Below the pieces are notes generated by a model that saw only the letters and a list, made by a program, of their open reading frames with translations, did not search any database and was not told the origin of the DNA. A DNA stretch of 64,000 bases from Naasia sp. SYSU D00057 (GTDB taxonomy: Bacteria > Actinomycetota > Actinomycetes > Actinomycetales > Microbacteriaceae). Both the position numbers and the translations under genes were made by a program. The DNA is taken from assembly GCF_017916505.1 (NCBI RefSeq), contig NZ_JAFMSZ010000001.1:1426001-1490000 (forward strand), read 5' to 3'. Positions within the stretch are counted from its first letter, which is position 1. Each line of letters opens with the position of its first letter. Positions 1 to 64,000 of this stretch are shown piece after piece.

Positions 1-159
1 GACGCGTGGTACCCGGCCTTCGACCTCACCCCGGCCCGGTTCGTGACGCGCGTGGTGACCACCCGCGGCGCGTTCGCCCCCGAGCGGGTCGGCGACCACT
101 TCACGACGGCCGACCGGGTTCCCGGCGACGTGCCCGCGCTCCCTAGGGTGGAGGCATGA
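1..159 (+). CDS. mtnA: Methylthioribose-1-phosphate isomerase, C-terminal end
   Basis: Only the last 52 codons are in the window. The tail has PAFDLTPARFVTRVVTTRG, which matches the conserved C-terminal PAFDxTP...VTxRG motif of S-methyl-5-thioribose-1-phosphate isomerase. That enzyme converts 5-methylthioribose-1-phosphate to methylthioribulose-1-phosphate in the cytoplasm, the step after MtnK and before MtnB. The stop codon overlaps the mtnC start as ATGA, so the two genes are translationally coupled. The identification rests on this short tail and on the following mtnC and mtnB genes. Confidence 0.8.
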   Translation, partial: DAWYPAFDLTPARFVTRVVTTRGAFAPERVGDHFTTADRVPGDVPALPRVEA

Positions 160-872
160 CCGTCTCCCTCTCCGCGAAGGTGCTCGTCGTCGATCTCGAG
201 GGCACGACGAGCGCCGCCGGCTTCATCCTCGGCGACCTCTACGACTACGCCCGCCCGCGACTGCTGTCCTGGCTGCGCGAGCACGCCGACGACGCCGCCA
301 TCCAGCAGGCGCGCACGCAGGCGATCGAAGAGGCCGGACTCCCGGCGGATGCCTCCGATGAGGACATCGTCGCCGCCCTGCACCGGTTCATGGCCGAGGA
401 CGTGAAGTCGACGCCGCTGAAGACCATCCAGGGTCAGATCTGGGCGGAGGGCTTCCGCCGCGGCGAGATCTCCTCCCACTTCTTCGACGACGTCATCCCG
501 AAGCTCCGCGAGTGGCACACCGCCGGCATTCAGATCGCCTGCTTCTCCTCCGGATCCGTCACCTCGCAGCGCCCGTGGTTCGAGCACTCCCCCGCCGGCG
601 ACCTGACGCCGCTCGTGATGGCCTACTTCGACACCGTCAACGCGGGCCCGAAGAAGCAGGCCGGCTCCTACGACACCATCGCCGCCGAGCTGGGGCGCCA
701 GCCGAGCGAGCTCGTCTTCTTCACCGACCACCCGGAGGAGGTGGCGGCCGCGCAGGCCGCCGGCTGGCAGGTCGTCGCGTTCAGCCGTCCCGGTGAGCCT
801 TGGTTCGGGGCGGACTTCGGCGACGCCCCTGTCGTCTCCTCCTTCGACGAGGTGGAGCTGACGGCCGCGTGA
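156..872 (+). CDS. mtnC: Acireductone synthase (enolase-phosphatase E1)
   Basis: This 238-residue HAD-superfamily protein begins with VVDLEGTTS (Asp13 and Glu15 in the DxEGT motif of enolase-phosphatase E1). It also has the phosphate-binding CFSSGSVTSQ segment and FFTDHPEEVAAA near the end, as the E1 family does, and is full length for that family. It enolises and then dephosphorylates 2,3-diketo-5-methylthiopentyl-1-phosphate to give the acireductone used by MtnD. The ATG overlaps the mtnA stop and the gene ends in GTGA shared with mtnB, so mtnA-mtnC-mtnB is one operon. A GGAGG lies just upstream of the ATG, and a TAGGGT box six bases before the ATG could also give a leaderless internal transcript. 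Confidence 0.92.
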   Translation: MTVSLSAKVLVVDLEGTTSAAGFILGDLYDYARPRLLSWLREHADDAAIQQARTQAIEEAGLPADASDEDIVAALHRFMAEDVKSTPLKTIQGQIWAEGFRRGEISSHFFDDVIPKLREWHTAGIQIACFSSGSVTSQRPWFEHSPAGDLTPLVMAYFDTVNAGPKKQAGSYDTIAAELGRQPSELVFFTDHPEEVAAAQAAGWQVVAFSRPGEPWFGADFGDAPVVSSFDEVELTAA

Positions 873-1507
873 TCGACGAGAACCGACTGCATGAGGCGGG
901 TGCCCTGCTCGCCGCCGAGGCCGCGCGCTTCGCCGGCATGGGATGGATGCGCGGCACATCCGGCAACCTCTCCCTCACCCTCGAGCGCGACCCGCTGCGC
1001 CTCGCCGTGACCGCCTCCGGACTGGACAAGGGCGAGCTCGGGCCGGCCGACGTCGTCCTCACCGACAGCCGCGGTGAGCTGCTGCCGGGCGACGAGCGCG
1101 GGCTGGTCCCGTCCGCGGAGGCCGGGCTGCACGCGCGGATCGCCGCAGTCACCGGGGCGGGCGCCGCCGTGCACGTGCACGCCATGGCCGCCGTCGAGGC
1201 GGGCTTCCACTGGCCGGTCGGCGTCGAGATCGCCGACATGGAGATGCTCAAGGGCATCGGCCACTCGGCGCACGGCGAGCGCGTCGTCATTCCCGTGGTG
1301 CAGAACAGCCAGGACATGGTCGAGCTCGGCGACCGGTTCGAGGAGGTCTACCTCCGGCCGGCGAACGGCATCGCCGAGGTGCCCGCCGTGATCGTCGCCT
1401 CGCACGGCATGTACGCGTGGGGCGCCGACCTCGCCGCCGCCCGGCGGCACACCGAGATCGTCGAGTGGCTGCTCCGCTTCACGGTCCGCACTCGCGCGAC
1501 CCGCTGA
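869..1507 (+). CDS. mtnB: Methylthioribulose-1-phosphate dehydratase
   Basis: This 212-residue class II aldolase/adducin-family protein carries GTSGNLSL near residue 30, a zinc-binding HVHAMAA motif and a later SHGMYAWG, all typical of MtnB. It dehydrates methylthioribulose-1-phosphate to the diketone substrate of MtnC. The GTG start, IDENRLHEAG following, is chosen because it overlaps the mtnC stop as GTGA; reading further upstream gives arginine-rich sequence without homology. It is the last gene of the visible mtnA-C-B operon and is followed by an inverted repeat that should act as the terminator. Confidence 0.92.
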   Translation: MIDENRLHEAGALLAAEAARFAGMGWMRGTSGNLSLTLERDPLRLAVTASGLDKGELGPADVVLTDSRGELLPGDERGLVPSAEAGLHARIAAVTGAGAAVHVHAMAAVEAGFHWPVGVEIADMEMLKGIGHSAHGERVVIPVVQNSQDMVELGDRFEEVYLRPANGIAEVPAVIVASHGMYAWGADLAAARRHTEIVEWLLRFTVRTRATR

Positions 1508-1527
1508 GCCCGCCCGCGGACCTGGCG

Positions 1528-1583
1528 CGGGTCATGCGGACAACTGCCCCTGGTAGACCGTCGCGAGTTGTCCGCACGGCCCG
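1528..1583. repeat. 56-bp palindromic intergenic repeat, copy 1 (probable terminator)
   Basis: It begins CGGGTCATGCGGACA and ends TGTCCGCACGGCCCG. Inside, TGCGGACAACT (1535-1545) pairs perfectly with AGTTGTCCGCA (1566-1576) around a 20-base loop. It lies between convergent mtnB and the Asp-box gene, so it probably terminates both. Related elements are at 2753-2809 and 46059-46116. Confidence 0.75.
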
Positions 1584-1592
1584 CGGCGGCCG

Positions 1593-2660
1593 TCAGGCCG
1601 AGGGCTGCGCGCCCGAAGTCAGCAGGTAGCGGACGTAGAGCCGGGACTCCCCGCCCGACCGGCCCCGGCCCATGTCCGTCTCGAGGCCGTAGATCCAGGC
1701 GGTGACGCCGTCCTCGAGGACGGCGGGCGCCGCGTAGCTCATCCACACGGCGGCGGAGTCGACGAACACCTCCGCCGACCAGGTGAGCCCGAGGTCGTGG
1801 GACCGGCGGGCGACGGCGGCCCCATCGGGCAGCCGCCGGTACAGCGCGATGAGCGTCCCGTCCGTGCACGCCACGGCGGGCTTCCCGCCCGCGCGGGCGA
1901 CCACGGGCGCCGGCTCGCTCCAGGTCCGCCCGCCGTCGAGCGACACCGACCGGCCGATCGCGAAAGCGTTGCCGTAGCGGAACAGGCAGACGAGGGCGTC
2001 CCCGGTGTCGACCAGGTAGGGCTCCTGGTAGTCCCGGTCGACGCCGCGAGCGATGACGGTGCGTTCGCTCCACGTTCCGCCGCCGTCGCGAGACGCCGAC
2101 ACGAATGCGGAGTCGAAAGCCTGCGACCCGTTCTCGCGGCCGTAGTAGACGGCGTAGACGGTGCCGCGGGACCGGACGAGCGGAGCGCAGGTGGCGGCGC
2201 GAGCGAGGTTCCCGATGCGGGAGGGTGCGCTCCACGTCGCGCCGCCGTCCGCCGACGTCACGACGTAGCACCCGGTCGGGATGACGCCGTTGTGCTTGAA
2301 GAAGCTGAGGTGGAGCACGCCGTCGAGCACGGCGAGGGACGCATCCCGCACATCCCACGAAGGGTCGTCGACCACGACTCGCGGCTCGGTCCAGGTGCCG
2401 CCGCCATCCGCCGAGTAGGCGAGCTCGATCACGCCCTTCGACGGCGGCATGTGCGCCTCCGCCTGCCGCCAGGCGGCCACCAGCCGGCCGTCGGGCAGCA
2501 GGGCCAGTCCGGGGAACGCGGCGTGCCCCTTGTCGGTGACCTGCGCGCGCATCCGGTCGACCGTCAGCGCAGCTGCACTGCGGCCCTCGGCACCAGCGTC
2601 GGCGAGGATCTCCGACCGCGGCGGGCGCACAGGCTCACCCCGCCCTTCCGCCGTCGTCAT
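1593..2660 (-). CDS. Asp-box (BNR) beta-propeller protein, sialidase-like fold
   Basis: The product of 355 residues has five Asp-box repeats of the SxDxGxTW type (SADGGGTW, SADGGATW, SRDGGGTW, SLDGGRTW and SHDLGLTW). This marks a six-bladed propeller of the sialidase/neuraminidase superfamily. There is no signal peptide and no clear FRIP arginine motif, so sialidase activity is not shown; a cytoplasmic glycoside-acting or binding role is possible. I chose the ATG at 2660 because GGGGGAG lies seven bases upstream; an open frame reaches further but is low complexity. It sits between mtnB and mtnK in reverse orientation, which is unusual for a methionine-salvage locus. Confidence 0.75.
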   Translation of the reverse strand: MTTAEGRGEPVRPPRSEILADAGAEGRSAAALTVDRMRAQVTDKGHAAFPGLALLPDGRLVAAWRQAEAHMPPSKGVIELAYSADGGGTWTEPRVVVDDPSWDVRDASLAVLDGVLHLSFFKHNGVIPTGCYVVTSADGGATWSAPSRIGNLARAATCAPLVRSRGTVYAVYYGRENGSQAFDSAFVSASRDGGGTWSERTVIARGVDRDYQEPYLVDTGDALVCLFRYGNAFAIGRSVSLDGGRTWSEPAPVVARAGGKPAVACTDGTLIALYRRLPDGAAVARRSHDLGLTWSAEVFVDSAAVWMSYAAPAVLEDGVTAWIYGLETDMGRGRSGGESRLYVRYLLTSGAQPSA

Positions 2661-2752
2661 CGGCGACTCCCCCGCCCAGCCCGCACGCCGTCCCCCTCGC
2701 CTCGTCCTGCCCTTGGCATGATCCCGCACCGCCACTGGGAACGTCCGGAGCG

Positions 2753-2809
2753 CGGGTCGTGCAATCGGCCACCACTCCGCGAACCGTCGCGACGTGTCCG
2801 CATGACCCG
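2753..2809. repeat. 57-bp palindromic intergenic repeat, copy 2
   Basis: One end reads CGGGTCGTGC and the other TGTCCGCATGACCCG, which is the reverse complement of the CGGGTCATGCGGACA end of copy 1. The copy is more degenerate inside, but CGTCGCGA is shared with copy 1. It follows the end of mtnK (reverse strand) and lies 92 bases upstream of the Asp-box gene start, so it could terminate the mtnK operon. Confidence 0.6.
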
Positions 2810-2819
2810 CCGGGACGCG

Positions 2820-4028
2820 TCAGCGGCGGGCGGACTCCGCGAGGATCTGGCCGGTCAGGAGGGACAGGGCGACGGGCGACGGGTCGTCGTGCCGCTCGAC
2901 GGCGAGGGCGCGGGCCGCGCGCAGCACGCCGCGCGCGGCGCCCTCCCGGGCCTCCGGCTCGAGCGTCTCGATGTCGGCAACCTTCGCGAAGCCGATGATG
3001 CGGCGGATCGCCTTCGCCGCCGCGTAGACGGCGGAGTCGAGCTTGATGCTCGCGAGGACGTCCTCGAGCACCTCGTCCGGATACACGCGCGGGTCGACGC
3101 GCGACGGCCACAGGCGGCGGTACTCCTCCTCGAACGCGTCGAGCAGCACCGCGGGCAGCCGCAGGATCTGGTCGGCGCGCGACTGCTCGCCGAGCGCCTC
3201 GGCACGCGCGGCGGCGAGGACGAGGTTCGCCCACACAGCGCCGAGGTCGAATCCGGTCGGCCCGAATGCGCCGAACTCCGGGTCGAAGGCGCGGACGGAC
3301 CGGCCCTCGGCCCGGACGAAGACGGAGCCGGTGTGCAGGTCGCCGTGCAGCAGCGACTGGGTGTTGTCGATGAACGCGATCTTCGCGAGTCCGATCTCGC
3401 GGATCAGGCGCCGATCGGCGCGGAGCGCGGCGACGTCGGGCGCGAGGCCGGGCAGGAAGCTGTTGTGCTCGTGCTCGATGTACGGCTCGGTGAAGACGAG
3501 GTCCTCGGTGATCTCGGTCAGCTCGGCGTTGACCGTGGACGACACCAGCTGTCGCTTGTCAGGGACGTGCATCCCGAAGACGCTCGTGCCGAAGCCGGTG
3601 CGGGCGACGTACCGGCCGAGCTCCTCCGCGGCGTAGTCGTGCACGCGGCCCGCGATGAGCTCGCCGCGCCACACCCGATGGTCGCTGAGATCCTCGATCG
3701 CGAGCACGTGGTTGTCGGCGTCGTACGAGTACACCGCCGGCACGTGCTCCGAGTCGAGGCGGAAGTGCTCGGTGAGGAGCACCGCCTCGCGACGGGAGCG
3801 GTCGCGCGTGATCGGCCAGCCCGGGTCGGACCGGGCGTGCGGCAGCGACTGCTTGAGCACCAGCCCGCGTCCCCGCTCGTCCTTCACGACGAAGACCAGG
3901 TTCATGTTGCCGTCGCCGATCTCGGCCACCGAGGCGATGGCCTCGGGGTCGACGACCGCCGCGAGGGCGGGCGTCGCGGCCAGGTAGGCGGGGACGGCCT
4001 CGGGGGTGAGCAGCTTGTGATCGGTCAT
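2820..4028 (-). CDS. mtnK: 5-methylthioribose kinase
   Basis: The 402-residue protein shows the MTR-kinase hallmarks: GDGNMNLVF nucleotide loop, catalytic HGDLHTGS near residue 226, and DPEFGAFGPTGFDLG near residue 248, a metal-binding DxE motif. It uses ATP to phosphorylate 5-methylthioribose at C1, giving the MtnA substrate. The ATG overlaps the stop of the upstream permease gene (ATGA). It is therefore the last gene of an importer-kinase operon, a strong hint that the importer carries 5-methylthioribose. Confidence 0.95.
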   Translation of the reverse strand: MTDHKLLTPEAVPAYLAATPALAAVVDPEAIASVAEIGDGNMNLVFVVKDERGRGLVLKQSLPHARSDPGWPITRDRSRREAVLLTEHFRLDSEHVPAVYSYDADNHVLAIEDLSDHRVWRGELIAGRVHDYAAEELGRYVARTGFGTSVFGMHVPDKRQLVSSTVNAELTEITEDLVFTEPYIEHEHNSFLPGLAPDVAALRADRRLIREIGLAKIAFIDNTQSLLHGDLHTGSVFVRAEGRSVRAFDPEFGAFGPTGFDLGAVWANLVLAAARAEALGEQSRADQILRLPAVLLDAFEEEYRRLWPSRVDPRVYPDEVLEDVLASIKLDSAVYAAAKAIRRIIGFAKVADIETLEPEAREGAARGVLRAARALAVERHDDPSPVALSLLTGQILAESARR

Positions 4029-5089
4029 CGCGTGGTGGTGCTTCCTGCCGTGACGGCGACGCGCCGTCGGCTGAACGTGAAACTGAACAGGAGGGCGACG
4101 AGCAGCACGATGCCCTTCCCGAAGTCCTGTGCATAGTACGGGAGTCCGAGCATCGTGAACCCGGTCACCATGACGGCGATGAGAACGGCGCCGAGGGCGG
4201 TGCCCCACGCGTTCGGCTTGCCGGCGCCGAGCACGGACACGCCGACGAGCGCGACCGCGACGGCGTCGAGCAGCAGGGAGTTGCCCGCGCTGACGTCGCC
4301 CTGGCCGATGCGGGCGGACAGCAGCAGACCGGCGATGGAGGCGAGCAGGCCGCAGCCGATGTAGGCGGCGGCGCGGTAGGTGCGCACCCGGATGCCGGCG
4401 AGGCGCGCGGCCTCGGCGTTGGCGCCGACCGCGTAGAGGGCCCGGCCCCAGCGGGTGTGCTCGAGGACGAACCAGAGCAGCGCGGTGAGCACGAGGAAGA
4501 GGATCACCGGCACCGGGATCGGCCCGATCCTGCCCCGGTCGAGCCAGAGGAAGTCGGCGGTGAAGACGCCGGGCGCGGTCGTGCCGTCGGGCAGCGTCAT
4601 CCGCGACGAGATCGACTGCCCGTTGACGAGGATCAGCTTGAGCCCCACGACCACGAACATCGTGGTCAGGGTGGCGAGCAGGTCCGGGATGCGGGCGACG
4701 ACGACGAGCAGCGCGTTGACCGCTCCGATGATCGCGCCGCCGAGCAGCACGGTGAGGATGGCGACGCCGCCCACCTGGTTGCCGATCACCATCGTCCAGG
4801 CCGAGATGGACACGGCGAAGCCGGCGCTCGCGCCGACGGACAGGTCGATGCCGCCGATCGTCATGGCGAGGGCGACGCCGAGCCCCGCGATCGCGGTCGG
4901 CGCGATGAACTTGAGCATGCCGAGGGCGTTGTCGACGGTGGCGAAGCTCGGCTCCGTCGCGGCGAAGAACGCGATCAGCAGCACGGTCACGGCGATGAAG
5001 CCCCAGCGGGCGACGCCGGCGGACACGGCGCCGCCGATCCGCGTCGCGAGGGAGGCCGGCGCGGTCGAGGAGAGGGAGGAGGAGGTCAC
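4025..5089 (-). CDS. ABC importer permease, ribose (RbsC) type; predicted methylthioribose uptake
   Basis: A 354-residue polytopic membrane protein of the branched-chain/sugar permease family (BPD_transp_2). It has about ten hydrophobic stretches and the family motifs GGIDLSVGA and [18 protein letters not shown], the latter the loop that contacts the ATPase. One permease probably forms a homodimer, as in RbsC systems. It overlaps the ATPase gene upstream and mtnK downstream by four bases each. The family is firm; methylthioribose as substrate is inferred from the operon. Confidence 0.88.
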
Positions 5090-6651
5090 GCGGGGATCTC
5101 GTTTCGGCTGGTCGCGCCGAGCAGCGACGCCACGACGGCGTCCCGGTCGACGGTGTCGGCGTAGGCGTCGAGGACGATGCGGCCCTCGACGAGGACCACG
5201 ATGCGGTCGGCGAGCTCGAGCACCTCGTCGACGTCGGAGGACAGGAGGACGCCGGCCTTGCCGTCGCGGGCGAGGCGGCGCAGGGTTGCGCCGATCTCCC
5301 GGCGGGCGCCGATGTCGACGCCACGGAAGGGCTCGTCGAGCAGGGCGACCTTCGGGTCGGCGCTCAGCCAGCGGCCCACGACGACCTTCTGCTGGTTGCC
5401 GCCGGAGAGGTCGTCGACGGGCGTATCGAGGTCGCGCGTGACGACTCCGAGGCCGCTGACCACGGACTCGCCACGCTCGCGCTCGCGGCGGCCGGAGAGG
5501 ATCCCGGCGCCCGACGAGGCGGCGCGGAGGAAGGGCAGCGTCACGTTGTGCACGACGCTCCAGCCGGGCACGATGCCCTGCGCCTGCCGGTCCTCGGGCA
5601 CGAGCACGACGCCGGCGCGGATGGCGGCGTCCGGGTGCGCGGGCCGGTACTCGGCTCCGTCGAGCTCGAGGCGCGCCTCGGCACCGGCCGGGCGGACGCC
5701 CGCGAGGGCCTCCGCGAGCTCCGTCTTTCCCGCGCCGATCAGGCCGAGGATGCCGAGCACCTCCCCCGACCGGATGTCGAGGTCGACGGGCTCGGCGTTC
5801 GGCTGCAGGGTCAGGCCCCGGACCGACAGCGCTGTCCGGTCGCCGCGGGTCACGTCCGCGACGCCGACGACGAGCTCGGTGCGCCGGCCGAGCATCCGCT
5901 CGAGGATGACGTGCCAGTCGAAGGGACGCGGCACGTCGAGCTCGAGCCTCCCGTCGCGGAGGACGAGCACCCGGTCCGCGAGCGACTCGATCTCGCCAAA
6001 CCGGTGGGACACGTAGAGGATCGCGAGGCCCTGCTCGCGGAGGCTCCGCAGCACGCGGAAGAGGCGCTCCACCTCGGGCGCGGTGAGGGTGGAGGTCGGC
6101 TCGTCGAGGATGAGCAGCCGGGGGCGGCCCCGCAGCACGCGCGCGAGCAGCAGCAGCTGCGCATCCGAGATGCCGAGCCGACCGGCGTCGGCGCGAAGCA
6201 GGTCGTCGTCCCAGGGCAGGTCGAGCACCGAGAGCACCTCGCGTGCCCGGCGCAGCGTCTCCCGCCGGCTGACGAAGCGGCCGCCTCGGGAGGCGTAGTC
6301 GGTGAGCAGCAGGTTGTCGGCGACGGAGAGGCCGGGCACGATGCCGTCCGCGACCTTCTGATGCACGGTCGCGACGCCGTGCTTGATGGCGGCCTGCGGG
6401 CTGCTGAGCCGGACCACCTCGCCACCGATGCGGACCACGCCGCCGTGCCTCGGGTTGGCGCCGCTCAGCGCCTTGATGAGGGTCGACTTGCCGGCGCCGT
6501 TCGTGCCGAGCAGGGCGGTGATCTCACCGGGGCGGATGTCGGCGTCGATCCCGTCGAGCACGAGGTTCGGTCCGTAGCTCACGGACAACGCCTCGAGGGA
6601 GACGACCGGGCGGTCGCCTCCCTCGAGGGCGGAGGTGTCGGATTCGGTCAC
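5086..6651 (-). CDS. Sugar-type ABC importer ATPase with two nucleotide-binding domains (RbsA-like)
   Basis: The 521-residue protein has two ATPase domains. Domain 1 has Walker [10 protein letters not shown] and Walker [10 protein letters not shown], but its signature motif is degraded ([15 protein letters not shown] in place of LSGGQ). Domain 2 has [24 protein letters not shown] and [10 protein letters not shown]. Such asymmetry is normal in RbsA/XylG proteins. I place the start at the GTG sharing GTGA with the upstream binding-protein gene; an in-frame ATG 21 bases further up lies inside that gene. It energises uptake with the neighbouring permease. Confidence 0.9.
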
Positions 6652-7742
6652 GAGGAGACGGCGGGCAGCCAATCCGCGGTGACCACGTCGTCGAGGAGCA
6701 GCCCCGGCTCGGCCTCCCGCAGGTCGGTGACGTTGGTGATCTCGTTCTCGGCCAGGAAGTCCTGCGTGATCGTCACCGCGGGGAACGTCACGCTCTCCTC
6801 GTCCAGCTCACCGGCCAGCGAGAGGGCGAGGGTGCGGACCACCGCGGCGCCGACGGCGGCCGGGTCGGTGGCCGACGTGGCGACCCACGGGCTGCCCTCG
6901 GCGGTGATGACCTCGATGTCGGCGTTCGAGATGTCGATGCCGTACACCTTCACCTTGTCCTGCAGGTTGTTCTGGTTGACGGCCTGCACGACGCCCTTGG
7001 TGATCTCGTCGTAGGGGGCGAAGATCGCCTGGACGTCCGGGTTCTGCTTGAGGGCCGCGTCGACGAGCGGGATGTTGTCGGTGGCGGTCGACTCGGTGAC
7101 CTTGCCCGTGGAGAACACCTGCTCGAGGCCGTTCTCCTCGACGACCTCGTTCCAGACGACCGCGCGGCGGTCGAGGGCGGCGTAGCCGGTCGCGCTGACG
7201 TAGCCGACCTTGGCGCCCTCGCCGACGTCCTCGATCAGCTGGTCGAGCACGCCCTGCGCCATCGACTCGTCCGACTGGGAGGTCACGATGACGCCCTCGG
7301 GGTCGTTGAGGGCGAGGTCGTAGACGACGACCGGGATGCCGGCGTCGACCGCCTGGTGCACGAGCGGCTCGATGGTGTCGGTCTGGCCGTGGTCGACGAT
7401 GATCGCGTCCGGCTTGCTCGCGATCGCCTGCTCCAGGTCGGACGCGTGCTTGGCGTTGTCGTTGCGGGCGTCCGTGACGGTGAGGTCGATGTTCACCGAC
7501 TCGGCCTGCGCGGCGGCGCCGGAGCCCCAGGAGGTGAAGTAGTCGCCGGCGCCGCTCTGGCGGACGAGCGCGACCTTCACCGGATCGCCGTCGAAGGGCG
7601 CCGGGGCGGGGGCGGCCGAGGCGGCGGGCGCGGAGCTCTGCTCCCCGGCGCTGCCGGTCGCCGACGTGGACTGCGCGCAGCCGGCCAGGCCCAGCACGGC
7701 AGCGGATGCCGCGGCGAGCAGGATCAGTGGTCGTCGTGTCAT
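6648..7742 (-). CDS. Substrate-binding lipoprotein of the ribose-type ABC importer (predicted methylthioribose-binding)
   Basis: A 364-residue RbsB-type periplasmic-binding protein. It begins [18 protein letters not shown] and has a lipobox LAGC with Cys22, so it is a membrane-anchored extracellular lipoprotein. The mature part starts with an Ala/Ser/Pro linker, then [17 protein letters not shown] and the two-lobed fold ([17 protein letters not shown]). The ATG follows a GGAAGAGG ribosome site. It is the first gene of the operon binding protein, ATPase, permease, mtnK, and diverges from mtnD. The ligand is inferred from that context. Confidence 0.88.
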
Positions 7743-7949
7743 GGGATGCCTCTTCCAGGTCGTGCCGCGTGCTGTGGGCGGCTGCGGTAGCGACCCTAGA
7801 CAGCGCTCCGCCGCCGCCGGGAGCGCGTGACCTTGTGTTACAGGGTCCGGGGGCGTGCACGTCGGCGGCGGATGACACGGTGTTACCGCGCGCGGTGACG
7901 CCGGAGGGGTGCGCGCGGCAGAATCGAGGGGAACACGATCGGAGAAGCC
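7743..7949. promoter_or_regulatory. Divergent promoter region between the importer-mtnK operon and mtnD
   Basis: This 207-bp gap must hold both promoters. It contains two related imperfect palindromes centred on GTT: GACCTTGT-GTT-ACAGGGTC (7829-7847, one mismatch in the arms) and CGGT-GTT-ACCG (7878-7888), about 45 bp apart. They could be sites for a regulator shared by both transcripts. GGAGAAG precedes the mtnD ATG. I see no recognisable SAM-type riboswitch. Confidence 0.4.
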
Positions 7950-8543
7950 ATGACCTTGCTCACCGTATGGAACGCGAACGAGCCCGCGACGCCGGAGCTC
8001 GAGACCACGGACGCGGAGCGCATCCGCGAGGTGCTCGCCGGTCTCGGCGCCCGCTTCAGCCGCTGGGAGGTCAAGCCGCTGCCCGAGAACGCGACGCAGG
8101 AGCAGGTGCTCGACGTCTACCGCTCGGAGATCGACGGCGTGCTCGAGTCCGAGGGCTACACGCTCGTCGACGTCGTCCAGCTGCAGCGCGGCGAGGGCCC
8201 CGAGTGGGAGGAGACGGTGCGCACCGCGCGGAGCAAGTTCCTCAGCGAGCACCGCCACGACGACGACGAGGACCGCTACTTCGCGAGCGGCAGCGGCGTC
8301 TTCTACCTGCACGCGAACGACAAGGTGCACGCCGTCTTCTGCGAGGCGGGCGACCTCATCTCCGTCCCGGCGAACACCACCCACTGGTTCGACATGGGCA
8401 CGAACCCCGAGTACGTCTCGGTGCGGTTCTTCCACGACGACGACGGCTGGGTGGGCCACTTCACGGGCAACACGATCGCCGAGGGCTTCGCCACCTACGA
8501 CCAGCTGGCCCAGCGCCGCAACGAGCTCGTCGGCGCCGCCTGA
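7950..8543 (+). CDS. mtnD: Acireductone dioxygenase (cupin)
   Basis: The 197-residue protein has the metal-binding set of acireductone dioxygenase: His101 and His103 with Glu107 in HRHDDDED, and His145 in PANTTHWFDMG. The spacing equals that of the Klebsiella enzyme (H96, H98, E102, H140). It oxidises the MtnC product to 2-keto-4-methylthiobutyrate and formate with iron; with nickel the family gives an off-pathway product. The ATG has GGAGAAG upstream. It is transcribed away from the importer-mtnK operon and is followed by an array of 77-bp repeats. Confidence 0.95.
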   Translation: MTLLTVWNANEPATPELETTDAERIREVLAGLGARFSRWEVKPLPENATQEQVLDVYRSEIDGVLESEGYTLVDVVQLQRGEGPEWEETVRTARSKFLSEHRHDDDEDRYFASGSGVFYLHANDKVHAVFCEAGDLISVPANTTHWFDMGTNPEYVSVRFFHDDDGWVGHFTGNTIAEGFATYDQLAQRRNELVGAA

Positions 8544-8569
8544 CCCGGCGCCGCTCGGCGCTCAGCAGG

Positions 8570-8786
8570 TTCAGCAGGCACGCAGGCCGCTCAGCAGGAA
8601 GAACCGGGCCTCCGGTGCCTGCTGAAGCCGTCCGGCGCCTGCTGAACCCACGAGGCACGCCGGCGCTCGGACGAGCAGCTCCCTAGCTCAGCAGACGGCC
8701 GACATCGCCCTCAGCAGGCACGGAGGCCCTCCAGCAGGCAGAATCGGGCCTCGGCAGCCTGCTGAGCAGGCGCCGTTCCTGCTGAG
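8570..8786. repeat. 77-bp nested-palindrome repeat, locus A (two units)
   Basis: Two complete 77-bp units lie at 8570-8646 and 8710-8786. Each begins TTCAGCAGG or CTCAGCAGG and ends CCTGCTGAA or CCTGCTGAG, with an inner CAGCAGG about 22 bases in and an inner inverted CCTGCTG. So each unit has two direct and two inverted copies of CAGCAGG. The locus fills the 307-bp gap between convergent mtnD and the monooxygenase gene. Other copies are near 44.9-45.3 kb and 58.6 kb. Confidence 0.85.
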
Positions 8787-8850
8787 CCGCAGTACCGGCG
8801 CACCCGAGCCCGCCTCCGCCGGCTCGGGGACCTCGGGCCGGCCGACCGGA

Positions 8851-10032
8851 TCAGCTGTACTTGCTCGGCGTCGGGTAGGCGCCGGTGAGCACGTACTCCC
8901 CCAGCTCCTTCGACTTGTAGACCACCGGGTCGTGCAGGGTGATCGTCCGCGCGTTCCGCCAGAACCGGTCGAAGCCGTGCGACGTCGTCGTGGCGCGCGC
9001 GCCGGTCAGCTCGAAGGCGCGGGACGTCACGTCGAGGACGGTGCGGGTCGAGTCGACCTTCGCCGCCGTGATCTCGATCGCCAGCTCGCCGCGCTCGCCG
9101 TCGGTGAGGTCCCACCCCTTGGCGACCGCCGCGGTCGCGAGCTCCGTCGCCCGCCAGACGAGCGCATCCGACGCACGGGTCGCGGCGACCAGCTCGCCGA
9201 GCGTGCCGAGGATGTACGGGTCCTTCAGCGCGCTGTCGACGCCGGAGGTCGGCCACGGCTTCGTCGCGCTGCGGGCGTAGCCGGCCGCGGCCTCGATCGC
9301 GCCTTCCGCGATGCCGACGTGCAGGTGCGACAGCAGCAGCTGGAAGAACAGGATCGACAGCGACGCGAAGGGCCGGTAGCCGGCGCCCTCCTGGTCGGAG
9401 GCGCCGAGCACGTGAGCGGCGGGCACCGCGACGTTCTCGAACGTCACCGAGCCGCTCGCGGACAGGCGCTGGCCCATGTTCTGCCAGTCGAGCGGATGCG
9501 TGACGCCGTCCGCCCTGCCGTCGATCACGATCGCGAGCTTCTCTCCCGTGCCCGCGACGGTGCCGCTCGCGGTGATCCGATCGGCGACGGAGGCGCCGGT
9601 GGCGAAGAACTTGCGGCCGGAGACGCGGTAGCCGTCGCCGTCCGGCGTGAGCACGAGGCCCTCGTCCCGCGGGTTGCCGGCGCCGCCCCAGAACCAGCCG
9701 TGCCGGGCGGTGTCGGCCCAGAGGTCGTGCACGCGGTCGGACCGGTCGTTGAGGATCGTCCGCCACGAGTTGAGGTAGTGGTAGGCGAGCACGTGGCCGA
9801 TCGACGCGTCAGCGCGGAGGATCGGGCGCACGACGCGCAGCACTGCCGACCAGTCGAGGCCTCCCCCGCCGAGCTCGGCCGGCACGAGGATCGGCAGCAG
9901 CCCCGCCTCGCGGATCAGCTGCACCTCCCGGTCCGGGTTCTCGTTCGCGGCGTCCCGGGCGACGACGTCCTCGCGCAGCCGCTCGGCGATCCTCTCCGCA
10001 GCGGCGACGGCCTCTTCCTCGGTGGTGATCAC
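8851..10032 (-). CDS. Flavin-dependent monooxygenase of the acyl-CoA dehydrogenase fold (DszC/SfnB-like)
   Basis: The 393-residue protein has the acyl-CoA dehydrogenase fold. Its C-terminal RNARTITLHDPVVYKSKELG and PTPSKYS resemble DszC, the dibenzothiophene monooxygenase, and SfnB-type proteins, not beta-oxidation enzymes. It lacks the catalytic Glu-Gly-Thr segment of true dehydrogenases. Such enzymes use reduced flavin and oxygen on organosulfur or other heteroatom compounds, which would suit a sulfur-scavenging locus. The GTG start has CGGAG and a TAGTCT box upstream. The substrate is unknown, and no flavin reductase is next to it. Confidence 0.75.
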   Translation of the reverse strand: MITTEEEAVAAAERIAERLREDVVARDAANENPDREVQLIREAGLLPILVPAELGGGGLDWSAVLRVVRPILRADASIGHVLAYHYLNSWRTILNDRSDRVHDLWADTARHGWFWGGAGNPRDEGLVLTPDGDGYRVSGRKFFATGASVADRITASGTVAGTGEKLAIVIDGRADGVTHPLDWQNMGQRLSASGSVTFENVAVPAAHVLGASDQEGAGYRPFASLSILFFQLLLSHLHVGIAEGAIEAAAGYARSATKPWPTSGVDSALKDPYILGTLGELVAATRASDALVWRATELATAAVAKGWDLTDGERGELAIEITAAKVDSTRTVLDVTSRAFELTGARATTTSHGFDRFWRNARTITLHDPVVYKSKELGEYVLTGAYPTPSKYS

Positions 10033-10090
10033 GACTCCGAAGACTAGCCGGGCGCTGCGGCAGCCTCGATTCGCGTTGCGGATCGCTACG

Positions 10091-10675
10091 TCAGCGCAGG
10101 CGGACCGCCAGCACGGCGGAGAGGGCGACCACGTCGACAGCCCGCACCGCGGCGGAGCGGCGTGGGAGCTCGAGGTCGTGCACGGCGAGGTCGAGGAAGT
10201 CGCGGCCGACCCGGTCGATGGTGCCGTCGAGCGCGCCGCTCGCGAGCTGGAGGCTGACCGGCACCCGGCGGCGCGCGAGGTCGCGCAGCACGAACGCGAG
10301 CCCGAGGCGGGCGGGCAGCGCGCGCTCGGCGTCCGCTGGAGGGTCGAGGGTGGCGGGGACGAGCCGCGGCGGCACGACGAGTGCGGCGACCGCCGAGAGC
10401 GGGACGATGACTCCGTCCGGTCGACCGTCGGCGGCCTCGCCGCTCAGCCAGTCCCGGCCGATCGTGCGGACGGTGACGGCGAGGGGATCCCCGGTCACGA
10501 GCCGCAGGCGCACCGGTTCGGAGGGCGCGGCCGCCACGACAGCGCAGAGGCGGTCGCGGAGGGACAGCCGGCCGAGGCGGAGCCGCTCCTCCTCCGCGCG
10601 CAGCTCGTCGCCCTCGGCGGTGAGCTCCTGTTCGAGCTGCCCCTCGAGGTCGTCGAACAGGCTGTCCCACCTCAT
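10091..10675 (-). CDS. Conserved hypothetical protein with two similar halves (possible Sm/SH3-like repeats)
   Basis: The 194-residue protein starts with a charged, probably coiled-coil segment (MRWDSLFDDLEGQLEQELTA). Two related strands-rich halves follow: LRLVTGDPLAVTVRTIGRDWL with VIVPLSAVAAL, and VSLQLASGALDGTIDRVGRDF with VRAVDVVALSAV. The pattern (a short hydrophobic strand, a G-turn, a TI-x-V/I-G-x-D/W strand, then a V-x-L-S-x-V strand) recalls Sm- or SH3-like barrels; this is my inference, not a family match. There is no signal peptide. The ATG lies eight bases after a TAGCCT box, so the mRNA may be leaderless. Confidence 0.65.
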   Translation of the reverse strand: MRWDSLFDDLEGQLEQELTAEGDELRAEEERLRLGRLSLRDRLCAVVAAAPSEPVRLRLVTGDPLAVTVRTIGRDWLSGEAADGRPDGVIVPLSAVAALVVPPRLVPATLDPPADAERALPARLGLAFVLRDLARRRVPVSLQLASGALDGTIDRVGRDFLDLAVHDLELPRRSAAVRAVDVVALSAVLAVRLR

Positions 10676-10768
10676 GCCCGCGAGGCTAGCCCCGGCTCCT
10701 CCCGGCCACACGCATTGTCCACACGCACCTGGGAGCCGCGTGCAGAGGGTCCGCCTAGCCTGTCCGGC
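10676..10768. promoter_or_regulatory. Mirror-image leaderless promoters between divergent genes
   Basis: TAGCCT (10756-10761) lies seven bases before the ATG at 10769 on the + strand. The same TAGCCT on the - strand (10683-10688) lies seven bases before the ATG at 10675. If these are -10 boxes, transcription starts one base before each start codon, with no room for a ribosome-binding site. Confidence 0.5.
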
Positions 10769-11645
10769 ATGCGCAGGGGGAACGCGACGATCGCGCGCGC
10801 GCTGGGGGCGGTGCTCGCGCTGCTGCTCGGCATGCTCGGCGCCGTCGCTTTCGCCGCCGCCCCCGCGGCCGCCGAGCGCCGATCTCGCGGCCCTGGCGAA
10901 CCAGGAGCGCTGGGCGAGCGGCCTGCCCGGGCTGCAGCGGAACGGCGACCTCGACCGGGTCGCCGCCGCCTGGGCCGCACAGATGGCGGCGGCCGGATCG
11001 CTCAGCCACAATCCGCAGACGGGCGCGCAGATCCCCGGCGGCTGGTCGAGGTGGGGCGAGAACGTCGCCCAGGGGCAGCGCTCGGGGGGCGAGATGCACA
11101 CGGCGTGGATGAACTCGCCGGGGCACCGCGCCAACATCCTCGGCGACTACACCGACGTCGGCATCGCCTTCGTCCGGGCGGGCGGAACGACCTGGGGCGT
11201 GCAGGTGTTCGCGAAGTACGCGGGCCATTCCGGGGTGGCGCCGCCCGTCGCCGCTCCGCCGGCCGCCGCCCCGCCGCCGGCCCCCGCCCCTGCTCCCGCT
11301 GCTCCCGAGGCCGAGCCTGCGCCGGCGCCTACCGAGGCGCCGAGCACCGCCTCGACCCCGACCCCGACCCCGACCCCGACGCCCACGCCCTCGGCACCCG
11401 CACCGGTCGCGACCCTCGACGCCCGCGAGGACCAGGAGGCGGCAGCCACCCCGCGGCCGACGCCGACCGCATCCGCCGCGTCAGCCGCCTCCGAGAAAGC
11501 CGACGGCGATCGGTCGGTGCCGGTCGCCGTCGTGGCCGCCGCGGGCGGCGGTGCGGGCCTCCTGCTGCTCGCCGGAGCGCTTCTGCTCCTCGCGCCCGTC
11601 CGGCGCCTGCTGGCGGGCTTCCGCCGCCCGCGGCGCCGCCACTGA
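10769..11645 (+). pseudogene. CAP-domain (SCP/PR1-like) surface protein, split by a one-base frameshift
   Basis: One frame from the ATG at 10769 encodes a clear signal peptide (MRRGNATIARALGAVLALL..., then FAAAPAAA). The mature protein lies in another frame from 10875: SADLAALANQERWASGL, SLSHNPQTG, WGENVAQG, WMNSPGHRANILGDYTDVG and WGVQVFAKY, the hallmark motifs of extracellular CAP proteins. A Pro/Ala-rich stalk with repeated TP follows, then a membrane segment and a basic tail (FRRPRRRH). Removing one base, the G at 10874, joins the signal peptide to the domain at a good cleavage site. So this is either a recent inactivation or a base-call error. If intact, it would be a wall-spanning, membrane-anchored protein. 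Confidence 0.75.
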
Positions 11646-11801
11646 CGCCCCTTCCGGGCAGTTATCCACATTCCGCATCGGTCATAGACACGCATGCCGC
11701 GGTGCTGGTTGAGTAACCGCACCCGATGACCCCCGTTCGGGGGGCTCCCGACCCTCGAATCATTGGCGACAACCCGATCCGTCCGCCCTGATGGAGTCGC
11801 G

Positions 11802-12236
11802 ATGACCTCACCCGTCCCTGCCGTGCGCGCAACGACGCGCGTCGCCCGCATCGTCCCCGACGACTACTTCGGACCGCAGCCCACGTCGGCCGATGCGCTC
11901 CCCGATCCGGTCCCCCTGCTCGAGAACCTCACGCGGTGCGTGATCGAGATCCTCGCGGGTGCCCGGGAGCTCGAGCAGATCGGCAGGTGGGTGGACGAGG
12001 ACGTCTACCGCCATCTGCTGAAGCGGGTCGTGCTCGCGTCCCGCGCCCGTGCGGTCCGCGGAGAGAAGGCAGCCCGGCCGGTGTTCACGATCGGCACGAC
12101 GCACGTGTTCTCGCCTCGGGACGGGGTGATCGAGGCCACCGTCACGGTGCGGGGCCGCACCCGCAGCCGCGCGGTGGCCCTCCGCCTCGAGGGCCTCGAC
12201 TCCCGCTGGCGCGCCACCGCCATCCACGTGCTCTGA
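11802..12236 (+). CDS. DUF6459 (Rv3235-like) protein
   Basis: The 144-residue protein has a short disordered start, a helix (LLENLTRCVIEILAGARELEQI), a WVDEDVYRHLLKRVVLASR segment and a strand-rich end (VIEATVTVRGRTRSRAVALRLE, RWRATAIHVL). This is the pattern of the actinobacterial Rv3235 family, which usually lies close to secA and whose function is unknown. The ATG is chosen for the GGAG upstream; an in-frame ATG at 11763 would add 13 residues. Here secA is some 13 kb away, beyond a catabolic island. Confidence 0.72.
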   Translation: MTSPVPAVRATTRVARIVPDDYFGPQPTSADALPDPVPLLENLTRCVIEILAGARELEQIGRWVDEDVYRHLLKRVVLASRARAVRGEKAARPVFTIGTTHVFSPRDGVIEATVTVRGRTRSRAVALRLEGLDSRWRATAIHVL

Positions 12237-12281
12237 GCCGGCGACGAGTCGCCACCGACGACCATCCAGCAGGGGTGCCGC

Positions 12282-13031
12282 TCAGGCTCGGCGGATGACG
12301 CTGAACGAGATTTCGTCCCCCCGGTGGTAGTCCTGGGCGAACAGGACCCGCCGCCCCTCCCGGGTGATCCCCACCTCGGTCACGAGCAGCCAGGGACCGA
12401 GCCCGTCCAGATTGTGTGCGGTCGCGATGTCGTCGGGCAGGTTGACGGCGGAGATCGTCGCCACCGAAGAGCGGATCTGGTGACCGTGAGCCTCCAGCGC
12501 TCCGGTGAGCGAACCGCCCCAGTCCCGATACGCGATAGGTCCGGGAAGAGCGTCGCGGACTATGACGTTCGCGCTGACCACCATGGGCCTGTCGTCCCCG
12601 AAGCGGATGCGGAGCAGCCTGATGACAGCGGTGCCGCCGGGGACCTCGAGAGCGTCTGCCTCTTCCTCGCTTGACTCCCCCTCCTCCACGCGCAGCACTG
12701 CGCTCGACACTCGGAAGCCACGTCCTTCGAGCACCTGGGTGATGCTTTCGTACTTCGTCATGGGGCGCTCGACCCGGAGCGACCCCTCGGCAGAGATGAA
12801 TCGCCCCTGTCCCTGCACTGCCGACAGGATCCCCTGCTGCTCGAGCAGCTTCAGCGCCTCACGCAGCGTCGGTCGGGAGACGCCGAACAGCTCGGACAGC
12901 TCCGCCTCGGTACTGAGACGATCACCCGGCTTGAGTCCCAATCGGGAGATGAGTGCGATCACTTCGTCCCGAAGGCGATCCACCCTCGTCGTCTTCGCGA
13001 TGCCTGCGACAGCGTCGGCGCTCTCCGGCAT
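12282..13031 (-). CDS. GntR-family regulator with UTRA effector domain (FrlR-like)
   Basis: The 249-residue protein has an N-terminal winged helix (LGLKPGDRLSTEAELSELFG and VSRPTLREALKLLEQQG) and a UTRA ligand domain from about residue 95 (VLRVEEGESSEEEA, VIRLLRIRFGDDRPM, AQDYHRGDEISFSV). This is the HutC/FrlR branch, which senses sugar phosphates or related metabolites. The ATG at 13031 follows AAGGAGAT. It diverges from the SIS deglycase gene; the gap holds palindromic sites that recur before the importer operon. It therefore probably represses both transcripts until a glycated-amine intermediate is bound. Confidence 0.88.
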   Translation of the reverse strand: MPESADAVAGIAKTTRVDRLRDEVIALISRLGLKPGDRLSTEAELSELFGVSRPTLREALKLLEQQGILSAVQGQGRFISAEGSLRVERPMTKYESITQVLEGRGFRVSSAVLRVEEGESSEEEADALEVPGGTAVIRLLRIRFGDDRPMVVSANVIVRDALPGPIAYRDWGGSLTGALEAHGHQIRSSVATISAVNLPDDIATAHNLDGLGPWLLVTEVGITREGRRVLFAQDYHRGDEISFSVIRRA

Positions 13032-13093
13032 TCCATCTCCTTCGGTCTCGAATCGCAAGCGTATCCGCCGGATGGCCCACAGCTGCGCTAATG

Positions 13094-13126
13094 TTGTCAG
13101 ACAGCGCATTGCTGTTGCCAGACAAC
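13094..13126. promoter_or_regulatory. Predicted GntR operator pair before the SIS deglycase gene
   Basis: Two sites lie in the divergent gap: TTGTCAGACA (13094-13103) and GTTGCCAGACAAC (13114-13126), 20 bp apart centre to centre. Both fit the palindrome GTTGTC-A-GACAAC, which is found almost perfectly again at 20251-20263 before the importer operon. The match to the regulator is inferred from position. Confidence 0.65.
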
Positions 13127-13146
13127 CACCAGTGAGAAGAGAACTG

Positions 13147-14160
13147 ATGTTGAACTTCGACGAGAAGCACTACCTGAGCGTCCAGTCCGGCGCCGTCGCT
13201 CTCGCCCAGCCGATCCACGACGCACTGAAGAAGGAACTCGACGCCGGCGTCGAGAACATCTTCTTCATGGGAGCAGGAGGGGTCGCGTTCCTCACGCTGC
13301 CCGCTGCACGGATCCTCCAGACGAAGTCGACCTTCCCCACGTTCGTCGACATGGCCGCCGAGGTGGTCCACACCGGGAACGTGAACCTGGGCCCGAAGTC
13401 GCTCGTACTGTTCCCGTCCGTCTCGGGCACCACGAAGGAAGCGATCGCCGCTCTGGAGTTCGCCAAGTCCAAGGGCGCCCGGGTGCTGACGCTCACCGGA
13501 ACCGCGGGAACCCCCCTCGCCGATCTCGCGGACATCAATTTCCAGAACGACGCCGCCGACGACACCTCGAGCGAGAACTTCTACCTGCAGACCCTGTTCA
13601 TCGCGCTCTCGATCATGCACTTGCGCGGGGAATACGACGAGTACGACGAAGTCATCGCCGAGCTGCAGACCCTCCCTCAACTCCTCGTCGACGTGAAGGC
13701 CGCGTTCGAGCCGCGCGCCGAGGCCCTCGCGCTCGAGATGAAGGACGAGCAGAACCACATCTTCACCGGGGCGGGCGGCGCCTGGTATGAGGCGTGGTAC
13801 TACGCCATGTGCATCCTCGAGGAGATGCAGTGGGTGTGGACTCGCCCCGTCCACGCCTCCGACTTCTTCCACGGGACCCTCGAGCTCACCGAAAAGGACA
13901 CGACCGTCTTCCTGTTCAAGGGCGAGGACGAAAGCCGACCGCTCGCAGACCGGGTGGAGCGCTTCGTTCCGACGGTGTCCGAGAAGCTGCGGGTCTTCGA
14001 CTCGAAGGACTTCGAGCTGAAGGGCCTGTCGCCCCGGACCCGCGCACTGGTCTCGCCGATCGTCTTCGCCGCGGCCTTGGAGCGTCTGAGTGCACACCTC
14101 GAGATCGTCCGGAACCACCCGCTGACGACGCGCCGCTACTACAAGAAGGGCGACTTCTAG
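13147..14160 (+). CDS. SIS-domain deglycase, FrlB-like (fructosamine-6-phosphate type)
   Basis: The 337-residue protein has two SIS (sugar isomerase) domains: FFMGAGGVAFLTLPAARIL and SVSGTTKEAIAALE, then IFTGAGGAWYEAWYYAM. Its C-terminal NHPLTTRRYYKKGDF and FLFKGEDESRPL resemble the fructoselysine-6-phosphate deglycase FrlB, which splits the phosphorylated Amadori product to glucose-6-phosphate and the amine. The FrlB catalytic pair in SGEFRHGP is here SDFFHGT, keeping His242 but with Asp239 for Glu. It diverges from the GntR gene, and a FrlD-like kinase is in the same island. The family is clear; the exact amine is unknown. Confidence 0.82.
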   Translation: MLNFDEKHYLSVQSGAVALAQPIHDALKKELDAGVENIFFMGAGGVAFLTLPAARILQTKSTFPTFVDMAAEVVHTGNVNLGPKSLVLFPSVSGTTKEAIAALEFAKSKGARVLTLTGTAGTPLADLADINFQNDAADDTSSENFYLQTLFIALSIMHLRGEYDEYDEVIAELQTLPQLLVDVKAAFEPRAEALALEMKDEQNHIFTGAGGAWYEAWYYAMCILEEMQWVWTRPVHASDFFHGTLELTEKDTTVFLFKGEDESRPLADRVERFVPTVSEKLRVFDSKDFELKGLSPRTRALVSPIVFAAALERLSAHLEIVRNHPLTTRRYYKKGDF

Positions 14161-14186
14161 GAGCAGCGCCTTCGGGTGAGCGAACA

Positions 14187-14218
14187 GGGGCGGCGGTCCG
14201 TATCCGGAACGCCGCCCC
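14187..14218. terminator. Hairpin terminator between SIS and HAD genes
   Basis: GGGGCGGCG (14187-14195) pairs with CGCCGCCCC (14210-14218) and is followed by TCCTTCGTCCTC. It lies 27 bases after the SIS gene stop, between convergent genes. Confidence 0.75.
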
Positions 14219-14295
14219 TCCTTCGTCCTCGCAGACGTCATGAGCCGGCCGCATGACGGCGGCCCAGCACTCCGTTTCCCCTCGGCGACAGCGCG

Positions 14296-14979
14296 TCACG
14301 CCGGGGCGTCGGAGAGTCCACCGGTGGTCCTCAGCTCCTCGATCAGCCTTGGCAACTGGGCCATCCTTTCGAACCGCGTCGCCTTCTGGCGACTTTCGAT
14401 CCGCGGAGCTTCCGTTCGGTAGGCCAGCACCCGCATCCCCGCGGCGAGCGCCGCGTTCACTCCGAAGGAGCTGTCATCGATTGCGATGCAGCGTTCCGGC
14501 GGGACCCTCAGCATCTCCGCGGCGCGCAGGTAGACGTCCGGCGCGGGCTTGCCGCGCCGGACATCCTCGGCGCTCGCGATGCATCCCTCGAACTTCGGCA
14601 GCAGCCCCGCGGCTTCGAGGCTGAGGCGGATTCGCGCGTGGTCGCTGTTCGAGGCGACCGCGATGGGGAGCCGGATCGCGTCGAGAGCGGCGGAGACGCC
14701 CTCGATCGACTGCACCCCGTCACGAAGCGCCTCATCGAGCCAATGCCGATAGGGCGCGAACCAGCCGGCTGGGAGCCGGCGGCCCAAGTTCTTCTCGAGC
14801 TCCGCAACGAGGAACTCCTGCGAGCACCCCGTGAATCTGCTCGTCACGGTGTCAAGATCGACGTTCCAGCCGAGGTCGGCGAATACCCGCTGCGACACGA
14901 CCGCGCTGAGCGACTCGCTGTCGACGAGCACACCGTCGCAGTCGAACACCACCGCATCGAAGAACGGCGCCCCGGACAT
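14296..14979 (-). CDS. HAD-superfamily phosphatase or phosphomutase (beta-phosphoglucomutase-like)
   Basis: The 227-residue protein has the four HAD motifs: FDCDGVLVDSE (nucleophile Asp and acid Asp), VASNSDHARI, GKPAPDVYLRAAEML and IDDSSFGVNAALAAGM. A helical cap lies between motifs I and II. This is the YcjU/beta-phosphoglucomutase subfamily, acting on small sugar phosphates. Two starts are possible: the ATG at 14979, or a GTG at 15012 that shares GTGA with the peptidase stop. A strong hairpin covers the ATG. It is the last gene of the importer-peptidase operon and may dephosphorylate or remodel a sugar phosphate from that pathway. Confidence 0.82.
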   Translation of the reverse strand: MSGAPFFDAVVFDCDGVLVDSESLSAVVSQRVFADLGWNVDLDTVTSRFTGCSQEFLVAELEKNLGRRLPAGWFAPYRHWLDEALRDGVQSIEGVSAALDAIRLPIAVASNSDHARIRLSLEAAGLLPKFEGCIASAEDVRRGKPAPDVYLRAAEMLRVPPERCIAIDDSSFGVNAALAAGMRVLAYRTEAPRIESRQKATRFERMAQLPRLIEELRTTGGLSDAPA

Positions 14980-14995
14980 TCCGTCCGGGGCGCCG
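14965..14995. promoter_or_regulatory. 13-bp perfect hairpin covering the HAD gene start codon
   Basis: CGGCGCCCCGGAC (14965-14977) pairs with GTCCGGGGCGCCG (14983-14995) around a five-base loop that includes part of the ATG. In mRNA this would bury the start at 14979. It favours the upstream GTG or coupling to translation of the peptidase gene. Confidence 0.55.
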
Positions 14996-15008
14996 ACATG
15001 ACTCCGCG

Positions 15009-16346
15009 TCACGCGCACCAGCCGAGGGCCGTGCGGACCATCATCTTCGCCGCTACGGGGATCATCTCCACGTTCACCGCCTCGTCCGCGGCGTGAGCCA
15101 CCAGCAGGTCGCCAGGTCCGCAGACGAGCGCTGGAATGCCTCGTGCCTCGTAGAAGGACGCGTCCGATTGGGCGCCGTTCGGTCCCGGGCCGTCGAGAGC
15201 GGCACCTCCCACGCCGGCCACGGCGTCGTTGCGCGCCGCCATTGCGGCACGCGCGAACTCCGAGGCCGGGTCGGTGTACGCCGGAGGCCAGGTGTCGATC
15301 CACTCGAACTCGATGGGATGCTCGCGCAGCCAGGGGTCGAGTGACGCGGCAGTGGTGAGGTGGCCCTCCACCTCTGCCCTGATCTGCTCCGACGTCTCCC
15401 CGGGGGGAAACGACAGGAGGTAGTCGAATCGCGCTCGGTCCGGGAAGTAAGGCGCCGCCGGGAAGCCGATGTCGGCATGCAGGACGCCGGGGTGGATGAT
15501 GAACGCCCCGGGCGGGAACTGTGGATGCACCTTGGAGAAGGCCCACTGCTCCTCGAGCTGCCGCATGGCGTTGTACACGTAGACGGCCTTGTCGATCGCG
15601 TTCACGCCGACGCTGTCGCCGCCCCCTCCCGCCCGGATGGCGAGACCTCGGGAGGCCCAGTGAGTGGACCGTCCCCGCACCGTCACCGAGAACAGGTAGT
15701 TCCCGGCCGCGGTGTTGGCCACCTGCAGCAGGCGCTCGCCGGTGGAGGTCGGCTCAGGAATGAGGGCCGCGTCGACGGTGAATCCGGCGTCCAGGACGGC
15801 GGATGTGCCGACCTGGTGACTCATGGTCTCCTCGCCCACGACCGAGTGGATCTGCAGATCGCCCGCGAGCTCGACCCCCGCTCGGCGCAGGGCCTCGACG
15901 GCGAGCCACATGGCGGCGTGACCGGCCTTCATGTCAGTCGCACCGAGTCCATAGAGCAGGTTGCCCTCCCGCTCGGCCTTCCAGGGGTCGGCGAATCGCC
16001 CGCGCTGTGGCGCAACCGTGTCGATGTGACCGTTGAACGCGAGCGAGCGCCCGCCGCCGGTGCCGGCGCGGACACCGACGAGGTTGGCTCGGCCCTGGTC
16101 GGCCTCGACGAGATGCGTCTCCATTCCCGAGCGCCGCAGCCACTCGCCGAGCAGCTCGTTCGCGCGGGTCTCTCCGCCCCTGTAGGCGCCCGCGTCTACA
16201 CCGGGCTGCACCGGATTGACGCTCGGGACACCCACGAGTTCGACCAGGAGCTGTTCCGCTTCTCCGGCGTGAGCATCGATCAGCGCGTCGAGGGCCATGA
16301 GGTCCGCGTCATGCTCGGGCCGCCGCGAGGTGACGGACGAGCTCAC
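15009..16346 (-). CDS. M20-family metallopeptidase/deacylase (ArgE-DapE type)
   Basis: The 445-residue protein has the M20 zinc motifs: GHIDTV (His107, Asp109), LGATDMKAG (Asp138, bridging), GEET (Glu172 catalytic and Glu173) and a late HAADEAVN with a zinc His. It has no signal peptide. Relatives cleave N-acyl amino acids or small peptides in the cytoplasm. In a fructosamine island it could release amino acids from imported glycated peptides or acylated forms. The GTG start shares GTGA with the ATPase stop, so it belongs to the importer operon. Confidence 0.88.
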   Translation of the reverse strand: MSSSVTSRRPEHDADLMALDALIDAHAGEAEQLLVELVGVPSVNPVQPGVDAGAYRGGETRANELLGEWLRRSGMETHLVEADQGRANLVGVRAGTGGGRSLAFNGHIDTVAPQRGRFADPWKAEREGNLLYGLGATDMKAGHAAMWLAVEALRRAGVELAGDLQIHSVVGEETMSHQVGTSAVLDAGFTVDAALIPEPTSTGERLLQVANTAAGNYLFSVTVRGRSTHWASRGLAIRAGGGGDSVGVNAIDKAVYVYNAMRQLEEQWAFSKVHPQFPPGAFIIHPGVLHADIGFPAAPYFPDRARFDYLLSFPPGETSEQIRAEVEGHLTTAASLDPWLREHPIEFEWIDTWPPAYTDPASEFARAAMAARNDAVAGVGGAALDGPGPNGAQSDASFYEARGIPALVCGPGDLLVAHAADEAVNVEMIPVAAKMMVRTALGWCA

Positions 16347-17104
16347 GATGCCACCACTTCGAAGCCGGTGATCGCCTTCACCAGGCTGTCCGGCGTGAAC
16401 GTGCTCGTGGGCGCATCGACGGCAACCCGTCCGAGGCGCATCACGACGATGCGATCGGTCACCTCGAGCACGTGCGGAAGCGTGTGCGAGATGAAGATGA
16501 CGGCGAGGCCCTTCTCGCGGGCCTGCTTGATCACGTGCAGCACCTCCGCCGACTGCCGCGCGCCGAGGTGGTTCGTCGGCTCGTCGAGGATGATCACCTT
16601 GGTGGCCCACGTCACCGCGCGGCCGATCGCCACGGCCTGCCGCTGACCGCCCGACAGCTTCGCGACGGAACGCGATGACGACGGGACCGCGATGCCGACC
16701 TTCTCGAGCTCCTGCCGCGCGCGGGCATCCATGCTCTTGTTCGCGAGGAAGCCGAGCTTGCCCCAGAACCCCGGCACGACCTCCTCCCTGCCGAGGAACA
16801 CGTTCGCGCTAACCGACAGGTCGGGCGCAAGGCTCGAGTCCTGGTAGAGGGTCTCGATCCCCCTCTCGAGGGCGTCGTGCGGCGAGTTCCACTCCACGGG
16901 CTGTCCGTCCAGGTACAGCGCGCCGGCGTCCGGCTTGTGAGCGCCGGACAGCGCCTTGACCAGGGTGGACTTGCCGGCGCCGTTGTCGCCGACGAGCCCC
17001 ACGACCTCGCCTGCGGCAACCGAGAAGTCGACATTGTCGAGCGCGATCACGTTGCCGTAATTCTTCGAGATGCCCCGGGCCTCGTAGACGGGCTGCTTGC
17101 TCAT
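16343..17104 (-). CDS. ABC importer ATPase, single domain (FrcA-like sugar type)
   Basis: The 253-residue protein has one nucleotide-binding domain: Walker A GDNGAGKST, signature LSGGQRQAVAIGRAV, Walker B VIILDEPTNHLG and the switch His in FISHTLPHV. Most ribose-type importers use a two-domain ATPase; single-domain forms such as FrcA also exist and act as a homodimer. It lies ten bases downstream of the permease gene. It energises uptake for the two binding proteins upstream. Confidence 0.9.
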   Translation of the reverse strand: MSKQPVYEARGISKNYGNVIALDNVDFSVAAGEVVGLVGDNGAGKSTLVKALSGAHKPDAGALYLDGQPVEWNSPHDALERGIETLYQDSSLAPDLSVSANVFLGREEVVPGFWGKLGFLANKSMDARARQELEKVGIAVPSSSRSVAKLSGGQRQAVAIGRAVTWATKVIILDEPTNHLGARQSAEVLHVIKQAREKGLAVIFISHTLPHVLEVTDRIVVMRLGRVAVDAPTSTFTPDSLVKAITGFEVVAS

Positions 17105-17113
17105 GCTGTGCTC

Positions 17114-18151
17114 CTAGGCTCTCGAGTTGTGGCGGCCGATGCCCTGGACCGCGACGGCGAAGGCGATCAGTGCTCCGACGACGATCTGCTGCGCGTTCGG
17201 CTCGATTCCGATGAGGATGAGCCCGCTCAGCACGCTCGCGGTGATGAGCGCGCCGAGCGCTGTGCCGGTGACGCGACCGACGCCGCCGACCAAACTGATC
17301 CCACCGATGACGGCGGCCGCGATGGACTGCAGCTCACCGCCGCGACCCGAGGCCGGGGAGCCGGACCCGAGGCGGAAGTAGACGAACAGCCCCGCGACCG
17401 CGGCGAGAAGCCCCGCGATGACATACACCTTCATCAGGTGTCGGTTCACGTTGATGCCGGCGACCCGCGCCGCGAACGGGTTGGAACCGATCGCGTAGGT
17501 GCGCCGCCCGAACCGGGTGCGCGAGAGACTCAGCCAGGCGATCACGAGCAGGACGAGCACGACGACAAGCGGCGTGGTGAGGATCTCGAGGAACCGGGTG
17601 TTCCCGATGAGAACCACCTCCTTCGGCGCCCCTGCGATCTGGACGCCGCCCGTGATGACGAGGGTCGTCCCCATGCACGCCCCCATGGTGGCGAGCGTCG
17701 CGATGAAAGGGGCGAGCTTCACCCGCGTGATGAGAAGCCCGTTGACGAGGCCGACGAAAGCGCCGACTGCGAGGGCGGCGACGATCCCGATCCCGATGCT
17801 CATCGCCGGGTCCATCCCGCTGCTGGTGGTGGCCCTGATGGCGAGCGCGGCGGAGACGCCGGACAGCCCGAGCAACGCGCCCACCGACAGATCGATGCCG
17901 CCGGTGAGGATCACCAACGTCTGACCGATCGCCATCAGCATCACGGGGCCGAAGTCCTGAAGGATGTTGCCGAACGCCGCGGTGGAGAAGTAACGCGGGT
18001 TCACGAGGGAGAACACGAGCACCATCAGCGCGAAGACGGCGAAGAGGAGGGTCTCCTGGCGGGTGGCGAATTCCTTGAGCCGCTCGTTGCGCCCGGATCG
18101 AACGGGACTGCTCTGCAGAGTCAACGGCATTCCTTTCGTCTCGGAGGTCAC
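17114..18151 (-). CDS. ABC importer permease, ribose (RbsC) type
   Basis: The 345-residue membrane protein of the BPD_transp_2 family has motifs [15 protein letters not shown] and GSNPFAARVAGINVNRHLMKVYV and about nine membrane segments. The GTG at 18151 (SD GGAG, nine bases upstream) begins five bases after the preceding stop; an ATG at 18130 is the alternative. It shares an operon with two binding proteins, one ATPase, a peptidase and a HAD enzyme. Confidence 0.9.
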   Translation of the reverse strand: MTSETKGMPLTLQSSPVRSGRNERLKEFATRQETLLFAVFALMVLVFSLVNPRYFSTAAFGNILQDFGPVMLMAIGQTLVILTGGIDLSVGALLGLSGVSAALAIRATTSSGMDPAMSIGIGIVAALAVGAFVGLVNGLLITRVKLAPFIATLATMGACMGTTLVITGGVQIAGAPKEVVLIGNTRFLEILTTPLVVVLVLLVIAWLSLSRTRFGRRTYAIGSNPFAARVAGINVNRHLMKVYVIAGLLAAVAGLFVYFRLGSGSPASGRGGELQSIAAAVIGGISLVGGVGRVTGTALGALITASVLSGLILIGIEPNAQQIVVGALIAFAVAVQGIGRHNSRA

Positions 18152-18155
18152 GGCA

Positions 18156-19160
18156 TCACTCCGCGTACTGGTACTTGCGCGTGTCGGCGAGGTTGTCGAG
18201 GTTCATCACGACGTTGGGGATGACGACGGTCTTCTCGATGCTGTCGGCGTCCTCGCCCGTCACCTCGGCGTAGGCGTACTGGAGGGCGAGCCGGGCCTCC
18301 TGTGCCGGGTCTTGAGCGATGAGCGCCGACACGGTGCCCGCCTCGAGCTCCTCGACCTGGTTGGAGTAGGCGTCGTAGCAGATGAGCTTCACGTCGCCGA
18401 CCTTGCCGGAGTTGTTGAGTGCCGCGATCGCGCCGGTGCAGGAGGTGCCGTCGACTGCGAACACTCCGGCGAGGTCGGGGTGCTCGAGCAGCGTGGTGTT
18501 GAGGATGGTCGTGGCCTCGGACGGCTGGCTGTATGCGTACTGCACGTCGAGCAGATCGATGCCGGTGTGCTCGTCCTCAACGCTCTGCTGGAAGCCCTCG
18601 ACCCGCTGGGTGCCCGTGGTGTTGGTGGGCGAGGCGGAGATGATGAGCACCGTGCCTTCGCCCCCGATCTGGGCGTCCATCTCCTCGGCGGCGCGCTGAC
18701 CGCCGTCCTTGTTGTCGCCGGTGATGTGCGAGACGAGGGTGCTGGTGTCACTCACGGTGGTGTCGACGGTGATCACCGGGATTCCTTGCGACTCCGCCTT
18801 GGTGACGCTCGGCTGAAGGGCGTCCGCGTCCGTGGGAACCAGCACCAGGGCGTCGATGTCCTCGGCGAGCGCAGAGTCGACGAAAGGAAGCTGCGTCTGC
18901 GGGGAGTACTGATCGGAAGCGCCCTGCCAGATCAGCTCGATGCCGAGCTTCTCCGCCTCGTCCTTCGCCGCGATCTCCATCGCTCGGAAGAACGGGTCGG
19001 ACGAGATGCCGGGAATGAAGGCGACCGTGATGTCCTCCCCGGCTCCGCTCGCGTCCGAGTTCTCCGCTCCGGTGCTCGCCGTTCCGGAGCAGCCGGCGAG
19101 CGCGAGCCCCGCCATCGTGAGCGCGCCGACGACGGTCGCCCGAGTTGTCGTGTTCTTCAT
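18156..19160 (-). CDS. Sugar-type ABC substrate-binding lipoprotein, paralogue 1
   Basis: The 334-residue RbsB-type protein has a lipobox LAGC with Cys24, then ITVAFIPGISSDPFFRAME, IDALVLVPTD and GIPVITVDTTV, the two-lobed sugar-binding fold. It is the second gene of the operon and closely resembles the product just upstream; both share PGISSDPFF, YSPQTQLPFVD, YAYSQPSEATT, AQDPAQEARLALQ and the tail TRxYQYAE. The copies thus arose by tandem duplication and probably bind different ligands for one permease. Confidence 0.9.
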   Translation of the reverse strand: MKNTTTRATVVGALTMAGLALAGCSGTASTGAENSDASGAGEDITVAFIPGISSDPFFRAMEIAAKDEAEKLGIELIWQGASDQYSPQTQLPFVDSALAEDIDALVLVPTDADALQPSVTKAESQGIPVITVDTTVSDTSTLVSHITGDNKDGGQRAAEEMDAQIGGEGTVLIISASPTNTTGTQRVEGFQQSVEDEHTGIDLLDVQYAYSQPSEATTILNTTLLEHPDLAGVFAVDGTSCTGAIAALNNSGKVGDVKLICYDAYSNQVEELEAGTVSALIAQDPAQEARLALQYAYAEVTGEDADSIEKTVVIPNVVMNLDNLADTRKYQYAE

Positions 19161-19201
19161 GCGTGAGAATGCCTTTCCTTGTATGGGGGGGGAACGGGGT
19201 G

Positions 19202-20194
19202 TTACTTCTCGGCGTACTGGTACCGGCGGGTGTCGTCCAGGTTGTCGGCGGTCATCACCACGTTCGGGATGACCACCTCCTTCTCCACGTCGTCCGTCTC
19301 GCCCTCGATGGCCGCGACGGCGGACTGCAGCGCGAGACGGGCCTCCTGTGCGGGGTCCTGAGCGACGAGCGCGCTGTAGATGCCCTGCTCCAGCTCTTCC
19401 ACCTGGTTGGGGTACGCGTCGTAGCCGATGAGGTGGACCGCGCCGATCTTGTCCGCGTTGCGGAGCGCGGCGACCGCCCCGACGCCGCTGTTTCCCTCCA
19501 CCGAGAAGATGCCCTCGAGGTCCGGGTTGTTGAGCAGGGCCGAGTTGACCTTGGTGGTGGCTTCGGAGGGCTGGCTGTACGCGTAGTCGATCCCGACGAC
19601 CTCGATGTCGGGGTGATTCGCCTCCATCTCGTCGACGAAGCCCTTCACGCGCAGGGTGTCGGTCGTGATCGTCGGGGAACCGGAGATGACGAACACCTTG
19701 CCCTCGTCCCCGATCAGATCCGCCATCGTCTGAGCCGCCTGACGGCCGCCATCCTCGTTGTCGCCGGTGATGTGCGACACGAGATCCGATTGGTCGGTGA
19801 CGGTGGTGTCCACGGTGATGACCGGGACGCCCTGGGCGGCCGCCTTCGTCACGCTGGCCTGCAGCGCGTCGCCATCGGTCGGCGCCATGATGAGCGCGTC
19901 GACGCCCTGCGCGAGCGCGCCGTCGACGAAGGGGAGCTGCGTCTGCGGGGAGTAGTCGCTCGAGCTTCCCTGGTACATCAGCTCGACGCCGAGCTTCTCG
20001 GCTTCCTCCTGGGCCGCCAGCTCCATGGCGACGAAGAACGGGTCGGATGAGATCCCCGGCACGAAGGCGACCCTCGGCTTCGCACCGCTGCCGGCGGTTC
20101 CCCCGTCGCCCGGTGCGGTGGAACAGCCGGCCGTAGCGAGGGCCAGGGCGGCCGCACCCGTGAGGGACAGCACCGTCTTCATGGTGATGCGCAT
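19202..20194 (-). CDS. Sugar-type ABC substrate-binding lipoprotein, paralogue 2
   Basis: The 330-residue RbsB-type lipoprotein has Cys24 in the lipobox ATAGC, then PRVAFVPGISSDPFFVAME and the same core motifs as its downstream neighbour. The start has AAAGGAG nine bases upstream. It is the first gene of the importer-peptidase-HAD operon, with a predicted GntR site 57 bp before the start codon. The ligand is unknown; the neighbouring FrlB-like and FrlD-like enzymes suggest a fructosamine. Confidence 0.9.
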   Translation of the reverse strand: MRITMKTVLSLTGAAALALATAGCSTAPGDGGTAGSGAKPRVAFVPGISSDPFFVAMELAAQEEAEKLGVELMYQGSSSDYSPQTQLPFVDGALAQGVDALIMAPTDGDALQASVTKAAAQGVPVITVDTTVTDQSDLVSHITGDNEDGGRQAAQTMADLIGDEGKVFVISGSPTITTDTLRVKGFVDEMEANHPDIEVVGIDYAYSQPSEATTKVNSALLNNPDLEGIFSVEGNSGVGAVAALRNADKIGAVHLIGYDAYPNQVEELEQGIYSALVAQDPAQEARLALQSAVAAIEGETDDVEKEVVIPNVVMTADNLDDTRRYQYAEK

Positions 20195-20250
20195 GTCGTC
20201 AAGCTCCTTTGCTTTTCGCGGTGCCTTGCGGCGAACCCAAGGTGAACATG

Positions 20251-20263
20251 ATTGTCAGACAAC
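20251..20263. promoter_or_regulatory. Predicted GntR operator before the importer operon
   Basis: ATTGTCAGACAAC differs at one end base from the palindrome GTTGTCAGACAAC and matches the two sites between the GntR and SIS genes. Its position just upstream of the first binding-protein gene suggests that the regulator controls uptake and deglycation together. Confidence 0.65.
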
Positions 20264-20340
20264 CACGAGCAGATGTCAAACATGTTTCGCGGGGGTGTCG
20301 CTGATGCTTCCTCCACTCCCGACGACCCTGGGCACGAGAG

Positions 20341-20468
20341 GAACGATATCGTTCTCATTGACCGCTCGCATAGCGACCGAGACACTCGCGGCGTTGTGCG
20401 TAAACGCCCACAACGACGGGACCTCTGCTCTCCTCCTTGTCGCGGCAGCGGCCAGTGATATCGTTCTC
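20341..20468. promoter_or_regulatory. Two copies of GATATCGTTCTC before the kinase gene, probable LacI operators
   Basis: GAACGATATCGTTC (20341-20354) is a perfect 14-bp palindrome; its right part, GATATCGTTCTC (20345-20356), recurs exactly at 20457-20468, 112 bp away. Both lie upstream of the PfkB-LacI-MFS genes, so the LacI protein may bind both and loop the DNA. A weak TTGACC (20358-20363) begins just after site 1. Confidence 0.5.
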
Positions 20469-20514
20469 TCCCACCGGCGGACAGGCGTCCGCCGGCAGAC
20501 CGCAAGGAGGCGCC

Positions 20515-21381
20515 GTGACCGCACACCTCATCGCCGTGGGCGACAACTGCCTGGACGTCTATCTGCGACAGGGGAACTACGCGATCGGTGGCAACGCCCT
20601 CAACGTGGCCGCCGACTGGCGCGCCGCCGGTCGGCCGGCTCGGTACATCGGCGCCGTGGGAACGGACCCTGCTGCCGAGCTGCTGCTCGCCGGGGTTGCG
20701 CAGGCCGGTCTGGGCCCCGAGCACGTCCGGCGACTGCCGGGGGCCACCGGCGTGACGTTCATCGACCTCGCCGACGGCGACCGGAAGCTGCTCCACGAGG
20801 AGTTCGGCGTCGGGCTCGATCTCCGACTGGACGAGCGTGAGCTCGCCGAGGTGGCGAGAGCGGACTGGGTCCACCTGCAGGGGACGGCACCGGAGGCCCG
20901 ACTCGTCGAGCGGCTGGTCTCCGCCGGCGCGCGCGTGAGCGTCGACCTGTCGACCTACCACGTCACCACCGGCATTGCGGGCGTCGCCGTCGCCTTCGCC
21001 TCCGTCTCCGGGAGCGACGCCGCCGAGGCAGAGGCCCTCGCCGAACGCCTCCTCGCCGCCGGCGCCGCTCTCGCCGTCATCATGAGGGGCGAGCACGGAT
21101 CGATTGCATGGGACGGGGTGGAGATGGTCCGGCACGCCGCACAGCGGATCGACCCGGTGGACACCTGTGGGGCCGGCGACAGCTTCATCGCGGCGTTCAC
21201 CGGCGCGATCGTCTCCGGGGCCCCTGTCAGGGCCGCGATGGCGGAGGCTACGGGCGCGGCGTCTCGCACCTGCCTTCACTTCGGCGGGTGGGAGCAGACC
21301 CTCAATCCGTCCCCGCAGTGGCTGCACGATCAGGCGGTGGCGGTGGGGATCTCCCCCGCGCTTGTCGGCGGCGCCGAGTAG
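20515..21381 (+). CDS. PfkB-family sugar kinase, FrlD-like (fructosamine 6-kinase type)
   Basis: The 288-residue protein has the PfkB substrate motif GGNALNVA and the catalytic DTCGAGDSF with Asp222. The start IAVGDNCLDVY and the segment GEHGSIAWDG match fructoselysine 6-kinase FrlD more closely than ribokinase or fructokinase. FrlD phosphorylates the sugar part of Amadori products, giving the FrlB substrate. I use the GTG with AAGGAGG five bases upstream. It heads an operon with LacI and MFS genes. Family firm; substrate inferred. Confidence 0.83.
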   Translation: MTAHLIAVGDNCLDVYLRQGNYAIGGNALNVAADWRAAGRPARYIGAVGTDPAAELLLAGVAQAGLGPEHVRRLPGATGVTFIDLADGDRKLLHEEFGVGLDLRLDERELAEVARADWVHLQGTAPEARLVERLVSAGARVSVDLSTYHVTTGIAGVAVAFASVSGSDAAEAEALAERLLAAGAALAVIMRGEHGSIAWDGVEMVRHAAQRIDPVDTCGAGDSFIAAFTGAIVSGAPVRAAMAEATGAASRTCLHFGGWEQTLNPSPQWLHDQAVAVGISPALVGGAE

Positions 21382-21491
21382 TCCAGATTTGGAACCGTCT
21401 CCCATGATTTCGGCGCCGGTCGGAGCACGACACCTTGCCCCGGGGACCACAACGTCCGGCAGCGCCGCCACGGGGCTCAGGGTGGTGGCCC

Positions 21492-22607
21492 GTGTCCAAT
21501 GAGAAGCATGCGGGGATGCCGGCGGGCCATCACCCCGAAGCGCGGGACGGCCGCCGCTCCTCGGCGACGATCCGCGAGGTCGCCGTGCTCGCGGGCGTCT
21601 CCCCCGCGACCGCCGCCCGCGCCCTGAACAGGTACGGCTCGGTGAGCGCGGCGACGATCCGGAAAGTCTCCCTCGCCGCGGATCAGCTGGGCTACCGGAC
21701 CAACCCCATCGCTCAGGCGCTGCGTCGTGGACACGCGAACTACGTCGGCTTCCTCCCCGGCGATCTGGAGAATCCGTTCTTCGCCACCGTCGCACGTGCC
21801 CTCGGCGACGCGGTCGAGGAGGCCGGCTACACGCTGACCGTCTCGAGCTCGGACGAGCGACTCGACCGCGAGCAGAAGATCGTGGACACGCTTCAGGCGA
21901 ACCTGGTGTCGGCGTTGGTGGTCGCCCCGGTTCCCGGTCACGACCGCTCACACCTCACCCGGCTCGCCGCGGCGGGCATCCCCCTGGTCATCGTGGACCG
22001 CGCCATCCCTGGGCTCGCTGCGGACACGGTCACGGTGGACAACCGGGGAGGTGCGCGCGCCGGAGTCGAGCACTTGCTGGATCGAGGACATCGACGCGTG
22101 GGCTTCGTGAGCGACGTGCTGGAGATCGCGTCGTCCCAGGACCGACTCCAGGGCTACCGGGACGCCCTCTCAGCGCGGGGCTTTGTGCACGACCCGGACC
22201 TGCAGAGCGTCGCTCAGCCATCCCGCGACGGCGGCTACCGGGCTGCCCTCGCCCTCCTCGACCGACGGGATCCTCCTTCCGCGGTCTTCGCCGCAGACAA
22301 CCTCATGACGCTCGGCGTGCTGCGCGCCGCCGGCGAACTGGGTCTGCGGATCCCCGAGGAGTTGTCCCTCGTCGGGTTCGACGACTTCGATCTCGCGACG
22401 GCGGTCCGCCCGACCATCACCACAGTGGCTCAGCCGGTCGCGGAGATCGGCCGGCGGGCCGGGGCGCTCCTGCTTCGCCGCCTCGAGGGGTGGGACGGTC
22501 CTGCGGAACACGTGAACCTGCCCACACGACTGATCGTCCGGGAGTCATCCGGGGGCGAGTCGGCGACGTCCGAGGGGTCGGGGGGTCGTCCAGGCTCTGC
22601 CTCGTGA
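21492..22607 (+). CDS. LacI-family transcriptional regulator
   Basis: The 371-residue protein has a helix-turn-helix (ATIREVAVLAGVSPATAARAL), a hinge (NPIAQALRRG) and a periplasmic-binding-like sensor domain (VGFLPGDLENPFFATVARA, GFVSDVLEIASSQDRLQGY, VGFDDFDLATAVRPTITTV). The start is uncertain: the GTG at 21492 has GGTGG upstream, while an ATG at 21516 lacks a good site. It sits between the kinase and MFS genes, overlapping the latter by GTGA. It probably controls its own operon through the boxes at 20341-20468. Confidence 0.88.
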   Translation: MSNEKHAGMPAGHHPEARDGRRSSATIREVAVLAGVSPATAARALNRYGSVSAATIRKVSLAADQLGYRTNPIAQALRRGHANYVGFLPGDLENPFFATVARALGDAVEEAGYTLTVSSSDERLDREQKIVDTLQANLVSALVVAPVPGHDRSHLTRLAAAGIPLVIVDRAIPGLAADTVTVDNRGGARAGVEHLLDRGHRRVGFVSDVLEIASSQDRLQGYRDALSARGFVHDPDLQSVAQPSRDGGYRAALALLDRRDPPSAVFAADNLMTLGVLRAAGELGLRIPEELSLVGFDDFDLATAVRPTITTVAQPVAEIGRRAGALLLRRLEGWDGPAEHVNLPTRLIVRESSGGESATSEGSGGRPGSAS

Positions 22608-23842
22608 CCCTGAGCGCGGCGACCGTACGGCGCTGGCGGGTTGCGTTGTTCCTGATGTTCTTCCTCCCGGGCATCGCCGGGGCGTCGTGGGTGACGAGGA
22701 CGCCGACCATCCGAGACGTCCTCGGCGCGTCTCCTGGGCAGATGGGCCTGCTGCTCTTCGGCCTCTCGGTCGGCGCAATGGCCGGCGTTCTCGCCTCGAG
22801 CCCCGCTGTCGCCCTGTTTGGCGGGAGGACGGTCGTCAGCCTCGGGGCTTCGGCCACGGTGCTGGGACTGCTGGGGGTGCTTCTCGGCGCGGTCGCCGCC
22901 GCTCCCATCGCCGTCTTCGGCGGGCTCGCTCTCCTCGGGGCCGGCGGCGGCTTCGCGGAGGTGGGTCTCAATGTGGAGGGCAGTGCGATCGAGGCCGCAC
23001 TCGGCGGACGCCCGCTGCTGCCGCTGTCGCACGGCGGCTACAGTCTCGGCACCTTCATGGGTGCCGTCGCCGGAACGTCCCTCAATGCTTTCTCTGTTCC
23101 CATCGGCGCCCATCTCGGTGCCGTCGCCCTGCTCGTCATCACATGCCTGGTGTGGGCGGCGCTCAACATCCCGCCCGGCACGGGGCGAGCGGACGTCTGC
23201 TCCCCTCGACGACGGCTCCTCGTCGTGGCGCCCAAGAGAGGGCCTTTCGGCGTCCGGGTCGGAACACGGGATTCGCGGCTCCTGGCGCTCGGCGGCATCG
23301 TGCTGGCGATGGCCCTCGCCGAGGGAGCTGCGAACGACTGGCTTCCGCTCATCCTCGTCGACGGGTTCGGCACCTCCGCGGCCGAGGGGGCCTTCGTGTA
23401 TGCCCTCTTCGCACTGTCCATGACGGTCGGGCGCCTCTGCGGAGGCCCACTCATCACCCGGTTCGGCCGCGTTGCGATCGTCCGGGCCAGCATCATCGCC
23501 GCCGCGACCGGCATCGGCGTCGTCGCCGTGCTGCCCTCACCAGCCCTCGCGGCCGTCGCCGCGGTGCTGTGGGGACTGGGATCGTCGCTCGGCTTCCCAC
23601 TGAGCGTCTCGGCCGCCGCCGACGGACCGGAGGAGGGCGCGGCGGCCCGCGTCGGCAAGGTCGCGACCGCCGGCTACATGGCGTTCCTCGTGGGTCCGCC
23701 ACTGCTCGGCTTCCTCGGCGGGCACGTCACGCTCCGCCTCGCCCTTCTCGTCGTCCTGGCCGTCGTCGTCGCGGCGTGGTTCGGTTCATCCGCCGCCCGC
23801 GAGCAGACGAAGACCGCGCACGGCGCGCCGGAGGAGGGCTGA
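22604..23842 (+). CDS. MFS transporter, YbjJ-like
   Basis: The 412-residue protein has about twelve membrane segments. Its start (FLPGIAGASWVTRTPTIRD, then MGLLLFGLSVGAMAGVL) resembles the YbjJ group, whose substrates are poorly known. The GTG overlaps the LacI stop as GTGA. Being last in a kinase-LacI-MFS operon, it may import a sugar or glycated compound in parallel with the ABC system, or export a by-product. The tail is rich in Ala/Glu and not informative. Confidence 0.8.
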   Translation: MTLSAATVRRWRVALFLMFFLPGIAGASWVTRTPTIRDVLGASPGQMGLLLFGLSVGAMAGVLASSPAVALFGGRTVVSLGASATVLGLLGVLLGAVAAAPIAVFGGLALLGAGGGFAEVGLNVEGSAIEAALGGRPLLPLSHGGYSLGTFMGAVAGTSLNAFSVPIGAHLGAVALLVITCLVWAALNIPPGTGRADVCSPRRRLLVVAPKRGPFGVRVGTRDSRLLALGGIVLAMALAEGAANDWLPLILVDGFGTSAAEGAFVYALFALSMTVGRLCGGPLITRFGRVAIVRASIIAAATGIGVVAVLPSPALAAVAAVLWGLGSSLGFPLSVSAAADGPEEGAAARVGKVATAGYMAFLVGPPLLGFLGGHVTLRLALLVVLAVVVAAWFGSSAAREQTKTAHGAPEEG

Positions 23843-23871
23843 CAGACGGCCGGCGCCGGCGCGTCGCCGGG

Positions 23872-25104
23872 TCAGTTCCCCGACGCGACGAACAGCGTGC
23901 CGGTACCGGTGAAGGTGAGGCGTCCCTCGTCGGGCGTCACGAACACCGATGCACCGGCCGCGAGCTCCGTCCGGGTGCGCTCGCCCACCACCTCCGCGGG
24001 TCCGCCGAGCGCCAGCACGATCGCAGCGCCTGGCGGGGTCCAGCGCACCGCGGCGTGTCCGGCTTCCGCCGCGGTGGGCGATGCCGGCGTCACACGGGCG
24101 AGGACGAAATCGGGCACATCGGGCCGGAAGACCTCGACGCCCCGTCCCTCGTCGAGCGGCTCGATTCGCGGGGCCGGGAGCGGGCGGAAGATCAAGACCT
24201 CCCGCAGCTCCTCCGCGTCGACGTGCTTGTCCGTGAGCCCACCGCGGAGGACGTTGTCGGAGGCCGACATGATCTCGACGGCGAGGCCCCGCTGATACGA
24301 GTGGATGTTGCCCGACGGCAGGTAGAGCGCCTCTCCGCGGGCTAGGGAGACCCGGTGCATGAGCAGGGCCACCAGTGCGCCGGGGTCTCCGGGGTGCCGT
24401 TCGGCCAGCTCCGCGAGAGTGGCCGTCTCCCTCGGGAAGGAGGTGGCCGCCGAAGGCTGGGCGGCCGCCTGGAGCGCCGAAAGGGTGCGCGCCACGTCAT
24501 CGGCACCGCTCAGCGCCCACCCCACAACGTCGCGGAGCACGGCGTCCGGCTCGCCCGCGAGCCGTCCTCCCAGATCGTCGAGGAGGGCCGCGTCCTCCTC
24601 GTTCGCCGCGCGGCTGCGGAGCTCGACGAGGATCGCTCGGGTCCGGTCGAGGTTCTGGAATCCGGCGAGCGCCTCGAAGGTCTCGCTCAGCGCGACGACC
24701 AGTTCCGGCTTGTGGAGCTCGTCCTTGTAGGTGCGGTTCGGGGCCTGCAGCGGGATGCCGGCGGCGTCCTCGCGCGCATACCCGTCCCGCGCCTGCTCGA
24801 TGGACGGATGGGCCTGCAGCGAGAGCGGCTCGTCGGCAGCGAGCAGCTTGAGCAGGAAGGGCAGTCGGTCCGCCCTTCGATGCGGCCCCAGGGTGGTCTC
24901 GGGATCGGCGGCGATCCACTCGTCGAGGGTCTCGCACCCGCCGGTCATCGAGGAGTCCCTGATGCGACTCGGCGAGATGGGGTGCGCGCCGAACCACAGT
25001 TCCGCCTCCCGCTCTAGCTCGGGCTCGCGCCCGAGGATCTCCGCGATCGCCGTCGGCGATCCCCACGTGTATTGACGCGAACTGTTGGCGATCTCGACGA
25101 ACAA
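23872..25104 (-). CDS. manA: Mannose-6-phosphate isomerase, class I (first of two)
   Basis: The 410-residue cupin enzyme has the zinc motif LQAHPSIEQA, KPELVVAL, EALYLPSGNIHSYQRG and the active-site region SDNVLRGGLTDKH. It interconverts mannose-6-phosphate and fructose-6-phosphate. The start appears to be TTG, with AGAGGAAG upstream. A closely related manA lies at 58.7 kb, in a setting closer to the usual actinobacterial one. This copy ends 30 bases from the MFS gene in convergent order and sits at the island border, so it may serve the island's sugar phosphate or be redundant. Confidence 0.9.
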   Translation of the reverse strand: MFVEIANSSRQYTWGSPTAIAEILGREPELEREAELWFGAHPISPSRIRDSSMTGGCETLDEWIAADPETTLGPHRRADRLPFLLKLLAADEPLSLQAHPSIEQARDGYAREDAAGIPLQAPNRTYKDELHKPELVVALSETFEALAGFQNLDRTRAILVELRSRAANEEDAALLDDLGGRLAGEPDAVLRDVVGWALSGADDVARTLSALQAAAQPSAATSFPRETATLAELAERHPGDPGALVALLMHRVSLARGEALYLPSGNIHSYQRGLAVEIMSASDNVLRGGLTDKHVDAEELREVLIFRPLPAPRIEPLDEGRGVEVFRPDVPDFVLARVTPASPTAAEAGHAAVRWTPPGAAIVLALGGPAEVVGERTRTELAAGASVFVTPDEGRLTFTGTGTLFVASGN

Positions 25105-25434
25105 CGGGACTTCCTCTCCTGTCGCTCCACGCTACCAACGGCCCGGCAGAGTCCCTCGGGCCTGAGCGCCCACAGGTCGTCTCACCGCCCCTGGGCAGCT
25201 CGCTCGCGCGCAGGACGCGACTTCCCTCTCGATCTCGGAGTCGGCCGCGGGCCGGTGCCAGTGCGTATGCCGGACGCCTCCAGCAGCAGGCGCCGGACCG
25301 CGAGGCGCTACACACTTCCGTCTCGCGGATACCCCGCCCCTCGCCGCAGGCCGGGAACGGGCCGGGCCGGAGATGGAGCCGTCTACGTGTAGTGCCGGGA
25401 TCAGCCGTTTCGGCCTGGCACCACGGAAACGGAA

Positions 25435-25466
25435 CGGCCCCCGTCCAGCGGGGCTGGCGGGGGCCG
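25435..25466. terminator. Hairpin terminator of secA; rest of the 380-bp gap shows no gene
   Basis: CGGCCCCCG (25435-25443) pairs with CGGGGGCCG (25458-25466), with an inner CCAG/CTGG stem, 19 bases beyond the secA stop. The rest of the gap up to the manA start holds the manA promoter and no coding region or repeat I can support. Confidence 0.65.
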
Positions 25467-25484
25467 GTCGCGATCGAGGGCGCT

Positions 25485-28373
<2,889 letters not shown>

Positions 28374-28522
28374 CGAGTCGTCTCCCTGCATTCGGCGCAC
28401 GGCGATGCCGCCGCGCAGCCGCCCATGGTAGCAACGTTATCCCGCTGTTACCCGGGAGGCGCGGTGGTCGGCGGGAACCCGGAACGGCACCCGCCGGTGG
28501 CGCTCCGAGAGCGGCGGAGAGG

Positions 28523-28550
28523 GGCGGGGAGCCCGGACGGACTCCCCGCC
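28523..28550. terminator. Hairpin terminator of hpf
   Basis: GGCGGGGAG (28523-28531) pairs with CTCCCCGCC (28542-28550), seven bases after the hpf stop on the reverse strand. This separates hpf from the secA promoter region. Confidence 0.7.
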
Positions 28551-28556
28551 ACCCGT

Positions 28557-29288
28557 TCAGTGCCGCAGCGCCCGGGCGGTCGTGACCGCCTCCTGCACCT
28601 CCTCGGCGTGCTCGTCGAGTCCGATGACCCCGTAGTCCCAGCCCTTGCGGCGGTAGACGACGCTCGGGCGGCCGGTCTCGGAGTCGATGAAGAGGTAGAA
28701 GTCGTGACCGACGAGCTCCATGTAGTAGAGGGCGTCGTCGACCGTCATGGGCGTGGAGGAGAAGGTCTTCCGCCGGATGACGACCGGCGAGTAGCCGTCG
28801 TAGCCGAGCGGCTCGTCGTCGTTCGTGCTCGCGGCGGGCGCGGCGCCGTCCGGCACGATGCTGATCGACCCGGTCTTCGGGTCGATCCTCCGCAGCGTCT
28901 CGGCGTCGGCGGGGACCACGTCCGCGAGGCGGAAGTCCTGGTGGTCCACGGCGCGGACGGTCGGTGGACGATGTTGCCCTCGATGCACCTTCCGCTTGTC
29001 CCGCGCCCGGCGCAGGCGTTCCATCAGCTTGTCGAACGCCAGCTCGAACGCCGCGTACTTGTCCGGCGCACCTGCCTCCGCGCGGATGATCGGCCCCCGG
29101 CCGATGATCGTCAGCTCGACTCGATCGTCACCGGCATTGCCGTTCGTCTTCTCGTGGTGGCGGCAGAGCCGCACCTCGAACATCGCGGCATCGTCGACGA
29201 ACGGACCGAGCTTCTCGGCCTTCTCGTCCACGTGAGCGCGGAACCGATCCGTGATTCCGCAATTGCGTCCGATGACGGTGATGTCCAT
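28557..29288 (-). CDS. hpf: Ribosome hibernation promoting factor, long form
   Basis: The 243-residue protein starts with an S30AE/YfiA domain (MDITVIGRNCGITDRFRAHV, VELTIIGRGPIIRAEA). A variable linker leads to the conserved C-terminal dimerisation domain (VIRRKTFSSTPMTVDDALYYM, FIDSETGRPSVVYRRKGWDYG). Long HPF joins 70S ribosomes into inactive 100S dimers in stationary phase. GGGAGG precedes the ATG. The hpf-secA and comF-hpf neighbourhood is conserved in actinobacteria. Confidence 0.95.
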   Translation of the reverse strand: MDITVIGRNCGITDRFRAHVDEKAEKLGPFVDDAAMFEVRLCRHHEKTNGNAGDDRVELTIIGRGPIIRAEAGAPDKYAAFELAFDKLMERLRRARDKRKVHRGQHRPPTVRAVDHQDFRLADVVPADAETLRRIDPKTGSISIVPDGAAPAASTNDDEPLGYDGYSPVVIRRKTFSSTPMTVDDALYYMELVGHDFYLFIDSETGRPSVVYRRKGWDYGVIGLDEHAEEVQEAVTTARALRH

Positions 29289-29424
29289 GCTGACCTCCCG
29301 GGATCGAGGCGCGTCGCCCTCGATGGATCTGCCCCCGGCCCGGTCGGTTCTGTTCGCGTCGCGCCGAGGGCGGGCGATCTGGAACGCCTGTGTTCACTGA
29401 CCTTAAACCTCCCGTTCGCTCGTG

Positions 29425-30120
29425 TCACGATTCAGACGGGATGGGGGCGGGGCTTGACGGATGGGGTGCTCTCTGCAGAGGCGTCGCGGCCAGCGTGACC
29501 GCTCCGAGCACCCGTCCGCCGGCCTCCCGCACCGCTCGCGCCGCCTCCTCGAGGGTCGCTCCCGTGGTCACCACGTCGTCGAGGAGCACCACCTCGCGGC
29601 CCGCCACGGAGCGGTCCGCGGCCATCGCTCCGGCCAGGTTGACGGCCCGGGCGGCGGCGGCCAGTCCCGCCTGGTCGCGCACCGCCCGCACATGCCGGAG
29701 GGCGCGGGCGAGCGGCAGCCGGGCGGCCCGAGCGAGCACGGCGAGCGGGAGGTAGCCGCGGCGTCGCGTGCTCGCCGGCGCGCTCGGGACGGGGACGAGG
29801 AGCAGCCGCCGGTCCGCGACGGGCGCCAGGTCGGCGGCCGCGACTGCAAGAGCCCGGCGGAGCGCTCTGGCGAGCACCGGGGCGGCGCCCGTGGCGCCGG
29901 AGTCCTTGAACGCGGCGATCACCCGCGCCACGGGTCCGTCGTACGCGGCGGCGCTCCACACCCGCATTCCTCCGGCCAGGCGCTGCACGACGACCTCACC
30001 GGCCAGCGCGCGCTCGCACGCGGCGCACACCGCACGGTCGGGAGCGCCGCAGCCGGCGCACGCCACCGGGAGGACGAGCGCGAGGGCGTCGGCGAGCGCC
30101 GCGCGGAGGGAGGCGAGCAC
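29425..30120 (-). CDS. ComF-family phosphoribosyltransferase-like protein
   Basis: The 231-residue protein has an N-terminal zinc ribbon (CAGCGAPDRAVCAAC) and a type I phosphoribosyltransferase motif VVLLDDVVTTGATLEEA. The family includes ComF of competent bacteria; in actinobacteria its role is unproven, and no competence genes are near. The GTG follows CAGGGT by six bases, so the transcript may be leaderless. It lies between lpqB and hpf, as in other actinobacteria. Confidence 0.88.
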   Translation of the reverse strand: MLASLRAALADALALVLPVACAGCGAPDRAVCAACERALAGEVVVQRLAGGMRVWSAAAYDGPVARVIAAFKDSGATGAAPVLARALRRALAVAAADLAPVADRRLLLVPVPSAPASTRRRGYLPLAVLARAARLPLARALRHVRAVRDQAGLAAAARAVNLAGAMAADRSVAGREVVLLDDVVTTGATLEEAARAVREAGGRVLGAVTLAATPLQRAPHPSSPAPIPSES

Positions 30121-30205
30121 CCGGCCACCCTGCTTCCCCGACCGCTCCCGGCCGCACCGTTCGCGGGATCGGCGGACGGCGGCGAACTCTCCGGATTGGG
30201 GAGGG

Positions 30206-31888
30206 CTACTGCTGGGTCGCGAGGTACGTCACGTCGCTGGCGGTCGTCTGCCACGCCGTGCCGCGCAGGACGCGGACGTCCCCGTCGGAGGTGAGCACCC
30301 GCAGCCCGCTCTGCCCGTTGCCGCCGACGAGCGCGACGGCGTCCGCGACCGGGGCGACCGTGTCGAGGACGGGGCCGCCGACGTCCTGCAGGCCGACGGC
30401 GGGGGTGCCGTCGATGCCCGTGCCCAGAGAGGCGACCGTCGTGTCGCTCACCCACGTCGCCGTCGTCGCGCCGGTCGGCGCGATCAGGTCGAACCAGGCC
30501 TCGGAGAGCCGCACGGGCACCCCGTCCTCGCGGACGATGCCGTAGACGCGCAGGACGGGACCGGCGGCGGTCCCGAGGAGCGTGAGCAGGCGGGTCGAGT
30601 CGCGCGAGACCGCCATCGAGAGGACGGTGGATCCCGCCGGCCAGCCGGACGCGACGGGGACCGGGTCGCCGCCCGGCGGCGTCGCGAGGAGCGCGGCAGG
30701 ATTGCCGCGCGGCACGGTCCAGACGAACCCCGCCTCGTCGAGGGCCGGCGCGATCAGCCCGGGGCGAGTGTCCACCGTCACCGGATCCTCGCCCGACCGC
30801 ACCGCGGCGACCGTCCCGTCGCCGGCGAGCACCGCGACGAGCTCGGTCTCCGCCGAGTACACGGCCGCCGAGGGAGCGAGCCCGGCCACCGCGTCGCTCA
30901 GGCCCTCGAGCGGCTCGAGGTCGCCGCCGGTGAGGAAGCCGAAGGCACCGTCGCGGCCCACGAGCGCGCTCGGGTTGATGAGCGGCTGCACGATCGGCGC
31001 GGTGCCGCCCGTCAGGTCCGGGATGTCGAGGTCGGTGCCGTCCACGTTGATCCGCACCGAGAGGATGGAGCCGCCGACGAGGCTGCGCCCCAGCTGGAAC
31101 TGCATCCGCTGCTTCGTGACGTCGTCCGCCTGCACGACCTCGTCGTTGAGCTCGACGGTGGCCTGCCCGTCGGTCGGCGTCACCGACTGGCGCTCGAGGC
31201 GTGTGCCCTCCGGGAATGCGGTGGCGAGCACCGGCGGAGTGAGGGGCGCAGCCGGTCCTGCCAGCAGGGCCTCGACGATGCGCGTGGGCGCGTCCGCGGT
31301 CGACGGGAAGAAGCGGAGATCCGGGACGAGGTAGGTGAAGGTCGGGTCGAAGAAGTAGAGGGGGCGCTCCGAGAAGAGCCGGTCGAAGATCGCGCGGGCG
31401 AGCACGGTGCCGTCGGGCGCCTGGCTGATGCGCCACTCGCCGCCCTCCTCGGCGAACCGGAACTGCAGCTCCATCGACTCCGCGTCCGCGAACTCGGTGT
31501 AGCGGCCGCTGCCGTCGACGCTCGCGGTCGCGGGCACGAGGAGGCGCAGCGACGCGTCGCTGTCGGCGAGCGTCGACGTCGCCCGGCCGTGGATGAGCAC
31601 GCCGGCCGCGGGGTTCCACTCGGTGGCGAGGTCGCGCGTGAGGAACTCGCGCGCCACCTGATAGTTGTCCTGGGGTCCGGCGCCGGCCGCGATGAAGCCG
31701 GCGAGGATCTCCGAGGGGGTGTCGCCCTCCTCCGGCCCCTGCGGGCGGAACGCGAAGCCCAGGTCCTCGCCGCGCTCGACGGGGTTCCCCTCGCGGACGG
31801 GGCCGCTCGAGGGGATGGTGGCGCAGCCCGCGAGCACGAGGGCGGCGACCGCGGCGACCGCGGCGCGCAGCAGGCGCGGGGTTCTCAT
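30206..31888 (-). CDS. lpqB: Lipoprotein LpqB, partner of MtrAB
   Basis: The 560-residue lipoprotein has the lipobox LAGC with Cys22, then TIPSSGPVREG, typical of LpqB. A GerMN domain lies near residues 200-300 (TRLERQSVTPTDGQATVELN) and a C-terminal propeller-like part follows. LpqB works outside the membrane with the sensor kinase MtrB to tune MtrA phosphorylation, cell-wall metabolism and division. The ATG overlaps the mtrB stop, so mtrA-mtrB-lpqB is an operon. Confidence 0.95.
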   Translation of the reverse strand: MRTPRLLRAAVAAVAALVLAGCATIPSSGPVREGNPVERGEDLGFAFRPQGPEEGDTPSEILAGFIAAGAGPQDNYQVAREFLTRDLATEWNPAAGVLIHGRATSTLADSDASLRLLVPATASVDGSGRYTEFADAESMELQFRFAEEGGEWRISQAPDGTVLARAIFDRLFSERPLYFFDPTFTYLVPDLRFFPSTADAPTRIVEALLAGPAAPLTPPVLATAFPEGTRLERQSVTPTDGQATVELNDEVVQADDVTKQRMQFQLGRSLVGGSILSVRINVDGTDLDIPDLTGGTAPIVQPLINPSALVGRDGAFGFLTGGDLEPLEGLSDAVAGLAPSAAVYSAETELVAVLAGDGTVAAVRSGEDPVTVDTRPGLIAPALDEAGFVWTVPRGNPAALLATPPGGDPVPVASGWPAGSTVLSMAVSRDSTRLLTLLGTAAGPVLRVYGIVREDGVPVRLSEAWFDLIAPTGATTATWVSDTTVASLGTGIDGTPAVGLQDVGGPVLDTVAPVADAVALVGGNGQSGLRVLTSDGDVRVLRGTAWQTTASDVTYLATQQ

Positions 31889-33519
31889 GCGGCGTCCTCC
31901 GGCGGCAGGGGCAGCGGCGACGACGCGATGGGCACGCCGGGGCGGCGCGGCAGGGTGAGCCGGAACGACGAGCCCTGGCCGGGCGCCGACCAGACGTCGA
32001 TGGTGCCGCCGTGGAGCGCGGCGTCCTCGAGCGAGATGGCGAGGCCGAGGCCGGTGCCGCCCGTTGTGCGCTTGCGGGAGGGGTCGGCGCGCCAGAAGCG
32101 GTCGAACACCCGGGACGCGTCGGCGGTGCTCATCCCGACGCCGTGGTCGCGGACGGCGAGCGCCACCGCGGTCTCGTTGCTGTCGACGATCACCTCGATC
32201 GGCTTGCCCTCGCCGTGCTCGATCGCGTTGGCGAGCAGGTTGCGGACGATGCGGCGGATGCGGCGCGCATCGAGCTCCGCCTCGAAGTGCCCGCCAGGCG
32301 CGACGAGGCGCAGCTCGGTGCCCTTGCGCTCGGCGAGAGACTCCATGCCGCCCATGGCATCCTCGGCGAGCTTGACGAGGTTGACCGGCTCGCGCTCGAT
32401 CTCGACCGCGCGGGCGTCGTAGCGGCTGATCTCGAGGAGGTCGGTGAGCAGCGACTCGAACCGCTCGACCTGGGTGTGCAGCAGCTCGGCGGTGCGGGCG
32501 GTGGTGGGCTCGAACTTCTCGCGCTGGTCGTAGAGCACGTCGCCCGCGAGGCGGATCGTCGTGAGCGGCGTGCGCAGCTCGTGGGACACGTCGGACACGA
32601 AGCGCTGCTGCACGCGCGACAGTCCCGCGAGCTCGGTGATCTGGTGCTGCAGGCTGTCCGCCATCTCGTTGAAGGAGTGCGCGAGGGTCGCGATGACGTC
32701 CTCGCCCCGCTCCGGGATCCGCTCCTCCAGGTGCCCGGCCGCGAGCTTGCTGCTCGTCTCGGCGGCGATCCGGACCGGCGCGATGACGAGCTGGACGACG
32801 ATCCAGGTGACGGCGCCGATCAGCAGGATGAGCGCCATGCCGCCGAACGCCATCGTGCCCTGGACGAAGGTGAGCGTCTGCTGCACCTCCGACAGGTCGT
32901 AGAGGAGGTACAGCTCGTAGGCGCCCGCCCCCGGCACGTCGACCGCGGAGCCGACCACGACGCCCGGACGGCCGTCGCCGCTGTCGCCGTTGATGCTCAC
33001 CGACTGCCAGTACTGGTCCTCCTGCCCGGAGGACACGCGCTGCCGCAGCTCGTCGCTGACGTAGGTGTCGGCGTTGCCGCGGACGACGTCGGGGAGCGCG
33101 AAGTTCGTCTCGGTGTCGGTGGCGCGGAGGAACGCGATGCCCGAGTACGAGGTGGCGATCGACCCGATGCGGTCGATCACCGACAGCTGCACCAGGCCGA
33201 GCGCGCTGTCGTCGGCCGCGGTGGTCGTGTCGAAGGTGGACTGGGCGAGCTCGGTGGCCCGTGCCGACTGCTCCGTCACCTGCTCGACGCGGGCGTCGAA
33301 CAGCCCGTTGCCGATCGTGTAGGTCATGTAGGTGCCCGTGCCGAGCATCGCGAACGCCGACAGCAGCAGCGTGATCGCGACGATCCGCACCTCCAGCGAG
33401 CGGCGGAAGGCGCGGACGACCGCCTCGTAGGCGGTCCGCGGCGCGCGCGTGAGGCCCGCGAGGCGGATGCCGAAGGGGATCTGGCGGAGGTCGGCCGCCG
33501 CCGGCCGCGGGCTGGTCAC
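31885..33519 (-). CDS. mtrB: Sensor histidine kinase MtrB
   Basis: The 544-residue protein has two membrane segments (about residues 45-68 and 220-245) around an extracellular sensor, then HAMP, the phospho-accepting SDVSHELRTPLTTI (His near 313), NLLANAIEHGEG and GTGLGLAIS of the ATP-binding domain. It phosphorylates MtrA in response to wall or osmotic state. The GTG starts three bases after the mtrA stop. This is the conserved mtrA-mtrB-lpqB set. Confidence 0.96.
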   Translation of the reverse strand: MTSPRPAAADLRQIPFGIRLAGLTRAPRTAYEAVVRAFRRSLEVRIVAITLLLSAFAMLGTGTYMTYTIGNGLFDARVEQVTEQSARATELAQSTFDTTTAADDSALGLVQLSVIDRIGSIATSYSGIAFLRATDTETNFALPDVVRGNADTYVSDELRQRVSSGQEDQYWQSVSINGDSGDGRPGVVVGSAVDVPGAGAYELYLLYDLSEVQQTLTFVQGTMAFGGMALILLIGAVTWIVVQLVIAPVRIAAETSSKLAAGHLEERIPERGEDVIATLAHSFNEMADSLQHQITELAGLSRVQQRFVSDVSHELRTPLTTIRLAGDVLYDQREKFEPTTARTAELLHTQVERFESLLTDLLEISRYDARAVEIEREPVNLVKLAEDAMGGMESLAERKGTELRLVAPGGHFEAELDARRIRRIVRNLLANAIEHGEGKPIEVIVDSNETAVALAVRDHGVGMSTADASRVFDRFWRADPSRKRTTGGTGLGLAISLEDAALHGGTIDVWSAPGQGSSFRLTLPRRPGVPIASSPLPLPPEDAA

Positions 33520-33522
33520 GGC

Positions 33523-34218
33523 TCAGCCGGAGGTGCCCGCCCGGTAGCCGACGCCCCGGACGGTGGTGACGATGCGGGGGTTCTCCGGGTCCTCCTCGAC
33601 CTTCGCCCGCAGTCGCTGCACGTGCACGTTCACGAGGCGGGTGTCCGCCTTGTAGTGGTAGCCCCACACCTGTTCGAGCAGCATCTCGCGCGTGAACACC
33701 TGCTGCGGCTTGCTCGCGAGGGTCAGCAGCAGGTCGAACTCGAGCGGGGTGAGGTTGATGCGGTCGGTGCCGCGGCGCACCTCGTGCCCGGCGGCGTCGA
33801 CCGTGAGGTCGCCGATCTGCAGCAGGCCGTTGTCGCCGGCGCTCGGCCGGAGGCGTGCCCGGATGCGGGCGACGAGCTCCTTGGGGTTGAACGGCTTCAC
33901 GACGTAGTCGTCCGCGCCCGACTCGAGGCCCTTCACGACGTCGGCGGTGTCCGACTTCGCGGTCAGCATGATGATGGGCGTGCCGGACTCGGCGCGGATC
34001 TGCTCGCAGACCTGGATGCCGTCGAGCGTCGGCAGCATGAGGTCGAGCAGCACGAGGTCGGGACGGCTCTCCCGGAAGGCGCCGAGGGCCTCTCCCCCGT
34101 CCGCGCAGAAGGTGGGCTCGAGGCCCTCGGTGCGCAGGACGATGCCGATCATCTCCGCGAGTGCCGTGTCGTCGTCGACTACGAGGATCCGCGGGGTGCC
34201 GGCTGGCGTGTCGGTCAT
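33523..34218 (-). CDS. mtrA: Response regulator MtrA
   Basis: The 231-residue OmpR-type regulator has a receiver domain (ILVVDDDTALAEMI, phospho-acceptor Asp59 in LLDLMLP, Lys in VKPFNPKEL) and a winged-helix output domain (TPLEFDLLLTLASKPQQVFT, VNVHVQRLRAKVEEDPENPR). It is an essential regulator of wall synthesis and division in relatives. The ATG follows TACACT by nine bases with no ribosome site, so it may be nearly leaderless. It heads the mtrA-mtrB-lpqB operon. Confidence 0.97.
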   Translation of the reverse strand: MTDTPAGTPRILVVDDDTALAEMIGIVLRTEGLEPTFCADGGEALGAFRESRPDLVLLDLMLPTLDGIQVCEQIRAESGTPIIMLTAKSDTADVVKGLESGADDYVVKPFNPKELVARIRARLRPSAGDNGLLQIGDLTVDAAGHEVRRGTDRINLTPLEFDLLLTLASKPQQVFTREMLLEQVWGYHYKADTRLVNVHVQRLRAKVEEDPENPRIVTTVRGVGYRAGTSG

Positions 34219-34333
34219 GGTGCCCACAGTGTATTCCGCGCGGGGCACCCGTCGACCGATGCCCACAGGCGGGCGCCAGCTCGGCCCCGAACGGGGACGG
34301 CATCGCCCGCCGCCGCTGTGCCACGATTGGAGG

Positions 34334-35467
34334 GTGACCGATACGGGCAGCTCGGACTGGCAGTCCCCGAGCGGCGGGCCGGAACGGCCGCGCTACGGCG
34401 AGTACGCGCCCGCGGGCGCGACGCCCTCCCCCGCTCCCTCCCTCTACGAGGTGCCGGGCGGTCCCGTCGGCTGGGCCCCACCGCCGAAGCCGGGCATCAT
34501 CCCGCTGCGCCCGCTCGGATTCGGCACGCTGCTGACGGCGCCGTTCACGATGCTGCGCCGCGGCGCCGGCATCCTCGGCCTGTCCTTCCTGCTCCAGTTC
34601 GGCGTGCTTCTCGTCGGCGGCGGCATCGTCGCCGCCATCGTGTTCGCGGGCTTCGGCCGCATCACCGACTTCGACGACCCCGACCAGCAGCCCCTCGTGG
34701 CCGGCGCGGTCGTCGGCTCCGTGCTCGGCGGGCTCGCCCTCCTCGTGCTCAGCTACGTCGTCTCCGCCCTCCTGCAGGGCATCGTCGTCGACGCGGCGGC
34801 GCGGGCGACGCTCGGCGAGAAGCCGACCGTGAAGGGCGTGTGGCCGCGCGTGAAGCCGCGCCTCGGCCGCCTCGTCGGGTGGACGCTGCTGCTCGGGCTC
34901 GCGCTCATCGTCGTGGTCGCGGTCCTCGCCGGCGTCGTCCTGCTCGGCGTCGCGCTGGGTCCGGTCGGCATCGGCGTCGCCGTCACGGTGGCGATCCTGC
35001 TCGGCCTCGGCGCGATCGTCGCCGGCGTCTGGGTCTTCACGAAGCTGTCGATCGTGCCGAGCATCCTCGTGCTCGAGCAGTCGACCCTGCGGGGTGCGAT
35101 CGCCCGCTCCTGGCGCCTCACGGACGGCTTCTTCTGGCGGACCTTCGGCGCCCAGGCACTCGTCACGGTCATGCTGTCGGTCGCCATCCAGATCATCACC
35201 ACGCCGATCTCGCTGCTGCAGTTCGGCGCCGTGCTCATCGATCCCAACGGCACGGGCAGCGGCATCGCGGTCGCCGTGCTCGTGCAGGTGCTCACGGTGG
35301 TCGTGTCGATCCTCGGCGGCGCGGTGAGCGCGTTCGTGGTCTCCTCGCTCGTCGCGCTGATCTACCTCGACCTGCGCATGCGCAAGGAGGGCCTCGACCT
35401 CGTGCTGCAGCGCCACGTCGAGAGCGGCGTTCCGGGGGCGGACCCGTTCGCCCCCGGAGCGGCGTGA
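34334..35467 (+). CDS. Multi-pass membrane protein, glycerophosphodiesterase membrane-domain-like
   Basis: The 377-residue protein has a proline-rich cytoplasmic start and a membrane part of about six segments (FLLQFGVLLVGGGIVAAIVF and later ones), with RSWRLTDGFFWRTFG and ALIYLDLRMRKEGLDL. These motifs occur in a family annotated by similarity to the membrane domain of glycerophosphoryl diester phosphodiesterase; there is no catalytic domain. GGAGG touches the GTG, too close for use, whereas CACGAT six bases upstream fits a leaderless start. It heads an operon with DUF4129, DUF4350, MoxR and DUF58 genes. Confidence 0.75.
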   Translation: MTDTGSSDWQSPSGGPERPRYGEYAPAGATPSPAPSLYEVPGGPVGWAPPPKPGIIPLRPLGFGTLLTAPFTMLRRGAGILGLSFLLQFGVLLVGGGIVAAIVFAGFGRITDFDDPDQQPLVAGAVVGSVLGGLALLVLSYVVSALLQGIVVDAAARATLGEKPTVKGVWPRVKPRLGRLVGWTLLLGLALIVVVAVLAGVVLLGVALGPVGIGVAVTVAILLGLGAIVAGVWVFTKLSIVPSILVLEQSTLRGAIARSWRLTDGFFWRTFGAQALVTVMLSVAIQIITTPISLLQFGAVLIDPNGTGSGIAVAVLVQVLTVVVSILGGAVSAFVVSSLVALIYLDLRMRKEGLDLVLQRHVESGVPGADPFAPGAA

Positions 35468-36114
35468 CGCCGGTTCCGCTGCTCGCCGCCAAGGTCCCGG
35501 TCGAGCCCGACGGCGACGAGGGCCGTCGCTGGCTGCTCGACGAGCTCGGCAAGCCGGTGTACCAGGAGGCCCGGCCCACGTGGTTCGATCTCGTGTCGCA
35601 GGCGATCATCGACTGGATCAACGACCTGCTCGCCGGCGCGACCTCCGGCTCGGGAGCCGTCGCCCTCGTGATCGTGGTCCTGATCGTCGCCGCCCTGCTC
35701 GTCGGCGCGTTCCTCGTCTTCGGCCGCCCGGCGCTCAACCGCCGCAGCCGGGCCGGAGACGCGCTCTTCGGCGAGGACGACACGCGCGTGGCGGCCGAGC
35801 TGCGCTCCTCCGCCGAGCGCGCCGCCTCCGCCGGCGACTTCACGACGGCCATCCAGGAGCTCTTCCGCGCCCTCGCGCGGGGCATGGCGGAGCGCACCCT
35901 CCTCGACCTCTATCCCGGCATGACCGCCCGCGGCTTCGCCCGCGAGGCGGCCCGGCCCTTCCCGGGCCACGCCGAGCAGCTCGCCGCGGTCGCCGCCGAC
36001 TTCGATGCGGTCCGCTACCTGGGCCGCGCCGGCACCGAGGAGCAGTACCGCCGCGTGGCCGAGCTCGAGCGCGAGCTGCGCACCGCGCGTCCGGCCGGGC
36101 TGGTCGCCTCGTGA
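35464..36114 (+). CDS. DUF4129 membrane protein
   Basis: The 216-residue protein has one membrane segment (ALVIVVLIVAALLVGAFLVF) and a C-terminal cytoplasmic DUF4129 region (AIQELFRALARGMAERTLLDL, PGMTARGFAREA, FDAVRYLGRAGTEEQYRRV). DUF4129 genes accompany DUF4350, MoxR and DUF58 in actinobacteria; the complex is unknown but resembles MoxR-VWA chaperone systems. It overlaps both neighbours by GTGA. Confidence 0.85.
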   Translation: MTPVPLLAAKVPVEPDGDEGRRWLLDELGKPVYQEARPTWFDLVSQAIIDWINDLLAGATSGSGAVALVIVVLIVAALLVGAFLVFGRPALNRRSRAGDALFGEDDTRVAAELRSSAERAASAGDFTTAIQELFRALARGMAERTLLDLYPGMTARGFAREAARPFPGHAEQLAAVAADFDAVRYLGRAGTEEQYRRVAELERELRTARPAGLVAS

Positions 36115-37418
36115 CGACGAGGATCCCGAGCGCGCCGGCCGAGGCCGATTCCGCCGGAACGAGGGCGAGCGCCGCCACGCCCACCGTGCGGCAGTGGCTG
36201 CGCAGCACCCGCTTCTGGATCGTCCTCGGCGCCGCCGTGCTGCTCGTCGCGGTCGTCTGGACGCTCATCTCGGGCGGCGTGCGCGCCGGAGAGCCGTTCG
36301 CATCCGACAATCCCGGCCCGCCCGGGGCGATGGCCCTCGCCGAGGTCCTCCGCCAGCAGGGCGTCGAGGTGACGGCGGCCGAGTCCTTCGCCGAGGCCCG
36401 CCGCGCGGCCGGAGACCCCGCGGACACGACCCTCCTCGTCTACGACACCGGCTTCTTCCTCGACCCCGACCGCATCGCGCAGCTCGGCGACCTCGCCGAC
36501 CGCATCGTGCTCGTCGAGCCCACGGCCGACCTCCTCGAGGGCCTGGCGCCGTCCGTCGCGTTCGCGGGCGTCCCCGCGAGCGAGGCCGCCGTCGACCCCG
36601 AATGCGCGCTGCCCGCCGCCGAGCGCGCGGGCGCGATCACGCCGGGGAGCGCGGCCGTCCAGCCCGCGAAGGCTGGCGACGACGGCGGGATCTGGTGCTA
36701 CCCCGCCGGGGATGGCGGCTTCCTGCTCGCCCAGGTCGAGACGGAGGGCGCGACGGTCACCGTGCTGCCCGCCGCGGCGCCCTTCGACAACGAGCACATC
36801 CTCCAGGCGGGCAACGCCGCCCTCGCCCTCAACCTGCTCGGCGCGACCGGCGAGCTCGTCTGGTACCTGCCGGGCCTGCTCGACCTCCCCGTGGGCGAGG
36901 ACGCGCCGAGCCTCGCCGACCTCACTCCCGAGTGGGTGACGCCGGTGCTCCTGCTGCTCCTCGCGGTCTTCGTCGCGGCGGCCGTGTGGCGCGGTCGCCG
37001 GCTCGGTCCGCTCGTCGTCGAGAACCTGCCCGTCGTCGTCCCCTCCGGCGAGACGATGGAGGGGCGCGCCCGCCTCTACCAGCGCTCGTCCGCGCGGCGC
37101 CGGGCCCTCGACGCGCTCCGGGTCGGCGCGATCGGGCGCATCGCGTCCTCGCTCGGGCTGTCCCGCACGGCGACCGTCGACGAGGTGGTGCACACCGCGG
37201 CGCGCGCCCTCGGGCGCCGCGAGGACGAGGTGCGCCGCATCCTGCTCGATGCCGACCCCGCCACCGACGCCGACCTCGTCCGCGACAGCGACGCCCTGCT
37301 GCGCCTCGAGCGCGACGTCGCCGCCGCCACCGACCCCCGCACGTCCGCCCCGCACGGCGGCCCCGCCCCGCACGGCCGTCCCTCGCACGGCCGTCCCGCG
37401 CAAGGAGAGAACCGATGA
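36111..37418 (+). CDS. DUF4350 membrane protein
   Basis: The 435-residue protein has a membrane segment near residues 35-55 (FWIVLGAAVLLVAVVWTLIS), an extracellular DUF4350 domain (FASDNPGPPGAMALAEVLRQ, VYDTGFFLDPD), and a second membrane segment (TPVLLLLLAVFVAAAVWRG) before a cytoplasmic tail. The tail ends in a His/Pro-rich run with HGRP repeated. It overlaps DUF4129 (GTGA) and moxR (ATGA). The function is unknown; its place between the DUF4129 and MoxR genes is conserved. Confidence 0.85.
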   Translation: MTTRIPSAPAEADSAGTRASAATPTVRQWLRSTRFWIVLGAAVLLVAVVWTLISGGVRAGEPFASDNPGPPGAMALAEVLRQQGVEVTAAESFAEARRAAGDPADTTLLVYDTGFFLDPDRIAQLGDLADRIVLVEPTADLLEGLAPSVAFAGVPASEAAVDPECALPAAERAGAITPGSAAVQPAKAGDDGGIWCYPAGDGGFLLAQVETEGATVTVLPAAAPFDNEHILQAGNAALALNLLGATGELVWYLPGLLDLPVGEDAPSLADLTPEWVTPVLLLLLAVFVAAAVWRGRRLGPLVVENLPVVVPSGETMEGRARLYQRSSARRRALDALRVGAIGRIASSLGLSRTATVDEVVHTAARALGRREDEVRRILLDADPATDADLVRDSDALLRLERDVAAATDPRTSAPHGGPAPHGRPSHGRPAQGENR

Positions 37419-38362
37419 CCGACGAGCTCCGCCAGAGGCTCCGCGATGTCCGCACCGAGGTCGGCAAGGCGGTGGTCGGGCAGGACGGCGCCGTGACGGG
37501 CCTCATCGTCGCGCTGCTCGCCCGGGGCCACGTGCTGCTCGAGGGCGTGCCCGGCGTCGCGAAGACCCTGCTCGTGCGCACGCTCAGCCACACGCTGCAG
37601 CTCGACACGAAGCGCGTGCAGTTCACGCCCGACCTCATGCCGGGCGACGTCACCGGTTCGATGATCTTCGAGGGCGGCGAGTTCGTGTTCCGCGAGGGGC
37701 CGGTGTTCACGAACATCCTGCTCGCCGACGAGATCAACCGGACGCCGCCGAAGACGCAGTCGTCGCTGCTCGAGGCGATGGAGGAGCGCCAGGTCTCGGT
37801 GGACGGGCAGACCCGCCCGCTGCCCGCGCCGTTCCTCGTGGCGGCGACGATGAACCCGATCGAGTACGAGGGCACCTACACGCTGCCGGAGGCGCAGCTC
37901 GACCGCTTCCTGCTGAAGCTCGTGCTCGACGTCCCGCCGCGCGAGACCGAGTTCGAGGTGCTGCGCCGCCACGCGGCCGGCTTCAACCCGCGCGACCTCG
38001 CGGCCGCCGGCGTGCGCGCCGTGCTCGGAGCGGACGAGCTCGCGCAGGCGCAGGCGGCGGTCGCTCGGGTGGGCGCCGCGGAGGACGTGATCGGCTACAC
38101 GGTCGACCTCGCCCGCGCGACCCGCACCTCCCCCTCGGTGAAACTCGGCGTCTCCCCCCGCGGTTCGACCGCGCTGCTCGCCGCCGCGAAGGCGTGGGCG
38201 TGGCTGCAGGGCTTCGACAGCGTCACGCCGGACCACATCCAGGACATGGCGCTGCCCGTCCTGCGCCACCGCATCCAGCTCCGCCCGGAGGCCGAGCTCG
38301 AGGGCGTGTCGGTCGACGCGATCCTCCGCTCGATCCTCGCCCAGGTCCAGGTCCCGATCTGA
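37415..38362 (+). CDS. MoxR-family AAA+ ATPase
   Basis: The 315-residue protein has Walker A EGVPGVAKT (residues 43-51), Walker B LLADEINR, sensor MNPIEYEGTYTLPEAQLDRF and the C-terminal lid. MoxR ATPases act as chaperones with a partner protein, often one with a von Willebrand-type domain such as the DUF58 protein encoded next. CAAGGAG lies before the ATG, which overlaps the DUF4350 stop. An 88-bp repeat separates it from the DUF58 gene, interrupting an otherwise overlapping operon. Confidence 0.93.
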   Translation: MTDELRQRLRDVRTEVGKAVVGQDGAVTGLIVALLARGHVLLEGVPGVAKTLLVRTLSHTLQLDTKRVQFTPDLMPGDVTGSMIFEGGEFVFREGPVFTNILLADEINRTPPKTQSSLLEAMEERQVSVDGQTRPLPAPFLVAATMNPIEYEGTYTLPEAQLDRFLLKLVLDVPPRETEFEVLRRHAAGFNPRDLAAAGVRAVLGADELAQAQAAVARVGAAEDVIGYTVDLARATRTSPSVKLGVSPRGSTALLAAAKAWAWLQGFDSVTPDHIQDMALPVLRHRIQLRPEAELEGVSVDAILRSILAQVQVPI

Positions 38363-38376
38363 TGCGCGGGCCCGTG

Positions 38377-38464
38377 CGTAACGAATCGAGGAGATCCGGG
38401 CCTGGAGGGGCCCAGATCCGCATGCGGTCGCGCAGTGGCGGGTGTGTCTCCTTGATCTGTTGCG
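38377..38464. repeat. 88-bp element with terminal inverted repeats, copy 1
   Basis: The ends are GCGTAACGAATCGAGGAGA (from 38376) and TCTCCTTGATCTGTTGCGC (to 38465), which match as an inverted repeat at 15 of 19 positions. The core holds GGAGGGGCCC and CCGCATGC, both shared at nearly the same offset with the second copy at 62290-62377, also 88 bp. It separates moxR from the DUF58 gene. Confidence 0.75.
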
Positions 38465-38489
38465 CCTCGACCGGATGCGGGGCCGCCTG

Positions 38490-39815
38490 ATGGCCGTCAC
38501 CGGGCGGTTCGTGCTGCTCGTGCTGGCGGGCGTCGTGCCCGTGCTCCTGCTCAGCCTCGCCACCGAGGCGGGCGGGTGGGCCCTGCTCGGCTGGCTGCTG
38601 CTCGCCGTCGTGCTCGGAGTCGCCGACCTCGCCGCGGCCGCGTCGCCCCGCTCGGTCCTCCTGGCCCGCGACGTGCCCGCGCGCATACGCCTCGGCGAGA
38701 CCGCCCGTGCCCGGCTGTTCGTCACCAACACGGGCAGCCGGACGCTGCGCGCGCTCGTGCGCGACGCGTGGCAGCCGTCCGCCGGCGCGGCGGCCAGCCG
38801 GCTGCGCCTCACGGTGCCGCCCGGAGAGCGGCGGGCCGCCGACATCGACCTGACCCCGTTCCGCCGGGGCGAGCGCCGCACCGAGCAGGTCACCATCCGA
38901 TCCGTCGGTCCTCTCGGGCTGTGGGCACGCCAGGCGACCCTCAACGCGCCGGGCTCTCTCTGCGTTCTGCCGCCCTTCCACGCCCGGCGGCACCTCCCGT
39001 CCCGCCTCGCCCGCCTCCGCGAGCTCGACGGCCGGACGAGCGTGATGGTGCGCGGCCAGGGCACCGAGTTCGACTCCCTCCGCGAGTACGTCCGCGGCGA
39101 CGACGTGCGCTCCATCGACTGGCGCGCCACCGCCCGTCGCGGCGGCAGCCCGGCCGGCCAGCAGGTGATGGTGCGCACCTGGCGTCCGGAGCGCGACCGC
39201 CGCGTCGTCGTCGTGCTCGACACGGGACGCACCTCCGCCGCCCGTGTCGACGACGAGCCGCGGCTCGACACGGGCTTCGAGGCGTCCCTGCTGCTCGCCG
39301 CCCTCGCCACGCGCGCCGGCGACCGCGTCGACCTGCTCGCCTACGACCGTCGCATCCGCGCCCGCTTGCACGGCTCGACCGGGCCGGAGCTGCTGTCCCG
39401 GATGGTGGACGCGATGGCGCCGCTCGAGCCGGATCTCATCGAGACGGACTGGACCGCCGTGCCCGCGCAGGTCCGTGCCCTGACGTCGCAGCGGTCACTC
39501 GTGGTGCTGCTCACCTCGATCGATGCGAGCGGCTCCTCCCGCGGGCTGCTGTCCGTCCTCCCCCAGCTCACCCGGCAGCACGTCGTCGTGGTCGCGTCCG
39601 TCACCGATCCCGGCGTGCTCGCCGCGACCCTCGACCGCCGCACCCGCGACGCCGTCTACCGGGCGGCGGCCGCCGAGCGCGCGCTCCTCGACACCGAGCG
39701 GGTCGCGGCCGCGATCCGCCGCCTCGGCGCCGACGTGGTCACGGGCGCACCGGCCGACCTGCCGCCCGCCCTCGCGGACCGCTACCTCGCCCTGAAGGCT
39801 GCGGGCCGCCTCTGA
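38490..39815 (+). CDS. DUF58 protein (VWA-like), MoxR partner
   Basis: The 441-residue protein has two N-terminal membrane segments (FVLLVLAGVVPVLLLSLA and GWLLLAVVLGVADLAAAA), an immunoglobulin-like region and the DUF58 signature RGDDVRSIDWRATARRG, followed by a VWA-like fold (RVVVVLDTGRTSAARV). The start is uncertain: ATG at 38490 (MAVTGRF) or 38475, neither with a good ribosome site. The 88-bp repeat ends only 25 bases upstream and may have replaced the native leader. It probably works with the MoxR ATPase. Confidence 0.88.
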   Translation: MAVTGRFVLLVLAGVVPVLLLSLATEAGGWALLGWLLLAVVLGVADLAAAASPRSVLLARDVPARIRLGETARARLFVTNTGSRTLRALVRDAWQPSAGAAASRLRLTVPPGERRAADIDLTPFRRGERRTEQVTIRSVGPLGLWARQATLNAPGSLCVLPPFHARRHLPSRLARLRELDGRTSVMVRGQGTEFDSLREYVRGDDVRSIDWRATARRGGSPAGQQVMVRTWRPERDRRVVVVLDTGRTSAARVDDEPRLDTGFEASLLLAALATRAGDRVDLLAYDRRIRARLHGSTGPELLSRMVDAMAPLEPDLIETDWTAVPAQVRALTSQRSLVVLLTSIDASGSSRGLLSVLPQLTRQHVVVVASVTDPGVLAATLDRRTRDAVYRAAAAERALLDTERVAAAIRRLGADVVTGAPADLPPALADRYLALKAAGRL

Positions 39816-39847
39816 CCTGACCGACGCGCCCTGGCGGCTGCAACAGC

Positions 39848-39887
39848 ACGACCGTCTTGCAACGGCACGCGGTTGCAAGACGGTCGT
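39848..39887. terminator. Strong bidirectional hairpin terminator
   Basis: ACGACCGTCTTGCAAC (39848-39863) pairs without mismatch with GTTGCAAGACGGTCGT (39872-39887) around an eight-base loop. It lies between the convergent DUF58 and SpoIIM-like genes and so serves both. Confidence 0.85.
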
Positions 39888-39918
39888 TCGGTTGCGAGGG
39901 CCGCCTGCCGCGGCGGTC

Positions 39919-40914
39919 TCAGCCCGCGACGATCCGGCGGGCCCCCGCCTCGAAGGCACCGAGGTCGCCCGTCTCCCCTGCCCGCACCGCACGGCGGCCG
40001 AGGACGAGCATGTAGGCGAGGAAGGCGGCGAGCGCGGCGCCGCCGATCGTCATCTTCAGCCACCACGGCAGCGGCGACGGCGTGACGAAGCCCTCGATGA
40101 TGCCCGACACGAACAGCACGAGCACGAGTCCGACGGCGACCGTGAACAGTGCGCGGCCGTCCTCCGCGAGCGCCTGGCCGCGCGTCCGCGGGCCTGGCGC
40201 GATCCAGGCCCAGAAGATGCGCAGGCCCGCCGCGGCCGCGACGAACACCGCCGTCAGCTCGAGTATGCCGTGGGGAAGGATGTACTCGAAGAACACGTCG
40301 CCACGGTCGTAGGCGAACATGACGCCGCCCGCGATGCCGACGTTCTGCGCGTTCGAGAAGACGACGTACGGCACCCACACCCCGGTGATGCCGAAGGCGA
40401 CGCACTGCGCGGCGATCCACGCGTTGTTCGTCCAGACCTGACCGGCGAACGACGCCGCCGGGTTCTCCTTGTAGTAGTCGACGAACTCGTCCTCGACGTA
40501 CCGCCGCAGGTCCTCGTCCGCGCCGAGGTTCGCGAGCACGCGCGGGTCCTGCGCCACCCAGACGCCGTAGAGCATGCCGATGACGACCGTCGCGAGCGCG
40601 ACGGCGAGCGTGATCCAGCGGATGCGGTACAGCGCCGCCGGCAGCTGCGCGCCGAAGAACAGCGGGAGCTGGCGCAGCAGGTTCGCCCCGGCGCCCGTGA
40701 ATCGGAGCCGGGCGCGGGACAGGATCACCGACAGCCGGTCGCCGACCACCGTCGAGCCCGCCGTCGTCTTGATCGCCGACAGGTGGCTCGCCGCCGTCTG
40801 GTACCGCTCGATGAGCTCGTCCGCCTCCGCGCCGCTCAGCCGCGGCTTCCGCCCGAGCTCCTCCAGCCGATCCCACTCCTCGCGGTGGGCGGCGGTGTAG
40901 GCGTCGAGGTCCAC
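39919..40914 (-). CDS. SpoIIM-like (stage II sporulation M / DUF95) membrane protein
   Basis: The 331-residue protein has a cytoplasmic helical start (EEWDRLEELGRKPRLSGAEA, RYQTAASHLSAIKTT) and about five membrane segments. It has the family pattern NNAWIAAQCVAFGITGVWV and YILPHGILELTAVFVAAAAG. In sporulating Firmicutes SpoIIM works in engulfment; in actinobacteria the role is unknown. It is paired divergently with an RDD gene and lies near MoxR-DUF58, a common actinobacterial arrangement. The GTG start is only 15 bases from the ATG of the divergent gene. Confidence 0.85.
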   Translation of the reverse strand: MDLDAYTAAHREEWDRLEELGRKPRLSGAEADELIERYQTAASHLSAIKTTAGSTVVGDRLSVILSRARLRFTGAGANLLRQLPLFFGAQLPAALYRIRWITLAVALATVVIGMLYGVWVAQDPRVLANLGADEDLRRYVEDEFVDYYKENPAASFAGQVWTNNAWIAAQCVAFGITGVWVPYVVFSNAQNVGIAGGVMFAYDRGDVFFEYILPHGILELTAVFVAAAAGLRIFWAWIAPGPRTRGQALAEDGRALFTVAVGLVLVLFVSGIIEGFVTPSPLPWWLKMTIGGAALAAFLAYMLVLGRRAVRAGETGDLGAFEAGARRIVAG

Positions 40915-40917
40915 GCC

Positions 40918-40923
40918 TACGAT
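40918..40923 (+). promoter_or_regulatory. Leaderless -10 box (TACGAT) of the RDD gene
   Basis: TACGAT ends six bases before the ATG at 40930, placing the transcription start on the start codon itself. On the other strand CATCAT sits at the matching distance from the GTG at 40914. Both promoters therefore share this 15-bp gap, and their -35 regions lie in each other's coding sequence. Confidence 0.5.
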
Positions 40924-40929
40924 GATGGC

Positions 40930-41763
40930 ATGGCGGATGTTGGCCCCGACGACGAGCTGATCGTCGGCGAGGCCGTGGCGCTGGACGTCCGGCCGGCCAG
41001 CTTCATCCTGCGGGCCGCGGGCGCCGCCATCGACTTCCTCGTCGCCATCGCGGTGATGTTCGCCTTCGTGCTCGGGTTCTCCTTCGCGTTCGGCGACCTC
41101 GTCGACAGCGCCCTGTTCGCGGCGCTCACGATCGGGATGCTCGTGACGGTCACCGTGCTCGTCCCGGTCGTGGTCGAGACCGTCACGCGCGGGCGCTCCC
41201 TCGGCAAGCTGGCGATCGGCGCGCGGATCGTCCGCGACGACGGCGGGGCCATCGGCTTCCGGCACGCCTTCATCCGGGCGCTCACCGGCGTCCTCGAGAT
41301 CTACCTCACCGCGGGCGGTCTCGCCGCCCTCGTCGGTCTCCTCAACCCGCGCGCGAAGCGGCTCGGCGACCTTCTCGCCGGCACCTACTCGCAGCACGAG
41401 CGCGTGCCGCGGGTGATCGAGCCCGTGTTCGGCGTGCCGGAGGCGCTGGAGGCCTGGGCGCGGACCGCGGACGTCGGGCGCCTGCCCGACCGCCTCAGCC
41501 GCCGGGTGGCCGCGTTCCTCAAGCAGGCGAACCGGATGACGCCCGTCGCCCGTCAGCGCCTGGCGGCCGAGCTGGCGGCCGAGGCGGCGCCGTACGTGTC
41601 GCCGCTGCCCGAGAACGCCGACCCGGAGTACTTCCTCGCCGGGGTCGCCGCGCTCCGCCGCGACCGCGAGTACCGCGCCCACGTCCTCGAGCAGGAGCGC
41701 CTGGCCCGCCTCGACCCGGTGCTCACGGGCCTGCCCCACGGCTTCCCGTCCCGGGACGGGTAA
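40930..41763 (+). CDS. RDD-family membrane protein
   Basis: The 277-residue protein has the RDD motif (RPASFILRAAGAAIDFLVAI) at the first of about three membrane segments, TRGRSLGKLAIGARIVRDDG, and a long cytoplasmic tail with LKQANRMTPVARQRLAAELA. RDD proteins are small membrane proteins, in some cases linked to ion transport; the role here is unknown. Its pairing with a SpoIIM-like gene is common in actinobacteria. Confidence 0.85.
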   Translation: MADVGPDDELIVGEAVALDVRPASFILRAAGAAIDFLVAIAVMFAFVLGFSFAFGDLVDSALFAALTIGMLVTVTVLVPVVVETVTRGRSLGKLAIGARIVRDDGGAIGFRHAFIRALTGVLEIYLTAGGLAALVGLLNPRAKRLGDLLAGTYSQHERVPRVIEPVFGVPEALEAWARTADVGRLPDRLSRRVAAFLKQANRMTPVARQRLAAELAAEAAPYVSPLPENADPEYFLAGVAALRRDREYRAHVLEQERLARLDPVLTGLPHGFPSRDG

Positions 41764-41764
41764 G

Positions 41765-41782
41765 CCCCGCCCCAGGGCGGGG
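41765..41782. terminator. Short GC hairpin after the RDD gene
   Basis: CCCCGCCC (41765-41772) pairs with GGGCGGGG (41775-41782), starting two bases after the RDD stop. There is no U-run, so termination strength is uncertain. Confidence 0.5.
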
Positions 41783-41804
41783 GCGTGGAGACGCTGAGCG
41801 GGAA

Positions 41805-41823
41805 TCATTAGTCGGGCTAATGA
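41805..41823. promoter_or_regulatory. MarR-type operator candidate before the MFS gene
   Basis: TCATTAGTCGGGCTAATGA has perfect seven-base arms around five bases. Operators with ATTAG...CTAAT arms are typical of MarR-family repressors of efflux genes. A TAACGT box follows at 41826-41831. No marR gene is adjacent in the window. Confidence 0.55.
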
Positions 41824-41838
41824 CTTAACGTCAACGAG

Positions 41839-41889
41839 ATGGTGAACGGAACGGATCCCGGCGACGAGCAGGAGCCGGCCGACTCGTGA
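41839..41889 (+). CDS. 16-residue ORF coupled to the MFS gene (leader peptide or MarR remnant)
   Basis: ATG to TGA encodes MVNGTDPGDEQEPADS, and its stop overlaps the MFS start as GTGA. The first codon lies seven bases after TAACGT, so it could be leaderless. It may couple translation to the MFS gene, or be what is left of a marR gene after an in-frame deletion. Nothing proves that it is translated. Confidence 0.35.
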   Translation: MVNGTDPGDEQEPADS

Positions 41890-43163
41890 CCGCGACCTTC
41901 CGCTCCCTCCGCTGGCTGAACTACCGCCTGTGGTTCCTCGGCGCGCTGGTGTCGAACATCGGCGCCTGGATGCAGCGCACCGCGCAGGACTGGATCGTCC
42001 TCGTCGAGCTCACGGCTCAGGATCCGCTGGCGGTCGGCGTCACGATGGCGCTCCAGTTCGGCCCGATGCTCGTGATCGGCCCGTTCGCGGGACTGCTCGT
42101 CGACCGCTTCCCCGGGCGGCACGTGCTCGCGGTGACGCAGGCCGCGCAGGCGCTGCTCGCGCTCGGACTGGGCGCGCTCGTGCTGTCCGGCACCGCGCAG
42201 CTGTGGATGGTGTACGGCTTCGCGCTCCTGCTCGGCATCGTCACCGCGGTCGACAACCCCGCCCGCCAGACGTTCGTCGCCGAGCTCGTGCCCGCCTCCG
42301 ACCTGCCGAACGCGGTCGCGCTCAACGCGGCGTCCTTCAACTCCGCCCGCCTCGTCGGCCCCGCGGTGGCCGGTGTCACGACCGCCGCGATCGGCTCCGG
42401 ATGGGTGTTCATCCTCAATGCCGTCACGTTCGCCGCGGTGCTGCTCGCCCTGGCCGCGTTGCGGCGCCAGGAGCTGCAGCCGGTCGCCCGCGCCGAGCGC
42501 GGTCACGGCGGGCTGCGGGAGGGACTCCGCTACGTGAAGGGCCGTCCCGACATCCTGGCGATCCTCGCGATGGTGTTCCTGATCGGGACGTTCGGGTTGA
42601 ACTTCCCGATCTTCACCAGCACGATGGCGCGCATCGAGTTCGGCAAGGGGGCCGGGGAGTTCGGTCTCCTGTCGTCCGTCCTCGCGATCGGCTCGGTGAT
42701 CGGGGCCCTCCGTGCGGCGAACCGGAACCTGCCCCGCCTCCGCTACATCGTGCTCGCCGCCGCCGCGTTCGGGCTCTTCTGCGTTGTCGCGGCGCTCATG
42801 CCGAACTACGTGACGTTCGCGATCTCGCTCGTGCCGATCGGGCTCGCCTCGATGATCATGACGACGACTGCGAACTCCTACGTGCAGACGACGACCACGC
42901 CGTCCATGCGCGGCCGCGTGATGTCGCTGTACATGGCGGTCTTCGCCGGCACCACCCTGATCGGCGCTCCGGTCGTCGGCTGGGTCGCCGGGCTCTACGG
43001 CCCGCGCTGGGCGCTCGGCGTCGGCGCCCTCTCCGGCTTCGCGGCCGCCGCGGTGGGCGTCGCATGGTTCCTGTCCTCGCACCGCGTGCGCCTCGGCCGC
43101 TGCCCGTCGGCCCGCTGGGGCGTGAAGCTGCGGATCGACGCGGAGCTCGCCGCGTCCCGCTGA
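41886..43163 (+). CDS. MFS exporter (DHA3/EntS-like)
   Basis: The 425-residue protein has about twelve membrane segments and DHA3-type motifs: FRSLRWLNYRLWFLGALVSN, MQRTAQDWIVLVEL, GLLVDRFPGRHVL and DNPARQTFVAELV. The group exports drugs or siderophores. The GTG start shares GTGA with a 16-codon ORF. A MarR-like operator 63 bp upstream suggests induction by a small molecule. Confidence 0.85.
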   Translation: MTATFRSLRWLNYRLWFLGALVSNIGAWMQRTAQDWIVLVELTAQDPLAVGVTMALQFGPMLVIGPFAGLLVDRFPGRHVLAVTQAAQALLALGLGALVLSGTAQLWMVYGFALLLGIVTAVDNPARQTFVAELVPASDLPNAVALNAASFNSARLVGPAVAGVTTAAIGSGWVFILNAVTFAAVLLALAALRRQELQPVARAERGHGGLREGLRYVKGRPDILAILAMVFLIGTFGLNFPIFTSTMARIEFGKGAGEFGLLSSVLAIGSVIGALRAANRNLPRLRYIVLAAAAFGLFCVVAALMPNYVTFAISLVPIGLASMIMTTTANSYVQTTTTPSMRGRVMSLYMAVFAGTTLIGAPVVGWVAGLYGPRWALGVGALSGFAAAAVGVAWFLSSHRVRLGRCPSARWGVKLRIDAELAASR

Positions 43164-43251
43164 GCGCGCCCCTACCCCGCCGAGCGCGCCCCGAAACGCC
43201 GAGCGCGCCCCGTGCCCGAGGTGCTCTCGGTGCAGCGGGGCGCGCTCGGCG
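43162..43251. terminator. Bidirectional terminator with three GAGCGCGCCCC direct repeats
   Basis: GAGCGCGCCCC occurs at 43162-43172, 43182-43192 and 43201-43211. The third, extended to CGCCGAGCGCGCCCC (43197-43211), pairs perfectly with GGGGCGCGCTCGGCG (43237-43251). It lies between the convergent MFS and sahH genes, so one repeated arm has several possible partners. Confidence 0.7.
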
Positions 43252-43265
43252 TGCTCGAGTGCGGC

Positions 43266-44765
43266 TCAGTAGCGGTAGTGCTCCACCTTGTAGGGGCCCG
43301 CGGGGTCGACGCCGATGTACTTCGCCTGCGCGGGGGTCAGCTCGGTGAGCTCCACACCGAGCGCGTCGAGGTGCAGGCGCGCCACCTTCTCGTCGAGGCG
43401 CTTCGGCAGCACGTGCACCCCCACCGGGTACTCCTCCGGCCGCGTGTACAGCTCGATCTGCGCGAGCACCTGGTTGCTGAACGAGTTGCTCATCACGAAC
43501 GACGGGTGACCGGTCGCGTTGCCGAGGTTCATCAGGCGCCCCTCGGAGAGGACGAGCACGCTGCGGCCGCTCGGCAGGCGCCACTCGTGCACCTGCGGCT
43601 TGATCTCGACCTTCTCGGCCTGGCCGGTGGCCGCGAGGCCCTCGAGGCCGGCCATGTCGATCTCGTTGTCGAAGTGGCCGACGTTGGCGATGATCGCGAG
43701 GTTCTTCAGGCCGAGGATGTGGTCGAGGGTGACGACGTTCTCGTTGCCGGTCGCGGTGATGAGGATGTCGATCTGCGGCAGCACCGACTCGAGGCGGGCG
43801 ACCTGGTAGCCGTCCATCGCCGCCTGCAGGGCGTTGATCGGGTCGACCTCGCTGACGATGACGCGCGCGCCCTGGCCGCGGAGCGCCTCGGCGGCGCCCT
43901 TGCCGACGTCGCCGTAGCCGACGACGAAGGCGACCTTGCCGCCGATCAGCACGTCGGTGGCGCGGTTGAGGCCGTCAGGCAGCGAGTGGCGGATGCCGTA
44001 GCGGTTGTCGAACTTGCTCTTCGTCACCGAGTCGTTGACGTTGATCGCCGGGAAGAGCAGCTTGCCGTCGCGCGCGAGCTCGTAGAGCCGGTGAACGCCC
44101 GTCGTGGTCTCCTCGGTGACGCCCCGGATGTCGGCCGCGATGCGGGTCCAGCGCTGCGGGTCGCGGTCGAGGGACCGGCGGAGGAGGTCGAGGATGACGT
44201 GGTACTCGGCGCTGTCCCCATCGCTGTCGGACGGCACGCGGCCGGCGCGCTCGAACTCGGCGCCCCGGTGCACGAGGAGGGTCGCGTCACCGCCGTCGTC
44301 GAGGATCATGTTCGGGCCGGTGAAGGTCTCGCCGGCGGCGGCGGCCTCGGTGGTCCAGTCGAAGATCTCCTCGGCGCACTCCCAGTACTCGGTGAGGCTC
44401 TCGCCCTTCCAGGCGAACACCGGGACGCCGGCGGGCGCATCCGGCGTGCCATTCGGACCGACGACGATCGCGGCGGCCGCCTCGTCCTGGGTGGAGAAGA
44501 TGTTGCAGCTCGCCCAGCGGACCTGGGCGCCGAGCGCGACGAGGGTCTCGATGAGGACGGCCGTCTGCACGGTCATGTGTAGGGAGCCGGCGATGCGGGC
44601 GCCGGCGAGGGGCTTCGAGTCGCCGTACTCGGCGCGCAGCGCCATCAGGCCCGGCATCTCGTTCTCGGCGAGGCGGATCTGGTGACGGCCGGACTCGGCG
44701 AGGCCGATGTCGGCGATGCGGTACTGCAGCCCGCTCTCGGTGGTGGCGGTAGCGGTGATGCTCAT
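43266..44765 (-). CDS. sahH: Adenosylhomocysteinase (S-adenosylhomocysteine hydrolase)
   Basis: The 499-residue enzyme has [15 protein letters not shown], the NAD-binding [20 protein letters not shown] and the C-terminal KVEHYRY. It splits S-adenosylhomocysteine to adenosine and homocysteine, relieving inhibition of methyltransferases and feeding methionine synthesis. It complements the methionine-salvage genes at the window's left end. In mycobacteria sahH also lies close to mtrAB. A 77-bp repeat array lies upstream; I do not recognise an SAH riboswitch there. Confidence 0.97.
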
Positions 44766-44844
44766 CCGGTCATTCTCCCATTCGCGCCCGTCCTGCCGCA
44801 GGCGTCCCGTAGTGCAACGGCGCGAGCGCGGGAACCCATTCCCG

Positions 44845-45305
44845 TTCAGCAGGAACTCGCCGCGAATCCCCGCTCGTCAGGGACGCCGCGCCTGCTCGTG
44901 GACAGCACCTCGCCAGCGTCTTCAGCAGGAACGGAAGTTCCTCAGCAGGCAGATTCGGTCCGGTTTCGCCTGCTGAGCCGCTCCTGCGCCTGCTGAGGAC
45001 GAGCCGTTCCTGCTGAGGACCCTCGGGTACTTGGCGACCCCGCACAGGACGGGTTCAGCAGGAGCCGAAGTGCCTCAGCAGGCAGAATCGGACCTGTTTC
45101 GTCTGCTGGACCGCGTCCGTTCCTGCCGAGCACCGCAGCGGTTCCTGCTGGGGACGAGCCGTTCCTGCTGGAGAGTCGGGATTCCGTCCGCGCCGCCGCG
45201 GTTCCTGCCGGCCCCATGCAAGACCGGTTCAGCAGGCGCCGACGCAGCTCAGCAGGCAGGTCAGGGTGTGTTTCGCCTGCTGGACAGCGTCCGTTCCTGC
45301 TGAAC
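44845..45305. repeat. 77-bp nested-palindrome repeat array, locus B (three units plus fragments)
   Basis: Complete 77-bp units lie at 44921-44997, 45054-45130 and 45228-45304. Each begins TTCAGCAGG and ends CCTGCTGAG, CCTGCCGAG or CCTGCTGAA, with an inner CTCAGCAGGCAG and an inverted TTTCGCCTGCTG or TTTCGTCTGCTG. Extra half-units (GTTCCTGCTG) lie at 45141-45170, and TTCAGCAGG at 44845. The array fills most of the 568-bp gap between sahH and the DUF3499 gene. No reading frame in it looks real. Confidence 0.85.
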
Positions 45306-45333
45306 CACGCCGCCCAGCCCCTCGGGCGCGCGA

Positions 45334-45552
45334 TCAGGCGTCGAAGTCGGGGGCGAGCGAGACGTGGCGCATGATCGACCAGCCCTGCGGAGCGGACAGG
45401 CGCTCGGCGTGCACCTCGCAGAGGTCGTAGCTGTGCGGCTCCGCCTTGTTGCTGAGGGGGCCGAGCACCGCCATCGAGTCCGCGTACACGTAGGTCAGAG
45501 TCGCCACTGCCTCGCGCCGGCAGCCCGTCCGGGAACACGGCCTCTTGCTCAT
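45334..45552 (-). CDS. DUF3499 small zinc-ribbon-like protein
   Basis: The 72-residue protein has MSKRPCSRTGCRREAVATLT and later CEVHAERLSAPQGW. Cys6, Cys11, Cys45 and His48 could bind zinc. This is the DUF3499 family of actinobacteria (Rv3258c), always near whiB2 and the Rv3259 gene; the function is unknown. The ATG lies nine bases after TATCCT on the reverse strand, nearly leaderless. It diverges from the Rv3259-like gene. Confidence 0.88.
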   Translation of the reverse strand: MSKRPCSRTGCRREAVATLTYVYADSMAVLGPLSNKAEPHSYDLCEVHAERLSAPQGWSIMRHVSLAPDFDA

Positions 45553-45587
45553 ATTCCGTTCAGGATAGCCGCCCCCGAAGGCGCGAG

Positions 45588-45593
45588 TAGCAT
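45588..45593 (+). promoter_or_regulatory. Leaderless -10 box (TAGCAT) of the Rv3259-like gene
   Basis: TAGCAT is followed by six bases and the ATG at 45600, placing transcription start at the start codon. No ribosome-binding site lies between. Confidence 0.5.
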
Positions 45594-45599
45594 GTGCGC

Positions 45600-46040
45600 A
45601 TGCCTCGCTCACGATCCGCGGCGGGACGGGTCCGGGCTCCTCGGGCTCGGGGACTCGACCGCCACGGCCGCGGGCTCCGGTCCTCCGTCACGGGACCCCA
45701 CCTGCCCATGCTGCGCGGGCGCATCGACGTCTTCGAGGAGGCGGTCGCCGACACCGCGGAGTACCTGCGCGGACTGTGGCCGGAGCTCGACCAGGTGAGC
45801 TTCGAGATCGCCGGCATCCCCCGCGCGGTGAGCGGACCGGCGGTGGACCGTTGGACGGTGCTCCCCCGCGAGAACCGGATCATCCTCTACCGCCTGCCCA
45901 TCGAGCGGATGTCGAAGCTGCACGTCAACGACGAGACGCACCTCCGCATGCTCGTCGAGGGATGCGTGCTCCGCGCCGTCGGCGAGCTGCTGGGACGCGA
46001 CCCCTGGGATCTCGCGCCCGACCGCTTCCGGCACCCCTGA
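45600..46040 (+). CDS. Rv3259-like zincin-superfamily protein lacking HExxH
   Basis: The 146-residue protein has a basic start, then FEEAVADTAEYLRGLWPELDQ, VSFEIAGIPRAV, VLPRENRIILYRLPIERM and HLRMLVEGCVLRAVGELLGRD. It corresponds by position and pattern to mycobacterial Rv3259, of the zincin-like metallopeptidase family. The usual HExxH zinc motif is absent: that helix reads VEGCVLRAVGELLG. It is thus probably not a peptidase. It is divergent from DUF3499 and in the conserved whiB2 neighbourhood. Confidence 0.72.
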   Translation: MPRSRSAAGRVRAPRARGLDRHGRGLRSSVTGPHLPMLRGRIDVFEEAVADTAEYLRGLWPELDQVSFEIAGIPRAVSGPAVDRWTVLPRENRIILYRLPIERMSKLHVNDETHLRMLVEGCVLRAVGELLGRDPWDLAPDRFRHP

Positions 46041-46058
46041 TCCGAGCCGGCGTCCCCG

Positions 46059-46116
46059 CGGGTCGTGCGGACACGGCACGACGGTCTGCCGGGGGTGCAG
46101 CTGTCCGCAGCCCCCG
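46059..46116. repeat. 58-bp palindromic intergenic repeat, copy 3 (probable terminator)
   Basis: It starts CGGGTCGTGCGGACA and ends TGTCCGCAGCCCCCG; TGCGGACA (46066-46073) pairs with TGTCCGCA (46102-46109). It lies between convergent genes, like copy 1. Confidence 0.7.
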
Positions 46117-46135
46117 CGAGCGGCGCGGCCGGCGC

Positions 46136-47695
46136 TCAGTGGTAGACGGTGAGCGGCGTCGCGAGCGGATTCGCGGGACGCACGGGCGTGGCCGCGAGTT
46201 CGGCGTCGCCCGCGTAGGTGACCGACGCGGACACCCCGCCGCCGCCCGCGAGCACGTACATGGCGTTCGGGGCGAGGTCGACGCCGGCGCTCGCACCGGG
46301 GGCCAGCTCGATCGCCTGCTGACTGCCGCCGCCCGTGAGCGTCAGCGTGACGGTCGCGTCGCCGGGGTTCACGACGGCGAGCCGCGGGGAGGCGGCATTC
46401 GCGACCGCGATCGCGGCGGGCCCGGACAGCGGTCCGCCGGCGGAGAACCAGGCCAGGTCGACGCGCTCGCCGTCCTGCACCTGCACGTCGGTGAGCGGTC
46501 CGTCGACGTCGAAGCCGATGCCCGACTCCTCCGACTCCTCGGCGTCGGAGCCCGACCCGGAGCCCGAGTCCGACGCGGCGGACTCCTCGTCCTCGTCCTC
46601 GCCGTCCGCGGGCGGCGCGACCGTGGAGGCGCGCGCGGCGGCGACGACCGGCTCGGTGGCGGTGACCGTGACGGTGTAGGTGCCGTCGTCGAGCCCGGTG
46701 AGCGGCACGTCGAGCACCCGACCGGCATGGGCGTGCACGTCGACGGAGGTGCCGGTGCCGCCCGCGCTCTCCGGCGCGACGCCGATCGACAGCTCGGTGT
46801 CCGCGCTCGGCGCGAGGATGCGGACCACCGTCTGCACGTCCTGCGAGCCGCCCACCTGTGAGCGGGCGGTGGCCGCCTCCGCGGTGGTGATGCGGACGCC
46901 GGGGATCACCTGCGTCGTGGCGGGCGCGGCGGTGCGGCCCACGACGTCGACGCCGCCCGGCTCGAGTCCGCGGACCACCGCGTGCTGAAGGGAGGCGGTG
47001 ACGAGCCCGCCGCGGCTGCGCACCTGCACCGCGAGCTGCGACGCGCCGGGGGCGTAGCCGGCGAGGGACAGCGCCTTCTGGCTGCGCGGCGGCACGACGA
47101 GGTCCTGCACACCCGGCGCCTCCACGGGACCGTCGGCCGTGTAGAGCACGAGGTCGACGTTCGCGGCGACATCGTTGGGGTTCGCGAGCAGCAGCATGCT
47201 GGTCCGCCCCGTGTCGGTCGCGCCGGCGACCACCCAGCTGGAGGCGGCGCCCTCGGTGCAGCCCGCGACGGCGAGGCCTGCGACGTCGGCAGCGGACGCG
47301 ACCTGGGCCTGGGCGCCCGCGAGAAGCTGATCGTCCGCCCCAGCGCTCGGGGCCGTGATCACGGTGGAGGCGACGCCGTCCGCACGCGCGGCGACGTCGA
47401 TGTCGGCCAGCGGGAACCAGGCGGCGCCCCAGACCGCGACCGTGCCGGCGGTCACCTCGGGGGCGCCGAACGTGTTGACGGTGGTCACGTCCTGCCCGAA
47501 CTCGTCGCCGAGGCGGACGAGCGGCCCCGGGCAGGCGCGGTACTGATCGACCGCGGCCGGCGTGACGTCGACACCGGCGACGGCGGGCGCGGGCGCGGGC
47601 AGCAGCGCGCCGCCGAACACGAGGACGGCAGCTCCGCCGACTGCGACGATGCCGGACGCGACCCGGCCGCCGATGCGCAGAGCGCTACTCGCCAT
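46136..47695 (-). CDS. DUF5719 secreted/membrane-anchored protein
   Basis: The 519-residue protein has a signal or anchor segment (IVAVGGAAVLVFGGALLPAP) and an extracellular part of repeated beta domains (SMLLLANPNDVAANVDLVLY, RLAVVNPGDATVTLTLTGGG). An acidic/serine linker near residues 362-390 (GEDEDEESAASDSGSGSGSD) separates two parts. DUF5719 proteins follow the large glycosyltransferase gene in actinobacteria and probably work with it at the envelope. The two genes overlap by 11 bases. Confidence 0.82.
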   Translation of the reverse strand: MASSALRIGGRVASGIVAVGGAAVLVFGGALLPAPAPAVAGVDVTPAAVDQYRACPGPLVRLGDEFGQDVTTVNTFGAPEVTAGTVAVWGAAWFPLADIDVAARADGVASTVITAPSAGADDQLLAGAQAQVASAADVAGLAVAGCTEGAASSWVVAGATDTGRTSMLLLANPNDVAANVDLVLYTADGPVEAPGVQDLVVPPRSQKALSLAGYAPGASQLAVQVRSRGGLVTASLQHAVVRGLEPGGVDVVGRTAAPATTQVIPGVRITTAEAATARSQVGGSQDVQTVVRILAPSADTELSIGVAPESAGGTGTSVDVHAHAGRVLDVPLTGLDDGTYTVTVTATEPVVAAARASTVAPPADGEDEDEESAASDSGSGSGSDAEESEESGIGFDVDGPLTDVQVQDGERVDLAWFSAGGPLSGPAAIAVANAASPRLAVVNPGDATVTLTLTGGGSQQAIELAPGASAGVDLAPNAMYVLAGGGGVSASVTYAGDAELAATPVRPANPLATPLTVYH

Positions 47696-50624
47696 GGTCG
47701 CCTCCGAAGGCCAGGGTCGGCATGGTGCGCACCGGCACCGCGGCCGGGCTGCGGCGGCCGGCCTGCAGGCCCGAGCCGCGGCGGGCCTCCCGCTCGGGCC
47801 GCCACCAGTCGGCGAGTCCGCCGGTGGGCAGCGCGAGCAGCAGGGTCACGAGGAGCACGAGGAGCTGCATGCCGAGGATGGCGCCGCCTAGCGCGGTGTC
47901 GAAGCCGCCGGGTCCGCTCGGCGCGGCGGCGGGCATCCCGGCGTCGAGACCGGCGTAGCGCCACAGGGTGCCGTGCTCGGTCGAGGTGACGGGCGCGAAG
48001 AGCGGGTTGGCGTCCATCGCGGCGGCGGTGCGGTCGTGCACGACCCTCGTCTCCCGGGTGCCCGGGGCGAGCAGCACGTAGCCGATCCGCTGCGCCTCGA
48101 GCACGGGAACGGGGTCGTAGCCGCTGCGGGACGCGAGGTTGGCGGCGAGCGACGGGAGGTCGGCGCCGAGCGCGGCGTCCGGCGGCGCGGCGGAGTAGAG
48201 GGTGCTCTGCTGCTCGAGCGTCTCGCCCGAGCCGCGCTCGACGGAGGCGCTGATGCCGCTGCCGCTCTGCGCCTCGAGGACGAGGGTGCCGGTGGTGGGG
48301 TCGGTGGCGGCGCCGGCGGTCACGAGAGCGGGAAGGGTGCGCGGAGCGCCCGGGACCGCGCCTCCTGCGCCGGTCGCGACGGCCCAGACGAGGGGGACGA
48401 CAGCGGCCGCGATGCCGACCGCGGCGAGCCCGCCGAGGGTGACGCGTGCGGTCCGCGCGAGCACTCGGTGTCCGGCGGAGAGCCCGATGACGGCCGCGCC
48501 GACGAGGCCGAGCCAGGTGAGGCTCAGCGCGGCGCCCGGCCAGGGCGTCACGGCGGCCTCGCCCGCGGCGCCGACGGCGACCCGCACGGCGAGGACGGCC
48601 GTCGCGAAGCCGGTGGCCGCGACAGCCAGAGCGGCCGCGGCTCGGGCGGCACCCGGCAGGACGACGGAGGCGAGCGCCAGCGCGAGCAGCGGCAGGAGGA
48701 GGACGACGGCGAGGACCTCTCCGGCGGCGGGATCGAGCACGCCCCACTTCGCCCAGCCGGTCGAGCCTGCGCCGGGAAGGCCGACGAGGAACGCGAGAGA
48801 GGTCAGCACGGAGTTCGGCTCGGTGGTCGCGGCGAGCGGCACGCCCGGATCGGCGAGGACACCGAGCGGCGTGCCCTGGAGGACGTGCTGGACGCCGAGG
48901 GGCAGGAAGAGGGCGAGCGCCGGGATCGGCAGGCCGACGAGCCGGTGCCAGCCGCGACCGCGTCGACCGGCGGAGGCGAGAGCCACCGTGGTGAGCAGCC
49001 AGAGGGCGAGCAGCGGCACCCAGAGGGACGGCGCACCGGCGAGCACCCCGGCGGCGAGCAGCGATGCGGTCGCCGCCGCAACCCAGGACCGACGGGCGGT
49101 GCTCAGGGCGAAGAAGAGCCACGGCAGCAGCAGGTGGGCGACGACCGCGCCGAGCCTGCCCTGGTCGAGCGCGACCAGGAGGGTCGGCGCGAGCGTCCAG
49201 GCCGCCGCCGCGATCCCGCGGAGGCCGGCGCTCGCGGTGAGGCGGGCGGCGGCGAACCAGGCGCCGGCCGCGGCGAGGGGCAGGGCGAGGACGTAGAGGA
49301 GCACGATGGAGTAGGACGGCGACCAGAACGTGACCGTGCCGAGCAGGGCGAGGATCCAGTTGAAGGGATCCGCGACACCCACGAAGCCGTCGCCGAGGCC
49401 GCGCCAGGCGTAGCCGAGCGAGCCCCAGAGCTCGCCGACGCCGCCGAGCGGCAGCAGGCCGGGAGCGGCGACGCCCGCGGCGCCGAGCAGCGGGACGTGC
49501 AGAGCGAGCCCGAGCAGGGCGGCGACGAGGACGACGGCCGCTCCCCCTCCGGCGAGGAACCGGATCTCGTGCCGGCCCGCGCGCCGGGCCGACGTGGCGT
49601 CCTCGCGGGCGAGCGCGCGGCGGCGCCGGATCTCGGCCCACGGCAGCCGGAGCGCCTCGATCGCGGTCCAACCGAGCGTCCGCTCGCGCTTCAGCCGCTT
49701 GCGCGCCGCCGGGACCGAGGCGGCGTGCCCGAACGCGACGGCGAAGGCGGCGCCGAACTCGCCGAGGACGCTCCCGGGCTGCTTGCGGAGCAGCTGGCCG
49801 AGGGCCCGCAGGATCGCGAGCGGCACGAGCGAGAGCCAGTGCAGCGGCAGAGCGAGCGGGGGCGAGTAGACGAGGCGGCGGTGCAGCTGGGCGGCGCGCT
49901 CCAGATACGACCGGCGCGTGCGGGACGTGCGCGGGCCGAGGACGGCGGTGCCCGGCGAGCGCCGGCCGGCGGACAGCACGCGGGCGTCGGGCACGAGGCT
50001 CACCCGGTGCCCGGCGAGGCGCGCGCGGACGCAGAAGTCGAGGGCGTCGTCGACCGCGGGCAGCGCGGGATCGAACCCTTCGAGGCGGGTCCAGACACGG
50101 TGGCGGACGAGCATCCCGGCGGCGGAGACGCCGAGGACGTCGCTCTCCCGGTCGTACTGGGCCTGGTCGAGCAGCGGCTCGGCGAGCTCGACCGCGGTGC
50201 CGAACCGGGTCATGCTCTCGCCGAAGGAGTAGAGGTAGTCGGGGTCGGCCCACTGCATGAGCTTCGGACCGGCGACCGAGACGGACGGCGAGATCTCGAC
50301 GGCGGCGAGCATCGCTCGCAGCGCGTCCGGATCGGGCGCGTTGTCGGCGGCGAGGAGCCACAGCCACTCGCCGTCGGTGGAGGCGGGTGCGAGCACGCGC
50401 GCCGCCGCCTTCACGGCGTCCCCGAACGACAGGGACGAGGGCGCCGCGACATGCTGCACGCCGAGCAGGCCGGCGGGATGCTCGGTCACGCGTGAGCTGG
50501 CGCCGATGTCGACGATCACCGTCTGGTCGGGCGGTCGCGTCTGCTCGGCCAGGGCCTCGAGCGTGCGGTCGAGATACGCTCCCCCGTCATGGGCGACGAG
50601 GATCGCTGTCACTTTCGGCCGCAC
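47685..50624 (-). CDS. Large membrane glycosyltransferase, family 2
   Basis: The 979-residue protein has an N-terminal GT-A domain (VTAILVAHDGGAYLDRTLEALA, WLWLLAADNAPDPDAL, GVSAAGMLVRHRVWTRLEGFD). A long region with a dozen or more hydrophobic segments follows from about residue 250. Such proteins add sugars to envelope polymers or lipid carriers; the acceptor is unknown. The GTG lies six bases after TAGCGT and looks leaderless. It is coupled to DUF5719 and lies next to whiB, the conserved order. Confidence 0.88.
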   Translation of the reverse strand: MRPKVTAILVAHDGGAYLDRTLEALAEQTRPPDQTVIVDIGASSRVTEHPAGLLGVQHVAAPSSLSFGDAVKAAARVLAPASTDGEWLWLLAADNAPDPDALRAMLAAVEISPSVSVAGPKLMQWADPDYLYSFGESMTRFGTAVELAEPLLDQAQYDRESDVLGVSAAGMLVRHRVWTRLEGFDPALPAVDDALDFCVRARLAGHRVSLVPDARVLSAGRRSPGTAVLGPRTSRTRRSYLERAAQLHRRLVYSPPLALPLHWLSLVPLAILRALGQLLRKQPGSVLGEFGAAFAVAFGHAASVPAARKRLKRERTLGWTAIEALRLPWAEIRRRRALAREDATSARRAGRHEIRFLAGGGAAVVLVAALLGLALHVPLLGAAGVAAPGLLPLGGVGELWGSLGYAWRGLGDGFVGVADPFNWILALLGTVTFWSPSYSIVLLYVLALPLAAAGAWFAAARLTASAGLRGIAAAAWTLAPTLLVALDQGRLGAVVAHLLLPWLFFALSTARRSWVAAATASLLAAGVLAGAPSLWVPLLALWLLTTVALASAGRRGRGWHRLVGLPIPALALFLPLGVQHVLQGTPLGVLADPGVPLAATTEPNSVLTSLAFLVGLPGAGSTGWAKWGVLDPAAGEVLAVVLLLPLLALALASVVLPGAARAAAALAVAATGFATAVLAVRVAVGAAGEAAVTPWPGAALSLTWLGLVGAAVIGLSAGHRVLARTARVTLGGLAAVGIAAAVVPLVWAVATGAGGAVPGAPRTLPALVTAGAATDPTTGTLVLEAQSGSGISASVERGSGETLEQQSTLYSAAPPDAALGADLPSLAANLASRSGYDPVPVLEAQRIGYVLLAPGTRETRVVHDRTAAAMDANPLFAPVTSTEHGTLWRYAGLDAGMPAAAPSGPGGFDTALGGAILGMQLLVLLVTLLLALPTGGLADWWRPEREARRGSGLQAGRRSPAAVPVRTMPTLAFGGDHGE

Positions 50625-50630
50625 AGGGTC

Positions 50631-50636
50631 ACGCTA
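50631..50636 (-). promoter_or_regulatory. Leaderless -10 box (TAGCGT) of the glycosyltransferase gene
   Basis: On the reverse strand the sequence reads TAGCGT-GACCCT-GTG, so transcription should begin at the GTG codon. Confidence 0.5.
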
Positions 50637-50740
50637 GGCGCGGCGTCCCCCGCATCCGGGGAGGACACCCCGGGAGGCGGCGAGGATGCGCGGGCGACGG
50701 CCGCGCACAGCCCGGCGAACTGCCGGACAGAGGCAAACAG

Positions 50741-50768
50741 AAAGGGACGCCCCGGAGGGCGTCCCTTT
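50741..50768 (-). terminator. Terminator of whiB
   Basis: AAAGGGACGCCC (50741-50752) pairs perfectly with GGGCGTCCCTTT (50757-50768) around a four-base loop. On the reverse strand it is followed by a T-rich stretch, fitting intrinsic termination 17 bases after the whiB stop. Confidence 0.85.
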
Positions 50769-50784
50769 GTGCTGTGATCCCGGC

Positions 50785-51111
50785 TCAGACGGCCAGCTTG
50801 CGGAGCTTGCGGCGCTCACGCTCGCTGAGGCCGCCCCAGATGCCGAAGCGCTCGTCGTTCTGGAGCGCGTACTCGAGGCACTGGGCCTTCACCTCGCAGC
50901 TCGTGCAGATCTTCTTGGCCTCACGGGTCGAGCCGCCCTTCTCCGGGAAGAACGCCTCGGGGTCGGTCTGGGCGCACAGTGCGTCGCCCTGCCAGGCGAG
51001 GGCATCCTCGTCCTCGGGCTGGGCGGCCTTGCGAACTCCGGGAACGCCGAGGCGGACCGGGTCGACGAACCAGTCCCCAGGAACCCCACTCCTGATCTCA
51101 GTGATAGCCAT
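50785..51111 (-). CDS. whiB2: WhiB-family iron-sulfur regulator (WhiB2/WhmD-like)
   Basis: The 108-residue protein has the four cluster cysteines (Cys46, Cys69, Cys72, Cys78, with CTSCEVKAQC) and the GIWGGLSERERRKL turn and basic tail that define WhiB proteins. Its neighbours (glycosyltransferase, Rv3259-like, DUF3499) match those of WhiB2/WhmD, needed for septation. GGGGAGA precedes the ATG. A long intergenic region upstream suggests complex control. Confidence 0.92.
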   Translation of the reverse strand: MAITEIRSGVPGDWFVDPVRLGVPGVRKAAQPEDEDALAWQGDALCAQTDPEAFFPEKGGSTREAKKICTSCEVKAQCLEYALQNDERFGIWGGLSERERRKLRKLAV

Positions 51112-51346
51112 TGAAAAGTCTCCCCATGTGCACGCTGAGCTGGGTGCTCGTGTGCGTCTGAGGTAATTACAACCGTGGAATTACACCCACGTCAAGAGGC
51201 GGACGTTAGACCCTCAACCAACGGTCAAGGGTCGCGACGCGCCGGTAACAGAACGGAAATACAGGCGCAAATCGGAGTGCTTCCAGGCGCGCCTCAGGGC
51301 GCTTTCAGCGAGCACGAAGAGAAGAAGGAGAGGCGCACGTAGCGCG
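51112..51346 (-). promoter_or_regulatory. whiB upstream region
   Basis: This 235-bp gap between whiB and galE (both reverse) is less GC-rich than its surroundings. AATTACA occurs at 51165-51171 and 51179-51185, a 14-bp step. On the whiB strand these read TGTAATT and may include the -10 box or a regulator site. No gene is seen. Confidence 0.35.
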
Positions 51347-52312
51347 TCAAGCGGACGCGCCGCGCCGGGCCTCCCAGGCGCTCGAGACCATCTCGCTCAG
51401 GGTGTGCCGCATCGCCCAGCCGAGGTCGCGTGCCGCGAGCTCCCCGGTGGCCACGATGCGCGCTGGATCGCCGGGGCGGCGCGGCGCCACCTCCGGCTCG
51501 AAGTCGATGCCGGTGCCGGCCGCCATCGCGGTCATGATCTCCCGCACCGAGACGCCGTCGCCGCTGCCGAGGTTGTAGACGCGCTCGACGGGCAGGCCCT
51601 CGTCGAGCCGCTTGGCCGCCTCCACATGGGCCTTCGCGAGGTCCTGCACGTGGATGTAGTCGCGGACGCAGGTGCCGTCGGGCGTCGGATAGTCGTCGCC
51701 GTAGATTTTCGGCGTCCGCCCGTCGAGCAGCGCCTCGAAGACGAGCGGGAACAGGTTGTGCGGGCTCGCGTCGTAGAGGTCCGGGTATCCGGAGCCGACG
51801 ACGTTGAAGTAGCGGAGCGACGTGTGCTGCAGACCGGTGGCCCGGCCCTGGTCGCGGAGCAGCCACTCCCCGATGAGCTTCGACTCCCCGTAGGGCGACT
51901 CGGGGAGCGTCGGGGTCTCCTCTGTGACGAGGTCGGTGTCCGGCGTGCCGAAGACGGCCGCGCTCGAGGAGAAGACGATCTTGTCGACGCCGGCCTCGGC
52001 CATCACACCGAGCAGCGTCGCGGTGCCGGTGACGTTCTGCTGGTAGGTGTGCAGCGGGCGCTGGACGGACACCCCCGCGTACTTGAAGCCGGCCAGGTGC
52101 ACGACGCCCGAGATCTCGTGGTCCTCGAAGAGCTGCGTCATGCGCACCCCGTCGAGGATGCTCGCCCGCACGAACGCCGCGTCGTCGCGCACGAACTCGC
52201 GGATGCCGCTCGAGAGGTCGTCGAGGACGACGGAGGCGATCCCCGCCTCGGTGAAGGCCCGAACGACGTGGGCTCCGATGTAGCCGGCGCCGCCGGTGAC
52301 CAGCCATGCCAT
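51347..52312 (-). CDS. galE: UDP-glucose 4-epimerase
   Basis: The 321-residue short-chain dehydrogenase-type enzyme has VTGGAGYIGAHV for NAD, SSSAAVFG, the catalytic pair in SPYGESK, and VRDYIHVQDLAKAH. It interconverts UDP-glucose and UDP-galactose, giving galactose units for envelope polymers, perhaps for the nearby glycosyltransferase. The ATG lies six bases after TAGGCT on the reverse strand, so it is probably leaderless. Confidence 0.93.
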   Translation of the reverse strand: MAWLVTGGAGYIGAHVVRAFTEAGIASVVLDDLSSGIREFVRDDAAFVRASILDGVRMTQLFEDHEISGVVHLAGFKYAGVSVQRPLHTYQQNVTGTATLLGVMAEAGVDKIVFSSSAAVFGTPDTDLVTEETPTLPESPYGESKLIGEWLLRDQGRATGLQHTSLRYFNVVGSGYPDLYDASPHNLFPLVFEALLDGRTPKIYGDDYPTPDGTCVRDYIHVQDLAKAHVEAAKRLDEGLPVERVYNLGSGDGVSVREIMTAMAAGTGIDFEPEVAPRRPGDPARIVATGELAARDLGWAMRHTLSEMVSSAWEARRGASA

Positions 52313-52318
52313 GCGGCC

Positions 52319-52324
52319 AGCCTA
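52319..52324 (-). promoter_or_regulatory. Leaderless -10 box (TAGGCT) of galE
   Basis: The reverse strand reads TAGGCT-GGCCGC-ATG, with no room for a ribosome site; transcription would start at the ATG. Confidence 0.5.
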
Positions 52325-52379
52325 TCGACGCCGGATGGTCCACCGTCACGGCGAGGAGCCGGCACCGCCTCCGGCGGCC

Positions 52380-52526
52380 TCAGCGGGTCGACCACTGCGG
52401 ATACTCCTCGGCATGGCTGCCGGGCGGCGCGGACCGGGGGCCGTAGCCGTCGGTGCGCAGAGCGCCGACCGTGTCGAGGATCGCGGCGGCCGAGAGGAGG
52501 AGCAGAAGGGAGAAGAAGAGGAGCAT
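52380..52526 (-). CDS. Small single-pass membrane protein with DGYG motif
   Basis: The 48-residue product has one membrane helix (MLLFFSLLLLLSAAAIL) and a short cytoplasmic tail with RTDGYGPRSAPPG. Short proteins with a helix followed by DGYG and a Pro-rich end are, from memory, common in Microbacteriaceae, which supports it as a real gene; the role is unknown. The reverse complement upstream has CTCC/AGCG but no strong ribosome site. Confidence 0.55.
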   Translation of the reverse strand: MLLFFSLLLLLSAAAILDTVGALRTDGYGPRSAPPGSHAEEYPQWSTR

Positions 52527-52652
52527 GGCAGGAACGCTATGGTCGCGGAGAAGCCGCCACGAGTGGCAGGATTGACGCACTTCGTGCATTTACCGCCACA
52601 CTGGGTCCGACTGCGTCGCAGCGCCCGACAGGACAAGAGGAAGGGGCCCCGG

Positions 52653-53630
52653 TTGCTCCGGAAGATCGTCTGCATCGCCCTCCCCGGCATGGCCCACTTC
52701 GAGTTCGGCACCATCACCGAGGTGTTCGGGATCGACCGCACCGACATGGGCGGCCCGGGCTTCGAGTTCCACGTCGTCGCGGCCGACCCCGGCCCCGTGC
52801 CGACGAAGCACGGCCTCAAGCTGTACGTCGACGAGCCGCTCTCGGTGGCCGAGGACGCGGACCTCGTCGCCATCCCCGCCTACCTGTGGGAGGGCTTCGA
52901 CGACCGCGTGCTCGACGTGATCCGGCGCGCAGCCGCACGCGGCGCCTGGGTGCTCAGCGTCTGCAGCGGCGCCTTCTACCTGGCGGAGGCCGGCATCCTC
53001 GACGGCAAGCGCGCGACGACGCACTGGATGTACACGGATCGCCTCGCCGACCGCTACCCGGCCATCGACGTCGACCCCGACGTGCTGTTCGTCGAGCAGG
53101 GCAACATCGTGACGGGGGCGGGCACCGCGGCCGGGATCGACGCCGCCCTGCACATCGTGCGGAAGGAGCTGGGCGCCGGCGCCGCCAACGTCATCGCCCG
53201 GCGCATGGTCATCCCGCCGCAGCGCGACGGCGGCCAGGCGCAGTACATCGGCACGCCCGTCCCCGAGGTCCGGACGGACTCCTTCGCCGAGGTGATCGAC
53301 TGGATGCTCGAGCACCTCGCGGAGGACCTCACGATCGAGCAGCTCTCGCGGCGGGCGCTCATGTCGACCCGCACCTTCGCGCGCCGCTTCCGCTCGGAGA
53401 CGGGCGCCACACCGGCCGCCTGGCTCAACCGCCAGCGGATCATCCGCGCCCAGCAGCTGCTCGAGGAGACGACGCTCGGCCTCGAGCAGATCGCCCAGCG
53501 CACGGGCTTCGGATCGGCCGCCGTCATGCGGCACCACTTCGTGAAGGTGCTGCAGACGAGCCCCCTCGCCTACCGCCGCACCTTCGGGGCCACGGTGCCC
53601 GCCGGCGAGGAGGAGCTGCAGAGCGCCTGA
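52653..53630 (+). CDS. GlxA-type AraC-family regulator with DJ-1/PfpI domain
   Basis: The 325-residue protein has an N-terminal class I amidotransferase-like domain (RKIVCIALPGMAHFEFGTIT; conserved Cys in VLSVCSGAFYLAEAG) and a C-terminal AraC domain with two helix-turn-helix units (LTIEQLSRRALMSTRTFARR, LGLEQIAQRTGFGSAAVMRH). Such proteins respond to small molecules by an unclear mechanism. I choose the TTG at 52653 because GAGGAAGGGG lies just upstream and the protein then starts as relatives do; an ATG at 52539 would add 38 unconserved residues. Confidence 0.87.
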   Translation: MLRKIVCIALPGMAHFEFGTITEVFGIDRTDMGGPGFEFHVVAADPGPVPTKHGLKLYVDEPLSVAEDADLVAIPAYLWEGFDDRVLDVIRRAAARGAWVLSVCSGAFYLAEAGILDGKRATTHWMYTDRLADRYPAIDVDPDVLFVEQGNIVTGAGTAAGIDAALHIVRKELGAGAANVIARRMVIPPQRDGGQAQYIGTPVPEVRTDSFAEVIDWMLEHLAEDLTIEQLSRRALMSTRTFARRFRSETGATPAAWLNRQRIIRAQQLLEETTLGLEQIAQRTGFGSAAVMRHHFVKVLQTSPLAYRRTFGATVPAGEEELQSA

Positions 53631-53850
53631 CCCCCGGAACGGCGGCCGGAGCGGCCGGCGGCACGCCGCGCACTCCCGCCTCGCAGGAGGGTTGAGCAAA
53701 CCTCAGGGCGGCTCTGGGCTTTTTCTCAGATTCCTCTAGCGGAGCGGCTTCGCGCGCTGATATGTTCGCGCCGCGCCGTTACCCGAGCGGCGCGGGCTCT
53801 TGACGGCTACCCACCGTGCGCCCTCGCCTTCTGCCCTGAAGGACCCACCA

Positions 53851-56800
53851 ATGACGGTAGGACGAAGCCGCCGCGCGGTCTCCACTGTTGCCATCGCATC
53901 CACCCTCGCCGGCGGCCTCGTGTTCGTCGGCACCGCCCCCGCCTTCGCGGAGCCGGGCGGGGTGGTGATCTCCGAGCTCAACTACCACGCCGTGTCCGAC
54001 CTGGACGGCGACGACTTCATCGAGCTGGCGAACACCTCGGACGCGCCGATCGACATGTCCGGCTGGGCCTTCTCGGCCGGCATCACCGGCGTCTTCCCGG
54101 CCGGCACGGTGATCCCCGCCGGCGGGCGCTTCGTCGCCGGCAAGGACGCGGTTCAATTCCAGGCCACCTACGGCTTCGCGCCGGACTTCGTCTACGGCGG
54201 CAACCTCAGCAACGGCGGCGAGCAGGTGTCCCTGTCCACCGCCGACCCGGTGGCGAACCCGACGGCCGTGCTCATCGACACCGTGACCTATGCGGACGTG
54301 GCGCCCTGGCCCGGCTCCCCCGACGCACAGGGCCCCTCGCTCGAGCTGCGCGACCTGATGTCCGACAACACCGTCGCCGAGAACTGGGGCCCGAGCACCG
54401 GCACCGGCGGCACCCCCAAGGCCAAGAACTCCCTCGAGGGCTCGAGCGCCCCCGGCACGATCAGCGACGTGGCGGCCAGCCCGCAGCGTCCGGCCCCGAA
54501 CCAGGCCGTGCAGGTCACCGCGAAGCTGCCGACCGGCGCGACCGCCACCCTGAAGTACAAGGTCATGTTCGGCGCCGACGTCTCGGTTCCCTTCGTCGAC
54601 GACCTCGCCAGTCCGGGCGGCGCGAACGACGGCGTCTACGCCGCATCCATCCCCGGTCAGGCCGCCGGCAGCCTGATCCGCTACCGCATCGAGGCGACCG
54701 CCGGCGGTCAGCCGGTCTCGTTCCCGGTCGCGGGCGACACCATCAACTACAAGGGCGTCGTCGTCACCAACCCCGCGGCGAGCACCGAGCTGCCGACCAT
54801 CGAGTGGTTCATGGAGGACTCGGTCTACGAGGACCTCCGCGCGAACCACCGCGAGGACGACGTGCAGGGCGCGGCCGTCTGGTCGTACAACGGCGAGGTC
54901 ATCGACAACGTCCTGATGAATATCCGCGGCGGCACCTCGCGCACCCTCGACAAGAACAACTGGAAGGTCGAGCTGCCGAAGGGCTACGAGTGGACCATGG
55001 GCGGCGCGCTGCCCTACCCGCTCGACGAGTTCGCTCTGCAGAACTACGTGAACCCGTACGCCGACATGGCGTGGCAGACGGTCGACGAGGCCGGCGCCCG
55101 CGGGCTCACGATCCTGCCGGTGCGCACCCAGCGCAACGGCTCCTTCTGGAGCCTCGGCCGCATCATGGAGACCGAGGACGGCGCCTGGCGCGATGCGCAG
55201 GGCGTGGACGACTGGGCCATCTACAAAGGCGACGGCGGCGCCGTCGGCCGCTCCACCTCCGCCGCCACGCTCGCCGCGTCGGGCTGGCTCGACAAGAAGA
55301 CCCGCGAGGACGAGGACTTCACCGACGTCTGGACCCTCAGCAACACGGTCGACGCGGCCCCGTCCGCAGCACAGCAGGCGTGGATCTACCAGAACGTCAA
55401 CGTGCCCGAGCTGATCAATTACATGGCGATCAACTCGATCACTCGGCACTACGACAGCGGCTGGCACAACTGGTGGCTCGCCCGCGACACCGAGGGCACC
55501 GGCCGCTGGGAGATGTGGCACTGGGACCTCGACCTGACCTTCGGCCCGCCCTCCGCCGACGGCAAGGGCACCTTCCTCACCCCCGACTCGGGCAACAACT
55601 TCACCGAGGCGATGCTCGCCTACCCGGAGTTCCGGGAGATGTTCCACCGGCGGCTGCGCACCCTCGCGGACCAGTTCCTGCCGGTCGGCGAGTACGAGGC
55701 GCTCCACGACACCATCCGTGACCGGACGCTGCAGGAGTGGCGCCTCGACAACACGGCCTGGGGCACGCGCAACTCCTTCTACACCCCTGAGCGCAGCCGG
55801 GCCCGTCTCCTCGAGGGCCTCACGGATCGCCGCAACGTGATCAACAGCAACACGGCGCCCAACGGTCCGGTGCCGACCTCCCAGTCGGCGGACGCGGCGG
55901 TCGTGATCAACGAGATCATGTACAGCTCGGCCAACGCGAGCGGCGACTGGCTCGAGCTGGCCAACCCGTCGAACACGGCGGTGGACATCTCGGGCTGGAC
56001 GATCAGCGACGGCATCAACCTCACCGTCCAGGCGGGCACCGTCATCCCCGCGAACAGCCGCATGGTGTTCGTCGAGGACGACGCGGCCTTCCGCGCCGCC
56101 TACCCGGCCGGCAACCGCCTCGTCGGCGGCGAGTTCGGCGGCGGCCTGTCCGCCAACGGCGAGACGCTCACCCTCAAGGCCGGCGACCGCGTCGTCGACG
56201 CCGTGACCTACGGCGCGGCAGCGCCGTGGCCCGCGGCCACCGGCGGCCCCTCGCTGGAGCTGGTGAGCCCGACGGCCGACAACGCCGACCCGGCCAACTG
56301 GCGCGCCACCGCAGGCGCCAACGGCACCCCGGGCCTCGCCAACGCCGGCGCCACGCCGAACAACCCCGCCCCGACCGCGTCGTTCACCAACACGGTGAGC
56401 GGACTCCAGGTCAGCGTCGACGGCAGCGCGTCCAGCGACACGAACGGGACGATCGCGTCCCACTCGTGGAACTGGGGCGACAACACCGCCGCCGGCACGG
56501 GCGCCACCGCCACCCACACCTACGCCACGGCGGGCACCTACACGGTGACCCTCACCGTGACGGACAACGGCGGCGCGACCGCGACGAGCACCGCCTCCGT
56601 CACGGTGGGCGGCACCACCCCGCCGCCCACCGGCACCCTCGCCGCCGACACCTTCGGCCGGACCAGCACCAACAGCCTCGGCACCGCCGAGGTCGGCGGC
56701 GCCTGGACCGTGACCGGGACGTCGTCGAACTACGCGGTCAACAACGGCACCGCGAAGTTCACCACCGCGGCCGGGTCGGAGCGGATCGGATACCTCAACG

Positions 56801-58410
56801 GCGTTTCGTCGACCAGCACCGACCTGCGGCTGAGCGCGTCCTTCACCCGCCCGTCGAGCGGCACCGCCTACCTCGGCGTCTACGGCCGGCGCATTGGCAG
56901 CGACCACTACCGCGCCCGCGCCACGGTGAACGCGAGCGGAGCGGTCGCCCTGCAGCTGCAGCGCGGCACCACCACCCTGCGCTCGGGCACGGTGACGGGC
57001 CTGACGTTCAACACCGGCGACACCCTGCAGTTCCGAGTGCAGGTGACCGGCACCAACCCGACCACGTTCCAGGCCAAGGTCTGGAAGGCGGGCGGCACGG
57101 AGCCGGCGAACTGGACGCTGACCACGACCGACACCACCGCCGCCCTCCAGGCGGCCGGCTCGATCGGGCTCTACTCCTACTACAGCAGCGGCTCGACCCC
57201 GAGCCCGCTGGTCGTCAGCTGGGACAACCTCTCGGCGAGCTCGGTGGGCGGCGGCACGCCGACCAACACGCCCCCGCAGGCGTCGTTCACGAGCACCGCG
57301 AACGGCCTCACGGCGAGCTTCAACGGCTCGGGCTCGACGGATGCCGACGGCACCATCGCGTCCTACGCCTGGCAGTTCGGCGACGGCACGACCGGCACCG
57401 GAGCGACTCCGAGCCACGCCTACGCCACGGCCGGCACCTACCCGGTGACGCTCACGGTGACCGACAACGGCGGCGCGACGCACTCCGTCTCCCGCCAGGT
57501 GACGGTCGCGTCCACCCCGCCGGCGAACGCGGCTCCCACGGCCTCGTTCACCACCACGGTGGCCGGGCTCGGCGTGAACGTGAACGGCAGCGGCTCCACC
57601 GACTCGGACGGCACCATCGCGTCCTACTCGTGGAACTGGGGCGACAACACCGCGGCCGGCACCGGCGCGACGGCGACCCACACCTACGCGGCGGCAGGCA
57701 CCTACACGGTGACCCTCACCGTCACGGACAACGGCGGCGCCACCGCGACGACCACCCGCCAGGTGACCGTCACCTCCGCTCCCCCGGCCGGCGGCCCGCT
57801 CGCCGCGGACACCTTCGGGCGCACCGCGACGAACAGTCTCGGCACGGCGGAGACCGGCGGCGCCTGGACCGTCTCCGGAACGGCCTCCAACTACTCGGTG
57901 AACGGCGGGACGGGCAAGTTCTCGACCGCGGCGGGCGCCGAGCGGATCGCCTACCTCAACTCCGTCTCGTCGAACAGCACCGACCTCCGGGTCAGCGCGG
58001 CGTTCAACCGGCAGACCACGGGCACCGTCTACCTGGGCGTCTACGGCCGCCGGGTGGGCACCGAGTTCTACCGGGCCCGCGTCGTGGTGAGCGCGAGCGG
58101 GGCCGCCACGCTGCAGCTGCAGCGGGGCACCACGACCCTCCGGTCGATCACGATCCCGAACGTGAGCTTCGCGACCGGCGACACCCTCCAGTTGCGTCTT
58201 CAGGTGACCGGCACCAACCCGACGACCATCCAGGCCAAGGTCTGGGAGGGCGCCACGGAGCCGACCGCCTGGACGCTGACGACCACCGACACGACCGCCG
58301 CCCTCCAGACGGCCGGATCGATCGGGCTGTACTCCTACTACAGCAGCGGCTCGACCCCGAGCCCGGTCGTCGTCAACTGGGACAACTTGACCGCCTCCCG
58401 GGTCCAGTGA
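53851..58410 (+). CDS. Secreted modular LTD-CotH-PKD protein
   Basis: The 1519-residue protein has a Sec signal peptide ending FVGTAPAFA. Then come a lamin-tail domain (about 35-170, VVISELNYHAVSDLDGDDF), a linker domain, a CotH kinase-like domain (about 300-660, with IRGGTSRTLDKNNWKVELPK and MWHWDLDLTFGP near 555) and a second lamin-tail domain (680-800). The C-terminal part has PKD domains near 836, 1138 and 1225 (SWNWGDNTAAGTGATATHTY) and two concanavalin-like modules at 927-1130 and 1313-1519 (ADTFGRT, IGLYSYYSSGSTPSP). It has no sorting signal or membrane tail. AAGGA precedes the ATG. CotH domains can phosphorylate proteins; the rest suggests binding of polysaccharide or surfaces. Confidence 0.9.
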   Translation: MTVGRSRRAVSTVAIASTLAGGLVFVGTAPAFAEPGGVVISELNYHAVSDLDGDDFIELANTSDAPIDMSGWAFSAGITGVFPAGTVIPAGGRFVAGKDAVQFQATYGFAPDFVYGGNLSNGGEQVSLSTADPVANPTAVLIDTVTYADVAPWPGSPDAQGPSLELRDLMSDNTVAENWGPSTGTGGTPKAKNSLEGSSAPGTISDVAASPQRPAPNQAVQVTAKLPTGATATLKYKVMFGADVSVPFVDDLASPGGANDGVYAASIPGQAAGSLIRYRIEATAGGQPVSFPVAGDTINYKGVVVTNPAASTELPTIEWFMEDSVYEDLRANHREDDVQGAAVWSYNGEVIDNVLMNIRGGTSRTLDKNNWKVELPKGYEWTMGGALPYPLDEFALQNYVNPYADMAWQTVDEAGARGLTILPVRTQRNGSFWSLGRIMETEDGAWRDAQGVDDWAIYKGDGGAVGRSTSAATLAASGWLDKKTREDEDFTDVWTLSNTVDAAPSAAQQAWIYQNVNVPELINYMAINSITRHYDSGWHNWWLARDTEGTGRWEMWHWDLDLTFGPPSADGKGTFLTPDSGNNFTEAMLAYPEFREMFHRRLRTLADQFLPVGEYEALHDTIRDRTLQEWRLDNTAWGTRNSFYTPERSRARLLEGLTDRRNVINSNTAPNGPVPTSQSADAAVVINEIMYSSANASGDWLELANPSNTAVDISGWTISDGINLTVQAGTVIPANSRMVFVEDDAAFRAAYPAGNRLVGGEFGGGLSANGETLTLKAGDRVVDAVTYGAAAPWPAATGGPSLELVSPTADNADPANWRATAGANGTPGLANAGATPNNPAPTASFTNTVSGLQVSVDGSASSDTNGTIASHSWNWGDNTAAGTGATATHTYATAGTYTVTLTVTDNGGATATSTASVTVGGTTPPPTGTLAADTFGRTSTNSLGTAEVGGAWTVTGTSSNYAVNNGTAKFTTAAGSERIGYLNGVSSTSTDLRLSASFTRPSSGTAYLGVYGRRIGSDHYRARATVNASGAVALQLQRGTTTLRSGTVTGLTFNTGDTLQFRVQVTGTNPTTFQAKVWKAGGTEPANWTLTTTDTTAALQAAGSIGLYSYYSSGSTPSPLVVSWDNLSASSVGGGTPTNTPPQASFTSTANGLTASFNGSGSTDADGTIASYAWQFGDGTTGTGATPSHAYATAGTYPVTLTVTDNGGATHSVSRQVTVASTPPANAAPTASFTTTVAGLGVNVNGSGSTDSDGTIASYSWNWGDNTAAGTGATATHTYAAAGTYTVTLTVTDNGGATATTTRQVTVTSAPPAGGPLAADTFGRTATNSLGTAETGGAWTVSGTASNYSVNGGTGKFSTAAGAERIAYLNSVSSNSTDLRVSAAFNRQTTGTVYLGVYGRRVGTEFYRARVVVSASGAATLQLQRGTTTLRSITIPNVSFATGDTLQLRLQVTGTNPTTIQAKVWEGATEPTAWTLTTTDTTAALQTAGSIGLYSYYSSGSTPSPVVVNWDNLTASRVQ

Positions 58411-58412
58411 AC

Positions 58413-58493
58413 CTCAGTCGGCGGGGCGGGAGGCCCGCCGGCTGAGCCAACGGAGGTCCCCGGTGCTCCGCCCCTGCGGCGGACACCGGGGAC
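58413..58493. terminator. Two successive hairpin terminators
   Basis: CTCAGTCGGCGGG (58413-58425) pairs with CCCGCCGGCTGAG (58434-58446) with one mismatch, starting two bases after the CotH protein stop. GTCCCCGGTG (58456-58465) pairs with CACCGGGGAC (58484-58493). A 77-bp repeat locus follows. Confidence 0.75.
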
Positions 58494-58555
58494 TTCCATG
58501 TCTGCGGCCGCCCTCAGCAGGCCCGTCCTTCGGTTCAGCAAACACCGACGTGCGG

Positions 58556-58675
58556 TTCAGCAGGCACGGAAGTGGTCCAGCAGGCGAACGACGTGCGCTT
58601 CAGCAGGCACGGAAGTGGTCCAGCAGGCGAAATCGGACCGGATTCGCCTGCTGAACCTCCGCTGTTCCTGCTGAA
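58556..58675. repeat. 77-bp nested-palindrome repeat, locus C (one unit plus a partial copy)
   Basis: The complete unit is 58599-58675, starting TTCAGCAGG and ending CCTGCTGAA. Inside, CAGCAGGCGAA pairs with TTCGCCTGCTG. The first 33 bases are repeated exactly at 58556-58588. The locus lies between the convergent CotH-protein and manA genes. Confidence 0.85.
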
Positions 58676-58714
58676 CCCCTCAGCCCGGCGCCGCACAGCC
58701 GCCGGACGCGGGCG

Positions 58715-59974
58715 TCAGCGGTTGACGGTGGCGAGGAAGACGATGCCGTCGCCGGCGATCTCGAGCTCACCCTCGTCGGGGGTCACGAAGGCGGCTTCGC
58801 CCGGCCGCAGCTGCGTTCCGGACGCCCGGCCGTTGACCGTGACGGTGCCGCCGAGGGCGAGCAGGATGCCCGGCCCCGGCAGCGGGACCTGCTCGGCCGG
58901 CTCTCCTGCGAGCTGATAGCCGTGCTCTGCGCCCGCGGCGCCCACGGCGATGCGGACGAGCAGGAAGTCGGGCACGTCCGGGCGGTACACCTCGACGCCG
59001 GTGCGGCCTCCCTCGGCCCGCAGCAGCGGCGCGGGCACCGGCTCGAAGCGGACGACCTTCTGCAGCTCGGCGGTGTCGACGTGCTTCCCGGTGAGGCCGC
59101 CGCGGAGCACGTTGTCGGATGCCGCCATGATCTCGATCGCGAGGCCGCGGAGGTACGCGTGGATGTTGCCCGAGGGCAGGTAGAGCGCCTGCCCCTGGGG
59201 CAGGCTCACGCGGTTCATCAGCAGCGCGACGAGGATCCCCGGGTCGCCCGGGTGCAGCTCGGCGAGCTCGTGCAGGGTCGCGTACTCCCGCGCGTAGCTG
59301 GTGGACGAGGGCGCGCGGCCGGCGGCACGGATGACCGCGTCCATCGTCGCGCGCGCCTCGTCGCCACCCTCGAACGCGAACTCGAGGACGCGCCGGAGCG
59401 CCGCGTCGGGCGTGCCGTTCAGCTTGTCGGCGAGCGCCTGCAGCAGGTCGGCGTCCCGCTGGTCGCCACCGACCGAAGCGTAGGTCCGCAGCTCGAGGAG
59501 CAGGACCCGCGTGAAGGAGAGGTCGCGGAACCCGGCGAGCGCCTCGAACGTGTCGCTGAGCGCGTAGACCAGCTCCGGCTTGGCGCCCTCGTCCTTGTAC
59601 ATCCGATGCCCGGCGTCGAGCGGGACGCCCGCCGCGTTCTCGCGCGCGAAGCCCTCGCGGGCCTGCTCCGGGGAGGGGTGCGCCTGGATGGACAGCGGCT
59701 GGTCCGCAGCGAGCACCTTCAGCAGGAACGGGAGCGTGTCGCTCGTCCGGTCGGGTCCGAGTGCACGGGCGGGGTCGGCCGCGATGAACGCGTCGAGCGT
59801 CTCGAAGTTCCCGGCGGTGCCGGGGTCGACGATCCGGCTGGGGGCGAGCGGATGGGCGCCCAGCCACAGCTCCGCCTCCGGTCCCCCGGAGGGCCGGCGT
59901 CCGAGCAGCTCCGCGATGGCGCTCGGCGAGCCCCACGCGTAGTCCTTGGGCGTGTTGGTGATGCCTACAAACAC
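58715..59974 (-). CDS. manA: Mannose-6-phosphate isomerase, class I (second copy)
   Basis: The 419-residue cupin enzyme starts VFVGITNTPKDYAWGSPSAI and has IQAHPSPEQA, KPELVYAL, ALYLPSGNIHAYLRG and SDNVLRGGLTGKH, with TDTAELQKVVRF-like segments near. It interconverts mannose-6-phosphate and fructose-6-phosphate for GDP-mannose or glycolysis. The GTG has GGAGG six bases upstream. It is a close paralogue of the copy at 23.9 kb; this one is more likely the housekeeping enzyme. Confidence 0.93.
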   Translation of the reverse strand: MFVGITNTPKDYAWGSPSAIAELLGRRPSGGPEAELWLGAHPLAPSRIVDPGTAGNFETLDAFIAADPARALGPDRTSDTLPFLLKVLAADQPLSIQAHPSPEQAREGFARENAAGVPLDAGHRMYKDEGAKPELVYALSDTFEALAGFRDLSFTRVLLLELRTYASVGGDQRDADLLQALADKLNGTPDAALRRVLEFAFEGGDEARATMDAVIRAAGRAPSSTSYAREYATLHELAELHPGDPGILVALLMNRVSLPQGQALYLPSGNIHAYLRGLAIEIMAASDNVLRGGLTGKHVDTAELQKVVRFEPVPAPLLRAEGGRTGVEVYRPDVPDFLLVRIAVGAAGAEHGYQLAGEPAEQVPLPGPGILLALGGTVTVNGRASGTQLRPGEAAFVTPDEGELEIAGDGIVFLATVNR

Positions 59975-60092
59975 GGTTCCCCTCCTCGCGGGTGGCTTTG
60001 ATCAAACTACCAACCGCCTTGGGCGCCGCTCGGACCGAGGCTTAGCCTCGTTGCGGCTTCCCAGCCTCGGCATCACACGCAATGGAGCTTCG

Positions 60093-61295
60093 ATGACACT
60101 GGACACTGTCGCCCCCGCCGTCTTCACCACCCTGACGAGCGACTTCTACGGCTACGAGGACCTCCTCGCCGACCGGGAGAAGCAGGTCCTCGCGGACCTG
60201 CGCGACTACCTGGAGCGCGAGGTGCGCCCCATCGTCGACGACCACTGGGAGCGGGCCGAGTTCCCGTACGAGGTGATGAAGCCGCTCGCCGACCTGCGCC
60301 TGTTCGCGATGCCGTGGGCGGAGACCCGGCCGTTCGAGAACTCCGCCGTCTTCCGCGGCTTCGTCGCCCTCGAGCTCGCCCGGATCGACGCGTCGATCGC
60401 CACCTTCGTCGGCGTGCAGAACGGCCTAGCCATGGGGTCGATCAGCGTCGGCGGCGATGAGACGCAGCGACGCGAGTGGCTGCCGAGGATGGCGACGGCC
60501 GACGTCATCGGCGCCTTCGGCCTCACCGAGCCGCTGTCCGGGTCCGACTCGGCGCAGGGCCTCCGCACGATCGCGACGCGGGACGGCGACGACTGGATCC
60601 TCAACGGGTCGAAGCGCTGGATCGGCAACGCCACCTTCAGCGACATCACGATCATCTGGGCGAAGAGCGCCGAGGACGGCCAGGTGAAGGGCTTCCTCGT
60701 CCCCACCTCGACCCCCGGCTACCGGGCCACGAAGATCGAGGGCAAGCAGAGCCTGCGGATCGTGCAGAACGCCGACATCACGCTCGACAACGTGCGCGTG
60801 CCGGAGAGCCACCGCCTGCAGAACGCGAACACCTTCAAGGACACCGCCAAGGTGCTGCGCCTCACGCGCGCCGAGGTGGCGTGGGCGGCCGTCGGCAACG
60901 CGGTCGGCGCCTACGAGGCGGCGGTCAAGTACACCGGCGAGCGCGTGCAGTTCGGCAAGCCGATCGCATCCCACCAGCTCGTGCAGGACCTCCTCGTGCG
61001 CAGCCTCGGCAACATCACCGCCTCCCTCGGCATGGTGGTGCGCGTGTCGCAGCTGCTCGACGAGGGCAGGCAGAAGGACGAGCACGCCGCCCTCGCGAAG
61101 GCGTTCGCGACGGTGCGGATGCGCGAGACGGTGGGCTGGTGCCGGGAGGCGCTCGGCGGCAACGGCATCCTCCTCGACCACGGCGTCGCGCGGCACATGG
61201 CGGACGCCGAGGCCATCTACTCCTACGAGGGCACCCGCGAGATGAACACCCTCATCGTGGGCCGCGCGATCACGGGCAAGGCCGCCTTCGTCTGA
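60093..61295 (+). CDS. Acyl-CoA dehydrogenase (glutaryl-CoA dehydrogenase-like)
   Basis: The 400-residue flavoprotein has GAFGLTEPLSGSDSAQGLRT, NGSKRWIGNATFSDI, RVQFGKPIASHQLVQDLL, LGGNGILLDHGVARHMAD and the catalytic Glu in YSYEGTREMNTLIVGRAITG. The pattern is closest to glutaryl-CoA dehydrogenases, yet the acyl group is not certain. GGAG lies six bases before the ATG. It stands alone, with no electron-transfer or CoA-ligase gene next to it. Confidence 0.88.
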   Translation: MTLDTVAPAVFTTLTSDFYGYEDLLADREKQVLADLRDYLEREVRPIVDDHWERAEFPYEVMKPLADLRLFAMPWAETRPFENSAVFRGFVALELARIDASIATFVGVQNGLAMGSISVGGDETQRREWLPRMATADVIGAFGLTEPLSGSDSAQGLRTIATRDGDDWILNGSKRWIGNATFSDITIIWAKSAEDGQVKGFLVPTSTPGYRATKIEGKQSLRIVQNADITLDNVRVPESHRLQNANTFKDTAKVLRLTRAEVAWAAVGNAVGAYEAAVKYTGERVQFGKPIASHQLVQDLLVRSLGNITASLGMVVRVSQLLDEGRQKDEHAALAKAFATVRMRETVGWCREALGGNGILLDHGVARHMADAEAIYSYEGTREMNTLIVGRAITGKAAFV

Positions 61296-61408
61296 TCGAC
61301 GCGCACGTTCCGGTGATCGAGGAGCCCGCGCAGCGGACGCCTCGAAACCCTCGACGGACCCGGGGAGCGAACCACCGAGGTGGCTGCTTCCCGAGACACG
61401 TCACGCGG

Positions 61409-61486
61409 TTTCGAGACGCGGGCCTCCGGCCCGCTCCTCAACCACCGGAATGCGGGCGGCCTCCGGCGCGCTCCTCAACCACCGGG
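61409..61486. repeat. Short hairpin repeat with CTCCTCAACCACCGG end (about 1.8 copies)
   Basis: Copy 1 runs TTTCGAGACGCGGGCCTCC... to CTCCTCAACCACCGG (61409-61449), with GCGGGCC/GGCCCGC forming a hairpin. A shorter copy ends identically at 61486. A related but altered segment lies at 61346-61380. From memory, similar sequences are scattered in Microbacteriaceae genomes. They fill most of the 210-bp gap after the acyl-CoA dehydrogenase gene. Confidence 0.65.
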
Positions 61487-61505
61487 GTGACCCGGGGCGG
61501 CGCCG

Positions 61506-62186
61506 CTACACCTCGATCGCGCCGCCGCGTTCCTCGAGGTGCCGCCGGAGGGTGAGGGTCGGGTCCTCGGCCTGCCGGCGCCGGTAGTCCGCGAACGCGA
61601 ACTGGGCGCGCAGGCTCTCCCCCGCCCGCATCCGGTCGGCCTGCGCGGTCTCCACCTCCTGGATCCGCGCCGCCGCCTCCAGCACCTCGTCGCGCCGCTC
61701 GGGACCGAGGACGAGGACACCGTCGTCGTCGCCGACCACCCAGTCGTCGTCGGTGACCGCGACGCCGTCGAGGAACGCGGACCGCATCGCGCGCCCGGCC
61801 GGCGGCACCCGCCGCGGCCCGAAGGACCGTGCGCCCAGGCTGTGCAGCGGCAGCCCGATCTCGCGAAGCTGCCCGGTGTCGCGGTGCCGTCCCCAGACCA
61901 CCGCGCCGGCGAGACCGGCCTCCCGCGCCTCCAGAAGGATCAGGTCCCCGACGCACGCCTCGTCCTCGCGCCCGCCGTTGTCAATGACGAGGACGGCGCC
62001 GGGCGGAGCGTCATCGATGACCTCGAGGAACACGTCGACGCTGCCGAGGTGCGTGACGGGGCGAGCAGGCCCCGAGAACGGGCGGCCGGGCAGCAGCGGC
62101 AGCAGCGCGGCGGGCGCCATGCGGGCCGGATCGCCGACGCGCAGCGAGGCGTCGGCGACCGCGGCGGTGGGAAGGACGGATGCCAT
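61506..62186 (-). CDS. RraA/HMG-aldolase-family protein
   Basis: The 226-residue protein has the RraA fold: LGSVDVFLEVIDDAPPGAVL, VIDNGGREDEACVGDLI, VVWGRHRDTGQLREIGLPLH with the Gly-x-x-Arg-Asp metal-site motif, and VVGDDDGVLVLGPERRDEVL. Family members are either RNase E inhibitors or class II 4-hydroxy-4-methyl-2-oxoglutarate aldolases; the intact Arg-Asp makes an aldolase or oxaloacetate decarboxylase plausible. It stands alone. Confidence 0.82.
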   Translation of the reverse strand: MASVLPTAAVADASLRVGDPARMAPAALLPLLPGRPFSGPARPVTHLGSVDVFLEVIDDAPPGAVLVIDNGGREDEACVGDLILLEAREAGLAGAVVWGRHRDTGQLREIGLPLHSLGARSFGPRRVPPAGRAMRSAFLDGVAVTDDDWVVGDDDGVLVLGPERRDEVLEAAARIQEVETAQADRMRAGESLRAQFAFADYRRRQAEDPTLTLRRHLEERGGAIEV

Positions 62187-62289
62187 GCGGTCTCCTCATC
62201 GTTCTGCCCCGAGTCTGGCCGAGCAGCGCCCGCCACGGGTGCCGTCCTCCGTCGGGATCCCGCCATCCGCTCCGCCCCGCCCACGGACA

Positions 62290-62377
62290 CGTAACAAATC
62301 AAGGAGAAATTCGCCGGAGGGGCCCTCCTGCCGCATGCAGGGGCTCCCAGATGCCCGTTTTCCCTTGAACTGTTACG
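62290..62377. repeat. 88-bp element with terminal inverted repeats, copy 2
   Basis: It starts CGTAACAAATCAAGGAGAAA and ends TTCCCTTGAACTGTTACG, a clear terminal inverted repeat. The core has GGAGGGGCCC and CCGCATGC, the latter at exactly the same offset as in copy 1 (38377-38464). It lies 27 bases beyond the stop of the SRPBCC gene, in the 218-bp gap before the RraA-like gene. Confidence 0.75.
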
Positions 62378-62404
62378 CCCCACCCGGCGCAGCGGCGGGG
62401 GCGC

Positions 62405-62824
62405 TCAGCCGGCGGAGGTGTCCTCCCGCGACTCGAGCAGGCGCTTCAGGGTCGCGAGGTCCGCCTCGACGGCGGCGGTGTCTGCCGCGAACTCCTCGTC
62501 CGTCATGCCGTCGGCCCGCCGCAGGGTGAACACCACGTCGCAGGCCGCGTCCCCATCCCGCAGGACGCGCATGGGGTTGTCGAACACTCGCCCGTCGGCC
62601 AGCGTCACCTGGTGGTCGAGCACCCCGTACTCGTTGCGCGGGGCGAAGGCGACCTCGATCGGCCCCATCGGGGACTCGGCGAGCCACCGCCCGTCGACCT
62701 GCTCGATCGAGCCGGAGAGACCGGCGGCCCACCGCGGCAGGTTCGCGGGGTTCCCGGCGAAGTCGTACACGGACGCCGCGTCCCGCTCGATGCGGATGCC
62801 GAGGTGCCGGGTCTCCCGGCTCAT
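62405..62824 (-). CDS. SRPBCC-superfamily protein
   Basis: The 139-residue protein has the START/polyketide-cyclase-like layout: a first strand (RHLGIRIERDAASVYDFAGN), PANLPRWAAGLSGSIEQVDG, and VDHQVTLADG-type strands, ending with a long helix (VEADLATLKRLLESREDT). Such proteins form a hydrophobic pocket; the ligand is unknown. The ATG starts one base after the stop of a tiny zinc-ribbon gene, so the two are probably co-expressed. Confidence 0.72.
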   Translation of the reverse strand: MSRETRHLGIRIERDAASVYDFAGNPANLPRWAAGLSGSIEQVDGRWLAESPMGPIEVAFAPRNEYGVLDHQVTLADGRVFDNPMRVLRDGDAACDVVFTLRRADGMTDEEFAADTAAVEADLATLKRLLESREDTSAG

Positions 62825-62825
62825 C

Positions 62826-62969
62826 TCAGCGGCCGGCCTGGGCGGCGCAGATCGGGCACTTCCCGTCGGGACCCAGTGTCGCCCACCAGTGCTTGGCGCA
62901 CATCGGCTGCGTCGGCGGCAGCTCCTCCCGAGGGCCGGCTCCGGGATCCGGCACAGCACGCCTGGTCAT
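62826..62969 (-). CDS. 47-residue zinc-ribbon-like protein
   Basis: The product has Cys24 and His27 (MCAKHWWATLG) and Cys38 and Cys41 (KCPIC), a likely zinc site, after a Pro-rich start. It ends one base before the SRPBCC gene. TACACT lies eight bases before the ATG on the reverse strand. It is short but coherent; the function is unknown. Confidence 0.55.
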   Translation of the reverse strand: MTRRAVPDPGAGPREELPPTQPMCAKHWWATLGPDGKCPICAAQAGR

Positions 62970-63055
62970 GGCCTGCGAGTGTACGCGCGGTCGGCGGCGA
63001 GCGGCAGGCGCTTGCGGAGCCCCGGCGCCGCGGCTAGCGGTGCGCGGACCCGCGG

Positions 63056-63304
63056 CTAGCGGTGCGCGAGCGGGCTCTGCGGTGCGGCGCTGCGGCGCGG
63101 CGCGACCGGCTTCTCCGGAGCGACGGGCGGCCACGCGTCGGCCCGCGGCGGCTGGATCGAGCCGCGTCCGAGCGTGCGCACGAACTCCTCGTCCTTGCGG
63201 TGCGTCTCCGCGACCTTCACGGCGCGGCCGATGACGACTCCGAGCACGACACTGATCAGCATCCAGGCCCCGAGCCCGATCAGCACGATCCCCCACCATG
63301 GCAT
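63056..63304 (-). CDS. Small membrane protein with cytoplasmic tail
   Basis: The 82-residue product has one membrane helix (WWGIVLIGLGAWMLISVVLG) and a basic, Pro/Ala-rich tail (HRKDEEFVRTLGRGSIQPPR). AACGAT lies six bases before the ATG on the reverse strand. Its last codons and stop are duplicated just downstream (about 63037-63053). No family is recognised. Confidence 0.55.
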   Translation of the reverse strand: MPWWGIVLIGLGAWMLISVVLGVVIGRAVKVAETHRKDEEFVRTLGRGSIQPPRADAWPPVAPEKPVAPRRSAAPQSPLAHR

Positions 63305-63381
63305 GCCCTTATCGTTCCAGCGCCGGACGGGGTACACACTCCCCACTGCGGGGGACGGGACGGCGCTGGCAGGATGGCCGC

Positions 63382-63768
63382 ATGCGGATCAACAAGGTGC
63401 ACCACATCGCGGTGATCGCCACCGACTACGAGCGGTCGAAGGCGTTCTACACCGAGATGCTGGGCTTCACCGTGCTGTCCGAGGTGTACCGCGAGGAGCG
63501 GGACTCGTGGATGGGCGACTTCGCTCTCAACGGCGAGTACCTGCTCGAGCTCTTCTCGTTCCCGTCTCCCCCGCCCCGCTCGACCGGTCCGGAGTCGACC
63601 GGCCTGCGCCACCTCGCATTCGAGGTGGACGACGTCGCGGCCGCCCTCGACGAGCTGGCCGGCAAGGGCGTGCGCTGCGAGGAGCTGCGCACCGACCCGC
63701 ACACCGGCAAGCGCATGGCGTTCTTCTTCGACCCGGACGGGCAGCCGCTCGAGCTCTACGAGCGCTGA
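63382..63768 (+). CDS. VOC-family (glyoxalase I-like) protein
   Basis: The 128-residue protein has two beta-alpha-beta-beta-beta units and four likely metal ligands: His in VHHIAVIATDYERSKAFYTE, Glu in GEYLLELFSFP, His in LRHLAFEVDDV and Glu in QPLELYER. It is closest to YaeR/GloA2-type proteins, which bind a divalent metal; the substrate is unproven. CAGGAT lies six bases before the ATG, fitting a leaderless start. Confidence 0.85.
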   Translation: MRINKVHHIAVIATDYERSKAFYTEMLGFTVLSEVYREERDSWMGDFALNGEYLLELFSFPSPPPRSTGPESTGLRHLAFEVDDVAAALDELAGKGVRCEELRTDPHTGKRMAFFFDPDGQPLELYER

Positions 63769-63862
63769 CGCCGCCGCCCGCGTCGACCGCTCGATCCCCG
63801 GCCGGCGGGGCAGGCCGAGGACCCCGGCCGTGCGCGACGCGTGACCGGACCCGCCAGCCGGA

Positions 63863-64000
63863 TCAGACCTGAGCGGGCGCGGCGGCCGGCACGGCCGAGA
63901 GCTCCGCCTCGAGGGCGGACGGGGCGCGCCGACGGCGCACCGCGAGCGCGACCTGGACCGCGAAGAACGCGAACAGCGCACCGCTCGCGGTGAGGAAGAT
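63863..64000 (-). CDS. C-terminal end of a membrane protein, cut by the window edge
   Basis: The last 45 codons read IFLTASGALFAFFAVQVALA, then RRRRAPSALEAEL and an Ala/Pro-rich end. This is a final membrane helix followed by a short basic tail. The protein cannot be identified from this fragment. Confidence 0.5.
   Translation of the reverse strand: MFLTASGALFAFFAVQVALAVRRRRAPSALEAELSAVPAAAPAQV

What the first reader, a model, noticed from the sequence alone, without database searches (positions are those of the whole stretch)
8570..58675. A 77-bp nested-palindrome repeat family of fixed length at three intergenic loci
Six complete units (8570-8646, 8710-8786, 44921-44997, 45054-45130, 45228-45304, 58599-58675) are each exactly 77 bp by my count. 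Each unit carries two direct and then two inverted copies of CAGCAGG, so it can fold as a stem within a stem; the inner arms CAGCAGGCGAA/TTCGCCTGCTG are perfect at 58.6 kb. Partial units sit beside them. Two of the three loci lie between convergent genes, where a terminator would be. Constant length with variable loops suggests selection on structure, as for REP/BIME elements moved by a single-strand transposase, or a protein-binding or RNA element.
Basis: seen in the sequence. Interest (0 to 1): 0.72.

Follow-up and report, generated by a model that had tools for sequence, protein, structure and literature searches.

The report
Nuclease-linked nested palindromic DNA repeats
The repeats belong to a scattered, fast-changing family of DNA elements that also brackets, and seems matched to, a gene for a Vsr-like (DUF559) nuclease, which looks like a repeat-plus-enzyme partnership built on a different enzyme from the known one.

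Summary
Six 77-bp units share the skeleton CAGCAGG-N13-CAGCAGG-N19-CCTGCTG-N13-CCTGCTG. The genome (same genus as Naasia, Microbacteriaceae) holds 76 units at up to 3 mismatches; the reversed pattern gives 0. The 68 units examined all lie between genes, mostly at 3' ends, and often extend into ladders of the same word every 20-22 bp. The arms do not covary, so selection seems to act on word and spacing, not on a stem. No Y1 (RAYT-type) transposase was found in 9 genus genomes. Instead, a DUF559 gene (Vsr-like nuclease domain) in the same genome is bracketed by three units on each side; its paralogue is bracketed by a distinct 19/26/19 subfamily. Across sampled Microbacteriaceae, 32 of 47 DUF559 genes share a word of 14 bp or more between their two flanks, against 4 of 109 gap-matched control genes. 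The words differ between genes and follow protein relatedness; another genus shows the same kind of dyad with GTGTAGG. Best reading: the unit is a long dimeric double-stranded target of the DUF559 nuclease, and the pair works like REP/RAYT with an unrelated enzyme. The association is shown; binding, cutting and mobilisation are inferred.

The parts
8570..8646 (.). complete unit 1 (20/26/20), convergent gap between an ARD-family gene and an acyl-CoA-dehydrogenase-type gene; one extra word at 8563-8569
8710..8786 (.). complete unit 2, same gap
44921..44997 (.). complete unit 3, gap between an S-adenosylhomocysteine-hydrolase-type gene and the next minus-strand gene
45009..45015 (-). ladder word 20 bp beyond unit 3
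45054..45130 (.). complete unit 4, two heptamer mismatches
45144..45170 (-). two further inverted ladder words, 22- and 20-bp steps
45228..45304 (.). complete unit 5
58515..58584 (+). direct words leading into unit 6 (58515, 58558, 58578)
58599..58675 (.). complete unit 6, convergent gap 3' of a phosphomannose-isomerase-type gene

Best explanation
Each unit is a double-stranded, dimeric target site of about 73 bp for a sequence-specific nuclease: a DUF559 protein (259 aa, Vsr-like/EDxHD-related C-terminal nuclease domain), encoded in this genome outside the window at G000:C11:21787-22563 and bracketed by three units on each side. The units are non-autonomous, REP-like elements scattered with the help of this enzyme: cutting or nicking at or near the word, followed by repair that copies or duplicates units, gives dispersed copies, tandem clusters and 20-bp ladders. 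Each DUF559 lineage has its own word. Shown: the skeleton and its constraint, the bracketing, the correlation of word with protein lineage, and the different placement of units in sister species. Inferred: binding of the words by the protein, two words per monomer with a dimer on the dyad, cleavage, and the copying step.
For: Three 20/26/20 units on each side of the DUF559 gene and no 19/26/19 unit. The paralogue at C17:61664 has 19/26/19 CAGCAGGACTT units on both sides and no 20/26/20 unit; that subfamily also occurs at other places of the genome. Longest exact word shared by the left and right 500-bp flanks is 14 bp or more for 32 of 47 DUF559 genes, against 21 of 516 control genes, 4 of 109 gap-matched controls and 25 of 564 swapped flank pairs (Fisher p 1.4e-17 against gap-matched). 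GGATCAGGA direct pairs: 33, 12, 12 and 6 in the four genus genomes whose DUF559 flanks carry that word, and 3, 1, 0, 0, 0 in the five others. GTGTAGG dyads: 11 places in G016 and 0 in 11 other genomes, one on each side of a DUF559 gene and one about 440 bp from a second. Words are shared between genera when the proteins are close. Between recent tandem copies heptamers differ at 26 of 1036 sites and spacers at 341 of 1665. D193, E203, H210 and D219 are invariant in 20 of 20 aligned proteins. The profile matches PDB 3HRL 'Endonuclease-Like Protein' (E 1.9e-11) and 3R3P 'Mobile intron protein' (E 6.6e-5). The EDxHD homing endonuclease I-Bth0305I is said to dimerise on a target of nearly 60 bp (PMC3943268, passages).
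Against: No binding or cleavage data, and no insertion with defined ends was seen. G308 has a gene of this clade with CAGCAGG words beside it but 0 units at up to 1 mismatch genome-wide. G185 keeps units although its copy of the gene is broken. G000 holds 3 GGATCAGGA pairs with no DUF559 gene flanked by that word. 15 of 47 DUF559 genes fall under the 14-bp mark. At 11 loci outside the family none was bracketed, except one 17-bp match that depends on an alternative start. For other genera I had flanks of 28 loci, chiefly the best-scoring per genome, of 122 matches, and the control genes come from ten genomes, not from all those genera. A DUF559 protein of Caulobacter is instead proposed to act in mismatch repair (PMC12907096, passages).
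Confidence: 0.6

Rival explanations
1. The DUF559 gene is a homing-endonuclease-like parasite of repeats that exist for another reason: the units are its target, so the gene settles in unit clusters, but it does not spread them.
For: Profile match to a mobile-intron endonuclease; genes of this clade sit between units at two different places (beside an sdhB-like gene in six genus genomes, beside a Der-like GTPase gene in G000).
Against: Words follow the enzyme lineage and two word families are rich only in genomes with a gene flanked by them, which is easier if the enzyme drives the repeats.
Confidence: 0.17
2. The units are binding sites for a host function (chromosome organisation, insulation or regulation at 3' ends), with DUF559 as the binding protein and no mobility of the units.
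For: Strong constraint on word and spacing; 20 of 36 unit-bearing gaps convergent and 1 divergent; in G016 8 of 11 places convergent and 0 divergent.
Against: Of 29 distinct unit-bearing gaps seen in four relatives, 1 has a flanking gene matching one of the 36 unit-bearing gaps examined in G000 (L036 with L091); the ahcY-type gap of N. aerilata is a further partial case. Orthologous gaps of other relatives carry other words.
Confidence: 0.15
3. Structured RNA or bidirectional terminators.
For: Location at 3' ends and dyad symmetry.
Against: No covariation in 68 units (6.09 of 13 outer positions match within units, 6.36 between), nor in sets of 17, 6, 5 and 8 units from G185, G068, G232 and G016 (lowest p 0.09). 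No Rfam match in the window. No terminator-like site at 45 kb (weak).
Confidence: 0.05
4. Classical REP elements moved by a Y1 transposase (RAYT).
For: Palindromic, intergenic, clustered, dispersed.
Against: PF01797 absent from 9 of 9 genus genomes, while the same search rings in 5 of 14 control genomes; GTAG in 3 of 136 outer flanks of 15 bp. Not tested in G016, whose word contains GTAG.
Confidence: 0.03

Closest known systems
REP/BIME elements with TnpA-REP (RAYT), 'REPtrons'
   Same: Dispersed intergenic palindromes, tandem clusters, an enzyme gene lying among its repeats, co-evolution of enzyme and repeat (PMC8266576, abstract and introduction read).
   Different: The enzyme here is a DUF559/Vsr-like protein and no Y1 gene was found in the genus; the element is a 73-bp double dyad with fixed 20/26/20 spacing whose arms do not covary; no GTAG tag at the units (the G016 word GTGTAGG happens to contain GTAG).
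EDxHD (Vsr-like) homing endonuclease I-Bth0305I
   Same: Related nuclease domain (3R3P; that this entry is I-Bth0305I is recalled); dimer on a target of nearly 60 bp (PMC3943268, passages).
   Different: No intron seen; tens of target-like copies in the chromosome.
DUF559 / REase_MTES_1575 proteins, including VsrA of Caulobacter
   Same: Pfam PF04480 and PF18741 matches; VsrA has a DUF559 domain (PMC12907096, passages).
   Different: VsrA is proposed to act in mismatch repair; no link of DUF559 to repeats turned up in the searches (listings of one open-access library).

Membership tests
REP/RAYT (REPtron) | HuH/Y1 transposase (PF01797) in the carrier genome | tested here: not met
   0 of 9 genus genomes; not tested in G016
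REP/RAYT (REPtron) | folded single-strand hairpin as the recognised form | tested here: inconclusive
   variable arms do not covary; the invariant heptamers could still pair and cannot be judged this way
REP/RAYT (REPtron) | conserved GTAG-type tetranucleotide beside the palindrome | tested here: not met
   GTAG in 3 of 136 outer 15-bp flanks of the 68 units
REP/RAYT (REPtron) | many dispersed intergenic copies with an enzyme gene among them | tested here: met
   with a different enzyme
DUF559 (PF04480) | Pfam match above the curated cut-off | tested here: met
   28.3 bits against 20.6; the paralogue L179 scores 13.5, below the cut-off
Vsr-like / EDxHD nuclease | conserved acidic and histidine active-site residues | tested here: met
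   D193, E203, H210 and D219 invariant in 20 of 20; that these are catalytic is inference
EDxHD homing endonuclease | cleavage of the target and copying of the gene into it | not testable with these tools
   needs biochemistry

The most novel reading that the evidence does not exclude
A class of repeat-enzyme pairs not found in print here: in Microbacteriaceae, DUF559 Vsr-like nucleases each read their own short word, arranged as a 19-20 bp-phased nested dyad, and spread these dyads through the chromosome in trans; word and enzyme co-evolve, so that new pairs keep arising. It is a functional analogue of REPtrons built on a double-strand nuclease.
Probability: 0.5. Interest if true: 0.93.

Novelty: categorically new. 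Interest (0 to 1): 0.85.

Why it matters
If true, bacterial chromosomes hold a second, independent kind of enzyme-driven palindromic repeat population beside REP/RAYT, so the open question of how such repeats spread, and why hosts tolerate them, becomes testable with an unrelated enzyme. It would also suggest a role for a common protein family of unknown function (45 of 70 sampled Microbacteriaceae genomes at E 1e-20 or better), and offer a natural set of nuclease-target pairs whose words change while the long dyad geometry stays.

Tried and rejected
Structured RNA: disfavoured by lack of covariation and of Rfam matches. Y1 transposase: none in the genus. CGACAGG as a dispersed family: 0 exact nested matches in 9 genomes, so the single CGACAGG dyad in G068 stays unexplained. 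A word-blind nested-dyad finder gave more hits in gaps than in genes but also GC-rich chance hits. A two-sided 8-mer count separated DUF559 genes from controls less well (3 or more on both sides: 8 of 20 in the genus against 9 of 549 controls; 1 of 28 in other genera); I then changed to the longest shared word, so that statistic was chosen after seeing the first. Viral contigs: 89 pattern matches, none a relative. PADLOC: nothing for two of three proteins, a local DpdF match (E 3.2e-5, 46 of 1078 positions) for the third. The type III restriction site CAGCAG (EcoP15I, recalled) was thought of and not tested. Structure prediction was not run: by its stated rule the tool takes no proteins from loci fetched by the genome search. 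Other literature searches with nothing on this repeat.

Rows dropped before counts: L207 (contig ends near the gene); the broken G185 gene (L183, L191) was shown apart and is not among the 47; L193 and L252 repeat L171 and L179; L222-L225 were not analysed. The 68 units are those found at up to 4 mismatches in the window and 36 fetched stretches, which were chosen because the pattern or 14 hits there; 76 exist genome-wide at up to 3 mismatches. In one search, 33 gap rows of relatives are 29 distinct gaps, because four were fetched twice. Flank borders of DUF559 genes are the ends of the search match, which can differ from the true gene ends by a few codons. The swapped pairs include pairs of related genes.

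Full report
The repeat. The core is CAGCAGG, 13 bp, CAGCAGG, 19 bp, CCTGCTG, 13 bp, CCTGCTG. The own genome (G000, 3,363,985 bp in 21 contigs; the window is C11:1426001-1490000) holds 76 such units at up to 3 mismatches and 69 at up to 1, with 0 for the reversed pattern. Of 398 genomes drawn from the family, 5 have units at up to 1 mismatch, all in the same genus (5 of its 9 members: 69, 26, 10, 7 and 5 units). In a collection of 84,980 species the exact skeleton occurs in 24 stretches: 14 from a Naasia MAG, 6 from Naasia sp. SYSU D00948, 3 from Amnibacterium flavum and 1 from N. aerilata (records very near the window's own genome may be left out there). Equal contig lengths tie G068, G338, G185 and G232 to these records. 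Naasia is in Microbacteriaceae.

Anatomy. In the window and 36 fetched stretches, exact heptamers number 391 in 34.0 kb of gaps and 113 in 183.6 kb of genes. In gaps, same-strand pairs peak at 20 bp (64 and 81) and opposite pairs at 26 bp (65) and 46 bp (116); coding pairs show no peak. Many units continue as ladders of words every 20-22 bp pointing at the dyad centre. All 68 units found there are outside genes, in 36 gaps: 20 convergent, 15 tandem, 1 divergent. Among the 54 neighbouring gene pairs of the window 11 are convergent and 10 divergent. Gene calls come from my own codon-usage script.

Selection. Outer arms match within units at 6.09 of 13 and between units at 6.36 (68 units; 95% of shuffles at least as good as observed); for the inner six bases it is 2.88 against 3.04. 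Sets of 17 (G185), 6 (G068), 5 (G232) and 8 (G016) units show no significant pairing either; the lowest p is 0.09, for the inner bases of G016. Between recent tandem copies the heptamers differ at 26 of 1036 sites and the spacers at 341 of 1665; between clusters the values are 2.3% and 49.8%. Units were gathered with at most 4 mismatches of 28, yet 49 have 0, 16 have 1, 3 have 2 and none 3 or 4, so the limit does not by itself explain this, though the stretches were chosen by pattern hits. Word and spacing are therefore constrained, as for a protein site on double-stranded DNA. The variable arms give no sign of a conserved stem; the invariant heptamers could still pair.

Turnover. Gene order round the window is well kept in relatives, yet the gaps that hold units differ between species. 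Of 29 distinct unit-bearing gaps in G068, G185, G232 and G338, 1 has a flanking gene at ortholog level beside one of the 36 unit-bearing gaps of G000 (L036 with L091, 93% identity). The ahcY-type gap of the window also has CAGCAGG ladders in N. aerilata, with other spacings. The same two gaps in other relatives carry similar arrangements with other words, such as CGACAGG or GCGGATCAGGA, or none.

The gene. One gene is bracketed by units in G000 and, as a broken copy, in G185: L102:2485-3264, minus strand, in G000. A 128-aa gene in G185 is bracketed too. The first is a DUF559 protein (PF04480, 28.3 bits against a cut-off of 20.6). Its paralogue L179 is 55% identical and scores under the cut-off (13.5 bits). 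A weak AbiEi_4 match (E 0.011) appears in one homologue. Homologues occur in 8 of 9 genus genomes, in 22 match rows, two of which are pieces of the broken G185 gene. Six genus genomes carry one at the same site, beside an sdhB-like gene; the CAGCAGG copy of G000 is elsewhere, beside a Der-like GTPase gene, and the shared site in G000 holds the paralogue (the names sdhB and Der are my reading of the proteins, not a search result).

The link. The L171 locus has six 20/26/20 units, three on each side of the gene, and no 19/26/19 unit; the L179 locus has three 19/26/19 units, on both sides of the gene, and no 20/26/20 unit. The 19/26/19 CAGCAGGACTT form occurs elsewhere in G000 as well. Other DUF559 genes of the genus carry other words on both sides: CAACAGG, CGGATCCGGA, AATTCAGGA, AATGCAGGA, GGATCAGGA; in other genera GAAATGCAGGA, CTAACTCAGGA, GTGTAGG and others. 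Test: the longest exact word shared by the two 500-bp flanks is 14 bp or more in 32 of 47 genes (16 of 20 in the genus, 16 of 27 elsewhere), against 21 of 516 controls, 4 of 109 gap-matched controls and 25 of 564 swapped flank pairs. Three of the four gap-matched hits belong to another repeat seen in G185. Controls come from G068, G338, G308, G364, G273, G185, G232, G132, G001, G002 and, the window.

More on the link. GGATCAGGA direct pairs number 33, 12, 12 and 6 in G132, G068, G232 and G338, whose DUF559 flanks carry that word, and 3, 1, 0, 0, 0 in G000, G273, G185, G308 and G364 (G364 is 68% complete). GTGTAGG dyads occur at 11 places in G016 (8 convergent, 3 tandem) and in 0 of 11 other genomes. 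Words are shared between genera when proteins are close: 4 of 7 cross-genus pairs at 50% identity or more share at least three flank 8-mers, against about 2% at 30-40%; 0 of 2000 permutations reach the observed correlation, which is weak overall (rho 0.147). For CAGCAGG itself, 5 of 6 genus genomes with a gene of this clade (one of them broken) have units at up to 1 mismatch and 0 of 3 without.

Mechanism. A profile of 20 proteins matches 3HRL and 3R3P. A homing nuclease of the EDxHD kind dimerises on almost 60 bp (PMC3943268, passages only), which fits a 73-bp dyad with two words per half. I infer binding of each word pair by one monomer, a dimer on the dyad, and spread of units by cutting and repair; none of these is shown. 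The closest known pair, REP with TnpA-REP (PMC8266576, abstract and introduction), shares the layout but not the enzyme or the tag. Another DUF559 protein, VsrA of Caulobacter, is proposed to act in mismatch repair (PMC12907096, passages), so DUF559 alone does not prove a repeat-handling role.

Limits. No paper linking DUF559 to repeats appeared in the listings, nor one on this repeat; the library is open-access only. At 11 loci outside the family there is no bracketing apart from one doubtful case. G308, G185 and G000 each break a strict one-to-one rule.

Noticed in passing
L162:7055, L162:2956, L159:11258 (G132); L131:17578, L133:7544 (N. aerilata): Other nested hairpins, 19/23/19 or 19/25/19 by the finder, with words GCGAGCG or CGTGTCGCAAC and arms that look well paired; not linked to any enzyme here.
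   Followed up: partly
L135:19316-19500 (G308): In the ahcY-type gap a near-perfect long palindrome stands where G000 and N. aerilata have CAGCAGG ladders.
   Followed up: no
L142:7378-9864, L146:15616-16933 (G185): A further repeat, CCCTTCATTTCGCT..CAATGGGCGG, flanks unrelated genes.
   Followed up: no
L075:2009-2640 (G000, C11 near 560 kb): About seven copies in a tandem array with a step near 94 bp; five pass the full 20/26/20 test.
   Followed up: partly
L040:1561-1947 (G185): A 128-aa gene is bracketed by units on both sides; a 33% identical gene lies beside a unit-bearing gap next to the DUF559 gene in G000.
   Followed up: no
L183/L191 (G185 C8): The G185 copy of the DUF559 gene is broken while about 26 units persist in that genome.
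   Followed up: partly
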